Below, piece by piece: positions 1 to 64,000 of a stretch of DNA of 64,000 nt. Origin of the DNA: Anthostomella pinea (lineage: Eukaryota; Ascomycota; Sordariomycetes; Xylariales; Xylariaceae); the NCBI GenBank assembly GCA_963556695.1, contig CAUWAG010000020.1, forward strand, positions 1,240,001-1,304,000, read 5' to 3'. The notes beneath the pieces were generated by a model. That model saw nothing but the letters and a program-made list of their open reading frames with translations, searched no databases and was not told the DNA's origin. The position numbers were made by a program, and so were the translations under genes. Every line of letters begins with the position of its first letter. Position 1 is the stretch's first letter.

Positions 1-1128
1 AAGTGCCTTATGAAAACACTACACCACATTCAGGGGAACCTGACGTAACCTGCTAAGCAAACAGCGACTAACAAGCCTCGATGTCACTCGAAGGGGGTGG
101 GTATATGTTCGATCCTACGATCTACGCTGGCCAGCCAGCTGTCCACCGACGATTCTTCGAGCTGAATATGTGGGGAATGACGTTACTACTGCAATCGCAC
201 GCCCGGCATCGCAGTTGTAGGTCTCTCGTTTATCCCAGGATCAACAGAAATGAAGGAGAACACAGCTCCGTACCTTGTTTTGGCAATTCGATTTGCTACA
301 ACGCGCCTTGTTTTCCAGGGTTCACCACAAGTCCACCACCTCTGCCGGAATGACACCTATGGAGTGAGTTCTATAGACAGGGACATAAGGGTGGACTACT
401 AGGGTAAGTCGTGTTCTAGCCTCGATCCCCTCGAGCGGAATCATGTTCAGGACAGTGCCACAGTGATGACCCAACCCGATGACCTGTTTAAGATGGAATT
501 CGGTGGACAGTAGAGACCGCAGAGATCCTCGCATTGCTCCGCCTCCATCTGGAGCCTACCCGAGCGCAAACAATTCGAAGTGCTTCAAGAACATTCCGAC
601 GTTTCAGGATTGATTCCGGCAGTAGGAAAAGGTCTTCGTACAGCTTGAAGAGCACTGGATATTGCAGAAGTTCAGAATTTGTAGCTCAGTGTATCAGGTT
701 TAGAATGAACCTGTGGGATGTTGAACATGCGCCTAGGGAATACGGTTCTGCCTCCTATATTGATAGAATAGGGGTAAGGGGATCAATATCCACTTTTTAT
801 CACGGCCTTATCAGCCACGAGCCACAAATCTGGAACACGAGCCACACGGCTCCGCCACAATGCAATGACGCAATGTTCACCCCGAGATTTCGACAATCCG
901 ATTGATAAGATCGTCACAGAAAAAGTAATCAAGTGCCCCTCCATTGGACATCTCCCAGTCGCCTAGAACCGGAGAGGAACCGGAGAGGAACCGGAGAAGA
1001 CGTCTTCCACCAACTCACACATCATCATCATCTCCCGCCTCATCGCAAACAGCAATCCCGTGCCTCGATCGCAGGTACCACAATACAACAATAAACAGCC
1101 CGCACGCACACAACCACTCCCGCTCACG
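1..1128. other. Left host flank, no supported gene
   Basis: No reading frame here resembles a known protein; the open frames at 81-353 and 534-905 have no domain-like pattern and no recognisable splice continuation. The last few hundred bases are the probable promoter and leader of the glutaredoxin gene starting at 1129. A short direct repeat (ACCGGAGAGGA) occurs three times around 968-999. Confidence 0.6.
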
Positions 1129-1953
1129 ATGTCGACGATAAAAGAGATAACCACCGAGGACGACTGGCGCGCCCACGTCGCCTCGCTGCCCTCGTCGACC
1201 CTCCTAATCATCTCCTTCCACGCGCCGTGGGCCGCGCCATGCGCACAGATGGCCACCGTGCTCAAGACGCTCGCCTCCGAGTACCCCGCCACCGACCCCC
1301 CGGCCACGAGCTGGGTCTCGCTCAACGCCGAGGAGCTGAGCGACATATCCGAGACATACGACGTCACTGCGGTGCCGTTCCTAGTGCTGCAGTGCAACGA
1401 CGAGGTCCTCGAGACGGTGAGCGGCAGCAGCGCCGTCAAGGTGCGGACGGCCATCGAGACGCACGCGAAGAGTGCGGCGCCAGGCGCAAATACTGTAGCA
1501 GCTGCTGCTGGAAAGACGGCCGCCCCGGCCGAGGTTGAGACAGCGTCTGATCCTGCAAAGGCGAAGGAGGACCTCAACAAGAGGCTGGGCGAGCTGATTA
1601 AGGCCGCGCCCGTTATGCTGTTCATGAAGGGTACACCGAGCGCGCCTCAGTGTGGGTTCTCGCGGCAGCTGGTGGGCATATTGCGGGAGCGGAGCGTTAA
1701 GTACGGCTTCTTCAACATCCTGGCCGATGACGAGGTACGGCAGGGTTTGAAGGAGTATGCAGAATGGCCGACATACCCGCAGTTGTGGATGGATGGGGAC
1801 CTGGTTGGTGGCTTGGATATCGTGAGTTGGGACCGGATCCTTGCACGACAACACTGGCTGACTATCATACAGGTGAAAGAAGAGCTCGAAGGCAACACCG
1901 ACTTCTTCCAACCACACAGCGTATCCAAGGAGGAGGGATCTGCTGCTGCATGA
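1129..1953 (+). CDS. Monothiol glutaredoxin (Grx3/Grx4 type)
   Basis: Multidomain monothiol glutaredoxin that binds a glutathione-coordinated [2Fe-2S] cluster and takes part in cytosolic/nuclear iron sensing and Fe-S delivery in fungi (family knowledge). The product is 257 aa after removing one 51-bp intron (1822-1872, GTGAGT to CAG); splicing restores the family sequence GGLDIVKEEL. An N-terminal thioredoxin-like domain (residues about 1-115) has WAAPC at 34-38. An Ala-rich linker (about 115-145) follows, and then the glutaredoxin domain with CGFS at 175-178 and the downstream WPTYPQLW and GGLDI glutathione-binding segments. The ATG at 1129 is chosen because the thioredoxin domain begins immediately after it; in-frame codons upstream are not conserved-looking. 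It is an intact housekeeping gene marking the left host flank of the modular array. Confidence 0.93.
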   Translation: MSTIKEITTEDDWRAHVASLPSSTLLIISFHAPWAAPCAQMATVLKTLASEYPATDPPATSWVSLNAEELSDISETYDVTAVPFLVLQCNDEVLETVSGSSAVKVRTAIETHAKSAAPGANTVAAAAGKTAAPAEVETASDPAKAKEDLNKRLGELIKAAPVMLFMKGTPSAPQCGFSRQLVGILRERSVKYGFFNILADDEVRQGLKEYAEWPTYPQLWMDGDLVGGLDIVSWDRILARQHWLTIIQVKEELEGNTDFFQPHSVSKEEGSAAA

Positions 1954-2207
1954 AGGGCGTGAACATTACACCGTCAATACGACCAAAGAAAGAGCGAGTT
2001 GCACCGTCAGGTACTTGTGTCCCGGTTCTGACACCGATTGCCTGCTGTACAGCACCTAACAGGTTGGCCCGGGGAAGCATGCTGGGTTATGGATTCAAGC
2101 GACTGAGAAGTTCTTTGAACAATTCAGTGGTACTGTCCTACGTGTTGGTTGGCATCATAGCTCGTGGAGATAGCTTGAGTCGAACAAAGCGCGAGTTTAC
2201 ACGGTTA

Positions 2208-2744
2208 CGATGCCCTCACTTGCGTTCAGTTGTCTAACTCATTTCAACTCCGTCTCATTGCCTCACTCCCTTCGTCTAACAGTCACTCCGTTTCGTTTGA
2301 TCTCCCTCCGGTCAATGACTACGTTCCACTTCGTCTGGTACGGTCGTCCCTCCCTTCCTTCCTTCCAGTCAGTGTTGGTCTCCCTCCGGTCGCCATGTCT
2401 ACCGTTGTTTGACTACTTGGTTGTGGGTTCTATTGTCTACTCGTCACTTGGTTTAAGTTTGTTTAGTTTGTTCAAATGACTCGTTGAGTTCATTGTCTAG
2501 TATTATCTATTGTCCGGTCGCATTGCTCCCTTGTTGTTCCATCGTCGTTACACTCCTCTTCCACTCACCCTGTTCGTCTACCGTAACTTCGTTCCTGTGG
2601 TCGGTCCCCTCCCCATCTCCCTTATGGTCGATGACCGCTCCGCTAGCACACTCCGTGTGGTTCACTCCGTTCACTGTTTAGTTCTATTGTCTATCTATCT
2701 AATTATCTAGTTCAATTGATTAATCGTCTAGTCGCCCGAGTTTT
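2208..2744 (+). repeat. Truncated leftmost module (module 0)
   Basis: The array starts abruptly at about 2208 inside the region that normally follows the origin-like hairpin (ccctcacttgcgttcag, also at 14001). Only the micro-hairpin tract remains, running up to the first GC box at 2745. No hairpin or gene is left. Confidence 0.7.
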
Positions 2745-4672
2745 GAACTGGTTCACTTCGTTCACGCGTCACGGGGCGGGCCCCCCGTACCCCCCTCTTT
2801 CCACAATTCAATCGGGGTGGTGTTGTTGGTACTCTAGTTACGAGGGGAAGAGGTCTATTAGGTCACTGAGTCTATTCATGCCGGGGTGATCCCAACGTTC
2901 TCCTGTTCCTTCCTGTTGTCATGGTCATCCTACTCAGTCTTCTATGTACCCTAGTAAAGTCTCATAAGGTCTAGTCTATTCATGTCTAGTACCCTCTGTA
3001 TCAGGCAGCCAAGCTCGTCTTCGCTATCTATCTATCTTATTATGTCACCTTGTAACAAAAGAAACCTGTCTAAGAGCAAGACTAAAAGACACACCACCTT
3101 GCTATGAAAGAAGATAGCACACATCTTATCATGTCCCCACCACTTCTATTCCTCCCCTGTCTCAGCTGTAACCGTGTTCCGTTGCCTCATCGGCCGACAA
3201 GACAAAGTGTTGACAACCTTGTTGTGCCCGACAACCTCGGATCCAGTCCTCCCAGTTCTCCATCACCGTCGACACCACACGGCCCTCATAGCCCTGCGCC
3301 TCCAAACGCAGCTTCCACACCTCCTTGTAGCCCTCCGCGGGGTAGAGCAAGAGGAACGGGATCCCTTCTGACACTAGAAAGTCCCGCACCTCCTGATGCG
3401 AAGGCAAGACAAGAATGTCCCACTCCTCCTTGAGCGACTCGACAATCGCCCGGCCATACCGCTCCATCCAGTTCTCCTGCTCCGCTCCATCGGCTGCCCA
3501 CCGAAACAAGGGCGAATCCAGCTCCACCGCCTTGAAGTCTGTCTGGGTAAATAACGCCTCCGACTTCACCCCGGGAAAGGCAGAGACCACCAGTCCGCTA
3601 CGGGCCGCATCCTTCCACGCGTCCACCACATCCACCCACTTCTCCAAAGGCAACAACTCACCACCCATGGTGTACAAGTATTACACAATCTCTCTTACAA
3701 CATACCGTCGTTCGTTCAACGAAAAGAGGACGACAAGTCAAAGATGAACAGCACTGTTCAAAAAGAAGGATGAGAGGAAGAGAACCCATTCTGTCTCCCA
3801 AATGCGCGCATCACTGCTAGTTGTATTCCATTTCAAGTTCGGGCTGACACCTTGTCTGCCCCGATGCCTCTCATTCGTTCGGTTGGTGATCCAGTCCGGC
3901 CGCGAGCGACCTCTCTGTTTATTGGATGGCCCGGTGCACGGGCCTTATGTGTCCAAATACAGTGTTGTCAAGCTTTTCCAAAGTTATCCCCACTGTTACT
4001 CTACCTCACTTTCCTTACAGTCCAGTGGGTAAAGAGAAGTCATCTACACCGTTCGCGGGTGCTATCGCACGGCTTTTGGTCAAAGGTCCAGCATAAAGTA
4101 AATTATAGGTTTGCGGGAGTCAACTCCCTGTTATGCTGGAATTACTCTTCGAGTTCACTTCGTGATGGCCTCACTTGGGTTCGTCTGTTGGGTCATTTCA
4201 ACCCCGTCTCATTTGATCAACTCCGTTTCTCTTCCTTCGTTCCACTACGGTTGTCAGGCACTCCGTGCCTTCTACGGTCCTTCCAGTCCCTTTGACTACG
4301 CTCCGCTTCGTCTCATCGTCGCTCCGCTCCTCATGTTTCTATTGATTTCATTTGTTTACCTCGTCACTCTTTGGTTTGATTTGTTTGGTTGAGAGTAACT
4401 CGTTGAGTTCATTGTCTAAGTCTATCTATTGTCCGGTCGCACTGCTCCCTTTGTTGGTTCCACGTCGTTACACTCCTCTATTACTCACCTTGTTCGTCAA
4501 CCTCGCTGTCGCTCCTCCATTCCTCCGTCACCCCACTCCGTGTATCTCACTTCGTTCGACTGCTCCGCTACACTCCTCCGTCGTGGTTCCTTCCAGTCAC
4601 TCATGTTTAGTTCTATTCATTGTCTATCTAGTATTGTAGTTCTATTGTCTAACAGTATCTCGCCCGAGTTTT
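2745..4672 (+). repeat. Module 1 (1928 bp): P-loop kinase-like gene
   Basis: GC box 2745-2812; gene on the minus strand at 3162-3668; CGGG-type hairpin 3928-3944; GTGC/GCAC hairpin 4059-4070; origin-like hairpin (CCAGCATAA/TTATGCTGG) 4088-4139 with inner hairpin GGGAG/CTCCC; micro-hairpin tract about 4145-4670. Confidence 0.8.
3162..3668 (-). CDS. P-loop kinase-like protein with damaged Walker A
   Basis: The 168-aa product resembles the intact P-loop protein of module 10. Both share the order: phosphate-binding loop, an LDS/LDLDSS acidic segment, an (I/V)LV(P/S)(S/T)H motif, then EVR/DVR..L...G, a YP/VPQPE segment, W..R..A.G, and a W.DW(I/L)..C end. This order fits phage and cellular P-loop nucleoside/nucleotide kinase-like proteins (inference). 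The loop here reads AFPGVKSEAL: one glycine of the expected GxGKS is missing, so ATP binding is doubtful. The ATG at 3668 is used rather than the in-frame TTG at 3677. The coding strand has a pyrimidine-rich leader upstream, as in the other modules. It is either a degenerating copy or a non-catalytic paralogue. Confidence 0.6.
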   Translation of the reverse strand: MGGELLPLEKWVDVVDAWKDAARSGLVVSAFPGVKSEALFTQTDFKAVELDSPLFRWAADGAEQENWMERYGRAIVESLKEEWDILVLPSHQEVRDFLVSEGIPFLLLYPAEGYKEVWKLRLEAQGYEGRVVSTVMENWEDWIRGCRAQQGCQHFVLSADEATEHGYS

Positions 4673-4740
4673 GAACTGGTTCGCTGCGCTCACGCGTCAC
4701 GGGGCGGGCCCCCCGTACCCCCCTCATTCCACAATTCAAT
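4673..4740 (+). other. GC-rich box exemplar
   Basis: 68-bp element present once per module. It begins GAACTGGTT, contains a micro-hairpin (TCGC-TGC-GCTC type), then CGCGTCACGGGGCGGGCC, then a C-rich run, and ends near CCACAATTCAAT. Copies start at 2745, 4673, 6629, 8628, 10564, 12558, 14521, 16493, 18397 (cut), 25551, 27735 (partial), 29649 and 31598, and inverted at 19367, 21581 and 23495. It is the most conserved stretch of the element and lies at the 3' end of each gene, so it could hold a terminator, a recombination site or a replication signal. Confidence 0.75.
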
Positions 4741-4988
4741 GGGAGGTTGGGTGGTTGGTACTCTAGGGAGGAGGAGAAAGGTCTACTACCTGCGCATGTC
4801 ACTTACGACTTCAGAGACGGAAACAGAAGAACAAGTTTGGTTTGACTAGTACCTTCACATTCAAACCACAAGCACGGCATACAAAGTCGATCTCGAAACC
4901 CCGTCGCTTTTTCTCATAGCCTACCGATTATTCCTGCTTCTCTGTGTCACCCAGTGCCTCCAAGGACCCTATACAACATTGTCATGGC

Positions 4989-5387
4989 TCATCGCCCAGC
5001 ACCCCGTACATCTCTCCCCTGTCTCACAAGGTTAGTAACTGCGATACTCGCTAGTAGACTACTCCGCACCCTCTCTCTCCTAAGAACAAAACACATAAGA
5101 CGTACCTTGCCGTCGCCAAACACAATGGCTCCCACCCCTGGCAAGTGACATAACCCCACCCCGAGGTTAAAGGCCCGTCGAAAATTCGAGCGGAAGAGGC
5201 CGGTGTGTGCTTCCAAGCTGTGAGGGCACCCCTGGTTATGCACCCAGTAAAATGTCCTCCGGTTCGGCACATCTCCCAAGTCTTCTACCGTACAGAGACA
5301 ACCCTCGGGCACGGCCCATCCTGTCCCCGTTTCTGTCGCTATCGCTGTCGTTGTCGTGTCGGTGGGGTTGGAAGAGGACGCGGCCAT
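4989..5387 (-). CDS. Hypothetical protein of module 2
   Basis: Unrecognised. The ATG at 5387 opens a 132-aa frame with a Thr/Ser-rich N-terminus (about residues 1-22), then a compact-looking segment containing TFYWVHNQGCPHSLEAHTG and LPGVGAIVFGDGK. A GTACGT donor follows GDGK, and an ACTAAC branch-like site plus CAG lies 87 bp later (intron 5019-5105). Splicing would keep the frame and give about 103 aa. Intron use cannot be decided by eye. A second minus-strand frame upstream (5562-5846) contains a hydrophobic run but has no support as a gene. Confidence 0.4.
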   Translation of the reverse strand: MAASSSNPTDTTTTAIATETGTGWAVPEGCLCTVEDLGDVPNRRTFYWVHNQGCPHSLEAHTGLFRSNFRRAFNLGVGLCHLPGVGAIVFGDGKVRLMCFVLRRERVRSSLLASIAVTNLVRQGRDVRGAGR

Positions 5388-6050
5388 CTTGTCACGTCAC
5401 ACCTAGTCTGGCCCTAGCCAACGATCAGCACACCATGCTTCATTCAACCTGTGCCAATCAACCGGTCAAGCCGACCGTCTTCCAGGCCAACAAGGGCCAC
5501 TCGCTCCCCTGCAGCGTCAAAAGGCTACGTACCGGCAGAATGGTTCAGTCGACCAAGTCCACTATCGACGCGCTGCTTTGATCCCAGCCACAAACAGATC
5601 CGATCTATTACCAGACCAACACGTTCTGATGATCAGAATACTACTTCGTAGAGAAAGCGTTGTCCCAACGAGTGCCACCACAAGCCAAGTGTTGAAGAGG
5701 AAAAGAAGAAGAGAGAACAGGACACTAGCCCCAAGGAAGCGGGGCAACCCACTCATTTTATGTTCCCCAGAACAGACGATGTCCATGTACAGCCCCCCCC
5801 CGCGCTGTCTCCCGTCCTGACCAATCAGTCCATTCGGGGCCGACACTCTGCGTCACCCCCCCACATCACTCCGTACCGTCGTTCTTATTGGAAGGTCCTG
5901 AGCACAGACCATATTGGACTAAAAACAGTGCATGCAAACATTCCATTTTTTGTTCGCACATGTTCACTAACTAACTTGCACTGCGTTCCAGTGGGTAAGT
6001 GGTAGAATCCACCGTTCGCGAGTATGTTCATACGGCTTTTGGTCATGATT

Positions 6051-6102
6051 CCAGCATAAAGTAAATTATAGGTTGGCGGGTGTCAACACCCTGTTATGCT
6101 GG
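6051..6102 (+). other. Origin-like double hairpin, type I exemplar
   Basis: Stem CCAGCATAA/TTATGCTGG, extendable to 12 bp with flanking ATT/AAT. It encloses AGTAAATTATAG and then an inner hairpin GGGTG-TCAA-CACCC. Further type I copies: 4088, 8031, 9975, 11929, 13923, 15899, 17819 (plus orientation) and 20019, 22184, 23870 (inverted). The AT-rich invariant motif on the 5' side recalls the nick-site nonanucleotide of rolling-circle replicons, but this is inference. Confidence 0.6.
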
Positions 6103-6628
6103 AATTGCTCTGTCTCACCTGTTGGTGATGGCCTCACTTTGGTTCGTGTGATTCATCTCCGTCCCACGTCAATTAGTTCGACTCCGTCTCCCCTACTCCG
6201 TTCCACTTCGTCTACGGTCATTCCACTCCCTCTTCGTCACTCCGTTCCTCTACTTCCCTCCGGTCAGTGTAGTCGTCGCTCCGCTCCTCCCCTTCTAGTT
6301 GTTGGTTTACTTCGTGGGTGGGTTCCGTCTATTACCTCGTCACTTTGTTTTGTTTAGTTGTTTGTTACGTGACTCGGTTGATTACTCGTCTATTTGTTCT
6401 ATCTACGGTCGCTACGCTCCCTTGACCACCATGTTCAATTGATTCCACTCCGTTGCACTCCTCTACTACTCACCCGGTTCGATGGTCGGTCCCCTCCCCT
6501 ACCGTCCCTTCGGTCCTGTCTACTCCGTAGTATCACTCCGTGATGTTCACTCCGTTCACTTGTTGTTTCAATTCATTTATTATCTATCTAGGTAATTCAA
6601 TTGATTAAGCATATCTCGCACATGTTTT

Positions 6629-8627
6629 GAACTGGTTCGCTGCGCTCACGCGTCACGGGGCGGGCCCCCCGTACCCCCCTTTTTCCACAATTCAATGGGA
6701 GGTTGGTTAAAAGGCAGAGGAGATACATTCAATCTAGACAAACTAACTAAAGAAACTAAAACCGCCCGTGCAAGGACAGTCGCACATTCTGAACAATACC
6801 AAATGTATCCTGCGGCTTCCCTGATCCCATGTTCCCCGCCATCTCGACTACAGGCCGTACACCACAAAATAAGACACACTCGTCTTCAATGGACTCCGCA
6901 AGCCCATAATTGCCCACCGGTCCTACCATCACCTGCTTCTCCATGGTCCAGCAGAGGCGAACGGTGTCCTTCACCCGCGTATCCGAGACCGAGGCATTGC
7001 CAGCCTTTCGTTGTAGTCCGTACGCAGCCCGGCCTTGATGCATCCGTGCCTTGCCTCCGTTGATGCGCCCTTCGCAACGCTTCACATAAGGCGACCCATG
7101 ATTAGACAACACCGCCCCAAACAGGGACCCATCCCGCGCAGGCGCCAACAACACACCAGCGGCCAAGGTGGCCACACGTTCATGATGAATACGCATCATC
7201 ACCCGCTTCTGATCCGGGTCCTCTCCACCGACCCCCATCTGAAAGTGACCGTTCGTCACATCGACCGAGACAGACGGAAAACCCGCAGACTTCACCACAC
7301 AAATGGAGAAGAACTCACACTCTGCCGCATGTAAGAGATCGAGTTCTAAGACAACCTTGGTAACAAAAGCAGTCGTCTTCCCAGAAGAGCCCATGGCCGC
7401 CCGCAACACAACAGACACAGGTACCTCAAAATAGTTCTCACCCACCCCGTCCCCATACGAGTAAAAGGGCAAGGGCAGGTCCCCATCGACCACCACCTTC
7501 TGTACCTGACCGTACTTGCGCTCCAACGCCAGTCTGTCCACCTCGACCTTCATCTTTCTCACCATCGCTGACGAACCAGTCGCCCTGTGAGCTCCCTTGC
7601 CATTCCATCGCCTCTTATACACAGTCGACCGACCCCGTCGAGGGGTATACCTACGTCCCTTGCCGCGTGCATAGGACCGACTCCGTCCGCGTTGTTGATA
7701 GTACGCCATTCTACTTTTCCAAAGAATGAAGAAGAGAAGGAAGGAACACCACTGTTCGGCGCATCACTGCTACTAGTACTCCGTTTCGGGTGTCCACCCC
7801 GTTTGTGTTGGGGCCGACAGGTGTCAGCCCGGATGAGGTCATCTGTTCCCGGTGGTCACGATGGACTGAGGGTCCCGGTGCACGGGCCATATTGGACTAA
7901 ATACAGTGTAGTCAAGCTTTTCCAAAGTTGTTCCCACTGTCACTCTACCTCACTTCCACTGCGTTTCAGTAGTTATAGTATGTCATCTGATCAGTGCGCG
8001 GGTGCTATCGCACGGCTTTTGGTCAAGATTCCAGCATAAAGTAAATTATAGGTCCCTCCGTGCAACTCCGGGTTTATGCTGGAATTGACTGCGTCTACAC
8101 TTCGTGATACCCTCACTTTTGGTTCGTGTGTCTAATCTCCATTCCATTTCAATGTATTTCCTTCCAGTCCATTGATTCCACTCCGTTGCATCTATCAGTC
8201 GTTCCACTCCTTTGATCGGTCGTCCCTCCCTTGCCTTCGCTCTGCTCAGTGTGTCTCCCTCCGGTCGCCATGTCTACAGTTGTTGATTACTTCGTGGTTG
8301 GGTTCAGTTGTTTGTCTCGCTACCGTGGGTTTAATTGATTTGTTTCGGTAGCTCAACAGTCTATTACATTTGGTCTAAGTCTATGTACGGTCACTTCGTT
8401 CCCTTCACCTCTCGGTTGGGTTGATGGTTCCACGTCGCTGTCGCTCCTCCATTCCTCCGTCACCACACTCCGTGGTCTCTCCCTATCGGTCGACCGCTCC
8501 GCTCCACTCCTCCGTCGTAGTTCACTCCGTTCACTTATTGTTTCTATTCATTCAGTATTCTAGTGTTTGGTTCTATTCATTATCTATCTATTTATTCTAT
8601 TGTCTATGTTGGTAGGGCACATGTTTT
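6629..8627 (+). repeat. Module 3 (1999 bp): capsid-like gene
   Basis: GC box 6629-6696; minus-strand gene 6756-7709, the longest ORF in the array; hairpins with CCCG/CGGG and GTGC/GCAC stems around 7880 and 8010-8022; origin-like hairpin 8031-8082; micro-hairpin tract to 8627. Confidence 0.8.
6756..7709 (-). CDS. Candidate capsid protein, Arg-rich N-terminus
   Basis: The 317-aa product starts at an ATG just below a pyrimidine-rich leader. Residues 1-45 hold about 15 Arg/Lys with Tyr, Ser and Gly, in the style of the DNA-binding arm of CRESS-DNA virus coat proteins. The rest alternates short hydrophobic beta-like strands (for example FYSYGDGVGENYFEVPVSVV and FFSICVVKSAGFPSVSVDV) with loops, and length and layout suit a single jelly-roll capsid (inference; no direct family match was made). 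The frame is uninterrupted from ATG to stop with no visible intron. It is one of the longest genes in the array and nearly fills its module. Alternatives are a ribosomal-like or other basic nucleic-acid-binding protein. Confidence 0.5.
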   Translation of the reverse strand: MAYYQQRGRSRSYARGKGRRYTPRRGRSTVYKRRWNGKGAHRATGSSAMVRKMKVEVDRLALERKYGQVQKVVVDGDLPLPFYSYGDGVGENYFEVPVSVVLRAAMGSSGKTTAFVTKVVLELDLLHAAECEFFSICVVKSAGFPSVSVDVTNGHFQMGVGGEDPDQKRVMMRIHHERVATLAAGVLLAPARDGSLFGAVLSNHGSPYVKRCEGRINGGKARMHQGRAAYGLQRKAGNASVSDTRVKDTVRLCWTMEKQVMVGPVGNYGLAESIEDECVLFCGVRPVVEMAGNMGSGKPQDTFGIVQNVRLSLHGRF

Positions 8628-10563
8628 GAACTGGTTCGCTGCGCTCACGCGTCACGGGGCGGGCCCCCCGTACCCCCCTCTTTCCACAATTAAATCCTGA
8701 GGGGTTCAGTTGGTACTCTAGGGAGGAGCAGTCTACTACAAAAGAGGCTATCACCAGTATTAAGTCCGTCCAGTGCGGTTTTCATGTCATATTTATACAC
8801 AAAGTTGATCAGATCATCATATATAAGTAGATACTACAGTAAAGTCTCACCCATTAAAGAAATACTCTTTCCTAGGCAGTCGTACCTACACCCGGCTCGA
8901 ACCCCTCACCATCTATCCTACCTTCGACCTCATGATCCAAACAGAACCGGTCCAAGTCAAACCACTGCGACACGTCCACAACCGCCTCGTCCCTCTCTGT
9001 CTCTATCTCTGTTCCTTCCCATAACAAACAGTCCTGTAAGTCAAGAGTATCGGACGCCGTCAGACAACGCGGGTCTACTAGCTTCGCCATCAACGACTCC
9101 GCCAATGACCAGGGAGACACCTGTCCCAAAGGACTCGACTCCTCCAGGCCCAGCTTCACTCGGTTTTCCTTGGTCATCACAGGATATGGTTCGGCCATCC
9201 TCCGCCAAAACATCCATGGCTCCTCCCATCCATCCGGGACGCACAATGCAAAGCCTGCCGGTAAACTGTCCATGCTCCGCTCCAAGTCTACTCCCTGTTC
9301 CGGATGACACACCGCATAACAATAGGCCGAGGCACTATTCGCTAGAAGGCAGTACAGAGTCCCCCTTGGACAATGGCTCGTCACCCACGAACCCAACGAT
9401 TCCCCAAAAGGCGTCAACACACAATAGAAAGGACCACTCCTGGCCCCATCGGACAGCTCAACATCGCTCAAGAGAGGCCCTGTTGCCTCCACCACCTCTG
9501 GCATCACCATCCTCACAAGATTCAGTGTCTTACCACGCACTCCTGCTTGTAAGTAATAACCCAATAAATCAAGTGACGTTCTAAGTCATATAAAAGTACC
9601 CGCCGGTACACCTACCAGTCCTGTCGGAGAGTAGCACAATCTGTCATCCAACAGAGGGTAAGAAAGAGGTAGTCAGGAAGAACAATCCTTATTCAGTTCG
9701 AGCGTGCGCCCCAGCGCTACTAGTATCCCATTCCGGGCAGACATCCTGTCAGCACCATTTACCCTTGTCGGGTAGTTGTCTCTCCGGCCGCAAGCGACCT
9801 ACGTTCTATTGGAGGGCCCTGAGCACGGGCCTTTTGTTGGACTAAAAACAGTGCATGCAAACATTTCAAAAATAGTTCGCACCGTTCCACTAACTGACCT
9901 CCACTGCATTCCGGTAGTCGCCCTGTTAGAATCTCCCGTGCGCGAGTACTTTCGTACGGCTTTTGGTCAAGATTCCAGCATAAAGTAAATTATAGGTTGG
10001 CGGGTGTCAACACCCTGTTATGCTGGAATTAGTCTTCGACACCACTTCGTGATGGCCTCACTTTCGTTCAGTCTGATTACCATTTCAACCCCGTTTCATT
10101 GTCTCCGTCCCGTCGTCTAACTTCACTCCGTTGCGTTTGATTCCACTCCGTTGCATCTCTACGGTCGTCCCTCCCTCTGCTTCCCTCCGGTCAGTGTTGG
10201 TCTCCCTCCGGTCGCCCTGTCTTGTTGAGTTCAGTCTATTACCTCGTCACTTTGTTTTGTTTAGTTGTTTGTTACGTGACTCGGTTGATTACTCGTCTAT
10301 TTGTTCTATCTACGGTCGCTACGCTCCCTCTATCTATCTCACGATGTTGGTTCCACCTCCCTTTGGTCGTCTACTCACCCGGTTCGTGTATGTCGCTGGC
10401 GCTCCTTGGGTCACTACCGTTCCTCTACTCCCTATCGGTCGACCGTTCCACTCTCCCACTCCGTGGTTGTTCCTCCGTCACAGTTCCTTCCAGTCACTTG
10501 TTGTTTCTATTCATTATCTAGTTTACATAGTTCAATTGTCAATGTTGGTAGGGCACATGTTTT
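8628..10563 (+). repeat. Module 4 (1936 bp): unknown gene
   Basis: GC box 8628-8695; minus-strand gene 8872-9510; GGCCC/GGGCC hairpin near 9817-9833; GTAC/GTAC hairpin 9946-9957; origin-like hairpin 9975-10026; micro-hairpin tract to 10563. Confidence 0.8.
8872..9510 (-). CDS. Hypothetical protein of module 4
   Basis: Unrecognised, about 212 aa from the ATG at 9510. The frame stays open to 9564 (TTG), so an upstream exon or a longer form is possible. The protein is acidic in its C-terminal third (EGTEIETERDEAVVD) and has Cys and Trp scattered throughout, with no transmembrane segment. Near the end, GAGCCGGGT is followed by GTAGGT, the same donor hexamer used by the module 5 and module 8 introns, so a 3' exon reading into 8700-8830 may exist. 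Confidence 0.45.
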   Translation of the reverse strand: MVMPEVVEATGPLLSDVELSDGARSGPFYCVLTPFGESLGSWVTSHCPRGTLYCLLANSASAYCYAVCHPEQGVDLERSMDSLPAGFALCVPDGWEEPWMFWRRMAEPYPVMTKENRVKLGLEESSPLGQVSPWSLAESLMAKLVDPRCLTASDTLDLQDCLLWEGTEIETERDEAVVDVSQWFDLDRFCLDHEVEGRIDGEGFEPGVGTTA

Positions 10564-12557
10564 GAACTGGTTCACTTCGTTCACGCGTCACGGGGCGGGC
10601 CCCCCGTACCCCCCTCTTTCCACAATTCAATCCTAAGGGGTGTTGTCGGTTAATCGTATCTTGCGAGGGGAAAGGCATCACATAAGGTCACGTCTCTATT
10701 TCGTCTACGTAGTACACTCCCATGTCTCCCGATCATACACACACGCCCCGGCATTCAACGAAGCCTTCATCTGCGGGAAGAATACAGCGAACCCCTTCCG
10801 GCTTGCCTCCCTCTCGTCACTCACCTCCATCTCGTCTCCCGGTACATCACTACACAGAATTAGTTCCATCTCTTCCACACAACATTCCATCAGTACCTAC
10901 CCTGGCAAAGCAGGACGTTGACTGTCTTGCACATGACCATGCAGGTCACAACGGAGGACCCAACAATACCGGTCCAGCGTCTTCCGAAACCAATATGTCA
11001 CCTCGTCCCCAGCCTCGTCCCCATCGCCCACAAGACACCGCCAGCCAACATACTTGGCCGTCAAGCCCGCCACATCCACGGCTGTCACCCCCGAGGGAAA
11101 CCAACCCCGTCGCTCTACAAAGCTCATACGCGGGAACAGAGAGACAATGCGCCCGACGCCCGTGATATAGTTGCCCACCAACGTGCCGTAAATACGACTC
11201 AGTAACACCTCCTCCACAGGTCGTTGCAACTCCACCAAATGGATCACGCGCTGGGACAGGTCCCCCTTCACCAGACACACCCTACGCTCCGCGCGGACAG
11301 ACGCCCACTCCCCTATGCGGTGACGACAAGCATACGGGTTTAAGCGGTACCCCGACCGAGTCAAGAACAGCGCCAGCGCACCCCTCGCCTTGTACCCATG
11401 ACAGAGCACATCGAGAATAACGGCCCGGGGCCGCAAGCGTAACGACTCCTTCCACTCCCCCGCCATAAACGAGACAACATCGGCTCCCGTCACGACAGCA
11501 CCTGCTCGCTTCAACTCATGTAAAAACGAGGCCAGAGACAGACCAAACGTCTGCACAAATGCGGCCAGGTCCAACCCCTCACCGGTAAACATAGCATGGG
11601 CAGCTGCCATGGTACTCATATTCATCTAATGAACAGAAAAGAGGAAGAAAGAGAGAACTATCAATAGTGCGCGCCCCCTCGCTTATCTACCCCGTTCGTT
11701 CAGTCGGTGCTGACAGCCTGTCTGCCCCCTTTCAGTATGAGTCACTCCGTACCGTCGTTCCATTGGTAGGTCCGGTGCACGGGCCATATTGGACTAAATA
11801 CAGTGTAGTCACGCATTCCATTTGTTATCCCCACTGTCACAGTACCTATCCTCCGTTACACTTTGGGTGGTACAGTAATGTCATCTGATCAGTGCGCGAG
11901 TGTTGGCACACGGCTTATGGTCATGATTCCAGCATAAAGTAAATTATAGGTTGGCGGGTGTCAACACCCTGTTATGCTGGAATTAGTCTTCGACACCACT
12001 TCGTGATGGCCTCACTTTCGTTCAGTCTGATTACCATTTCAACCCCGTCTCATTTGATTTCATTCCATTCATCTAACTTCACTCCGTTGCGTTTGGCCCT
12101 CAGTCCCTTCGGTCTACAGTCACTCCGTTCCTTTGATCGGTCGTCCCTCCCTTTCCTTCGTTCCACTCAGTGTTGTCGTCGCTCCGCTCCTCTAGTCTAC
12201 AGTTGTTTGATCACTTGGTCGTGGGGTTCAGTTGTCTGATCGTCACTCTTTGGTTTTAATTGTTTTGTTTGAGTGACTCTAGTAAGCACGTTGTCTAAGT
12301 CTATCTAGTTGACGGTCGCACTGCTCCCTTTGATGGTTCCACGTCGCTGTCGCTCCCTGGGTCACTCTGTTCCCCCATCGTCCCTTCGGTCCTCATGCCT
12401 CCCTACCGGTCGTCTAGTCACTGCCGTTCCTCTACTCACTTCGTTCGACCGCTCCACTGCACACTCCGTGTGGTTCGTTCCACTCACTTGTTGTTTGGTT
12501 CAATTGTCTATCTATCTAGTTTAGTTCCATTGTCTAACAGTATCTCGCACATGTTTT
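10564..12557 (+). repeat. Module 5 (1994 bp): nucleotidyltransferase-like gene
   Basis: GC box 10564-10631; two-exon minus-strand gene 10705-11625; GGTCCG/CGGGCC hairpin near 11775-11791; GTGT/ACAC hairpin 11900-11911; origin-like hairpin 11929-11980; micro-hairpin tract to 12557. Confidence 0.8.
10705..11625 (-). CDS. Nucleotidyltransferase-fold-like fungal protein
   Basis: Two exons (11625-10901 and 10849-10705) separated by a 51-bp intron (GTAGGT donor, ACTAAT branch, GTGTAG acceptor) give 289 aa. The pattern, with gaps, is GAVVTGADVVSFM, a later ILDV segment, ALALFLTRSGYRL, VIHLVELQRPVEEVLLSRIY, then GNYITGVGRIVSLFPRMSF. It follows the layout of widespread fungal hypothetical proteins with a nucleotidyltransferase-like fold, where GS, DLD and FHST..MN motifs occur at these places. 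Here the GS is GA and the paired aspartates are not obvious, so catalysis is doubtful. Exon 2 ends in a Cys/Trp motif (CVYDRETWEC). The assignment comes from pattern memory and is uncertain; the intron is well supported by frame continuity. Confidence 0.5.
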
Positions 12558-14520
12558 GAACTGGTTCGCTGCGCTCACGCGTCACGGGGCGGGCCCCCCG
12601 TACCCCCCTCTTTCCACAATATAATGGGAGTTGTGTTGTTGGGTAAGAGTATCTTCGAAAGGGTCACTATCTAGTATCACTATGTTGAAGTCTACAAAGA
12701 AGGGCATCACAGGTTGCCAGTGCCTCCATTACTACAAGAGGTCTACGATTGTATCTGGTTTCATTCCAATACAAGGGGCACAGCGAGAGTCTACGTCCAT
12801 CACCCCGTCTTATCAGTCACGTTCCACTGATTCCATCCTCCATTCCACCAAGTCCCCCGTGGTCCATCTCACTGGGTTCTCATCACCCGGTTCGTAGGGG
12901 AAGGCCCATCATCACACCGTTCATCCCCAGGGAAAGCACGCTACCACTAGTCCACTAGCGGCCCGCAAAGTCTCCAACCTCATTGGAACCTTGGTCAAAC
13001 CTTACTTACACCGTATTGAAACCCTGATGCACTGCTCAGAGTGTGTCTCTCCCGTTCCACGTGCCACTAGGTGACAGTATCACCAGTCCTGGCGGTATAG
13101 AAGAGCCCCGCACCGACCAGACAGCGCAAAGAAAGGGTCCTTCCACCCATCCCTATGCTCACCAAGAGACGCCCCCCATCACAGTTGGGTATTGTGGCCT
13201 GACCAGTCCATCGCCCCGTCTCCTTCTCCATCCACGAGAAAGAACAACAACAATGTTCATCCAGGTGCGGTCCTACCTTTCGTTTGTCCGGTAGAGGAGC
13301 AGTCTACTCCCAGCGCATCAGCCGCGCATCAGTCACGCATCATCCATCCGTGCTTGTCCCCCCAAAGTGTCCGTAGTGAGGGCATCCTGTTCCTCAGTCA
13401 ATCGATCATTCCATTCGTATGTTCACTCAATAAAACCCATTGTTTATGTTCTTTGTCAAACAAAGATCTATACCATGATTAGAAAGACGACCTAGTCGAT
13501 CGCAACCCAGTATCATCTAAAGAGTTCGGGCGTGCAACCCAGGTTGACTCAATAGTTCGGGCCAGCCCAGTTGTTCACCACAAGCGGTGCCTCTACGCAA
13601 TAGAGGAAGAGAAAGGAAGAACCATCCTTATTCAGTTCGAGCGGGCGCACCAGTGCTTATCTATTCCATTCGTTCAGTTCGTGCCGACAGGGTGTCCACC
13701 CCATTTCCGAGAGTCGGATAGTTGTTGGTCCGGCCACAAGTGACCTCCCCTTCCATTGGATAGTCCCGCGCACGGGCCTTTTGTTGGACCAAAAACAGTG
13801 TAGTCACGCATTCCATTTGTTATCCCCACTGTCACAGTACCTATCCTCCGTTACACTTTGGGTGGTACAGTAAGTCATCTAGTCAGTGCGCGGGTGCTAT
13901 CGCACGGCTTATGGTCAAGATTCCAGCATAAAGTAAATTATAGGTCCCTCCGTGCAACTCCGGGTTTATGCTGGAATGCTCTTTCCCACCTGTTGGTGAT
14001 ACCCTCACTTGCGTTCAGTTGTCTAATCAGTCACTCCCTTCCTTTGATCGCCCTCCGGTCAATGACTACACTCCGTTGCGTCTACGGTCGTCCCTCCCTT
14101 GCCTCCTTCCAGTCGTCTGCCCCTCAGTCCCTTCGGTGTTGTCGTCGCTCCGCTCCTCATGTCTACAGTTGTTTGATCACTTGGTCGTGGGGTTCTATTG
14201 TTTACCTCGTCACTTTGTTTTGTTTAGTTGTTTGTTTGAGTGACTCTAGTAAGCACGTTGTCTAAGTCTATCTAGTTGACGGTCGCACTGCTCCCTTTGA
14301 TGGTTCCACGTCGCTGTCGCTCCCTGGGTCACTCTGTTCCCCTATCGTCCCTTCGGTCCTCATGCCTCCCTACCGGTCGTCTAGTCACTGCCGTTCCTCT
14401 ACTCACTTCGTTCGACCGCTCCGCTACACACTCCGTGTGGTTCGTTCCACTCACTTGTTGTTTCTATTGTTTATCTAGTTTACATCGTTCTATTGTCAAA
14501 CAATATCTCGCACATTCTTT
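12558..14520 (+). repeat. Module 6 (1963 bp): no ORF, structured element
   Basis: GC box 12558-12625; no credible ORF in 12626-13470; conserved structured element 13470-13625; hairpins near 13770 (CCCG/CGGG) and 13890-13905 (GTGC/GCAC); origin-like hairpin 13923-13974; micro-hairpin tract to 14520. Its length equals that of gene-bearing modules. Confidence 0.75.
13470..13625 (-). ncRNA. Putative structured non-coding RNA (copy 1)
   Basis: Shared with 24530-24665 and 30574-30722 and found only in modules without an ORF. Conserved pieces are GTCGATNGCAACCCAG, a GTTNGGGCGTGCAACCC box, and a hairpin CCTCTA-CGCAA-TAGAGG (CCTCTG-CGCAA-CAGAGG in the third copy, a compensatory change). It sits where other modules have the 5' end of their gene, just before the purine-rich tract, so transcription is probably toward the minus strand. 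Confidence 0.4.
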
Positions 14521-16492
14521 GAACTGGTTCACTTCGTTCACGCGTCACGGGGCGGGCCCCCCGTACCCCCCTCATTCCACAATTAAATCCTGAGGGGTTT
14601 AGTTGGTTAAGAGTATCATAAGAAGGTCACTATCACAGGGTTCACGTCGAGTCAAGGCATCATAAGGTTCAAAGTCACAGCAGTTCTAATCAAATACATA
14701 CCAGTACCCTAAACATAAAAACCTACAGAATATTACAACAGTAGTGTCACTCTTCCTAGTCCCCCTTACTACAAGAACCACTCCTCTCGAGATGACAGAG
14801 CCAGTCCACAGCCCAGGCCTGCACCGCGGTACTCTTAAGCAGATCCCCTACCAAGAATAACGTTTGGATAGAAGCCACCACGCAGACTACTGTAGCCTCC
14901 GCACAACCAAGTTCAGCCAACGCGGATTGACCATTCAACGTATCCTTCACACGCACGTCTGTTTCATACGCCTGTCCAAGTCGTGCCAACATACTGACAA
15001 GGACATCAACACATGGCTGGGACAAGAGTGTAGCCACTGGATCGCACTCACACTGCTCAATACAGACCGCCTCCATATAGGCTTGCCGAACAACCGGCCA
15101 AAGCGACGACGGTATCACACTGCCTCGCCCCCCCTCCGGCTCCATGGTCATCAGTTCCTCACGAGACCCATACCAGGTCAATAACGTCCCAACGCGCTCC
15201 TCCAAGCCCATCAGTATCGTACTCAACGTCCCTTCCAGTGCAGCAAGAGAGATCAATTTGCCCTGCCTCGGCGTGTACCCAATCAAACGTGGCCAAAGCC
15301 ACTCCTCCACCCCGTGTGTCCCGGCAACGCGTACCTGATGTACAAAAGCGGCATTCATGACCGCACCCGACTTCTCCACGTCGACATTGTCTGTCTCGCT
15401 CTCCGACTCACCCTCCATACAACCATCGGCCTCATTCCATAGCAAACCGTCCCAGGCCTCATCCACCGCGGGACTCAACACAGCTCGCGCTTGTATCACT
15501 ACCCTCCCCCAGGGGGCCATCTGCACACCGCAATACTCCATGACCGTATCTACGTCACGAAATCAACCGATCCCCCTTCCAAAAAGAAAGTAGACGAGAA
15601 AAGAGACACTTCAGAAGTGGGCGCATCACTGCTTTAGTATTCCAACAGTGTCAGCACCGTTTGATTCCGGGTCGACACCCTGTCCACCCCCTTTGAGTAA
15701 GCATCACTGTGGCCGCGAGCGACCTACGTTCTATTGGATAGTCCCGTGCACGGGCCTTTTGTTTGACCAAATACAGTGCATGCAAACATTCCATTTTTTA
15801 TCCGCACATGTTCACTAACTAACTTGCACTGCGTTCCAGTGGGTAAGTGGTAGAATCTCCCGTGCGCGAGTACTTTCGTACGGCTTTCAGTCAAGATTCC
15901 AGCATAAAGTAAATTATAGGGCCTGGATGTCAACACCAGGTTTATGCTGGAATTAGTCTTCGACACCACTTCGTGATCCCCTCACTTTCGTTCAGTCTGA
16001 TTACCATTTCAACCCCGTCTCATTTGATTTCATTCCATTCATCTAACTTCACTCCGTTGCGTTTGGCCCTCAGTCCCTTCGGTCTACAGTCACTCCGTTC
16101 CTTTGATCGGTCGTCCCTCCCTTACCTTCGCTCTGCTCAGTGTAGTCGTCGCTCCGCTCCTCCCTCCTTGTTGAGTTCATTTGTTACCTCGTCACTTATT
16201 ACGTTTAGTTTGGTTTGAGTGACTCGTGGGTTCACAGTTGTCTAGTATTATCTATCTACGGTCGCTACGCTCCCTCTATCTATCTCACGATGTTGGTTCC
16301 ACCTCCCTTTGGTCGTGTAGTCGGTCCCCTCCTCTAGTCACTGCCGTTCCTCTACTCCCTACGGTCGACCGTTCCACTGCACACTCCGTGTATCTCCTTC
16401 CAGTCGGTCATGCTCCCTCTGGTCGCTGTTTGTTTCAATTCATTTACTATGTAGTTTAATTCTACTGTCAAAGAGTATCTCGCACATACTTT
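14521..16492 (+). repeat. Module 7 (1972 bp): unknown gene
   Basis: GC box 14521-14588; minus-strand gene 14756-15541; CCCGTGCACGGG palindrome near 15743-15754; GTAC/GTAC hairpin near 15869-15880; origin-like hairpin 15899-15950 with inner CCTGG/CCAGG; micro-hairpin tract to 16492. Confidence 0.8.
14756..15541 (-). CDS. Hypothetical protein of module 7
   Basis: Unrecognised 261-aa acidic protein from a clear ATG at 15541. An acidic stretch (residues about 38-55, EGESESETDNVDVEKSG) is followed by a largely helical, Leu/Ala/Val-rich body and a Cys-containing C-terminus (CHLERSGSCSKGD). No transmembrane segment or catalytic motif could be named. The uninterrupted frame, ATG placement below the leader and normal module layout support a real gene. 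Confidence 0.55.
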   Translation of the reverse strand: MEYCGVQMAPWGRVVIQARAVLSPAVDEAWDGLLWNEADGCMEGESESETDNVDVEKSGAVMNAAFVHQVRVAGTHGVEEWLWPRLIGYTPRQGKLISLAALEGTLSTILMGLEERVGTLLTWYGSREELMTMEPEGGRGSVIPSSLWPVVRQAYMEAVCIEQCECDPVATLLSQPCVDVLVSMLARLGQAYETDVRVKDTLNGQSALAELGCAEATVVCVVASIQTLFLVGDLLKSTAVQAWAVDWLCHLERSGSCSKGD

Positions 16493-18396
16493 GAACTGGT
16501 TCACTTCGTTCACGCGTCACGGGGCGGGCCCCCCCGTACCCCCCTTTTTCCACAATTCAATGGGGGTTGTGTTGTTGGTCAATCGTATCTACGAGGGTCA
16601 TTGTCTACTATAAAATCAAGTCTATCGAGTTACATTCTATTCACAGTCACTTCGTTCCTCCCGTCTAGTACAGCAGTAAGGCCACTTACTTGTGTCCTCT
16701 CCTATATCTGTAGTAGCTCTCTATAAGCCCACCTACATGTTCCATCTGTCACGACTCCTCTTCCGTGTCTGACCCCGAGTCCAGTACATCCACCTTGCCC
16801 TCTTCCACCGGACAGACACTCTCCCTCGCTCGATACTCGCGTGCACAACATGTCCACTCGGGGTGTTTCATTACATCGTGAAAAGAACGCAACACACTCA
16901 GGCCAAAGCCCGGCCCTGCCGCACAATAACAGACCCCTTCCTCCCAACAGGGACGATGCTCATACCGCCCATCGGATCGAACAGTACCCGACTCGTACCA
17001 GCCACGATGGCCATCCAAGGGCAACAGCTTCCAACTACACCGTACCAAGGGCCAACGCACCACCCGTTGCCGCGTCACAAGAAAGATGCCACACTGGTCG
17101 TCCAACTCTACACTCCGTCAGTTCCATCCACAGTTGATTGGATTGTTCCACCTGCCCAAGAAAACCTACTCTTGTTTGCCAACAGAAAGGAGTACACCGC
17201 GTCCGATACCACAACGCAACGCCTAGGTAACCCTGGTGCCACCCCTCGTGGATGAGCGACGACCCTCCCAAAGCCCCGGCGTGCCAGCGGCTCTCGTCTC
17301 CCCCCGTCGACGGATAGATAGTGTGCCCACCACCGCTCACTCTCCAAGTAGGACCATGCGAGGGACCGCAGTAGAGAACAGACCTGGGTTAGCATCACCA
17401 GTTTGTCCAACGCAAGAAACGAGACAATCAATAGAATCAACTCCGTCAGTAACCTCACCAAAGCCATCGTCGCTGGTAGAAGAGGGACCTATCCCAAGCA
17501 CTTTTCAAAAAGAGGTAGTCAAGAAGAACAATCATTGTCTCCAGAGGGTGGGCAATGGTCCCATCTTATCATTCCATTACGGGCTGACAGGTGTCCACCC
17601 CATTTGCCCTAGTCGGGTAGGCATCACTGTGGCCGCAAGCGACCTTCGTTCTATTGGATAGGCCCTACGTACGGGCGTTACATGTCCAAAAACAGTGCAG
17701 TCAAGCATTCCAGTTTTTATCCCCACTGTTACTCTACCTGCCCTCCGTTGCACTTTGGGTGGTGAGTGAAGTCCTTTAGTCCGTACGCGAGTATTTCACA
17801 CGGCTTTTGGTCCAAAGTCCAGCATAAAGTAAATTATAAGGGCCCAGTGTCAACACCGGGTTTATGCTGGAATTGACTGCGTCTCGTTGTCACAATGGCC
17901 TCACTTGCGTTCAGTCTGATTAACTCATTTCACTCTGTTGCATTGTCTCACTCCCTTCGTCTAACAGTCATTCCGTGCCTTCTACAGTCACTCCGTTCCT
18001 TTGATCAGTCGTCCCTCCCTTCCTTCGTTCCACTCAGTGTTGGTCTCCCTCCGGTCGTCCCCTTCTAGTTTGATTTCATTTGTTACCTCGTCACTTATTT
18101 TTAATTATTTTGTTTGATTGAGTGCCTCAATAGTGCATAATTGATTACTAGTTTGATTGAGTACTATGTACGGTCGCTACGCTCCCTCTATTCCCATGTC
18201 ACTGTCTTTCCTTACTCCCTCTGTTTGTGTATGTCGCTGTCGCTCCCCTAGTCACTCCCGTTCCTCTGTTCCTTTGTCACACACGACTCCGTCAGATCAC
18301 TCTATGATGTTCACTCTATTTACTCATGTTTAGTTCTATTTAGTATCTATCTAATTGTGTAGTTCAAGTTTTAATCAAGTATCTCTAACGTTCTTT
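16493..18396 (+). repeat. Module 8 (1904 bp): F-box gene
   Basis: GC box 16493-16561 (one extra C); two-exon minus-strand F-box gene 16749-17467; CCC/GGG hairpin near 17663-17678; origin-like hairpin 17819-17870 with inner CCC.GTG/CAC.GGG; micro-hairpin tract to 18396. Confidence 0.8.
16749..17467 (-). CDS. F-box protein
   Basis: Two exons (17467-17170 and 17107-16749) with a 62-bp intron (GTAGGT donor, GTGTAG acceptor) give 218 aa. Without splicing the frame stops at 17108. Residues about 5-45 (LLTELILLIVSFLALDKLVM, then LTQVCSLLRSLA) match the F-box helix pattern that recruits Skp1 of SCF ubiquitin ligases. The C-terminal part is Cys/Trp/His-rich (HRPCWEEGVCYC, HPEWTCCAR) and ends in an acidic tail. 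The same C-terminal signature and intron position recur in the truncated copy at 18447-19137. Known parallel: nanovirus Clink is also an F-box protein. The role here, degradation of a host target, is inference. Confidence 0.7.
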
Positions 18397-19434
18397 AAAC
18401 TGGTTCACTTCGTTCACGCGTCACGGTGCGGGCCCCCCGTACCCCCTGTGGGCATTAACAGTAAGTTGGATGGATGTCGAGACCCTAGTGACAGTGAGTA
18501 AGGTGTCTTCACTCTTGCGCAGTCTGGCGTAGCAGCACTTGAACTCGGAGATGTGGTGGGCACACTATCTATCCGTAGAGGGGGGGAGACGAGAGCTGGT
18601 AGGACAGGTATCCCCCTTTGCACCGGTACGGTATTGTCGCCATGTGGAGGTTGGACTGCGCGTGACGGGCTTCTTACGAGCGAACGAGGGTGAGTCCATT
18701 GCATTCCATTTCTACAAGTGACGCCGGAAGGGAGTTACTAATCAGTGCTGGTAGCATTGGCGAGGACGGTGTCTGTTATTATGATAAAGGCCGGTTTGGT
18801 GGAACGGTCCTTGAAGGTGTCGTGTTCATGGTCCTGTGCCGCTTGGTATTGTTGTGGGCACAATGTACAACGCTATCGACATCGACCGTGCTGGGAGGAG
18901 GGAGTCTATTATTGTGCGGAGGGACCGGGCACTGGGTACTTTGTTCGTTCGCTTCACGATGTAATCAAACACCCGGAATGGACGTGTTGTGCACGACAGT
19001 TTCGGGCAAGGGATAGTCCCTGTCCGGTGGAAGACGGCCAGGTGGATGTATATAATTACAGGCAGGCCTGGGGTCTGCGGGGTACTCTCTTAGTTGCGCC
19101 TGACTGGTGCTATTATATACCGATAGGGCAACATTGATGGTGACTGTTGAACCCAGGGCCATCCTGATGTGTACGGCCGTGGGGTGACAGCCGTGGATAG
19201 TAGGCATGGTCGTTTCTTTTGGTTTGTTGGAACAAAGGAATTGTGTATAGAATGGACTAGAGTCTTGGATGATGCGTGGATGATGCACGACTGATGCACG
19301 GCTGATGCACTTGGATCATACTTGATTGACCCTACGAAGATACAATTACCAACTCACCTCCTCAGGATTGAATTATGAACAAAGGGGGGTACAGGGGGAC
19401 CGCCCCGTAACGCGTGAACGAAGTGAACCAGTTC
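18397..19434 (-). repeat. Module 9: truncated inverted F-box module at head-to-head junction
   Basis: A forward GC box beginning at 18397 breaks off at about 18446, and inverted sequence starts in the middle of an F-box coding region. The inverted GC box lies at 19367-19434. Hairpins and micro-hairpin tract of this module are missing. Confidence 0.7.
18447..19137 (+). pseudogene. Truncated F-box gene copy
   Basis: Homologous to the module 8 F-box gene along its length. It starts inside the F-box (WALTVSWMDVETLVTVSKV), has an in-frame TAG where module 8 has Trp, and continues with NSEMWWAHYLSVEGGRRE. It keeps an intron at the equivalent place (18690-18754, GTGAGT donor, ACTAAT branch, GGTAG acceptor), then RHRPCWEEGVYYC and HPEWTCCAR and a stop at 19135-19137. 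The missing 5' end was lost at the head-to-head junction. It was formerly a functional paralogue. Confidence 0.65.
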
Positions 19435-21647
19435 AAAGAATGTGCCGTAGAAACATAAACAATAGAATTAAAAAACTAGAATAATCATGAATAGAAACAA
19501 CAGTGAGTGGAACGAACTGATTGAACGGACTGAGGTACCACGGAGTGGTGTGGACAGAGTCAGAAGGAGGGCACCGACTGTGGGACCGGAGGGACTAAGG
19601 ACCAAAGGGACGATAGAGGCATGAGGAACGTAGTAACAATAGATAGAACCACGGTATGAGTAATTCAAACTATTGAGCAACCGAAACAAAATCAACTACA
19701 CCCACGGCCGCGAGACAAATAACTGAACCCAACCACGAAGTAAACCAACAACTAGAAGGGGAGGAACGGAGTGACGAGGTACTAAACCAAACCTAATAAC
19801 GAAAATAAACCAACAACTAGAAGGGGAGGCGCGGAGCGACGACTACACTGAGCAGAGCGAAGGGAAAGGAACGGAGTGACCGTAGACCGTAGACCGGAGG
19901 GAGATCAAACGGAACGGAGTGACTGTTAGACAAAAGGAGTGAGGCAATGAGACGGAGTTGAAATGATAATCAAACTAAACGCAAGTGAGGGCATCACCAA
20001 CAGTGATTTAGAACTAGTCCAGCATAACAGGGAGTTGACTCCTACAGACTTATAATTTACTTTATGCTAGACTTTGGACCAAAAGCCGTGTACAACACCC
20101 GCGTACGGTCAGAAGGACCAACTACCCACTGAAACATAGTGGAGGTTGGTTAGTGAACATGTGCAAACAAAAAATGGAATGCTTGACTGCATTGTTTTTG
20201 GACAACTAAGGCCCGTGCGCAGGGCCTCTCAGTCAATCGTGACCACCGGGAACAGATTACCTCATCCGGGCTGTGTCACGGCGAGTGGCACCTAAGACGA
20301 GACAAAGCAGACGACAAGGGGGTAACCGACTCTATAGACGAAAATATCGAAGATGAAGAAAGGAAGGAAAGAGAGCTAGATACAGGTGGGAGACAGAGCT
20401 ATCTAGATGAACCCCTGGCCAGGGTGTGATGTGGGGCGCAGTAGGTTGCGCTGGTGTGTGCCTTCATACTGCCCTCACAGGCTGACACCTGTTGGCCCCA
20501 ACGCAAACGGTGCTGACACTGTGAATGGAATACTAAAGGAGTGGAACGCCCACTGTTGACAGTTCCTCTTTTCTCTTTTATTTTCTTTTTAGAAAGGGCA
20601 TCGATGCACCGCTCGACGGAGACAACAACAGAGACAACACGATCAGTATACCAACGGACGTGTGTTGTGAACAAATTTTAAAGTACGATATGGGAGGTAC
20701 CCGGTCAATGGCCGTTCTACGGCAACGAGCCATTATTATATCCGGGTTTGCTTGTGTAGGCAAGTCGTGGCTTGTAAGGAACGCTGGTGTACCAGGGTAC
20801 TCAGTTCTGGATCTTGACTCGTCGGTGTATTCGTTCTTGACGGACAGAAGCCGAAATCCCAACTTTGTGGGGGACTACACAAAAATGATTGTGGCTCATA
20901 TTACAGAAAAGACGATTATCCTGGTATCCACGCATGCCGATGTACGGCAACGGCTCAACAGCCTCGGGCTCTGGTTTATCATGGTTGTTCCACAGCCTGA
21001 ACTGAAGGATGAGTGGCTTGGGCGAATGAAGGCACGGGGCACAGTTGGGATGATCCCTTTCTTTTGAAAGAAGTGGGATTTCCTCATGTTAGATTGTACT
21101 GGACAGACTGGCTGCAATCATGTGTCTTTACGGACGGGGGAGTACCTAGCTCATGTCATCTCTCATGTCGTTGTTCAGTCCGAACGTGGGAGGGAGCGGG
21201 CGAGAAGACCAGGAGCCTGAAGGGTGCCAGGTGGCGCTGGACAGGAGAGTCGGTTAGGAAACGGATGGCGGAGGATGTGTTGGGCTTGGGAGCTTCAGTG
21301 ATGCGGTGCTACAGTGTGTAGGCCATGGACAGACTGCTTGGGAATAGGGATTGTTTTGAACGGATTAGAACGTGATAGATTCGATGGATAGGAACGTTTT
21401 ATAAAGGATTTGATATTGGGAGATGTGGTCTTTGACATGCACTATTCTTATACACTCCCTTCTAGATGAACCTGGTGATCATAGACTTGAACCTTGTGAT
21501 GCCTTCACTTTACTCCTCTTCTTATAGTAGACTTCTTCTCTTCAACGTAGATACTCTTGACCAACAACACCACACAGGATTATATTCCGGAAAAAAGAGG
21601 GGTACCGGGGGCCCGCCCCATGACGCGTGAACGCAGTGAACCAGTTC
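19435..21647 (-). repeat. Module 10 (inverted, 2213 bp): P-loop kinase gene
   Basis: Inverted order: micro-hairpin tract 19435-20018; origin-like hairpin 20019-20070 (one T.G wobble in the stem); leader; plus-strand gene from 20690; GC box 21581-21647. Confidence 0.8.
20690..21067 (+). CDS. P-loop nucleoside/nucleotide kinase-like protein
   Basis: The ATG at 20690 opens a 125-aa frame with a full Walker A, GFACVGKS (residues 19-26), then VLDLDSSVYSFL, a TIILVSTHADVRQRL strand-helix unit and VPQPELKDEWLGRMKARG. Order and spacing fit small P-loop kinases of phages and viruses (inference). The frame stops after MIPFF, yet the +1 frame continues with family-like sequence (VRLYWTDWLQSC, matching a W.DWI..C end in the module 1 copy) as far as about 21320. 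A single-base frameshift near 21030-21060 has therefore probably cut off the C-terminus. A GTG at 20660 is in frame, but the ATG better fits the leader. Confidence 0.6.
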   Translation: MGGTRSMAVLRQRAIIISGFACVGKSWLVRNAGVPGYSVLDLDSSVYSFLTDRSRNPNFVGDYTKMIVAHITEKTIILVSTHADVRQRLNSLGLWFIMVVPQPELKDEWLGRMKARGTVGMIPFF

Positions 21648-23562
21648 AAAACATTAACAGTGATACGATTAATCAATAGAACTAGAAAATTAGAATCATC
21701 AATAGAACTAACCATGAGTGAACAGAGTGAACGTAGAGCGGAGTGATACGACGGAGTCGGGTGTGACGGAGGAACAGAGGAACGGGAGTGACTAGGGGAG
21801 CGACAGCGACATACACGAACAGAGGGAGTAGACAACCGTCAGGGAGGATGGAATCAATAGGGAGCGTAGTGACCGTACAACTAGATAAATGTAATTAAAC
21901 TGTGATCAACCGAGTCACGTAACCAATCAACTAATAACAAAAGTGACAAGGTAATCAACTGAACCCAGTAACGAAGTAAACAACTGTAGACATGGCGACC
22001 GGAAGGAGACACACTGACCAGAGGGAAGTATAGACGAAGCGGAGCGTAGGCAATTGAACGGAGTGAGATCAACCGTAGTGGAACGGAGGAAGAGAGACAG
22101 AGTCGATCAAATGAGACGGAGTTGAAATGAGTTAACCAATTGAACACAAGTGAGGCCATCGTGACAACAAGACGCAGTCAATTCCAGCATAAACCCGTAG
22201 TTACACAGAGGGACCTATAATTTACTTTATGCTGGACTTTGGACCAAAAGCCGTGTGAAATACTCGCGTACGGACTAAAGGACTTCACTCACCACCCAAA
22301 GTGCAACGGAGGACAGGTAGAGTAACAGTGGGGATAAAAACTGGAATGCTTGACTGCACTGTTTTTGAACATGTAACGCCCGTACACAGGGCCTATCCAA
22401 TAGAACGAAGGTCGCTTGCGGCCACAGTGATGCCTACTGAAATGGTGACTGACAGGGTATTAGCACCGAACTGAATGAAGGGACTATATAAGCACGGAAA
22501 GGCGCACTTTTGATAGTTTCTTTTTTTCTCTTTTTTTTGCAAAAGAGTAAGACCTACGATAATGCCGTCGTTCTTCTTACCCATGGAATTGTGGGCATTA
22601 ACTGGTTATTTTATTAGTTGGGAGAAGAAGAGATGCTGAAGGAGTATTTGAGGGCGACCTCATTGTTTTTCCCTGCTGCGCGGGAGGTGCTGGCAAAGGA
22701 GTGCGTTCATGATGGTAATAGGGTATCAGACTACCTCGTGGTATCACCGCGAAGGATGAGGGTAGTGACGTTATAGAGCCCAGCAAAGTGGAAGAGAGCG
22801 GGCATAAAGGGCACAATAATGGATATTCAGTGGCCAAATAGTATGGAGTCGTCTGGTGACTTTATTAGGCGATGGGCGTGTGAAGTGGAGGTCGCTGGAC
22901 CATCTGTTGGTTCTTAGGAGGCCTTGTTGGCGGCATAGGATGGTATTATCTGGGGACAAAGCGGTGCTCGGGTTGAGGCACAGTGGAGGCAAAAGTAGAT
23001 ACAACAGGGATATCGCGGCGCCGGTCCCGAAACTTATCGTCAATAATTTGGTTTGTTGATAGATAACATGGGATTGGAGCAGGGCGACTTATCAATAGAA
23101 CTGCCCAAATTTGGAAGAATTGGTGCCGAGCTTAGTGACTATTTTGTCCTTCTGTCTGACAATATGGATGAAGCTGTACTGCCTCTGGAACAGGGACTTG
23201 GAGATGCCGGGAGGGCCTTACTGCTGGACTGGGACATTGGATGTGGTTCTGAGCGCGGGGCGTTTGGTAAGTAGACAAGTTTGTTCTTTTCTCGTTGAGA
23301 TGCTAATATAATAGTAGGTAATGCAATGGAGTCGCTTATGAACAGCAGTACATTTGATCTAGGATTAGGTGGTTACTGTGATGGGTTTATTGATCCGTTA
23401 ATGTTATTATAGTTGTGGCTATATTGTTCATACTTGCTACAGTCCTTACTGAAGATGGCTTCTTTCCTACCTAGACCAACTACACCTCCTCAGGATTAAA
23501 TTGTGAACCAAGGGGGGTACGGGGGGCCCGCCCTGTGACGCGTGAATGTAATGAACCAGTTC
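21648..23562 (-). repeat. Module 11 (inverted, 1915 bp): degenerate F-box-like gene
   Basis: Micro-hairpin tract 21648-22183; origin-like hairpin 22184-22235; leader with TTTTTTCTC tract near 22520-22545; plus-strand gene remnant from 22562; GC box 23495-23562. Confidence 0.8.
22562..23280 (+). pseudogene. F-box-like gene, broken
   Basis: The ATG at 22562 reads MPSFFLPMELWALTGYFI, a good F-box start. A shift of one base is needed to continue into EMLKEYLRATSLFFPAAREV and VVSPRRMRVVTL, like fungal F-box proteins. The same frame then meets several TAG/TAA codons but stays protein-like, and ends in an open stretch from about 23059 to 23274 (GRIGAELSDYFVLLSDNMDE). Several stops could be CAG/CAA or TGG codons changed by C-to-T mutation, as in repeat-induced point mutation. 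Unrecognised introns are the alternative explanation. Confidence 0.45.
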
Positions 23563-24302
23563 AAAACATTAACAGTGATACGATTAATCAATAGAACTAG
23601 AAAATTAGAATCATTAATAGAACTAACCATGAGTGAACAGAGTAAACGTAGAGCGGAGTGATACGACATAGTCGGGTGTGACAGAGGAACAGAGGAACGG
23701 GAGTGACTAGGGGAGTGACAGCGACATACACGAACAGAGGGAGTAAGGAACGACTGTAGATGCAACGGAGTGGAATCAATGGACTGGAAGGAAATCAATG
23801 AAACAGAGTTGAAATGATTAGACAGCTGAACGCAAGTGAGGCCATCACCAACAGGTAAGACAGAGCAGTCCAGCATAAACCTGAGATATGCGAGGGACCT
23901 ATAATTTACTTTGTGCTGGACTTTGGACCAAAAGCCGTGTGCAACACCCGCATACGGTCTTAAGGACCATTTAACCACCAGAACGTAGTGGAGGTTGGTT
24001 AGTGAACATGTGAGAACAACTTTGGAAATGCTTGACTGCACTGTTTTTAGACAAGTAAGTCCTGTGCACCGGGCCTCTCCGTCAATCGTGACCACCGGGA
24101 ACAGATTACCTCATCCGGGCTGACACCTGTCGGCCCCAACGCAAACGGGGTGGACACTGTGAATGGAATACTAAAGGAGTGGAACGCCCACTGTTGACAG
24201 TTCCTCTTTTCTCTTTTACTTTCCTTTTGGAAAGGGCATCGATACACCGCTCGACGGAGACAACAACAGAGACAACACGATCAGTATACCAACGGACGTG
24301 TG
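23563..24302 (-). repeat. Module 12 (inverted, truncated)
   Basis: Micro-hairpin tract 23563-23869, origin-like hairpin 23870-23919 and leader to 24302, where it is cut. Positions 24236-24302 repeat the leader just before the module 10 kinase (20595-20662) almost exactly, so the lost gene was probably a kinase copy. Confidence 0.65.
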
Positions 24303-24529
24303 TTTGAACTGGTTCCTAATCCTCGTACCTAGTCCGTTCCTCCATCTCACTTCGTTCGAGTGTCCCTCTGGTCCGGCGGGTTCGTATGGGTCGTTGTCTG
24401 TCCCCGGTCGCGGGCTCCCTATTCATCAGTCTGGTCTACCATACACAGTCAAACTGTCAATCGATCAATCAGTCTAGTAAATAATAATCAAATCAAACCT
24501 ATTGATATACTCTTGTCAAAAGAAGGGAG

Positions 24530-24665
24530 TCGAGTGCGCCAGCACGACACGAGTGAAGAGAGGACCCTGTCGATAGCAACCCAGCATCAATAAAAAAGGT
24601 TTGTGCCCGCAACCCAGTAGTGCAGAGGAAGCAGTGTTTCTACGCAATAAAAAGAATGAGTAAAA
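24530..24665 (-). ncRNA. Putative structured non-coding RNA (copy 2)
   Basis: About 40 bp (from GTCGAGTGCGCCAGCACG) is nearly identical to 30574-30614, followed by the two CAACCCAG boxes. The closing hairpin is weaker here (TTTCTA-CGCAA-TAAAAA). Upstream similarity to module 16 continues for about 150 bp and includes the shared GGTCGCGGGCTCCCTA. Confidence 0.4.
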
Positions 24666-25003
24666 GAAGAAGAAGAGAGGAACTTCAGAAATGGGCATTC
24701 CATTCTACTAGTATTCCATTGTTCGTACATGACTCACTGTTTGGTCCATGATATCCGTACAGGACCCAGTGCTGTCTCCCATTCGGTCGTTTAAGAGTGG
24801 ACCTTATGTCCGGCCACAAGTGACCTACCAACTAGGGTCCGTAGTCGAATCGTGCTGTGTTAGTGGTCCATCCTTCCGTCCGCCCCCATCACTCCCACCT
24901 TTCAGTCGTTCATTGGCCTGACCTCCGTTGCACTCCGGTAGTCCCGTACACAGTTTCTCAAGGGCAGTGCGCGAGTACTGTCGTACAGCTGTTGCTCGTT
25001 GAT

Positions 25004-25054
25004 CAAGCTATTAAGTAAATTATAGATGATAGGCGTCCCGCCTAGAATAGCTTG
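25004..25054 (+). other. Origin-like double hairpin, type II exemplar
   Basis: Stem CAAGCTATT/AATAGCTTG around the same AAGTAAATTATAG motif, with inner hairpin TAGGCG-TCC-CGCCTA. Other copies start at 27206, 29103 and 31042. Stem bases differ from type I at most positions, yet pairing is kept. Confidence 0.6.
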
Positions 25055-25550
25055 AGAACACTAACACGAAATCCTGTTAGTCATCCACTGCTCCCACGCA
25101 GTTGTTCCGGGCTCCCCCCAGAAGATAATCCGTCATCCTTCCGGTTGGTCAGCCCCCCGGTCTTCTACACCCACTCCGTGGTTGTTACCGTCACTCCGTT
25201 CCTATGCAGTCGTTCCACTCCTGTGCATCCTTGGTTGCTTATTGTCAGAAAGTCTGTCTGTGGTTCCAGTTGGAGATCGTCACTCTTTGGTTTGATTTGG
25301 TTTGAGTTGTTTTAATTGAGTGACTCTACTAATGGTGAAGGGTAAGAGTACTATGTGTGTTGACGGTCGCGGTGCTCCCTCTATTCCTAGTCACTTTGTT
25401 CTATAGTCGGTCCCCTCCTCTACAGTCCCGTTGGTCCTCTCTACTCCGTAGTGTTCCTCCGTCACCGTTCGTTCCACTCACTTGTTGTTGCTATGTAGTC
25501 ATTATCTTAGTTATATAGTTCAATTATTTAATCTAATCATGGCAATGTTT

Positions 25551-27734
25551 GAACTGGTTCGCTGCGCTCACGCGTCACGGGGCGGGCCCCCCGTACCCCC
25601 CTTCTTTCACAATTCAATGTGAGGTGGTGTTGTTGATAAATCGTATCTACGGGTGGAAAGAAGTCGACTATAAGGTTAAGCTAGTGAAGAGTTTCAGACA
25701 ATACACGGGTACAGGCACAGCACAGCACAGCATGACACAAACAAGTTGCTACGAAGCAAAGGTACATTACTACACCACTTCTTTCCTATCGTTATCTATT
25801 GAGGCCCTAGTCCTCACAGTAGGTAAAGTCCTCATCAGCCACATCGTCAAACTAGATCCATTCCACCCCGGGTCCGACCTACCGTCGCGGAATCGCTGCC
25901 TCTATACCACCACTAGGCAGTACTGAAGGGGTAACTACACCAGCCGGCTTCCGTATCAAGGCACGCTCGTCCCACTCCATCCCCCTTGTCACGATGCGTA
26001 AATAGGATGAGGACATAAAAGTCCTGATTGCACTACCTACGTGTAAGAATCTCTTGGTGGGGAGGGAAAGAAGGATCTGACCCGCCAGCCCATTCTGGTA
26101 GGATTAATGATCCTTCCATCCGCCCCACTATTACCTAGCCTAGTACAGTTGTGGCCACACGTCTTGTGCGCCAGGTCATGTGATGCTGCGCACAGGCCAC
26201 CCTAATGGGTTGACAGACTTCCAGAAGGTCAGACCGTCACACCCCTTACCGCCTTCCTACGTGGATCCAGCTTCGCCTGCCAGGCCAAGAACTTCTTGTT
26301 ATATAGACAGTTGCCCAAGGCATCACCAAAGAGGCGAAGGGTCCTCTTCAACGCGTCTGTCTGCGCTTCCTTGATGGCATGTTCCTCGGCCTTGCCCTTG
26401 CTCGCCCGTTTCATTGCGTTCCTACTCCCGCTATCCTCATGGTACGTCACCTTTGCCGTGTCCGCCCACGTCACTGTCACCCGGATGGTACACGATGCAG
26501 CACCAGTCCACCGTTCCCTCGGGTCATAGACAGCCTCACACCTCTGCTGCTTGATCTCCGACGACCAGTTCTCATGGCCAAACACCAGGTTTGCCAACCC
26601 AATCGCGTCACTGCCGCTCAGATACGATAATTGCATCCCGCCTGGTCCCTTGCGTGTCGAAATGTACTCCGGCCCCAGTGGCATGGACAACAGAGACAAC
26701 ACCTCATCCAACGTCCGTCTCCTCTTGCTCCCATCGATCCACCTACTAACGTCCCCTCCGAGACCCTTCTCCTCTTCACCCAGTCGTTCCCGCTTCATAG
26801 GCATGTTGTCCAACACGAAATAATCAATCGTTCCCACCTATTGTGTCCATAAATTGACCCAATAATAATCACATTCATCCGATGAAAGAAAGAGGAAGTC
26901 AGGAAGAACAATCCTTCTTCTGTTTGAGTGCGTGCCCCCGTCTACTAGTATTCCATCTATTGTGGTTCTGTCCACGACATTTGTACAGGACAGTCAAGTG
27001 TGACTCACTGCGTTCGTTTATTCGTACCGGACAGGGCCGGGTAGGGAAGCAGCTGTGTCATTGGTTCGTTCCCACTCCCCTTGCCCAGCACCTTCTCTTC
27101 GTTTTGGTTGGGTCGGAAGCCCTGTCGCTGGCGCTCCATGTCCCAATGTACACAGTTTGATCTTACAGTGTCGCGAGTACTATTGTACGGCTTTTGCTTG
27201 TTGATCAAGCTATTAAGTAAATTATAGATGCTAGGCATCCCGCCTAGAATAGCTTGAAAATATTAACACGAAATCCTGTTAGTCATTTACTGTTCACACA
27301 CAGTTAATCCGTCGTCCCTCCAAAAGATAATCTGATTTAATCGGCTTCCCTTCACTCCGTTCCGTGTACTTCCCTTCGGTCCGTCGTCCTTCCAGTCCGT
27401 ACGTCACTCCGTTCCTTTGGCCTCCCTCCGGTCGGGTGTCCCCTGTTGATTCAGTTGGGTGAGTGTGGGTTGTAGTGCAGTCTGTAGTATCGTCACTCTT
27501 TTGGTTTGAGTTGTGTTGATTGAGTGACTCAAGGGGTGCACTGATGTAGTATGTCTGTTGACGGTCACTACGTTCCCTTGGTGTTCTACCGTCCCTTTGG
27601 TCCTTACTCACTCTGTTCGATTAGTCGTCACTATGTTCCTCATGACTCCGTCACCACCTTCCAGGTGTATGTTCTCTCTGGTCACTTGTTGTTGCTATTC
27701 TGTGTGTATCTATCTAGTTTGGTTGTTCTATTGT
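25551..27734 (+). repeat. Module 14 (2184 bp): Rad52-like gene
   Basis: GC box 25551-25618; no clear gene in 25619-26228; minus-strand gene 26229-26804; GTAC/GTAC hairpin near 27176-27187; type II origin-like hairpin 27206-27256 (one inner mismatch); micro-hairpin tract to 27734. Confidence 0.8.
26229..26804 (-). CDS. Rad52/Rad22-family single-strand annealing protein
   Basis: The 191-aa product is essentially one Rad52 N-terminal domain (residues about 30-175), which forms oligomeric rings that bind single-stranded DNA and anneal complementary strands. Visible family signatures are LGPEYISTRKGPGGMQLSYL (43-62), ANLVFGHENWS (71-81), IRVTVTWAD (107-115) and KEAQTDALKRTLRLFGDALG (145-164), followed by NCLY. 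Host Rad52 carries a long C-terminal Rad51/RPA-binding tail that is absent here, so this is a domain-only form like those in phages and some mobile elements. The ATG at 26804 is used; the frame is open to a GTG at 26837. No intron is visible. In this element it could help recombine or circularise units (inference). Confidence 0.85.
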   Translation of the reverse strand: MPMKRERLGEEEKGLGGDVSRWIDGSKRRRTLDEVLSLLSMPLGPEYISTRKGPGGMQLSYLSGSDAIGLANLVFGHENWSSEIKQQRCEAVYDPRERWTGAASCTIRVTVTWADTAKVTYHEDSGSRNAMKRASKGKAEEHAIKEAQTDALKRTLRLFGDALGNCLYNKKFLAWQAKLDPRRKAVRGVTV

Positions 27735-29648
27735 GCCCTCCGTACCCCCCTTCTTCCACAATCTAATCCTGAGTTGTGTTGTTGGGTAAGTTGGGAGGGA
27801 AGGAAGGCATCACAGAAGGTCATGTCGACTTTATTCCCTTGTTATAAGAGTATCCATGTCAATTGACTCTATATGATCGACTACGCACTCCCTCAAGACA
27901 AGGAGGATTATAATACAGCACACAAGTAGAAGCGCCCGCAGTACCAACTCGGCGCCCCTATCACCTCAAAGCACGATGGCAGTACAATACCCATTCTATC
28001 CATATGAAGAGGATATCCTTCTCTCTATATGATACACTTACACTTCTTGCTCTAGCCTCTCCTGAGACAGAATTAATCTCTTTTTCCATTATATACCACC
28101 TATCTGACATGACGGGTCATATGATACAACATTCTTGGGCAAGTGATCACAAATGACTGGGCAAAATAGGCTCACGCTGCCACGATCCCGTTCCATGTTC
28201 CTTGCCTCCACACCTGTGCCTAGTACCCTTCCCGGAATGACAAGAGGCAACACCTCCTCCTGCTCCTCTTCATCTTGTACATTGACCAATGCCTGATTCT
28301 GTCTCTCCACCTCTCGTGCCACCGCTATGGCCAAGTCGCGCTCCCTCCGCAGCTTATCCTGTTTGTGTTGAAAGAATCCATAGCGTACCTGTCCTATCAT
28401 CGTTACCACGATTCTCTATAGAAACAGAGGAGGAACCAACTCTATAGGGATCAAGGCCCAGGGCCATACAACATACCTCTACAGGACCGGATCGTACCGT
28501 AGTGTACCCATTATGGCCACCAAGCACCATCCCATACTGTTCTATCCTTTCCCCAACACAAGCGTTTATAGGCAGCGCTGCCTCGACTGTTGGCGCCATG
28601 ACACGCCCTGACAGATAGGTACAGACTATGCACAACATAGTCAATACTACAAGAATCGTACCGACGCCTTCCAATGCCACTCAAAACAAAATAGTCGAAA
28701 TAGCACCAGTCACCTTCCCTAAACAAATTACGTCTCTGACACTTTGTATTATCAAAAAATAAATAAAAGAAAAGGAAGAAGAGAGGAATTGTCCATAATG
28801 GGCCCCCTGGTGCTTTACTATTCCATGGTCTGTTTGTACAGGACCGTCAGTACAGGATGCAAAGTCGATACTCACTCGTTCGCTTAGGTATAGATCCACG
28901 TCTAGCCGGCAAGCGACCTCCCGATTGGTCCTAGGGAAGCAGCTGTGTAGTCCGTCCCATCGTCCGACTGTCTTATTGGGCCCAGCAACTTCTCTTCGTT
29001 CCGGTTGGTTGATCGTTGGACCTCCCCTACGGTCTGGTATTGATGTACACAGTTTGATCTTACAGTGGCGCGAGTGTTGGCACACGGCTTTTGCTTGTTG
29101 ATCAAGCTATTAAGTAAATTATAGATGATAGTCGTCCCTCCTAGAATAGCTTGAAAACACTAATATAAAATCCCGTTAGTCATCCACTGCTCCCACGCAG
29201 TTGTTCCGGGCTCCCCCCAGAAGATAATCCGTCATCCTTCTGGTTGGTCAGCCCTCCAGTCTTTTACACCCATTCTGTGGTTGTTACCGTCACTCCGTTC
29301 CTTTGTCCTCACTCCGTTCGTCCCGCATCTTTGGTTGCTGTTGGGTGAGTGTGGGTTGCAGTGCAGGTTGGATATCGTCACTGCTGTTTGAGTTGTGTTG
29401 TTTGAGTGGCAGTGACTCTTGGGTGCACAGTTGAAGAGTAAGAGTACTATATCTGTTGTACGGTCGTGATACTCCCTTGGTGTTCTACAGTCCCTTTGGT
29501 CCTTTGTCCTTCCAGTCCCTCGTCGGTCCCGTCCTCATCGCTCCGCTATACTCCTCCGTCGTCGTTCACTCTGTTCACTGTTTGTTTCAGTTCATTCTGT
29601 AATTTAGTTTGGTTGTTTAATTGATTATGTTAGGGAGGCACATGTTTT
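27735..29648 (+). repeat. Module 15 (1914 bp): membrane-protein gene
   Basis: Partial GC box 27735-27767 (5' half lost); minus-strand two-exon gene 28089-28638; GTGT/ACAC hairpin near 29073-29084; type II origin-like hairpin 29103-29153; micro-hairpin tract to 29648. Confidence 0.75.
28089..28638 (-). CDS. Single-pass membrane protein of module 15
   Basis: Exon 1 (open to 28680, first in-frame ATG at 28638) ends at 28477 with GTATGT. The acceptor TTTCTATAG lies 61 bp on and exon 2 runs 28415-28089; splicing joins the two frames without a stop. The N-terminus is a hydrophobic segment (VGTILVVLTMLCIVCTYLSG in the longer reading), which suggests a signal anchor. Exon 2 has a basic helical stretch (QHKQDKLRRERDLAIAVARE), an acidic patch and a Cys-containing end. 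The first in-frame ATG cuts into the hydrophobic segment, so the true 5' end may be an upstream exon or a non-AUG start, or it may be mutated. No family recognised. Confidence 0.45.
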
Positions 29649-31597
29649 GAACTGGTTCACTGCGCTCACGCGTCACGGGGCGGGCCCCCCGTACCCCCCT
29701 TTTTTCCGGAATCTAATCCTAGGTTGGGTGGTTGATAAATTGTATCATGGAAGACAAGTCTATAAATGGCATTCTATTCACAGTCACTCCATTTCTCCTA
29801 TTGATTATTCAAGTGTGAGGCTACTAAGATAAATCTAGTCTACTGTAGGAGTGATCCAAGTTGTGGCTCGACTACGCAGTGTTGAGTGCGGGTGGCGGTC
29901 CCCCTTCCTCTATCTAACATTCCCATTCATTTCACTATAAAGTCAAGACCACTCAGTCTCTCGAGTCCCTCGCCGTCTAGTTTGGTTATAAGGGAAAGCA
30001 CAACCCCCGTGTCCTAAGCACTGTCCTACACAAGGTAGTCGAGAGGGAAGGCACGCCAGTACTAGCTCCCAACCCTAAAACCTTATTCAAACCTTATTTG
30101 AACCTTATTTCAACCATGGATCGGTCCATGAGGGCATCTCTCCTGTGAGGTGGGTACAAGGAGTACAAAGACAATACAAGCCATCATTGCCGTCGTAGCA
30201 GTGTCGAACCCTCTCTTACTGGTCCCCCCTCTGGTCCTTCCTTGCTGGTGAGACGCACCGCTCTGTCCGAGCATTTAAAAACCTCCCCCATCTTCCTACG
30301 TATTGTACCCAACTGACTAGACAATATCCTTGTCCCAGGAGCGTAGTCAAAAAGAGAGAGACCTATCTGATTACATCGTACCTATTCCGTCTGTTCATCA
30401 CTCCGTTTGCTCGTCCCTCGTTCGGTTGGCTGTGGCGGGCTGTGGATGTCGTCGGTCGCGGGCTCCCTAGTCCTTCTAGTCAGTCTATCTATCGATCAGT
30501 CAGTCCTTTCATTCCATTCATCCAATCAAAACAAAACCATTCTTGTTCCTTCTACGTTCTTGTCAAACGGAGGGAGTCGAGTGCGCCAGCACGACACGAG
30601 TGAAGAGAGGACCCTGTCAATAACAACCCAGCATGAATAAAGAGTTTGGGCGTGTAACCCCGTTATTCAGCAGAAGCAGTGCCTCTGCGCAACAGAGGAT
30701 AAGAAGAAGAGAAAGAGAGGAACAATCATTATTCGGGCATCACTGCTATATCACTCCATTTGTCTGTTGGTTCAGGACCCATCTGTACAGGACAGTAGTG
30801 GTGACTCACTGCGTTTGTTTAGTGGTACCGGACAGGGCCGGGTAGTGGGAGCAGGCTGTGTCCTTAGGTCTGTCGGTCCCTCTGCCCCTATCATTCCCTC
30901 TCTTTGTTCGGTCATGGGCCCAGCACCTTCTCTTCGTTTTGGTTGGGTCGGAAGCCCTGTCGCTGGCGCTCCATGTCCCGATGTACACAGTTTGAGATCA
31001 ATAGTAAGACTGGTGTTGGCACACGGTTTACGCTCGATGCTCAAGCTATTAAGTAAATTATAGATGATAGTCGTCCCTCCTAGAATAGCTTAAGAACACT
31101 AACACGAAATCCCGTTAGTCATCCACTGCTTCCACGCAGTTAATCCGTCGTCCCTCTAAAAGATAATCCGATCCAATCGGCTTCCCTTCACTCCGTTCCG
31201 TGTACTTCCCTTCGGTCCGTTAGATCAACTCCGTCTCTCTACAGTCACTCCGTTCCTGCGACTCCCCCTGGTCGTCATGCATCCTTGGTTGCAGTTGGGT
31301 TCCCGTCTGGGGTAGTGCAGTTGGGTATCGTCATTGTTGAGTTAGTGGTGTGGTTTGCAGTGACTCTACTAATGGTGAAGTGTAGTCGTAGTAGTATGGT
31401 CGGTCGCGATACTCCCTTGGTGTTCTACAGTCCCTATCGTTCCTTGGTCCTTCCAGTCCTCTATCTCACGATGTTCGATGACCGTTCCACTGGATCACTC
31501 CGTGATGTTCCTTCCAGTCACAGTTTGTTAAATCTTTGGTGTAGTGTAGAGAGAGTCAAGGTAGTTCTATTGATTATGTTAGGAAGGCACATGTTTT
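29649..31597 (+). repeat. Module 16 (1949 bp): no ORF, structured element
   Basis: GC box 29649-29717; no credible ORF in 29718-30573 (contains repeated aaaccttatt-like words near 30078-30115); structured element 30574-30722; type II origin-like hairpin 31042-31092 (last stem base mismatched); micro-hairpin tract to 31597. Confidence 0.75.
30574..30722 (-). ncRNA. Putative structured non-coding RNA (copy 3)
   Basis: Same element as in modules 6 and 13. The hairpin here is CCTCTG-CGCAA-CAGAGG, keeping the CGCAA loop while one pair changes from A-T to G-C relative to copy 1. This is the best evidence that the fold matters. Confidence 0.4.
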
Positions 31598-33004
31598 GAA
31601 CTGGTTCACTTCGTTCACGCGTCACGGGGCAGGCCCCCTGTACCCCCCTTTTTCCATAATCTAATCCTAAGGTGGTTAGTCGATAAATCGTATCTACGGA
31701 ACAAGAGTCTAGTATCACTAAGTTGAAATCTACTATCATAATGCCTTTATTACCAAGAAATATGAAGGCCTACTGCCAGTTCATAACGATAAAACCACTG
31801 CATATCTTGTTCATTCACAACTATCTCATCCCACTATACCAACCAGTACGGGATGGAAAAAGAATGCTTCTTCTATGACCGTTCCTCTCTCTATGACCCT
31901 CCCCGATGGCCTGGGAGCATCCACCAAGACGGGCCACGCCTATTCAAGCGTGAACAGAAGCCTGATGAATACAGCTCTCCGAATACCAACCGCCGCTGTT
32001 GCACCAGTTCTACTTCCTGTTCCCGTTCTCGTTCCTCTCTCCCATCCGCACCGGACAAGGGCGATATGAAGCCCGCCAAAGTAAACCTGTCCTGCACAAG
32101 CGAGACAACATCATGCCGGCGTCCCCTCCAGTCGTGCACCTCCTCTCGTTCAATAAGCTCCATCCATGATCGCCCCGGCATCACTACCCGTGCAAAGAAA
32201 GACCGCCTCACAAGGTCCGACAACGACCTCCCTGGCTGTGGAGGAACGAATACCGAAAAAGAGAAACAGACAACCCCTCCCGGGATGCCAAAGACGAGGC
32301 CCATCTCCGGAAAGACACAGCACTCTATTGTACCTGGCTCCTCCACCATGAGCCACAACCGGGCACAAATCTCATCCACCTCGTCCCTTGACCGAAACAA
32401 GCCAACAGCAAAACAGGACTGCGTATTGTCAGTACCCTCTACAGCACCGTCGTTCACCTCTTGTCGCGGACCTTCCCGTCGTGCCAACAACTCTAGGTAC
32501 AAAGAATGCATCTTGTCCTATTCCATAACAAACCTATTCATGCTTTCATGTCTCAGATAGTGTATACCGGGGCGCGTATCATCATGACCTTGGATCTTGC
32601 TCACCAAGTCTGTTGAGTCTGTCCAACACGCCGTGTCTATCCAAAAAGGAGAAGAGGAGGAGAACAATCCATCGTTCAGAAAAGTGCGTGACCCCGTCTC
32701 TATCTATTCCATTCTCTGTCCTGTACCAACAGTCCTGTACCGTTGGGAGGGGGGCATGCTCGTTGGACTCGCTTAGTTGGCCGGACAGGTGCCCGGTTTA
32801 GTGGGAGCCAGGGCTGTGTAGTATTGGTCAGTCGGGCCCTCCTTCATTCCTATCCAGTCATCCATGGGGTTCCGTGCCGTCCCCTTCCCTCACTACGTTC
32901 CGTCATTCGTCGACAGCCCCTCCGCTACGCTCTGGGTGTCCCGATGTACACAGTTTTGACCATACAGTAACGCGAGTGTTGGCACACGGCTTTTGCTTGT
33001 TGAT
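31598..33004 (+). repeat. Module 17 (truncated): unknown gene
   Basis: GC box 31598-31665; minus-strand gene 31891-32511; GTGT/ACAC hairpin near 32974-32985; the module is cut at 33004 exactly where the origin-like hairpin should begin (gcttgttgatca). Confidence 0.75.
31891..32511 (-). CDS. Hypothetical protein of module 17
   Basis: Unrecognised 206-aa protein from an ATG at 32511. A mixed alpha/beta-looking N-terminal half contains MGLVFGIPGGVVCFSFSVFV. The C-terminal half is highly charged (GREEREREQEVELVQQRR) and ends basic. No intron or membrane segment is obvious. Layout below a purine-rich tract supports it as the gene of this module. Confidence 0.5.
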   Translation of the reverse strand: MHSLYLELLARREGPRQEVNDGAVEGTDNTQSCFAVGLFRSRDEVDEICARLWLMVEEPGTIECCVFPEMGLVFGIPGGVVCFSFSVFVPPQPGRSLSDLVRRSFFARVVMPGRSWMELIEREEVHDWRGRRHDVVSLVQDRFTLAGFISPLSGADGREEREREQEVELVQQRRLVFGELYSSGFCSRLNRRGPSWWMLPGHRGGS

Positions 33005-33200
33005 CATGTAGCGGAGCGGTCGACCAAAGGGAGATACCACGGAGTGGTGTGGACGGAGTCAGGGGAACGGAGTGACTAGGGGAGCGACAGCGACGTGGAA
33101 CCAACATCGTGAGATGGAACAACAAGGGAACGGGAGTGACCGACTACTAGATAGACTTAATCAATCGAGTCACTTGAACAAACTAAACAAGCTTAAACCA
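33005..33200 (-). repeat. Inverted micro-hairpin scrap at right edge
   Basis: About 195 bp in opposite orientation, matching the micro-hairpin tract of other modules (for example ccacggagtggtgtggacggagtc and the TTAAACCAAGTGACGA stretch that mirrors 2446-2460). It ends near 33200, next to host-like coding sequence. Confidence 0.65.
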
Positions 33201-33552
33201 AGTGACGACGTGGTACGAAAAGAACAAGCCACATTATGGGCACATGAAGATAGAGCTCGAGACGTTCGAGGACCTGTTGGATACATTGGGGAGGGATCTG
33301 AGCGGCGTGGATCCGAAGGCGAAGGATCACATTCGCAAGGTGCAAGCAAGGTATATAACTCTCGCACTAGTGAAGATGACGGCCTGGACGATTCCGAGGG
33401 GGGGTGTCGACAGAGTCGACATCTGCTTCATCCTGCTGGGGAAACTCCGCGAAGTAGGTCATCAGATTAGCGAGGGTTTCCCGCCGGAAGTCATCGCGAT
33501 GGTTAGGGTAATACCCAACCAGATCGAGGCTCGGGATAAAGCCGCTCAGTAA
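33201..33552 (+). pseudogene. 5'-truncated host ORF at element junction
   Basis: A protein-like frame begins right at the element edge and runs to a TAA at about 33552. It is helical and charged (for example MKIELETFEDLLDTLGRDLS and DPKAKDHIRKVQARYITLAL). No start codon belonging to it lies on the host side, so the 5' part was probably removed by the insertion or a later deletion. Family not recognised. Confidence 0.35.
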
Positions 33553-34350
33553 AAATGACTGTTGGATCCATGCGATTCCAGACTGCAAACCATCTATACC
33601 AGGACCCACATGTATGATTAGATAAGATAAGATAGTGGATTGAGAGGGCACTTGGCCAGACCTTCGAGTCCAGCTAGATTCCTCTCAATCCAACCATCAG
33701 CAACATCATGACCTTGACCCCATACTCGAGTATTATGATTGATCGTTCAAGCCTGTTCCAACAATGACCCTATATTTCTTGTGTCCTCTAGATTTAGCAC
33801 CGCGAGTGAGCCGAACGAGGTTATGATATACCCTGCTGATGTCTAGTGAATGAAGAACTTGTATCCATGTACCGGTACTTGAGCTTTGCTGGCGAGTGAC
33901 GCGTTCTTCGAGTGGTGGTGGAGCCGCTGACTTGTCTCGAATCCAGCCATGAGAGCATAGCAGCTTCTGAACAAAACAAAACAGCATATGCTTTGGGTTG
34001 TTCGCACTGCAAGCCGTGATATAAAGTTGGTCCCGGGCAGGATGTTGGGTGTCACGGAGCTCGCCTATGTGAATATCCCTGGGGTTTCCCGATGTTGGAT
34101 GTACTGCTTGGCCCAACGGCCTCGGTTATGGGGAGAACAAAGAACTAGGAGACTCTGAATCACCAACTCGACGACGATCCACCAACCTCGAGGGGCTCAC
34201 ACGAAACATGTACGACGTGAGATGAACACAAAGAATGCGGCCTGATCTAACGTCTATAAAGTTAGCAGGCATTTCCAGCCATATCACCCTTTTCCTTCTT
34301 CATCAACCACACCAAACAGAACTCCCCCGCATACACATCGAGGAGTCACC
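33553..34350. other. Intergenic, no supported gene
   Basis: A minus-strand frame at 33733-34116 is open but lacks an ATG near its start and shows no domain pattern. The last 100 bases are the likely promoter of the next gene. Confidence 0.5.
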
Positions 34351-35272
34351 ATGGGCACTCTAAGGTACGTCGACTCAAAGGTTCGCTGTTACTCTGCTGA
34401 CGCTTTGAACTAGGCCATTAACTAGTGAGGATATCAGAGAGGCAGATGCTGCGGCGCACAAGCGCCTCAAGGTAGGGTTCGAGGCAAAGTTCGAGAAGCT
34501 CCAGGCGCAGCTCGGGGAGGAAACGCCGCAGCAGCTCGAGGACCGGCTCGCCAAGAAAGCCGAAATCACGAAAACTATGAAGTCAGATTTTGAACCGGGC
34601 GACAACGGAATGCTCGTGCCGACCCCAAAGCTCAAGGTGCTGGATTTGGATGACCTTGCCGACATACGTGGAGTCTTGCTCGAGTTGACCGAACGCTCCC
34701 TTTGCACAGAAGAAATCCAGAAGTCTTTGGGAACGGTCGTAGAAGAGTTCGTGGATAGATCCAGTTTTTACACCCAAGCAGGGCCAGACGCTGAGAAGGT
34801 TTTGAAGGATCAACCATACCTTCACCTCGAAGCTTGGGAGCACGTCCGCAAGTTGAAGGAAATCGAATCTCCACTCACTGCCTACGCCGAGAAACTCTTC
34901 GTCACGGGAATTAAGCCGCTTGGTGTTGGAATCGAAGGTCTCTCGACAAAAGTTACCAATGCAATAGAGGAGGGAGAGAAGGACAGCCCCAAGACTGGAC
35001 TTGAGGCGAATCATCACTACGCGATGGATGGAAATGATGGATTCCAGGAGGCACTGGATGAGGCCCACCGAAGCGATGGAGAGGGAGTTGCCCACACGCG
35101 TTATGTGGAATATAGAGGGGGAAGCGATGGAGAGGAAAGCGACGAAGAGTCAAGCGATGGAGAGTTAAGCCAACGAAGGCTGGTATATAAATATAACCCT
35201 CGTTACGGTGTCGAACGGGCTATTAGGGGTGGGGTCCCCGGAACCCTTATAATAGAGGTTGGAGCGCCTTGA
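34351..35272 (+). CDS. Helical protein of unknown function
   Basis: Exon 1 is only 14 nt (34351-34364, MGTLR), the intron is 34365-34413 (GTACGT to TAG), and exon 2 runs to the stop at 35272, giving about 290 aa. Much of the chain looks alpha-helical and charged (READAAAHKRLKVGFEAKFE, then KLQAQLGEE). Near the C-terminus the nucleotide word AAGCGATGGAGAG is repeated, giving SDGE-type acidic repeats (about 35070-35165). No signal peptide or membrane segment. Similar size and composition to the two genes that follow, so the three could be a diverged tandem family. No family recognised. Confidence 0.6.
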
Positions 35273-35357
35273 TGAATCCAGCTACCACTTAGATACCTCA
35301 TCAATCAGATCACTCTGAACCAAACGAACACTCTTTCTTATCCTCTTCTTCCTCACC

Positions 35358-35447
35358 ATGGCCACAAAGTCTTTCACAGCTCCCATCAAGCTTCCCAGCA
35401 ATGCCCTTGATTGGGCAGACGAGACTCGCCACGCGTATCTGCAGTAG
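35358..35447 (+). pseudogene. Short 5' gene fragment
   Basis: The ATG at 35358 follows a well-formed CT-rich leader like the neighbours and encodes 29 aa (MATKSFTAPI..., ending HAYLQ) before TAG. It may be the first exon of the interrupted gene whose coding sequence resumes near 36098. Confidence 0.3.
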
Positions 35448-35449
35448 CC

Positions 35450-36040
35450 TCATACCATGAGCTCCAGAATCCAATGGTGTTTTTCACATGGATACCATCG
35501 CCGTCTAACTTCACCGTGAGATGACCACACTGGTGACGAGGTATTATCTACAGCTATCACCGAGCGTGGGTGCAGTAGTATCTTGGTAACGATCCCGGTA
35601 ATTTGCATATTCAAGCGAAGAGCTGGTCCTGGGGATGCTGCATTTTCGTTTCCTGTTTCGATGCGTAGCCTTTGATCACTCAGTGACACCGCGTGGCGAG
35701 GGCCGTCCGGCCGGACCTCAGAGGCGATTCAAAGCAGAAGCTTCAGCTTTGGTTCTGTAAGCGCGGCGAGAACTTCGGGCTCGTGGTAGTGCAGTCTGAC
35801 AACTGCGTAGGATGGGCCGGTGGGCGGCTTGAGCTTGACTGGAGGCACACCGGTTATCGATCGTAGGTGCCTTGTTGTACGAGACTGGAATGTTGCCAAA
35901 TGGCATCCAACAATTGTTGACAGACCGGCATTCATCGGTCACGGGGCTCCGTGTGTGGATTGCAAGTCGGTCCCGTCGTGCGACGGACAAAGCGACGTAC
36001 GGCTCACCAACCAACATCAATCCCCAACCAATATCGCCGG
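35450..36040 (-). pseudogene. Degenerate minus-strand coding remnant
   Basis: Reading in shifting frames, the minus strand carries protein-like pieces: MLVGEPYVALSVARRDRL and NNCWMPFGNIPVSYNKA, then LKPPTGPSYAVVRLHYHEPE and VLAALTEPKLKLL, then VDNTSSPVWSSHGEVRRRWY. Repeated frameshifts mark it as decayed. It lies between two parts of a plus-strand gene and may be an insertion. Family not recognised. Confidence 0.3.
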
Positions 36041-36097
36041 ATCCGGGATCATTATTGCAACGTCATACGACCACTTGGAGCCAACTTCGCGGGTAAC

Positions 36098-36598
36098 AGA
36101 GGTCATACATCGGCTGCCGAAGACGATTCTTTGTTCGAGCGAAACGAGTTACCCCTGAATGAGCATTCCGAAACACTCTCAAAGGATGTACTGGATGAAC
36201 TCAGAGACGCAAAAGGTTATAAACGCCTTCGCCGAGTTTGTGACGAACTACGGTCCCTTTCAAAGAAGGAGATCCTCCTCCCAGGCTTTTTGAGCGATGT
36301 GGCGGATATGTACGACAGCGCAATTAGCGAGCTTCGTGAAGAGAAAAGGGTCGCCAAACCACTTCTCGACCAGATGCGTTATATCCTAGAAGCAGTGAAA
36401 GGCATTTTCGATACCACGGAGGCTCGCATCGTCCAGAGGGACGAGGAGCTGGAGCAGCTGAGGAAGGCATCGGAAACCTTGGACGCGGCTCGGAAATTTG
36501 CTGAACGCAGGCTCCAATTGCTGAAGGTGCAGCAGGATCTGGTGGAAAGCGGCATTGAACAGTTTAAGATTAATATCACTGAATTCAAAAAGCGGTAA
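36098..36598 (+). pseudogene. Coiled-coil protein, 5' end missing
   Basis: The open frame has no ATG before a long helical/coiled-coil region (SKDVLDELRDAKGYKRLRRV, then EELEQLRKASETLDAARKFA) ending at TAA 36598. The real start may be the fragment at 35358 separated by inserted DNA, or an undetected first exon. Function unknown. Confidence 0.4.
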
Positions 36599-37373
36599 TG
36601 ATTTATGAGGTGCGTTCCCGGAACCGATGCGCAGAGGTGGTCTGGAGCCAGCGTCTTTGACTTACAATTTGTCCTCATGGGGGACTGTCTCTGGGCGGGT
36701 AGAGTTCATCACCGAAACTCCGAATGGCATAAACTTTGGGTCCAAAGAAATCGGCATCTGGGTTACCATAAGAACGTCTAGGCTTCGGATACTGCTATGT
36801 TTCGGGTTGAATGTAGAAGATCATCTTTTCTTCGTGGCTACCTCTTATCCTCGTAAGCTTGCCCGCATAACATCTCGAGTGAACAGGTATGCCTTGATTA
36901 TCGTATAGCAAGCAGCGCTCTTTGGCTTCCGAGACTGTCAACTTTTCACGCCGCCATCACCATTTCCTTTGAATAATGGGTACCGGGCATGAGTGGCTCA
37001 GCCGCTCTTCATGCCTCCTCCGTTATCATGGGGGTGCTAGCTGCTTGTTGGTGACAGATCCCAACTCTTCGAACAGATTCTGACCCGATGCAATGCACAT
37101 GTCGCTTGGAATCATGTTGGTACTACATTTCTCGCCTAAGGAGTTGGTTACACATGGGCCTGAATAGAACAAAGAAATAGTATCACACCTGACCAAGTTT
37201 GAGTCACCAACATCAGGATGCGAACCTCTTGCGTAGTGGGAGATTTCCTGATTGAAAGTACTTATAGTCGTCGATTTTCTCACCACCAGGGCTGTTCGGA
37301 AACTCCCTTCTTCTACTACATACCCACAACGCACACAACACACGTACACAAGTACTCCCCGTTCACCACCAAG

Positions 37374-38054
37374 ATGAAAAAAACAAGGTCAATACTACAC
37401 TTTCGCACACTGATGCCTTACTCTTCTAACATACCTGATAGTCCCGATGCTAGCAGTGTTGAGAATCACCAGTCAGCGTCAGCCCGCGCGGAAGCAACCC
37501 GCAACCCCCACGGTCCAACCCTCGACATCATCGAAGCAATAGTCCGCGACAATCCGACCCGAGCGTGCGAAGAAGACATCCGCATCGCCTACCAGAAAAT
37601 CATTTCTGCGGCTGAGGAGGATGCGATTCTCCATGAGGCCTCGGCCGGCCTGAAGGTCGTCATGGAACGGCTCGTGAGCTCTGCATCTGGTTCGTTTGGG
37701 GCTCAAACTACCAAGAACGCTCTGGCTTGTATGAAACAAGTCCTCGACATCGCCGATCAGAGAAGGAAACAGATGAAAGAAAAAATTACCTGGCTAAACG
37801 AGTGTTTGACGAATGCAGATAGCATCGAGAAGAAAACGATCAAGCGGTTGGAGACTAGTCTACCGCAGTTCAAACCAGTGAATGCACTTCTCCTGGTGAA
37901 TTTATACGACAGGCAGGGAAAAGTTGTCAATCAACGAATTTCCTTGAAGGAGCGCAGAGATGATCTGCAGAAACAAGTGGCTCACTACAAGGGGGTGCTC
38001 GACGGTATTACTCCCTCGGACAACATTCACGGAACTGCTGGAAAATCTACGTAA
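37374..38054 (+). CDS. Helical protein of unknown function
   Basis: The ATG at 37374 follows a CT/CA-rich leader and gives 226 aa. The chain is predicted mostly helical (EAIVRDNPTRACEEDIRIAY, later EKKTIKRLETSL). A possible 54-bp in-frame intron (37388-37441) would leave a 14-nt first exon, the same arrangement as the gene at 34351, which supports kinship. After the stop, another frame (LLENLRKEMRKMCEGN) looks continuous, so a 3' intron is possible. No family recognised. Confidence 0.5.
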   Translation: MKKTRSILHFRTLMPYSSNIPDSPDASSVENHQSASARAEATRNPHGPTLDIIEAIVRDNPTRACEEDIRIAYQKIISAAEEDAILHEASAGLKVVMERLVSSASGSFGAQTTKNALACMKQVLDIADQRRKQMKEKITWLNECLTNADSIEKKTIKRLETSLPQFKPVNALLLVNLYDRQGKVVNQRISLKERRDDLQKQVAHYKGVLDGITPSDNIHGTAGKST

Positions 38055-38736
38055 GGAGATGAGGAAGATGTGTGAGGGCAACAGGTCCACCGGAAAGCCG
38101 TGGAGGACTAAGGCACTGCGGAAAATGAGGTTTCAACAATATTTCATCGGAGGACCAGGAAATGCCTGTGGTTTGAGATTAATCTTGGGTTAGGAATAAT
38201 ACATTCAGACGGCTGGACCTCTGACTATCTTTGAACCAGCGATCATGCCTCAGCTTAGAGGAACCTGCGATTTTGGTGACACTGCGTTACGGAAAACAAC
38301 CCCGGCATGGCGACAAGAGCCTAGACTTGATGCCGCACCAGCATTTGGCCCTGAGTCTGAATGGCGGAGGCACCGGGACGTTGCCATCGAGAAAAAAGCA
38401 GGTATCGGTGCTTAGAACCTCGCCGAATTTTCGAGCCAAGTCTGACTCGATCCGATGCACATGTCGCGTGGTTGTCACAAAGCCGACACGGGGCGATGTT
38501 GGTTCCACGAGTTTGGTCATGAGGCCTCAAGAACAAAGAACTTGGAACGGGCCGTCAGTCACAGATCACAAATTCGCTTGCCCAAAGGACTCTACCTAAA
38601 GCAGCATGGCGCATACGTAGAATCAATCACCAACCCAAAGTCCGAATTATTCGGTGACTGGTCCTCCCACCCTTATCCTCCCCACACGCAGCCTTCCTGA
38701 CCATGGGCAGCGCCACCAATATCACACACCCAGCAC
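38055..38736. other. Intergenic, no supported gene
   Basis: Open frames on both strands lack domain patterns. A phrase around 38440-38470 (gatgcacatgtcgcgtgg) resembles 37090-37112, hinting at a diverged duplication, but nothing can be annotated. Confidence 0.5.
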
Positions 38737-38737
38737 A

Positions 38738-40460
38738 TTACGCGATTGGAACGTAATACCGCATCTCGTTCTTCGGATCATACCGGGCTTTGAGATCCCG
38801 CAACCTCTCCAGCCTCCAGTCCTCCCAGCCGTAGACCGCCTGCAAGGGCTCATCGCCGTTGGCGTAGTTGACATAGGCCCGGAGGTGCGCCGGATCGTCA
38901 CTCGCCTCGAGCAGGTACTGGCGCAGCTTCTCTCCGAACTCCTGCGCGACCGGGTCGATGGTCGAGTTGGGCTGGTACTGCACATACGAGGTGACCAGGA
39001 TCTTGTCCTCGCGGTGCGGGAACGCCGTGCTCGCCGGGTCGACGGCCTGCACGGCCAGCGTCGAGTAGCCCTCGAGCAGGAAGAACGAGCCGGCGATTTC
39101 GGGTACGTTGCGGAATGTCTCGTCTATCTCGTCGTACACCTTCCTGACGGCGGCCGTGTCGTACGACTTCAACCCGATCGGGTAGCGGAGCGAGGTCAAC
39201 CCCTTGGCACAGCCGGGCCCGTCTTGGTCCTGGAACGTGGCGACGGCTAGATCGTGCATTGTTGCATCGCCAGTCTGGACCTGAAGGGGGCCGAGATCAT
39301 AGAGTGGCTTGGCATACTCATGCGCCGTCTCGGCAGGAGCGTCATAGATGATGCCGTACCATAGAATGGGCTGAGAAGCGGTTAACCCTACGACATGTCG
39401 TGTTGGGTGGCGGTTACGAGGGACTTACATGCTCAGGATCAATCTCTGCGACCTTTATGATGTAACCCCAGTGGATGAGCTCCGGTGGTTGATCCTTGAG
39501 CATCTCATTCGCCAGGTCATACAGGGCCTCGAGCTTATCTCCAGTGTAGATGAAGATCTCGTAAGACCACTTCGGGTTCGTGATGTCGTACACGCGGTAC
39601 TCCCACTCTACTGCCAGGCCAAAGTTGTGCCCCGCGCCCCTGACGGCCCAGAACAGGTCAGGATTCGATTCCGCTGATACGGTGACGAATTCGCCATTTG
39701 GAAGCACGAGCCTGCCCGAGACCACCTGGTCTGCCATGAGGCCATACTGGCCTTGGAGCCACCCATGGCCTCCTCCCATGATCGGGGCTGACATGCCGAC
39801 GCACTCGCAGATACCAGTGACTGGAAGTAATTAGCACCCGATCAACACACTCTCACTTTGGACAATGGCTCGCTTACCTGTTCGTTTTCCCAACCCCTCG
39901 AGGGTGTCGATGACCTGCTTCACCGTTGCGCCGCCGCCAATAGTGGCTGTCGTGCCATCCTCGGACAGCTTGATCTGGTTGAGCGTTCGGAGATCAACCT
40001 GAATGGCATTCTTTGCGTTCGCCAGGGACTCTGTGGCTCCATGGCCCCCTGCCCGGGCAACGAATGGAATGTCATTCTCCTTAGCATAGCGTACCTGGGA
40101 GAAGTCAGTGGTTTTGTACAATCGCTAGTGATACGTAACGGATTGGTGTCCACTCACCACTTGCTGGACATCATCTGCGGTGGCAACCTGCACGACAACG
40201 GAGATATTCGGGGCGTGCCACTCCCTCCATCGACTCGTAAGGTTGGCGAACTCACCATCGCAAGGGAGGACGATAGACGCCTCCGGCGATAGTAGCGGGC
40301 CCAGATCGGCTTGAATGGTGGTGTCTCCGGCCATGATCGACGGCACTTGTTCGGCGCGAATGTGAAGATGAGACAGAAAGCTCGCAGCGTAAATGCAGAA
40401 GGCGAGAACGAACATCATTTGATTAGGTAAGGCAATGCTACTTGGATTAGGTAAGGCCAT
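38738..40460 (-). CDS. FAD-linked oxidoreductase, berberine-bridge-enzyme type
   Basis: Four exons (40460-40158, 40094-39878, 39820-39429, 39370-38738) with GTGAGT, GTAAGC and GTAAGT donors give 514 aa. The N-terminus has a hydrophobic segment (MMFVLAFCIYAASFLSHL), a likely signal sequence. A PP-type FAD-binding domain follows: FVARAGGHGATES, GGGATVKQVIDTLEGLGK, GGGHGWLQGQYGLMADQVVS, AVRGAGHNFGL. The C-terminal BBE substrate/FAD segment is YVNYANGDEPLQAVYGWEDW with RYDPKNEMRYYVP. Such secreted oxidases catalyse two- or four-electron oxidations and are frequent in fungal natural-product clusters. The ATG at 40460 is chosen over the upstream TTG. Located beside RiPP genes, it is a plausible tailoring enzyme (inference). 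Confidence 0.88.
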
Positions 40461-40502
40461 ACTACCGTGGGAAGGAAGAGGGGGTTCGGGTTCAGAGGTC
40501 AA

Positions 40503-41578
40503 GGAGTCCGTTTGGTTGTGAAAACGTTGCAGCGATCAGAGTTCCAAATGCACAGCACTACGAGGGTTGCCCACATAATATTGGGAACACAACATCGAGC
40601 GTAATAGGGGTTTCATTTGGAGGCCGCAGGAAAACACCTTCCGGATCTGGCGGGCGTGGCCCTTGCTTGTGTTACCGAGCCGGGGACATTGATAGGTAGA
40701 AAAAGGGCTCGACCCTCAGTCAACGCATTATAGCCAGCCTGCTGCTATACGTCGATTCGCGCACTGTACTTGTAGTTCGGCGACTTGAGGCTGAATCCCT
40801 TTCCACGTCTCCCGTTCCGCACCTCCCGGTCTTCCCCTCTCCCTTTCCCGGGCACCCCAGCTCCCTCCGACTCTTCCCCTCTTTCTCTCTTACCGTAAGC
40901 CGTCTCCAATCCAGCCTTCTATTTCTTCATACTCCTTCCGCTGCAAACCGCTGGCACATGGGATGTCGCACCTCCTCTCCCGAAACAGTAGACCCGCGAG
41001 AGCCGGACTTCTCAGCTTGTCAGCCACATACGCGACATAGCGTGAATGATGACACCGGTCGTTTGCAGATGACACCTCCCGTTTGCCGATGACACCCGTC
41101 GTTTGCACTTTGCAAACGCAGCAGTGCTCATTAGCCGACTACCCTGATACAGCTCGCTTCACAGCGAATCGTGAACTTTACTGTGTCCATGGTGTGTTCC
41201 AAATCGAGGCAGGTGGTTGGAGCGCTTTACTTGTACCTCGTACTCATTACTGACGTGGGCACCAAAGACCGTAAGAGATTCATGATGACCGACATGTTTG
41301 AGCCACCAGAGGGTATCCATAACCGACACCTTTGACACCAGTTCTTAATGCATGCTTATCGCGTAATCATATGTAGCATAACGATGGGATCCATAGAGCC
41401 CCCTTAGGCTGCAACGACACATGATTGCCCCCGAATCGACCCTGAACTCAGCCTAGGCACCGTTACATTACGGTTCTGTGACAGGTGATGGCTGGTTGAA
41501 GAGGTCTACCGCTGGTCATGAGGATAGTAAGATGCGGGTTAGAGAGGCCAAAATAGCATACTGGAACATGGCTACTGA
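40503..41578. other. Intergenic region with 20-bp tandem repeats
   Basis: No gene seen. At 41048-41107 there are three tandem 20-bp copies of GATGACACCNNNCGTTTGCN, and the last merges into the palindrome CGTTTGCA-CTT-TGCAAACG (about 41100-41118). This may be a binding site for a dimeric regulator of the cluster. Confidence 0.5.
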
Positions 41579-42390
41579 TTATGTTCTATCGATGTGTACC
41601 TGTCCATGCTCCAGGCCATGTGCAAGAAACCCAGTGGCATTGAAAACCCTCCACCGCTCAACATAGTCCTTCAAGGCCTCAAAATCGCGACATTGCCTGG
41701 GGAAGCCACTGCCCAGAAACCCGTTTGCGTCGTCCTCCGCCGGCTCAACGGTGCTGTCCGCCGCACACGTGATGCTTTGCTCCAGATAGTCGAAGCAGTG
41801 AGCCGCATGGATAGTTCGGTTCTTGCCAAAGTCGAACCTCTGGAGCTCGCCAGACCGCGTGTAATACGCCCGCCGCAGGACGTAGAGGCAGTGCAGCTGG
41901 TGGAAGACGGTCGGGATGGAGATCTTTGGCGCGAGATCACCGTCCCTGAAGTACCCCACCCCGTCTTTGATGGTCTGTTAGTCGAAACTCGCCGCCGTCG
42001 ACGTGAAGGCCAAACCCTCGGATGCTTGGAATACTCACTCGGTATCAGGGCGTCCCATATCGGCTCCGACGCGTCGCCTGCTCCCTCGCCCTGTGGTGGC
42101 TCTTGCGAGAAGGGCGATTTGAACACGAACTCTCCCACTATTCCGGGTACTGAGATTTGCGGCGCGGTTGACCCTGCCGCGTCACCCTTCTGGTGGCTTG
42201 CTTGCCCGGGCTTGGAAAGACGCCCGGCGAAGTAACAGCCTATCGCTGTCAGGAAGAAGCAGGCTATGACGGCTAGGCACCTGAGCGTCTGAGACCTTGA
42301 TCGTTTCTGGTCTTCCAATGCCACATAGCTTTGGTCTTCCTCATCTTTCGCTAGAGGCTGATACTCAGGTTTCGTGTGGACATGCTCCAT
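41579..42390 (-). CDS. UstYa-family (DUF3328) oxidase-like protein
   Basis: Exon 1 42390-42039 and exon 2 41964-41579 (intron 41965-42038, GTGAGT to AAAG) give 245 aa. This acceptor alone preserves the frame and yields the family phrase WDALIPNGVGYF. A single transmembrane helix lies at residues about 38-57 (TLRCLAVIACFFLTAIGCYF). The two HxxHC motifs that define the family are HQLHC in FHQLHCLYVLRRAYY and HAAHC in IHAAHCFDYLEQSITCAAD. UstYa/UstYb proteins carry out oxidative macrocyclisation of fungal ribosomal peptides (ustiloxin, phomopsin, victorin families). The gene is 0.7 kb from the repeat-containing precursor, on the opposite strand. Confidence 0.9.
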
Positions 42391-43118
42391 CCTGTTTGCA
42401 GGATTGGTTTCTTGCTTTTAACAAGTAGTGGTAGGAATTGTAAATAGCAGAGCGCGCTGTCCCGAAATTCGTCGAGTTTAGGAGGCTTGCTTTGCTGTCC
42501 GATCAGTTACTACTAGAAGACGGCAGGATTCTTATCGCATACACTGTGCAGACTGTCAGATTCGAGGACATGATATAATCATGGGGTTGTAGGGTGGCGG
42601 TCGACGAGCGGTGACGCCGGGGTCAAGCCTCACGAATGCTACTGTGATAGTTGGAGTATTGACGGAGCCGACATACGCTGTTACGTGTCCACTCAGGCCT
42701 TGAACAAGAGTGCGGTGAGGAATTCACGCATGCATCTGACCCGAGGTGTCTTGTGGACGTTTCCTTGCTGTGCCGTGGTATTGCTCAGGTGTAAAATGCA
42801 TCTCCATGTAACCCCAAGCAACCACTTGACATCACACCGGGAGTGTCATGGCACAGACTGGTCGAGTCGTCTAACTCACTGCGACCCTGTGTATGCGATC
42901 CAGCTTGCGTGCATCCCGACGTCGTAGTGGACCGGTTCAGAGCTCTTGTCATATGGTGTATCCTGCTGAGCGGCGGATGAAGATGGAGTCATAAGGAGGT
43001 CGCGAATCCTGAGCTGGTCGAGAGGGGCACGGCGTTTCGAGCAACAGAAACAGCTCAGCAACAGCCACCTTCTGAATACCACCAGCCAAGCATCCTACCA
43101 TCATACAACTACTACACC

Positions 43119-43397
43119 ATGAAATCTTCGGTTCTCTTCGCCTTCTTCGGGCTCTCCGCCCTGACAGCTGCCTTGCCAACTGGTACGCGGAATTCCACTC
43201 CCAATGTGGATGCTACCATACTAAGTCTTGTAATAGGGACTACTGGTTCGGCGGAAATCGACGTCGCTGACGCTTTCAAGCGTGATGAAGGGGATATCGA
43301 TGTTGCCGATGCCTTCAAGCGTGAAGAGATTAGCATCGACGTCGCTGACGCTTTCAAGCGTGACGAGGGGGATATTGATGTTGCCGATGCGTTTTGA
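43119..43397 (+). CDS. RiPP precursor peptide with four core repeats
   Basis: A 92-aa protein. Residues 1-20 form a signal peptide (MKSSVLFAFFGLSALTAALP). A leader with one N-glycosylation sequon (NST) follows. Four copies of the heptad IDVADAF then begin at residues 47, 60, 73 and 86, the first three followed by Lys-Arg. The period is exactly 13 residues (39 nt). Lys-Arg sites are cut by Kex2 in the Golgi, and UstYa-family oxidases then crosslink the core (known for dikaritin-type RiPPs and victorin). Spacer residues are acidic (DEGD, EEIS). The core has Phe but no Tyr, unlike ustiloxin and phomopsin; an Ala-Phe end before Lys-Arg is reminiscent of victorin precursors. It sits between two UstYa-like genes. 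Confidence 0.85.
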   Translation: MKSSVLFAFFGLSALTAALPTGTRNSTPNVDATILSLVIGTTGSAEIDVADAFKRDEGDIDVADAFKREEISIDVADAFKRDEGDIDVADAF

Positions 43398-43843
43398 CTT
43401 CTGTGTTAGTGATCAAGTGAGACGTTCTTGGCAATGGGAGCTATACTGGGACTGGTGCCACTCGCTTTTTTTATTTCCCGGGGAGATAGGGGGTTGAGGT
43501 TTGATCAAGCAACGATATTCATGTTGTTACCGCATTGATTATTGCTAGCTGAAGATATATTCAAATTGTGAATCATTCCTACACTCGTTCCATAAACCGC
43601 TTGCATGTGACTTATATATGCTTCTCAATCCAACCGGCGCTTACCATCTCTGCGCATACGAAACTAGTTTCACACTTGAAGTCGAAGGGGACGGACAGGT
43701 GTACAGCTGTATCCAGATGGAGCAAGCATTCGTATGAGGGAATTCACAGGGGAAAACGGTAACGAGCATCGATTCGAATTGTGTGTATATAAGGCTCATC
43801 TGAGACGACGCCCACTGCCAAGCCACTGTTGAAAGACAAAGAT

Positions 43844-44683
43844 TCAGAGGTGATCCTGCAAAGACTCTTCTGGTAGTCCCACCAACAGCTCATCAGTTGA
43901 GATGTAGTCGTCCGTCACGACATACCCACTCCCCGGCGGACAGTGCTTGAACCTGCTCAACTTAGACGTGCCCTCCGCGTCGGGGTTGTCAGGGCGCTTG
44001 TAGCAGGCCGTGTTCTGCGTGGCAAACTCCTCCAGTTGATCCCAGCTGCGACATCGACGGTGCTGAAGAAGGCCACTGACGACCTCGGCGCGCCGATCCG
44101 TCGCCCGTGGCGTGTCGTCGGCGTCGCAGATGATCTGCCGGCGAAGCGCGTCCAAGCAGTGGCTGACGTGGTGCCATGAGCGCGTTTGGGGCACCCCGCG
44201 GCGGTATTCGCTCATGGATATGTACACGAGTTTCAGGCAGTGCAGGTTGTGGTAGCCGTGGAGTATGTAGAGTCCCTTGGTCTGGTCCCACGGGAAACGC
44301 TGCGCCTTTCGGAGATCATGCTGGGAAGCCCAGTCGTCGGAGAGCGCGACGACGGCCGCGTCGACATTGATGTCGTACCATAACTGATCTTGGAGGGCTT
44401 CGTTCTCGCTGCTGTAGGGTGTCACTATTACATACGGCTCCTCGCGGTTACGTTCGAGCTTGGCGTATGGTGATGACTTCTCGGACAGTAGAAAGGAGGC
44501 GCGGAGGTAGGAGGCGGCGAAGAGCAAGTTGAAGGCGAGGGACACCAGGAGTACTCCCAAATAGATCCGGCGGCCACGTTTATTGTCGTAGGAGAACTGA
44601 CCGGGTTGGAGACGAATCTTCTCGACATGACTGCCGTCCTCGCCGTCATCCTCGAGCAGCCCACGGTAATCTGCGCTGTCCAT
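43844..44683 (-). CDS. UstYa-family (DUF3328) oxidase-like protein
   Basis: Single exon, 279 aa from the ATG at 44683; the frame is open further upstream but this start places the membrane helix as in the family. A transmembrane helix lies at about residues 38-62 (IYLGVLLVSLAFNLLFAASY). HNLHC (in HGYHNLHCLKLVYISM) and HVSHC (in HHVSHCLDALRRQIICDADD) are the paired HxxHC motifs. There is a C-terminal extension with several Cys (TACYKRPDN, FKHCPPGSGYV). It is the second member of the family in this neighbourhood, as is usual for UstYa/UstYb pairs acting on one precursor. Confidence 0.88.
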   Translation of the reverse strand: MDSADYRGLLEDDGEDGSHVEKIRLQPGQFSYDNKRGRRIYLGVLLVSLAFNLLFAASYLRASFLLSEKSSPYAKLERNREEPYVIVTPYSSENEALQDQLWYDINVDAAVVALSDDWASQHDLRKAQRFPWDQTKGLYILHGYHNLHCLKLVYISMSEYRRGVPQTRSWHHVSHCLDALRRQIICDADDTPRATDRRAEVVSGLLQHRRCRSWDQLEEFATQNTACYKRPDNPDAEGTSKLSRFKHCPPGSGYVVTDDYISTDELLVGLPEESLQDHL

Positions 44684-45424
44684 GATCTCGAATAATGTTA
44701 CTGAGTGACAGGTACACAGTTGTAGCATCTCTCCTCGAAACAAGAAGGATCCCCCAGCATGATGTGGGATGTCCCAGCACTTTGCAATCAGATCAATGGG
44801 GAAAAGGCGGACCTTGACGTCGTAGTCGTAGCCATCCAGAAGGACCGTGGGGTAGTACCATATGCATGGTGCGTCGGCACGATGTGACAAAAATTACCAT
44901 GCCGCGTTGCCAATGGGGGGTAGTATTTTTCGGACGGATCCAATCTGCAAGGCGGGAGTGACAGGTTTACACCAGCGGTGTGGCTTGCAGCGTTTACTGA
45001 ATCAGGAGGCGAAGCAGGAGGCGGCGCAAAGGCCGCATAGAACGCTGCCATGCACACCGGTGACTGGAGGATCGCTGTCATCGCTGACGACTTATTTAGA
45101 TTTATTATATTGTTAAGCTCTTCGTCCGCAGTGGAAGAGCCGCACCCAAATGCCTTAAAACACAACAGTAAACAGTGGCCAGAAACCTCTCTCTCGTGGC
45201 ACAAGCTCCAGTTGTTATCCCTCCGTTGCATCAGATCCAGACTTATCTTCTTCAACTACTTGCAGCTCGGAATCCCCATCAGGAGTTGCTCCATCTCCAC
45301 AACACCCAACGCCACCCCCTTGCTCATGGTCTTGAGCCGTGCATATACACCAAAGTCGATCCAGAAGGCAACTCATATACGTAGGCGTGCAGATCGAGCC
45401 ACTCGATGATTAGTGCCAATCAAC

Positions 45425-46731
45425 ATGCCGACCGTGCCACACGTCGACGATCGCAATGGAGTCATAGTCATGACCGCCGTCTTTACTCTGCTCATCATTC
45501 TCGCAGTCGCATTCCGGTTCTATGCCAGGCATTTGACCAGAGCCGGCTATGGTGCCGATGACTGGCTTGCTGCTGCCGCGCTGGTGAGTATTGCCGGCCC
45601 CAGACCATGCCCCCCTTTCAGGGTGTTGGTTCTTGAACAAATGCTAATGCGGCTTGCTAGTTCTTCACATTGGCCCTTAATGGGATATTTCTAGGCGCCA
45701 CAATCGAAGGAGCTATCACCGGTCACTCTCCCGTCCGGGATGGCTGGCCTGTGACGACGCCGCTCCAAATTGTCGCCCAGAAATACAAATATGCTTTTCA
45801 GATCACTGAAAAGGTCGTCTTCGGCCTGGTCAAGCTGTCGCTACTGTTCCTCTGGAAGCGGCTCTTTGGATCTTCTAAGCCCTTCCGGATCGTTTGTCGG
45901 GTAATGATCCCCATCACGGTGGCCTGGACCCTTGCCTTTCTCTTCACGACAATCTTTCAGTGTGGGACGCGGTGGACGATGAACTGGGCGCCTATTGGCA
46001 TCTTCCTCACTCAATGCATCGAGAGCCTCAACGTGCTCACGGTATTCTCCGTTACCGACATCCTTTCAGACTTAATCATTATTGCCATGCCAGTTCCGGT
46101 TATCTGGAGACTTCACCAACCTACGAGGAAGAAGATCGCCTTGACCAGTATCTTTCTCGTCGGTTTCTTGTACGTCAATTCTGAAGCGCGGCCCTCCTGT
46201 TCCTAATCCTTTCCGCGTAACCTTTTGCCCCAAAACTGACCTGAATTTAGCACAATTGGAGCTGGGATCGCACGAACTTACATGTACCTGGTCACTTCCT
46301 ACGACAAGGAGGACAACCCCGATTTCATCGCCGACTTTACCCTATGCATTCTCTGGTCAGAGATCGAGGCAAACGTCGCCATGCTTGTGTGCTGCATGCC
46401 GACTCTCGCTCCCGTGATAGGGAAGTTCGGCGGTAGGATTCTGTCCTCGATACACACGACCGGCTCGGGCAAGGGCTTCCGTCTGTCTTCGGGTCACAAA
46501 CGGAGCAAGGCGACGGACGATGGTCTAGAGCTACCGGCCTTGTCCAATTCGAGGCGAAAGCAAAGCTCGCGGCTGTCGTCGGACACGCAGCTTCTATGGC
46601 AAGAGGGCCATGGTACAGTCACCGCAGCTGGATATGCAAACGCGCACGGCCAGCCGAGCAACACCCCCGGCATCATGGCGCGAACTGATATCTCTACTAC
46701 CTACGAAGTTAAAGGTTCAGAATCTGTTTAA
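45425..46731 (+). CDS. Rhodopsin-domain (SAT4-like) integral membrane protein
   Basis: Three exons (45425-45583, 45661-46169, 46251-46731; GTGAGT and GTACGT donors) give 382 aa. About seven hydrophobic segments are visible, for example VIVMTAVFTLLIILAVAFRF, IPITVAWTLAFLFTTIFQCG, VFSVTDILSDLIIIAMPVPV and ANVAMLVCCMPTLAPVIGKF. Conserved phrases of the fungal rhodopsin_N/SAT4 family are visible: RFYARHL..GYGADDWL, KLSLLFLWKRLF, FQCG..W and SVTDILSDLIIIAMPVP.IW. The C-terminal tail is hydrophilic and Ser/Lys-rich. Many such proteins are PTH11-like receptors or cluster-associated transporters of unclear role. Confidence 0.85.
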
Positions 46732-47299
46732 AGGCCGGCATAGGAGGATAAGGAGGTATAGTAAGAGCGCTAGCAGTTAATGGATGAACCCCCCAAGCAA
46801 TCAATGATTGTAGTCCAGAAGGTCCCATTGCACGAAGGGCACGTATCGATCTCACGTGTGACTATATGTCCGCACTTTTCAAGATAATTCTTTCGAACTG
46901 CCAAAGTACTCCCAATACTCGTGCACAAGCGTGATCGACTCTTCAGAGTGGTTGCGCCTCCGAAGGAATGTGAGTGAAGGTGGGCTGTGTGTGTCTGTGT
47001 GTGTCTGTGTAACCAATGCATGCACCTCATCATCCCCTACGTCTCTGATGTTAATAGCTAAGCCAGGCTGGCTGTCCTTGGCTCTCTACACCTCCCCAAT
47101 GCGGATGCCCCCAAATCCTCGGCGACCTCACAGTGCGACAGGCTCGAACACGGGATTGGGTTCAGGTACAGTACGGCAGCGGTGCAACCATACCACCGGT
47201 GGGCGATGGCCAATAAGAGCCGGCGCGGGCTCGCATCAGCATAATTCATGACATGACACCTCCTTGCCTGGCGTCCGCTGAAAGGTGGTGCCGCTCCTC
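46732..47299. other. Intergenic, low-complexity TG run
   Basis: No gene recognised. A (TGTGTGTC)n-like microsatellite lies around 46985-47012. Confidence 0.5.
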
Positions 47300-47546
47300 C
47301 ACCACACTACCCTTTCTCAGGGATCCTCTAGGATTCCAGCCAGGTCCATTAGGAAATTGAGAAGCAATGCTTCTTATGGTTCCCGCAGCCCGAGCCATCC
47401 GAGGTGCTCAAACGGGATTGCCGCCGGCTTCAACCTCTGCGCCTCCCGGAGCAGGGCCACGACCTGCTGGGCCGGGTCAACGTGGACGCGCATCGGAATG
47501 AAAATCGTCGTGCAGGCGTACATGTCCTCGATGCCCTCCACGAGAA

Positions 47547-47572
47547 GGTTAGGGTTAGGGTTATGTCAACCC
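47547..47572 (+). repeat. Interstitial telomere-type repeat
   Basis: About two and a half TTAGGG units followed shortly by an inverted CCCTAA unit. Fungal telomeres are usually (TTAGGG)n, so this may be telomerase-assisted break repair or a capture scar. Confidence 0.7.
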
Positions 47573-47999
47573 TAACAGGCTAACCCCGGGCTCTTCAGGA
47601 GCGCTTTAATATGAGCTCTAGTCGCCGGCGAGAGACGAGGTCCAGAAACTGGATGCGGCCGTTTTATCCGCCTCCAACATGTATTTGATGAACCGGTTTA
47701 TCCCGGGGGGGCGTCTGTTCGGGGAAATACGCTGTCTCGTACCCCTTACCCAGTTCCCGGAAGAGCATCATTCGCGAGAGGGCGTCGTAGATGATGTGCT
47801 GCGCTGTCATGACGAACAGCCGTTTGTCCGGTCCCGGACCCTGAGGTTGCACGAGTGCGAGCCGTAGGAGTCGGTATCTGAAGTTCATGAGACGGGGCTG
47901 GTATTGCTTCATGTACTGCTCGAGGTCGCTGCACTCTGTCCATTCGATGTCGTCCCACCCTTTCAAGACGGTCTGGAAGATCCCCTGGGTGATCGGGAT

Positions 48000-48015
48000 T
48001 GGGGTTAGGGTTAGG
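48000..48015 (+). repeat. Second short interstitial telomere-type repeat
   Basis: GGGGTTAGGGTTAGG inside the same condensation-domain relic, 0.43 kb from the first tract and in the same orientation. Confidence 0.65.
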
Positions 48016-48429
48016 CGCAATACTCGGTTTGCCCTCATTCGAGGCATCGGTTTCATCAGAAAAGGACGAGGATTGGAATTGCAGCTTTTCGGCAGTCCGT
48101 GCTCCAAGAAACTAGATACTGTCGTCGAGGCGTCACTGATGGATAACTGATAACTAGAGCATACCCTCCATCTGCTTTAGAATTCGTCTGACCTATGGTT
48201 CTGATACGATCTGGCCACCAAAGGTGGCCCTGAAATCGAGCTCCCTTCCAGCACCTTGCATTTCAGGCCGATGACGAAGTTCATCACGGGAATACGTATC
48301 CGCGGTCCCTAAGGAGCCTCCTCTAGCGCTGTGATCTCGGGGCCGACTGCACAATGACCCAGACCCTGGGCGTAAGCTCTCCCCACCCGTAACGGTTGGC
48401 AATAACGCGCATGCAACTAACTGATCGGT

Positions 48430-49269
48430 ATTCCTTGAAGCTTCCTGTCAAATCGCCAGTTCTACCCAGATCATCTGGACCTACTGCGCTTTCAACGTGG
48501 TCACGAATGCATATCTGATCTCCATCCCCATACCGATGCTTTGGGCATCGAGGCTGAGGCCTGTCAAGAAAGTCGGCCTTGTCGCGCTGTTTGGTGGTGG
48601 ACTGGCGATCGTAGTCTTCTCTTTTTTGCGCACAACCATCATCTACCAGGTCAGTAGTAACAAGTAACACGGGGATACGGGCGTAACGTCCCTCCGTCCC
48701 TCCGACGGGATGTGCTGACTGGTGGCCCCAACAGGATCCCATCCACTGCTTCCCTGGCGGCATCATGGGCGCTCCAAGAGACGTTCCTCTCGGTCTTCAC
48801 AACGAACGCGTCGGTCATCTTCCCGCTGTTCCACTCCATCCTGGCGCCCGTCTTCGGCACCCTCGTCCGGTCCGTGCGCGAGTCGGGCTGCTCGAGGTCG
48901 AAGGACGGCAAGGGCAGGAGCATCAAGACGATCGGCGGTGGTGGCAAGAACCAGAGCTGGCGCGGCCGCAGGCCCCGCACCCCGAACCCGATCACCAAGT
49001 TCACGTTCAGCGAGAGCGAGGAGCGCATGATGGTCAACCAGGGGCAGCAGGTTCCCTTGGGGAACATGGACATGCAGATGAACCCGATGAAGGCGGGCGA
49101 CGTCGAGGCAGGCAATGGATACGGTCGTCATGATGGTGGTGTCTACAGCCCATACATCAGGAAAGACGTCGAGGTCGATGTCACCAGTGTGGTGGGTGTC
49201 GACCCGAGTCAGCAGTTCACATGTCATAACAATTTCGTCTACGCCCATAGTCTAGGCCGGCCGTATTAG
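48430..49269 (+). pseudogene. Truncated rhodopsin-domain membrane protein
   Basis: The 3' half of a gene like the one at 45425. It includes VVTNAYLISIPIPMLWASRL, VALFGGGLAIVVFSFLRTTI, then a GTCAGT to ACAG intron (48650-48734), then SLAASWALQETFLSVFTTNA and a long Gly/Lys/Arg-rich tail to the stop at 49269. Joining the exons canonically gives a frame that does not match the conserved continuation, so a one-base frameshift lies near 48745. The N-terminal membrane segments are missing. Confidence 0.55.
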
Positions 49270-50292
49270 GGCCCTTTACACGCCCTACCACTCGTGAGTT
49301 GAAGAGGCTAGTGAGCGAGAAGAAATTGGTTGGGGGGGGGGGGGTTGCCGTACCAATCCAGGTCAGAGAAGTCTGTGGGTAATGCTTGATTACATGAGGT
49401 AGAGACACTTGTTACGATGAACAATAACACGTGAGGCCACCGTTCTAGCGCATACATGTCCACACGAACTTATTGTTTCCTATAAGTATAAGCTGTGCCT
49501 CGATGTGCATGATATAACCTCGGTGCGGGTGCCTTAGTCGTGGCGGTCCAGTGACAGCGTGGCCGGCACGTGGCATCGTCGACCTCAACACTTGTTACGC
49601 AGCGGAAAGTTAGATATACTGCTGGGGGGATGGTTAGTACCCAAGTCTCGTAAAGCCATCGTGAGCAGCAGAATGATACGCAAACGAATCGACTGACTTC
49701 CTCCGCTCTGCGCTTCTGATATTGAGAGAACCTGGAGACTCAGTCGCTGATGCAGGCTAGTAGTAGAGGCTGCCCCGTGATTGGTGGTGGGATGGTGGAA
49801 AGGGGCAACTCGTCTGGCGGTTGCCACTTGCGACAACACTCACATCCTGTGGCTTCGTACCTATAAGTCACACCCGCTCAGAGTGTTGATCATATCCATA
49901 CTTGGCGAAAGCCCTTGTCTCCTTACTTAGCTTCAAGGAGGCGGAAGCGCAGTCTAAGAGTTGTGCATTATGTGCTAGGGGCTGACCTCATTTACAGAAA
50001 GTACTCGAAGGCGCTAAGCATCCTCGATCCCACTGTTATCGTGTTTTTCATGGACACAAGCTTGATAAGGAGGTCGACGGACCATCAAGGCCTCCAGTAT
50101 TAAACACACTTCGTGTATCGCTGTATAGTCCCCGATGCCCATAGATTGCCACCAGCCTTAAGATAAATCCTTGACTCAATCATAATTTCTGTTAAACCCG
50201 AGCAAAAGTAATCATTCTCAATCATCTGTCACATGTCCGTGACGAGGTACACGCTATCAACACCGCCCATAAAGACGGGTATCTCGCATTCA
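49270..50292. other. Intergenic with poly-G run
   Basis: No gene supported. A run of about 14 G lies near 49331-49344. Confidence 0.55.
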
Positions 50293-52525
50293 TCACCCCT
50301 CATCATCCCCAAACCCGAAAATCACCTCGTCCCCAGGCGGAGCCCCCTTCCGAAGCTCGTCCTCAGTCGCATCGCACAGCTCGCGCGCCTCATCCGGCAG
50401 TGTCCACCCGCGCATAGCATCCAATCTCGAGACGAATTGCATGCCCATACCCGCCTCAGAGTGCCAGATCATATGGCAGTGAAACAGCCATACGCCGGGG
50501 TTATCGGCCACGAACCGCAGCAGGGCCCACCCGAAGCCCTCAACTGTAACCGTGTCCCTCTTCAGGGGGTTATTAATAATGCTCGAGTTCGCAGGATCGA
50601 GCAGGCCCTTACCCTCCGGCTGGAGCCCTAGTGCCTCGTAGCCCGGGAAGTACCCGTGTCCGGCGCCCAGTACCCACATCTGCGTGCCGTGCAGATGGAA
50701 CGGGTGGCTATTCTCGTCCATGTTCTGCAGGACTACGTCGACGGTCTCGACGGCGTTGTGGGAGATGACGAGCTCGGAGACGGGATCGAACGCGGCGGCG
50801 TTGACGCCTTCGCGGATGAAGGTTTCGTTGTTCTGGGCTAGGCCGTCGAGGACGCGGTGTAAGGTGGGGGACTTGAGGTTCGGCCGGAAGGAGGACGAGT
50901 TCAGCACGCCGCGCTGTAGCCGCCAGTCGCCGATCGCCAGGTTGACCCGCAGATACCACGAGTGGTCGGCCGATCCCGGTGCGGGCTGGGGAGGAGACGG
51001 AGTGAACGTCGTTGTTGAGCTCATGTCTTTGCATATGGAGATGAACTCAAGGTTCGAAGTAGTATCTGGCAGTAGGATGGTCCCATCGTCGTCGTTCTCA
51101 TGTCGAGCCTCGTTGTCTGCGTGTGTGTAGCGAACAACGACTTTTGCCTCCTCGATACCATTCTCAGGGAGTTTTTGCTCTGCAAAACAGGCGGTCACCA
51201 TTCTAGCACGAAGCCAGAAGGCCTCCTTATCGGATCGATCGGAAGTCAAGACTACGCTGTACCGCTGACCCGGGGAGATGAGGAGAGCCGACGCCGGAGC
51301 AGGCTCGACAGTCGTGCCATCGACCTCGATGACAGGCAGGGAAGCATGTTCATCTACACCGACTTGAAACCAAGCATAGCCCCCAACATTCAAGAAGCGT
51401 AGCCTATGGCTCCCGCCATGAGTAAGACCCAAGCTTGGAGGAGATGTCTCCTGAGGCGTGGAACACTTCCGACTGGGGTGATCAGAGCAGCGGGCTTGGT
51501 TCAAGCCGTTAATCAGCGCTGTATTGGGTATAGGGGCGTCCTCGACACCCGGAGATAGTACGTCTCGCATGAGCCCAATTGCTGCGTCGTAGTACCAGTC
51601 CTGGAGCAGGATCACTCTGTCTGATGAATAGGGGATAGGCTGCGCGTCTGCCTCGCCTCGACTGTGGACCACGAGTGGGCCGACAAGGCCGTCGAGGGCT
51701 TGTACACCCTGATGACCGTGATAGAAGTCTGCCGTCCGTGAGTCAGCAGTTCGGCCATGTTTCGGCATTGATATGCTGGGAGGAAGACGTCCCGCCAGGC
51801 GGTGAGGTGACAAATGTACTGGGACATCACTTACATGTACCGCTTTGGCCAGTGACATTGAACTTGTACCGGAACGATCCTCCCGGAGTGATGGGGCATT
51901 GCGTAACACCTGCTGCGCCATCCATCCAGTTCGTTCTGTTCTGGAAGATGCCATGCCAGTGTAGAGCAGTGGCGTTGACCGCTTGGTTCAGCACATCCAC
52001 CACGATAACGTCACCTTCGTTAACTTCTATCAAGGGTCCTGGAAACTGGCCGTTAATCATCATCATTGGCTTGAATACGCCGTCCGGGTTGCCATCCTTG
52101 TCGACGATAGTCCAGTTATGAGATCGGACCTGGTTAGGGGCTCCAAAATCCCAACCAGAGTCGAGTATGTAATCCTCGCCAGGCCGCCGTGAGGGTACAT
52201 CGTGCTCGGCTCCCTGGACCGAGTCCGCTTGCTTATTCGCAGGACAAATAGATGGTAGTAATATCCAAGATAGAGCAAATATCACAATGGATGAAACCGC
52301 TATGAGTGTCGGGAGTATCCATTGCCTCCGCCGGCTCCTGGTAAGGTGTGTAACCGGCTTCTCAGCACCAACGTTTTCCGACGGAAGGAGACGTTGGAGA
52401 TCGTCGTCGTCGCCACTAGACTCTCCAGTACCACTATATTCTCCGTCGCTTATCAATCCCCCTTCCTCGTCGAGGTGACTCTCCTCCATTGGCACTGAGA
52501 CGGGACCTGGCTTATGCTGTGCCAT
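50293..52525 (-). CDS. Membrane-anchored multicopper oxidase (laccase-like)
   Basis: Two exons (52525-51835 and 51728-50293; 106-bp intron with GTAAGT donor) give 708 aa. A cytosolic acidic N-terminus (about 65 residues) is followed by one transmembrane helix (WILPTLIAVSSIVIFALSWI, about 70-92), so the enzyme domain is lumenal or extracellular. The four copper motifs are present: HWHG in ALHWHGIFQ, TYFYHGHQG (restored by splicing), HPFHLHG, and HCHMIWHSEAGM. N-glycosylation sequons are numerous. Such enzymes oxidise phenols or metals and several act in fungal pigment or natural-product pathways. It may serve the RiPP cluster 4-10 kb away, but pseudogenes lie between (inference). Confidence 0.9.
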
Positions 52526-55500
52526 TTCACTCCGAACTCCATGCGGGCTGCGGCTGCGATTCCCACAGCAGACAGCGATGCCCTAGCCGGAGGAACTGAT
52601 CGCGCTGAGTCAAGTTTGGTTCTCAGATGAAATTCGATTGACAGAAGAGGTCGTATCTCTTTGTCGCACCCGGGGAAGCCCGGGGCACGGCGTCAGGTAC
52701 AGCTGCCGGATAACGGAATGCTCTCGGAGAGCCTCATGGAGCATACGGTAGGAGTCGCGGAGCTCTGTTTGCGCATCCACATTCAAGAGCCGTCTTGTAT
52801 TGATGGAGCCCTGGGCTCTTTGGAAGTTCACGCGTGTCGTTGCAGTCTACATTCGGACCAACAGGAAAGTTGGGACGACTGCAACCCTCGTGCCAAGGTG
52901 GTGCTTCTGATTGGACGAGGCTTAACGCCGCTTAACGCCTTAACTTTGCCAGTTGGAGTTACGGAGTTGCGGAGTACAGTTCGCTCAAACTGGACCTTCG
53001 GAGTCCGGACGGGCAAGCCTCGCTCGTTCGGTACCACTGGCCCGGGACCCCGTCCCTACCGCCGTCGGGCGTGGGGAGGCAAATGTGAGGACGGGAAGAA
53101 TCTGGGGAAGCGGGATGAGCCGGAGTTGCCTGGCCTTGGGTCTCAGTCGAATCTAGCCCATATACTTCTGCTATCGAATGCCAGTCAGTGTGATGGCAAG
53201 ATGGTCTGGATCGGGTACCCATTCTACAGAAACGGTACTGTACCCCAAGAAGCTACCACAGAACTGTAATTATCGATTGACGCTTGATCTTGCTGGCCTC
53301 TAGTTATCTAGACAGTCTCCATCATGACATTTATAGGCTAGCTCTGTTGTTCAAACATGAGGAGATAAAGTCATCGTTCTCGTTGTTGGACCCCTATGTG
53401 ACTCGAGAGCTTGCGAACTGCTGCTATCTCAGCCTCAACGCATAACATCCTCCCTGCAGGGTCAACTCTGCAGCCAACATGCCGCCGATTCTTGAATCCT
53501 GATCCGCAGGGAGGCTCTTAGGGCTTGACCCTTGCTTGCTGCCGGTAGAAAACTGAAGCATGTCATGACAGCATGCAACGGAGATAGCAACTTAAGTCCG
53601 CCAACATGGTGTGATCGTCAATCTAGTCGACACTGGAGTATGAGCGATGACCGAATCTAATATGAGAGCATCATGCTGCATCCGCCGATCGATCTAAGTA
53701 AAGTCAAGGAGTGCTGGCGACTGGTGTGTTCGAGGCTTGCCTCTAGCATCACGAAAGAAGCGATATCATGAAGCTGTTGACGTTATCGCCGGCTTTGCGA
53801 CTAATAACTATTGATTTCTAGCCGTGGAATGGTCCCCTCATTTAGGGCTGGGTCTCAACAGCTACGCTAAAATGCCAACATGGACAATCCACTTCGGGGG
53901 GCGGGGAGTTCGCGCGACTTATCTACGACGCCTAGCTGGAGTTGTCATTAGGGGCCAAACGCGTTTCTGCACAGAATCAGAGCGGCGGTGACTCACTTGG
54001 ATAGACTCGCATGGTGTACAATATATGAGGTGTGTAGGATTTCATCCCCGCAAGACTTCAGAAAGTTCGCGTCAGCTACAGCAACCGGCTGCTATAAGTT
54101 CTAACCCACTACTAGAGGGTCCTCGAGAGGGGACGGACCCTCATAGCTAGTCTCTAATAATAGATCCCAAACTCCAGGTCCATGTCAACTTCAAGGGACA
54201 CCGGCACTATGCCGTCAGTTTGGTAGAGGGTTCCTCGTGGAACCGGAATATAATTCAAGTCTTGGAAGTCGGGGACGAGATGTGGTTGAGGTCGCCATGG
54301 TCGTGTTGTGCGTAAGCAAGGCGGGTGCCTAGACTGGCTACTAACATTGGCGGCATATTGAATGACACCGCCCTAGGATAATGACATACCCCAGCTGCTA
54401 TGGGTGTAGGTAGGTATGGACAAGGACTATGCCTCGAAGTGTGCGCCTAGACGTGGTGGCATTGGTGGCATCGGTGGTGCTGTGGTGTTGATGGTATTAG
54501 TGGACAGTGAGAGACAGACGGGAGGTGAGGCACGTCCCCCACTAAGGTTACATGTATCTTCATTCTGCTTAGCCTCCCCTGCCTCCTAGTAACGAGACGC
54601 TCCTTCCATTCGACTTATTTCCTCTCTGTCGCAACTGCCAACCTGCTTATTGCACCACCTGCATACCTACTCTACCTGCCTCTACTCCCTGTGCATGGCT
54701 TGGATGAGGTTCTTCTTGCCTCCCAATATACATTAACTCGGGCTATCGCAGTTGTCGCATCGGGTGATCAATCGAAGCTCCAGCGCCAACGCCAACGCCA
54801 ACCACACCACTGTAATCTTCACTTCCCACTGTGACACCGCTCTCTGGGTAGAGGCGACACCCCTCTGCTCGACTTGTAAGAACACCTGTTCAGCTATACA
54901 CCCCAGCTGGAGGAATATCAGGCTGACTGGTTCAGACCCCAGCCCTACCTTATGCAGACGGGCAACGTCGTCCATACTCCATAGCTCTACAAGACAGGCA
55001 TCGATGATCGCAGCGCACTTGCCACTCCCCCGTCTTCGAAGTCCCTACGAACCTCGAACTCCGCGACTCCAGACGTGTTATCGCACGTATTCGTACTCGT
55101 CTGGAACGAACAACATTGAAGCCGCGCGGTACCCTCGAAGCCTTCGCTAGCCTCTGCGGGGCCCATCCTTTCGGGCCGTCCGTCTCGCTGCGCAAAGGAG
55201 CTGCGTTGGCTCCTGGGACGTTCAGCTGGACAGTGACAACAGTACTGGCAGAAATTCAGAAGAACAATCTGTCAATTGGGTGCAAGAACTTTGAAGATTT
55301 GGATTGTACGGTTCCACTAGGAACAAGGGATCGTCCAGCCTGCCCCATTACCCCATCTTATAAGTTACCAAGAGGGTAGCCTGGTAGGGCTGCGGACGAC
55401 CAGACGGCGTATCCCATTGGTCTCGATACCACGGGCGGGAACTTTGATGAAGCGAATGACGCTTTTGAAGTAGCCGTCTCTTTGTCATACCCATCATACC

Positions 55501-55822
55501 CATTATACCCTGGGCTCCTGCAGGTGTCTTGCTATCTCCGCCTTCCTGCTACCTGACTGGAACTTTTGTCACTATTCCGGCCAAGGCAGACACAGCGAGC
55601 GGCTCGACTCGTTCATTGGCGCTTCCCACACCGACTCTAGAGTCCAGAAAGACATCTGACATCGTCGAGCCTGGCTTGCGGGGTTGGAGCAGAAGCTGGT
55701 CCCTTTATATTGTGCAGCCTTCCCTAAGTCCGGCATACCACTCTCAACCCAGAGCGAGCACCCTTATCCCCTCGAATCACACTGGCTGGACCTTTTCGAC
55801 AGTCACGTGCGCGCATTTCAAC
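52526..55822. other. Long gene-poor interval
   Basis: 3.3 kb without a supported gene. Open frames at 52661-53269 and 54752-55150 show no domain pattern. The right part is the upstream region of the transcription factor and has CT-rich stretches near 54570-54700 typical of fungal promoters. Confidence 0.5.
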
Positions 55823-58635
55823 ATGACCCCAACTCCTCCGTCTGCTACGACCTCCTCCTCGGGCCACTCGCCTGAGGAGCAGTTCAGGGTGGTCAGGCGT
55901 AGAAACCGGGTGCCGCTCAGCTGCTTACCGTGCCGGACAAGGAAGTGAGTTACACCGGCTCAGGATACCCTTTCTTGGAACCTTGACATTGTATCATTCC
56001 GTCGTCGTCGGTTGTTGCTAACCCCTGGACTAGGTTGAAGTGCAATAGGGGATCTCCGAATTGTGATAATTGCATCAAACGAGGCGACACACAGTCATGC
56101 GTTTATGCTACTCCCACAGGTCGGAGAAAGAATCAAAGTAGTGCTGGAGCTAATTCAACTCCTGATGACATGCAGAATCGTATTGACCGTCTGGAAGGTT
56201 TAGTTCTAAGTTTGATGCACGGCGGTGCCAACGTTGATCCAGCTTCGGTCGCCGCTGCTGCCGCTGCTTCAGCAAATGCATCCGGCCCAGAGCCCTCGAA
56301 TGCCGATAGCGGCTCTTCAGCCCGACCCGACCAAGACGACGAGGGAGCTATGAAAGACGACGAGGAGGAAGATGGAGACAGCGACGTTGACGACGGCCTA
56401 GCCACGTCTTTAGGCGTGCTGAAAGTTGACGCAGACAAGGGCAATTCCATGTACGTTGGGCAGGAACATTGGCATACGCTACTAGCCGACATATCGGAAG
56501 TCAAGAACTTCTATACCTCGCATAAGAAGGACCTTGAGAACAGCTATCAGAGGGTAATGTCTTCGAAACCAGCGACAGCCCGAGACTCGCCTATTTTCTT
56601 GCTCTCAGCACCGCCAGCATCAGAGGTCGAACTAAGAGCAGCGTTGCCTTCCAAGACAGCAGTAACGACTTTGGTTTCGAGGTACTTCAACTCTCTGGAT
56701 ACAGCGGCAAGTATAATACACGGGCCGACGTTCCAGCAGCAATTACGAACTCACTGGCAGGACCCGTCGAAATCAACTGTCATGTGGATGGGCTTGTTAT
56801 ATTCCATGCTATGTCTGTCCATGCTGAGCTATCACAAAGTGGGCGATGAGCCTCAGGAGTGGAAGGGGACGTCTCTAGAGTTGGCGGCAGAGTATCAGCT
56901 ACGAACAGTGCAGTGCCTGGTCGTGGCTGATTATACGAAACCAGTCGAATATACAGTGGAAACGTTGCTGCTCTACCTCTTCGGTGAATATTCCTCACGA
57001 TGGGATGCCGACCTTGGGCTGTGGCTCATCGTTTCCATCACTACGAGGATTGCTTTCCGCATGGGTTACCATCGAGATGCAGAATGGTTTCCATCTATCA
57101 CGCCTTTTCAAGGAGTATGTTCAACATCCTAGACCGTGCGAAACCCCAGCAGAAGAAGGACATTGGCTGACCTGGGTACAATTTTAGGAGATGAGGCGTC
57201 GAACATGGTCGTTGCTGCGCATGGCAGATACAATGTTCTCATATCAGGTAAGCACACTGTTCGGTACCGGCACTAGACTTGTTATGGCTGACTGAGCTGG
57301 AAGGTGTCTTTGCCAACCATGATATACGAACATGATACGGATACGAAACTACCGCACAATATCTTTGATGAAGAATTCGGGATTACTACCAAGGTTCTGC
57401 CGCCAGCTAGACCAATAACGGAACCGACCCCAATCGCATATATGATCAGCAAGACCAAACTCTCCCATGAATTCGGGAGTATTCTCCAAGCTGTCACTCG
57501 CGTGGGACACCATGTGACATATGACGAGATTCTGCAGCACGACCGGAGGCTTCGCGAGATCATGGATGAATTTCCACCGCACCTCAAACTTCAAGCGCTG
57601 GAAGGGTCACACGATCCCGTGACGCTCATTATTGCGAGATTTAACCTCAATCTCTTGTACCAGAAGATTATGTGCATGCTGCATAGAAAACACATGGTCA
57701 GGGCTCGACAGAACCCTCGATATGCTCACTCCCGCCGCAGCGCAATCGAAGCTGCATTGGAGACTCTGGGCCATCTGAAGACCATACATCGGGAGTGCCA
57801 ACCTAACGGCAGGCTCCGTACCATGAAGTGGTTCGTCTCGTCCACATCCAGAGATACGCTACTCCCAACGATGCTTGTGACGCTGGACCTCCACCACGAC
57901 AACCTTGCCGTGGCAGCGGGTAAGCGGCAAAACTCGCAAACATTATATTTCTGGACACCAAACCAGCGTCGTGATATGATCAGCCTCTTGGAGGATGTCC
58001 GCAACATCTGGAAAGCGCTGGCACATGAGTCGGTGGAGGCTTTCAAGGCGTCCAGTATCCTCGACATCATGTTGGAGAAGATCAAGAGCCCCGATCCAGC
58101 TCCGGGTGGTGCCGAAGTACCACCGGCCCAGACTGAGAACCTCTTTGCGAACTTCGGGTCCAGCGATATGCAGCCTGAACATTCAGCAGCTATGACTCTC
58201 GGCATGCTATCGGGAGGGTTGACACCTAACAACTTCCAATCTCCAGGTGGCACGACTTATCCAGATCTAGATCTCGGTGCAGGATTAGGTGGAGGCACCG
58301 GGCTTACGCCAGAGTTCCAGCCCGACCTTGGTGGTATCAACAACGCGGCGTCGCCATTCTCGATGTTCACGAACCTGGGCAGTGCTAACAACATGGCCAT
58401 CGATCAGAACTTCAACTGGGTAAGAGGCAATGTTTGTCTTCTTTTCTTGACATCCTACTGACGACTGAATATACAGGACGCCTTTGACAACTATGCGCAA
58501 ACGGCAAATTGGGGACCCGATCAGACGTCCTTCGGCTTCTTTGGCGGCAATCCTGAGCAGCAGACCCAGTCGCAACAAGAGCCATCTACCGACGGCTCCT
58601 TCTCGTTCATGAACACCGATAATACCCCTGGCTGA
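55823..58635 (+). CDS. Zn2Cys6 fungal transcription factor
   Basis: Five exons (55823-55944, 56034-57114, 57188-57247, 57304-58419, 58477-58635) give 845 aa. The binuclear zinc cluster is C34-x2-C37-x6-C44-x6-C51-x2-C54-x8-C63, split by the first intron at the usual place, and is followed by a basic linker and a short coiled coil (MQNRIDRLEGLVLSLM). An acidic Asp/Glu-rich stretch lies near residues 135-165. The fungal transcription factor regulatory domain follows, with RTVQCLVVADYTKPVEYTVE, GLWLIVSITTRIAFRMGYHR and GEMRRRTWSLLRMADTMFSY. The C-terminus is Gly/Asn/Gln-rich and may be the activation region. Target unknown; the next gene downstream is an alpha-amylase, but an AmyR role is not claimed. 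Confidence 0.9.
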
Positions 58636-59902
58636 TGATCTACCAGGCTGGCGAATGTTTTCCGAACGCGGACCTGGGGTTGTGATGAACTACGTGCAGA
58701 TAGCTGTCGAGTATGTCATGTGTTGAAGGACATGTGAAGCCATTTCGGTCAGGTCTCGGTGCTACAGAAAACGGCGTGTTGAGGAAAACCGCCCGTGTAT
58801 GTCTAGTAGAAGTACGCGCACTGCAATCAAAGATCATGCTCTCCTCCAACAAGAATGGTTTATGTCCAAAACCGGCTGCCTTGATAGGGGCAAATGTCCG
58901 ACGGACTTACGATCTAGGCCCCCAGACTGCCGAGACTGCTTGCATGTGCATGATGCTGCTCCGCCGTGGGCAACCCCAAAGGTCTACCGGCTCTGGCACC
59001 GAAAACGGGCATTTCCCCAGGTTTTCCCCCGCGAATGCTCCACGTTAGGTAGCCATGCGCGCTGCCGCTGCCGACTGGAGGCCCATTTGACCGACCGACT
59101 CGGGCAGCTGTTATGAATGAACCGCCAGCATATTCGGCCCTATGGCGGCCATGACATTCCGTATTCTGTCTAGTTGGTCTTCTACCCCATACATGAATCT
59201 GCGGGGATTAATGTCCTCTCGGTCCCCCATCCTAGACATCAACTCCAAATCCCCAGACAGACCCGTCCACGCGCGTATGCCCGCCCCATCTAGGGCCGGT
59301 CCAGCCAACCAACCCCGCGGAGCGTGTTGTCTGTCGGCTCTACTGCGCTACTACGACCGTGACAGCTTTTGATGTTCGGATTCTCAGAGGCGGAAAAACA
59401 GCGGAGGGGCAGAGGGGTTGTTATATTCGCCGAGTTTTTCGGCCTGCCTCTTGGAGTCTTGGGGATGATCCCTCCCTAGGTAGGGACGGGGTCCTGAGGC
59501 CGAGGTCTTGACTCTCTCTTGGGGGCGCGTGTCTTAAGACTCGGGAACTGGAATCGCGGACGGGACGTACAGTAAAATCCGTAAGCAGTACCGATCATAC
59601 CGATCCATACCGACCTCACGCACCCTGCGGCGTAGGCCCGACTCTGGGGTCGTGTGTCTCCCATTTGCTGGCTTTTCCACGTGTCTTGATGTGTCGGGTC
59701 CTGGACCTGGTAGCCGCGGTGCCATGTATATCCTTGGGGACCGAGGGGTCGAAGTACATAAAGCTCGGCGTGTGCCCGAGGCGTAAGGGGATGTTGTAGG
59801 TTTTGGTGTTCGCCGACTTTGACACGATCCTCTTTACTACACCCGCTCCCTTCCTCATTCGTGTTTTGAGCAAGTCGTCGCCACACAGTCAGTTCGTCCA
59901 CG
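58636..59902. other. Intergenic between transcription factor and amylase
   Basis: No supported gene in about 1.27 kb. Minus-strand frames around 59476-60105 overlap the amylase promoter and first exon and are judged spurious. Confidence 0.5.
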
Positions 59903-62686
59903 ATGAGGCAACAATCTCTCTCCTCCTGGTTGACGGCGACGGCGCTATGCGTCACCGCCGCGCGGGCTCTCTCGACCGACGAGTGGAAGTCCCAGTCCAT
60001 CTTCCAGGTCATCACGGACCGCTTCGCGAAGACTGATGGCTCGACCGACGCCTGCAGTGATCTTCGTTCGTACTGCGGTGGCACGTGGGAGGGTCTTATT
60101 AACAAATTGGATTGTAAGTTGGCAACCTACCCCTAAATTGCAGAAGTTCCTAGACCAAGTTTGATGCTCGGTGTTACTTGCTGGATGGACATCACTTGTG
60201 TCCCTTGTCAACGAAGCTCGCTCATGGAAGACACCCTTCGTTATTCCGGACACATTCTGACGTCGGTGGTAGACATCCAAAACATGGGTTTCACCGCGGT
60301 CTGGATATCGCCCGTCGTAGAGAATTTGGAGGAGTATACGGCATACGGGTAAGGACGAGGCTACCCCTTGGCAAGGTTAGATTATTTTAGCTGATCACTG
60401 AGAAAGCAACGCCTACCACGGCTACTGGGCGCAAGACATCTACGCGCTGAACCCGCACTTCGGCACAGAGGCCGACCTGACGAGCCTGTCGACGGCGCTG
60501 CACGGCCGCGGCATGTACCTGATGGTTCGTATAGAAACATCCCGTTACAAGACCCCGAGCCTTGGTTTCGAAAGAACAAGCTCTGCTGTTACCTTTTCTT
60601 CCTCACCTAGAAAAATGGCCGTACGGGTTTTAAAGACAGGCAAGATGTTAACGTAACACGCACAGGTGGACGTGGTCACGAACCACATGGGCTACGACGG
60701 GTGCGGCACCTGCGTCGACTACACCGTCTTCAACCCGTTCAACACAGCCGCCGACTACCACCCGTTCTGCCTGATCGACTACGACAACGCGACGTCGATC
60801 GAGGAGTGCTGGGAGGGCGACAACACCGTCAGCCTGCCGGACCTCGACACCGAGGACTCGGGCGTGCGCGACACGTGGAACAGCTGGATCGCGGACCTGG
60901 TGGCCACGTATGGCATCGACGGGCTAAGGATCGATAGCGCGAAGCATGTCGAGAAGGACTTCTGGCCCGGGTTTGAGGACGCTGCGGGCGTTTATGCTAT
61001 TGGTGAGGTGAGTCGTTCGTGGTTGGTCTCTGGCGAGCAGAGCAGAGTACGTCTGTGCGAGGCGGAGTATGCCTCACTGACACACTGGCGACAGGTGTTG
61101 AACGGCGACCCAGCAGTCTTCCCCGACTGGCTCAACTACCTCCCCGGCGTGATGAACTACCCCGTGTAAGTGCGCCCTCCTCCATCCATCCAGCCAGCCA
61201 GCCCCTTCCACCCCCAACCCCCAACGCAAAGCAACAGCTTCATCGACTCACACTCACTCTACCAACTCCCCAGCTACTACTGGGTCACGCGCGCCTTCCA
61301 ATCCACAAGCGCGACCATGACGGAGCTCCTCAACGGCATCAACACGATGAAAGGCAGCATGGCGACCAACACTTTGGGCTCCTTCCTCGAGAACCACGAC
61401 AACCCGCGCTTCGCATCCCTAACATCAGACTATGCGCTCGCGCAGAACGCCATCGCCTTCACCATGCTCGCCGACGGCATCCCGGTCGTCTACCAAGGGC
61501 AGGAACAGCACTTTAGTGGTGCGAGCGACCCGAACAACCGCGAGGCGCTGTGGCCGTCGGGGTACGACACCTCGGCCACCTTATACACGTGGATCGCGCG
61601 GCTCAACGCGGTGCGCAACACCGTCGTCTACTCCGACGGGGATTCTTATCTGGACTACCAGGCCGTGCCCACGTCACCGGATAGTCACACCATCGCGCTG
61701 CGCAAGGGCAGCGTCGTGAGCGTGCACACCAACATCGGCGCTTCAGGGTCATCCTACCAGGTCAGTCTCGGCGCCTCCGCCACGGGGTTTACAGCCGGCG
61801 AGGCCCTGACCGAGGCCATGGCTTGCACGACGGCGACGGCGGACTCGAGTGGCGGGCTGGCGTTCACGATGGGGAGTGCGGCGAAGGTGTTTGTGCCGAC
61901 GACGCTGCTGGCTGGGAGTGGGATTTGCGATGGTGAGTGAAGACCCTGATAAGGAGGCTTTTCTTGTGTATATGTGTCTGTGTGTTTCTGGGAGGGAGGT
62001 GTTCGAAGGTCTAGTGACCCCTCGTGGAAGGAAGGGCAAGGGAGAAAGAGGTCGAAAACGTAAGGGGCATTCGCTTCGGGGTCCAAGTGTCATGTTGTGT
62101 TGTCTACCGGCTCGTAATACGGTACTAACCCACGTGCATTTTTGCGCGTAGGCGGAGATACCTCCTGCGCCACGGTGTCCGTGACCTTCAACGAGGTCGT
62201 CACCACGTCGGTCGGGCAGACCATCAAAATGTGATTTCACCCTCGTCATCCCTCGCAGCGCCCTCTACCCTTTTGCTCCATCCACCCACCTACCCCATCC
62301 AGTTCCCTACCTGCCTGCCTCCTTGACGCCCTGCCTACCTGCCTCTCTTTCCTTACCATCTACCATCAGTTATCAGCTTCAAAGGCAAGTAGAAGAAACT
62401 GACCGACAGTTCTCCAATTCACAGCGTAGGCAACATCCCCCAGCTCGGCAACTGGGCCCCAGCCAGCGCCATCGCCCTCTCCGCCTCGCAGTACACGGAC
62501 GCGAACCACGTGTGGAGGACGACGCTGGCGCTGGTGCCGGGAACCGCCGTCAGTTACAAGTACATCCGCGTGGCGGTCGACGGGACCGTGACATGGGAGG
62601 CGGACCCCAACCGGTCGCTCACGGTGCCGTCGACGTCGGCGGCTTGCGGCAGCGGCGTGAGTGTCAGTGACACATGGCAGGCGTAG
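59903..62686 (+). CDS. Secreted alpha-amylase (GH13) with CBM20
   Basis: Eight exons (59903-60113, 60273-60348, 60407-60524, 60666-61007, 61095-61165, 61274-61932, 62152-62230, 62425-62686) give 605 aa. The signal peptide covers about residues 1-22. The GH13 barrel has conserved regions [18 protein letters not shown] (nucleophile D225), AIGEV (acid/base E249) and [10 protein letters not shown] (D315), as in Taka-type fungal amylases that cut internal alpha-1,4 bonds of starch. The last two exons encode a starch-binding CBM20 domain ([46 protein letters not shown]). Introns of 159 and 194 bp are longer than the local norm. The frame is intact throughout. Confidence 0.92.
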
Positions 62687-62689
62687 TGG

Positions 62690-62712
62690 TTGGTGGTGGT
62701 GGTGGTGGTGGT
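62690..62712. repeat. GGT microsatellite
   Basis: Run of GGT triplets directly after the amylase stop codon. Confidence 0.8.
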
Positions 62713-63014
62713 GTCATTGTTTATCAGTCCTTGAGGCTTTGGGGAAACCTACCTATTCGTTAGCTGTTAGCTGTCATGTCAGCACGTGTTATTCCTGTAC
62801 ATATATCTCACGCGAGGACGGCCTATTGCACTGGATTGACAAAGCTTATGCGAATCAAATGAGAGGTGGTGTCATATATACAATGAATTGAAAGATGGCA
62901 GATCTAATCCAGAAGGTTGGCTATGCAGATGCCCCCAAAATGTCCCCCTAAACGCCAGGTATGTACCCCATGTCATCGTATCGCCAGGGGCCGAGCATGT
63001 TGGTAGAAACGTGT

Positions 63015-63668
63015 TCAAAGGTTAAAGGACTTCTTGGCCGCTGTCCAGTAGTCCGTTCGCGCTTGAGGGACATCGCCAGAGCCGAGGACGCACGTCATGT
63101 AGGTTGTCCATGCAGCATCGCTGGGCGTCTCGAGGGCCTTCATGGCATCGGGGCATTGGGTCTTCATGAACCAAGGGCCGCTCTGGAAGTTGTACTGGTC
63201 GTCCACCAGCAAATCCAGCAGTTTGTTGGCGCCAGCCATGGTGTCTGTCGAGCCGATGGCAGTGACCTTATCTTTCAGCTCGGGGAAGGAGTTGGCGAAC
63301 TTGACGTTGTAGGTGAGCGTCTGCAGGTTCGAAGTACCCTGTCCCCAGTGGGCCTTTTGACCCGGGTCGTTGTGCTGGAGGTTGCGCTTGTACTTGTAGT
63401 CTCCCGACTCGAAGGCAGTGAGCGCGAGGACGGCAGCGAATTGGCCCAAGTGGTAGAGTCCGGTCTTGTTGAAGGCGTCGATAAGCAAGGGCGCGACCTG
63501 GACGTTGGTGCGGCACTCATCCGTTGACGCGCAACTGGCAGACCCAGGCGCGATTTCTAGGATCTGCTGAGCTGCGGTCTTTTGAGTGGACGCGGGCGAG
63601 GGCGTAGGAGAAGCAAAGGCGGTGCCGGCCACGAGAAGGCCGGCCGACATAGCGCTTGAGAACTTCAT
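63015..63668 (-). CDS. Small secreted protein, possibly lysozyme-like fold
   Basis: 217 aa, single exon, ATG at 63668. The signal peptide covers about residues 1-19 (MKFSSAMSAGLLVAGTAFAS) and is followed by a Pro/Ser/Thr linker. The mature part has four Cys and the phrases LALTAFESGDYKYKRNLQHN and HWGQGTSNLQ, which recall lysozyme-like hydrolases where an AxxxFESG helix carries a catalytic Glu followed by GxGxxQ. It belongs to a common fungal secreted family as far as pattern shows; the enzyme activity is inference. It is convergent with the amylase gene. Confidence 0.6.
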   Translation of the reverse strand: MKFSSAMSAGLLVAGTAFASPTPSPASTQKTAAQQILEIAPGSASCASTDECRTNVQVAPLLIDAFNKTGLYHLGQFAAVLALTAFESGDYKYKRNLQHNDPGQKAHWGQGTSNLQTLTYNVKFANSFPELKDKVTAIGSTDTMAGANKLLDLLVDDQYNFQSGPWFMKTQCPDAMKALETPSDAAWTTYMTCVLGSGDVPQARTDYWTAAKKSFNL

Positions 63669-63685
63669 GTTGTCTGGGTGCTGTT

Positions 63686-63770
63686 TGGTGAGAGACTTGT
63701 TTGTTGGTGTGCTTTGGTGTGTGTTGGTGAGAGACTTGCTTGTTGGTGTGCTTTGGTGTGTGTTGGTGAG
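63686..63770. repeat. 39-bp tandem repeat in promoter
   Basis: Two nearly identical 39-bp copies (63686-63724, 63725-63763; one T/C difference) plus a partial third, starting 18 bp upstream of the secreted-protein ATG. On the coding strand the repeat is CA-rich. Confidence 0.75.
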
Positions 63771-64000
63771 GAGTGAAGAATGTTAGAAATGGATGTCGTA
63801 TCAAACGATCAGTGGAATGAATAAATGAGTAGTTTAAGTAGATGCTTGGAGTGTGGCCAGTGGAGGGTAAAGGAGAATGAATGAATGTAAACGACAGGAA
63901 TGACTGCTGCTTAAGAAGGCTTGCAATGCTTTGAGGTTGGCTGAATGAAACACCAACGCCAGCCTAGACTCAGCCTAAGGGTGTTTGTCTACCTATGCTG

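Follow-up and report, generated by a model that had tools for sequence, protein, structure and literature searches.

In the Nanoviridae, each genome component carries one gene together with two common regions, one of which holds a stem-loop; these viruses infect plants, have 6-8 components of 0.9-1.1 kb and possess an M-Rep (PMC8515864). For fungi, excerpts of PMC10731770 describe Botrytis cinerea ssDNA virus 1 (BcssDV1) and Fusarium graminearum gemytripvirus 1 as segmented genomoviruses in which each segment has a single ORF, a stem-loop and common regions; they have 3-4 segments (about 1.7 kb each in BcssDV1) and a Rep of the HUH type. On a smaller scale, the promoters of the phage N4 virion RNA polymerase are, according to excerpts of PMC4496689, small DNA hairpins with a 3-base loop, an unusual stability due to a sheared G:A pair and recognition by a phage protein. 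The DNA stretch analysed here, a window of 64,000 nucleotides from the fungus Anthostomella pinea, contains a chromosomal array of short units.

Array layout and shared control regions

The array occupies positions 2208-33200, and a self-comparison, of the kind proposed in the initial annotation of this DNA, confines repeats essentially to ~2.2-33.2 kb of the window. It contains 15 ori-like hairpins plus three partial units at a spacing of ~1.95 kb, so that the earlier count of about 18 modules in 31 kb was a fair one. What the units have in common is a GC box, a leader and two hairpins, and their content is one gene or none; the earlier observation of repeated modules is confirmed, with the correction that orientation flips near 18446, 24305 and 33006. 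The features of the array are the following.

2208..33200: whole array; sense strand minus at 2208-18446, plus at ~18446-24305, minus at ~24305-33006
2208-2795, 18446-19390 and 32880-33200: partial units
33007-33200, sense strand plus: leader scrap at the array end
2762..2795, minus: GC box, first of its family
4690, 6646, 8645, 10581, 12575, 14538, ~16509, ~18413, 25568, 29666 and 31615, minus: other GC boxes
27735, minus: truncated GC box
23512..23545, plus: GC box, with diverged copies near 19385 and 21592
4059..4070, minus: second small hairpin, GTNN-loop-NNAC after AAAAGCC, covarying, found in both unit types
4087..4141, minus: type A ori-like hairpin, TTCCAGCATAA-(inner hairpin)-CCTATAATTTACTTTATGCTGGA
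6050, 8030, 9974, 11928, 13922, 15898 and 17818 (starts), minus: more type A hairpins
near 20018, 22182 and 23868, plus: type A hairpins
25004..25054, minus: type B ori-like hairpin, CAAGCTATT-(inner hairpin)-CTATAATTTACTT-AATAGCTTG
near 27206, 29103 and 31042: more type B hairpins
4142..4693, minus: example of a leader, with four perfect 15-nt mini-hairpins

The window has 12 members of the GC-box family, most of them 1.9-2.0 kb apart. Over 18 GC-box intervals the unit spacing has a mean of 1955 and an SD of 54, a count that covers neither the window's rearranged middle nor the plus half of array C9a, in which steps of ~2.2 kb and 0.5 kb are present. Despite this uniformity, the longest stop-to-stop frame per cassette ranges from 61 to 335 codons (30 cassettes), and in 10 of the 30, of which two are short fragments, no frame reaches 100 codons. 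Further related arrays lie elsewhere in the 53.7-Mb genome, twice on C9 (C9a and C9b) and on C2 and C14, with scraps on C9 and C13; many of the units have decayed, are truncated or contain a LINE that interrupts them. The indices of repeat-induced point mutation (RIP) of the arrays (TA/AT 0.85-1.09; (CA+TG)/(AC+GT) 0.88-1.00) differ from those of the flank (0.72 and 1.13, respectively) and are not extreme; mild RIP is possible.

The core of the ori-like hairpins is TATAATTTACTT, which adjoins the 3' arm of the stem-loop. It is found 15 times in the window array (8 + 3 + 4) and 26 times in all arrays, always on the sense strand and never antisense, with no copy at 34-64 kb of the window. The stems of types A and B differ at five of nine positions, yet both are fully complementary, with the same TATAATTTACTT alongside. 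The alignments comprised all 16 type A hairpins with intact TATAATTTACTT and 9 of 10 type B hairpins (one C9b copy and the degenerate C2 copy were left out), and 25 aligned hairpins carry TATAATTTAC. The small hairpins covary: cells changed on both sides number 12 versus 4.5 after shuffling and 9 versus 2.6 (0/500 in each case). Less favourably, the type A pairs that are changed on both sides number two, which is no excess over shuffling (261/500), and in type B one of the inner pairs is broken in 6 of 9 copies.

The nonanucleotide that nanoviruses carry in their loop, TAGTATTAC, does not occur in the arrays, which have TATAATTTACTT instead, and that of BcssDV1 type, TACTCTTCA/TACTCTTAG, has one match across all arrays, the ori-like hairpins carrying TATAATTTAC in its place.

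The mini-hairpin tract of the leaders

Each leader consists of a run of one definite 15-nt motif, new in this analysis: NN-GA-NN-GNA-NN-GA-NN, in which both NN pairs are complementary. The micro-hairpin tract that had been noticed before is made of this precise motif, which is far more frequent than by chance: at 2.2-18.4 kb there are 70 inner-complementary matches, against a mean of 1.0 and a maximum of 4 in 200 simulations. Inner-paired copies number about eight per unit (6-11 across the same part). Perfect copies amount to 116 on the coding strand and none on the other in 54.7 kb of arrays, and to none on either strand in 168,757 bases of host DNA, where a looser inner-pair rule gives 7. 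In the window all 58 perfect copies lie within the array, and their strand follows unit orientation in 58 of 58 cases (41 minus, 5 plus, 12 minus). A pattern derived from the motif occurs genome-wide in 35 places (2 for the reversed control), of which 34 are in arrays and one is in the leader scrap on C13.

Inner pairs match in 210 of 290 cases of GA-GNA-GA, versus 1/21 for AG-GNA-AG and 3/66 for AG-ANG-AG; beyond the tandem GA, outer pairs match in 181/210 and 134/210 (expected 0.33 and 0.26), falling to about chance farther out. Complementarity is frequent, too, around GA-flanked loops of the ANA and ANC kinds (40/88 and 18/40), and consequently the rule for the loop is GNA only loosely.

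Mini-hairpins of single-stranded DNA that are very stable characteristically have GNA triloops and tandem G·A pairs, d(GCGAAGC) being a known stable case. DNA energy parameters do not favour the mini-hairpins, and six leaders are less stable than their own shuffles on both strands (6/6; sense z +0.3 to +2.7, antisense +0.7 to +3.1). The same parameters give 0 for d(GCGAAGC) and are, therefore, blind to this loop class.

Genes and cassettes

The units hold at least ten different gene cassettes. Their gene set includes Rad52, a capsid-like protein rich in Arg, a phage-type P-loop kinase in three versions, orphans and a weak F-box; those in the window are the following.

3162..3668, minus: 168-aa P-loop-kinase-like protein (PHROG 4182) whose Walker A, judged by eye, is degraded
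4989..5387, minus: 132-aa orphan ORF, relative in array C9b (dN/dS 0.42)
6756..7709, minus: 317-aa capsid-like ORF; 15 K/R and no D/E in the first 50 residues, pI 9.9
8872..9510, minus: 212-aa orphan ORF; a type B unit of C9b holds a relative with 80% identity (dN/dS 0.43)
10897..11625, minus: 242-aa orphan ORF, relic at C9:1008457-1008651
12580..13553, minus: cassette with no frame longer than 78 codons; a C9a cassette matches it at 92-100% identity per 25-nt step
14756..15541, minus: 261-aa orphan ORF, no other copies found in the genome
17111..17488, minus: 126-codon open frame with a weak F-box-like match
18446-19134, plus: decayed partial copy of the F-box-like frame
20690..21067, plus: shortened P-loop kinase (PHROG 4182 family via an 83% identical relative)
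26229..26804, minus: 191-aa Rad52-family protein (Pfam E 2e-36)
31891..32511, minus: 206-aa orphan ORF, no other copies found in the genome

The initial annotation was right in recognising Rad52 and the P-loop kinase, as their Pfam and PHROG matches indicate. The array Rad52 shares 45% identity with another Rad52 on C3, which presumably belongs to the host, and has five matches at E up to 1e-15 (39-42%), four of them on contigs of 0.9-2.1 kb. The first kinase cassette (~0.95 kb, around 3162..3668) is nearly identical to one around C9:794990-795496, the shortened kinase has a 176-aa relative in C9a, and relatives in metagenomes comprise 6 matches at 30-37%. The capsid-like label fits the Arg-rich composition, which is its sole basis: there is no significant match in Pfam, PDB or PHROG, AlphaFold gives a pLDDT of 32 and 29 in two runs, and a homologue search of 5.8 billion proteins returned the protein's own entry alone among 3419 word-sharing candidates. 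Genomoviruses, for comparison, have a jelly-roll capsid protein. C-terminal relics of this gene lie on C4 and C5 and, like the relic of the 242-aa gene, are without control regions. The F-box suggestion corresponds to an existing match that is weak and below cut-off (E 0.0027), and the nucleotidyltransferase-like protein found no counterpart among the 29 frames scanned with Pfam.

Several genes of the element, orphans among them, are under purifying selection (dN/dS 0.42, 0.43, 0.38). Nearly identical cassettes are placed within control regions that are mostly 60-90% identical, and cassette identity drops within ~100 nt both close to the GC box and towards the promoter.

In 29 sense frames, Pfam scans recognised no transposase or recombinase and no Rep-helicase of Helitrons, elements whose ends are TC...CTRR with a hairpin; integron cassette arrays, for their part, have an integrase and attC sites. 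The nanovirus-type Rep (PF02407) has no match in the genome and the geminivirus-type Rep (PF00799) none either, all 14 controls being silent as well for both; the top PF00910 match, a candidate Rep-type helicase on C3, looks by eye like a host BCS1-like AAA protein. Rfam returned 0 matches up to E 0.5 in 1-36000, and a tRNA identity was rejected. Scans of viral contigs and one pattern scan of GTDB contigs gave no relative, and searches of the open-licence literature turned up neither a fungal element of this kind nor a comparable repeated hairpin code.

Nature of the element and comparison with known systems

How did units of one size come to carry so many different genes? The genome presents a regular unit structure, orientation-locked motifs, covarying hairpins, several genes under purifying selection, multiple arrays and scraps, and mosaics of cassettes and control regions. 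We favour, with modest confidence, the explanation that segments of a multipartite DNA element form a concatemer in the chromosome, the element being most likely a virus or a virus-dependent replicon, because spacing is uniform while frame length varies from 61 to 335 codons, the 15-nt motifs are sense-strand specific and absent from sampled host DNA, the type A/B stems and small hairpins stay complementary despite change, the dN/dS values are 0.42, 0.43 and 0.38, near-identical cassettes sit in divergent control regions, the capsid-like and 242-aa relics stand without control regions, and segmented one-ORF ssDNA mycoviruses with common regions exist (PMC10731770, in excerpts). The initial annotation had proposed such an integrated concatemer, and this is supported in part: the uniform size, varied genes, shared stem-loops, strand-specific mini-hairpins, other arrays and scraps, and the lack of a transposase in the scanned frames agree with it, whereas no replication initiator, capsid fold or relative elsewhere was found. 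Also counting against it are the lack of a detected HUH Rep (with silent PF02407/PF00799 controls), the capsid call by composition (pLDDT 32 and 29), the lack of relatives in the viral contigs scanned, control regions that diverge more than cassettes, the 10 of 30 cassettes without a 100-codon frame, the pairing of ANA/ANC loops, the exceptions in the covariation counts, the unfavourable DNA folding energies and the better score of the imposed hairpin fold with RNA parameters.

Under the multipartite explanation, each circle would be ~1.95 kb long and would contain at most one gene, together with a promoter, a GC box, a leader of 500-600 nt and an ori-like stem-loop with TATAATTTACTT. At some stage the coding strand would exist as single-stranded DNA, and the 15-nt GA/GNA mini-hairpins would then fold, serving perhaps as repeated protein-binding, strand-start or packaging signals; the stem-loop may be a replication origin or strand-transfer site, and packaging may set the fixed unit length. 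Circles could recombine via their common regions, perhaps aided by the element's own Rad52, into mixed concatemers that would then be captured in the chromosome.

An ordinary satellite is ruled out, as genes differ per unit. A chromosomal family of transposable elements or satellites that was never a virus, such as a gene-capturing rolling-circle transposon spreading by tandem duplication and gene conversion, seems to us rather unlikely: all copies are known from one genome, tandem arrays, inversions and decayed units are present and the cassette swaps could be chromosomal gene conversion, yet the scanned frames contain no transposase or recombinase, unit length is fixed while gene content varies from unit to unit, a single-stranded stage most easily explains the strand-specific hairpins, and relics of two genes stand without control regions. 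We give very little credence to a host-domesticated array, polydnavirus-like or integron-like, whose cassettes the fungus keeps and shuffles via folded recombination sites; the drop in cassette identity within ~100 nt, as if cassettes moved as units, and the purifying selection on ORFs speak for it, the frequent decay, truncation or LINE interruption of units and the lack of a recognised recombinase in the scanned frames against it. The hairpins might instead act in RNA, as GA/GNA structures of a transcribed leader bound by an RNA-binding protein, with no need for an ssDNA stage. Tandem G.A pairs are also found in RNA, and the imposed fold of four 15-mers scores better with RNA than with DNA parameters; this possibility is nonetheless unlikely, given that the leader comes after the end of the gene and before the next ori-like hairpin, that G.T wobbles account for just 16 of 91 single mismatches as against 54 for A.G/G.A, and that a GNA triloop closed by C-G is a DNA-typical ultra-stable loop.

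Returning to the multipartite element, we tentatively raise the possibility of an unknown family of highly multipartite fungal DNA viruses (ten or more segments) with a single-stranded phase, no classical HUH Rep, its own Rad52 and nucleotide kinases, and about eight tandem-GA/GNA mini-hairpins per segment that mark the coding strand in a new ssDNA recognition code. If true, this would be a group of virus-like DNA elements whose one-gene segments outnumber those of the compared nanoviruses or segmented mycoviruses, and natural selection would be using as a repeated structural code a DNA hairpin known mainly from test-tube and phage work. Since the motif is short and strand-specific, it can be searched by script in any fungal assembly or metagenome, which renders the idea directly testable.

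Among known systems, the bracoviruses (polydnaviruses) also form gene-bearing circles from chromosomal arrays of proviral segments, in insects and with much larger segments; our array resembles theirs as a chromosomal segment array and differs in host, segment size, genes and signals. With the phage N4 promoters, as excerpted, the mini-hairpins share small size, a 3-base loop and G.A pairing, while N4 has promoters with a longer stem and the array has, in each unit, ~8 inner-paired copies whose stems measure 2 bp and which have tandem G.A. The proposed likeness to nanoviruses, which have circular ssDNA in isometric particles, holds for the layout of one gene per unit with a shared stem-loop region, but not for the 10 of 30 cassettes without a 100-codon frame, the unit length of ~1.95 kb (about twice as long), the absent nonanucleotide or the control regions: these diverge less than genes in nanoviruses and more than gene cassettes in the array. 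As far as the excerpts describe segmented genomoviruses, the array departs from them in its at least ten gene cassettes, ~1.95 kb units, Rad52, kinases, different stem-loop word and lack of a detected Rep, while sharing with them a fungal host, one ORF per unit, common regions and a stem-loop.

Mini-hairpins of the leader

Repeated units span 2208 to about 33200 of the window (positions 1240001-1304000 of contig C16, in a genome of 53.7 Mb and 16 contigs), among host genes for glutaredoxin/thioredoxin, UstYa, multicopper oxidase, a fungal transcription factor and amylase. To the right, the UstYa-like and multicopper oxidase genes (window 43847-44728 and 50296-51954) suggest a secondary-metabolite neighbourhood. 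In sense order, each unit runs from the GC box GGGGGGTACGGGGGGCCCGCCCCGTGACGCGTGA, which recurs mostly in steps of 1.9-2.0 kb, through a leader (~500-600 nt), hairpin 1, hairpin 2 and a promoter-side stretch to the gene and the next GC box, with sense orientation switching near 18446, 24305 and 33006. Unit length is 1955 nt (SD 54, n = 18 intervals); despite this near-constancy, the longest stop-to-stop frame varies from 61 to 335 codons among 30 cassettes, the parts that hold one gene or none. In seven of the eight genes examined, a pyrimidine tract (18-20 in 20) lies at most 170 nt upstream of the start codon; a TATA-like box was not consistently present.

The leader looks random unless it is viewed as hairpins. 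The 54.7 kb of arrays contain 290 sense matches to GA-NN-GNA-NN-GA. In 210 of these its NN pairs are complementary, against an expectation of about one in sixteen; motifs altered in the flanks or with the loop swapped give 1/21, 10/33, 3/66, 3/75, 6/46, 7/52 and 1/50. The GNA loop rule is a strong preference and not absolute, because GA-flanked relatives with ANA (40/88) and ANC loops (18/40) are also raised. The two bases beyond the GA pairs pair again (181/210 and 134/210; expected 0.33 and 0.26), and pairing further out is near chance. The full 15-mer with four Watson-Crick pairs, NN-GA-NN-GNA-NN-GA-NN, occurs 116 times in sense, in 40 sequence versions, versus 0 in antisense in the arrays, and is absent from both strands in a host DNA sample of 168,757 bases, which yields 7 matches under the inner-pair-only rule. 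All 58 full 15-mers of the window lie inside the array on the strand set by unit orientation, and between 2.2 and 18.4 kb 70 complementary motifs are seen against a mean of 1.0 and a maximum of 4 in first-order simulations. Among 91 near-matches, the single mismatch is A.G or G.A in 54 and a G.T wobble in 16; the closing pair has C as its 5' base in 134 motifs, T in 55, G in 20 and A in 1. Within the leaders of window 2208-18446, slots alternate among a few hairpin versions, giving each unit its own, barcode-like combination.

In single-stranded DNA, GNA triloops, in which G and A form a sheared pair, are very stable, and so are tandem G.A pairs. The sheared pair has been described as typical for GNA loops (PMC6479982), and in a phage DNA hairpin a sheared G:A pair stabilises a three-base loop (PMC4496689). 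Energy models are no test of this stability, because they score even d(GCGAAGC) at zero; in these models six of six leaders are less stable than their own shuffles on both strands, which speaks against a single strong global fold.

Related arrays and their hairpins

Control-region matches lie elsewhere in the genome, on contigs C2, C9 and C14:

C9:790-800 kb, array C9a
C9:920-930 kb, array C9b
C2:5593-5598 kb, array
C14:1184 and 1190 kb, array
C9:540 kb, control-region scrap

A derived 15-nt pattern has 35 matches genome-wide (2 for the reversed control), 34 of them inside arrays; the other falls in a C13 scrap of leader that has neither GC box nor ori-like hairpin. This scrap (C13:163824-163883, fetched stretch L040, contig of 210 kb) is leader only, some 70-80 nt, with three mini-hairpin matches, two of them perfect. 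Both the 15-nt code and the family of arrays stand firm.

The units fall into two types with different hairpin-1 stems but with GC box, mini-hairpins and TATAATTTACTT in common. Type A occupies window 2.2-24.3 kb and C9a; type B occupies window 24.3-33 kb, C9b and C2, and the C14 units are placed with it by leader similarity. The near-invariant stem has 10 bp in type A (16 copies) and 9 bp in type B (9 aligned copies); five of nine positions differ between them, with full complementarity in both. Directly 5' of the hairpin-1 3' arm, or running into it, both types carry TATAATTTACTT, found 26 times in sense and never in antisense in the arrays, and absent from window 34-64 kb. Retention of this word and of pairing despite the stem change would fit a site of initiation or strand transfer.

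Covariation is seen in hairpin 2 (GTNN...NNAC) of either type. For whole structures, both-side-changed cells number 12 versus 4.5 shuffled in the alignment of 16 type A hairpins and 9 versus 2.6 in that of nine type B hairpins, none of 500 shuffles equalling either, with shuffles that take no account of relatedness among copies. Both-side-changed pairs in the type A alignment are only 2, a number reached by 261 of 500 shuffles. In the inner type B hairpin one base pair is lost in 6 of 9 copies.

In C9b, C14 and C2, out of five arrays in all, a LINE whose domains are endonuclease, reverse transcriptase and RNase H adjoins or breaks the array, as though it targeted arrays by preference or found a safe haven there. 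Its positions, with L-numbers for fetched stretches, are:

L012:5911-8481
L017:5428 onward
L015:5054-7001 and C2:5596540-5596712

Cassettes and their genes

The units carry a Rad52 family gene (Pfam E 2e-36; 45% identity to a second Rad52 on C3), three versions of P-loop kinases (PHROG 4182; E 1e-37, 6e-25 and 4e-12), with Walker A degraded by eye in two, and orphan proteins of 132, 212, 261 and 206 aa; a 242-aa protein has a relic on C9 (58%), and an F-box is only hinted at, under cut-off. The 317-aa protein called capsid-like from its composition has 15 K/R and no acidic residue among its first 50, and among 5.8 billion proteins a word-based search recovered its own entry alone. A relative with 47-53% identity has left C-terminal relics on C4 and C5, within duplicated host DNA. 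These relics (L025:1937-2254 and L027:9090-9329) belong to a segmental duplication common to both contigs, the C5 copy adjoining a helicase-C-domain gene.

Values of dN/dS are 0.43 for the 212-aa gene (p 7e-4), 0.42 for the 132-aa gene (p 6e-5) and 0.38 for the capsid-like gene versus the C4 relic (p 2e-4), by Fisher tests on rounded counts, and 0.58, with no p value, for kinase 1. By these values (0.38-0.58) the frames encode, or once encoded, real proteins. A frame of 100 codons is absent from ten of 30 cassettes examined, two of the ten being short fragments; the frameless units are possibly non-coding segments or unrecognised spliced genes. One full-length unit of this kind is nevertheless 92-100% conserved between arrays. 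Full-length units without a 100-codon frame are:

window:12608-13750
window:29699-30920
L012:8985-10000
L013:2840-3960
L013:4776-5900
L010:4545-5680

In 25-nt steps, the kinase-2 cassettes of the window (about 2900-3835) and of C9a match at 96-100%, and their 168 codons differ by a single synonymous change, but identity in the control regions to either side is mostly 60-90%. The ORF-less cassette 12580-13553 gives a similar mosaic picture (92-100%). In the window the 212-aa and 132-aa genes belong to type A units, and their C9 counterparts to type B units. Cassette identity above that of control regions, with genes in both unit types, means that cassettes and control regions recombine, either as circles or in the chromosome.

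Working model and comparison with known viruses

The array system is real, strongly non-random and unlike any found. A fixed unit size with one gene per unit, a conserved stem-loop and hairpins of ssDNA type confined to one strand lead us to circular segments that passed through a single-stranded phase and were later captured as chromosomal arrays, as the most likely working model, at somewhat better than an even chance. Replication of the circles would start at hairpin 1, the mini-hairpins would serve as repeated binding sites, and segments would perhaps be packaged; these steps from hairpins to function are inferred. Mixed arrays could come from recombination within shared regions, helped by the element-borne Rad52, as well as from capture into chromosomes. 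That the element was formerly a virus is likely but unproven. Rep searches of the genome gave no match, and their controls stayed silent too.

Some ssDNA viruses of fungi have three or four segments of one ORF each, that of Botrytis cinerea (BcssDV1) having about 1.7 kb per segment (PMC10731770), and nanoviruses have 6-8 components of 0.9-1.1 kb each (PMC8515864). We file the array with neither the segmented fungal ssDNA viruses nor the nanoviruses; from BcssDV1-type viruses and from nanoviruses alike it differs in size, conserved word and gene set.
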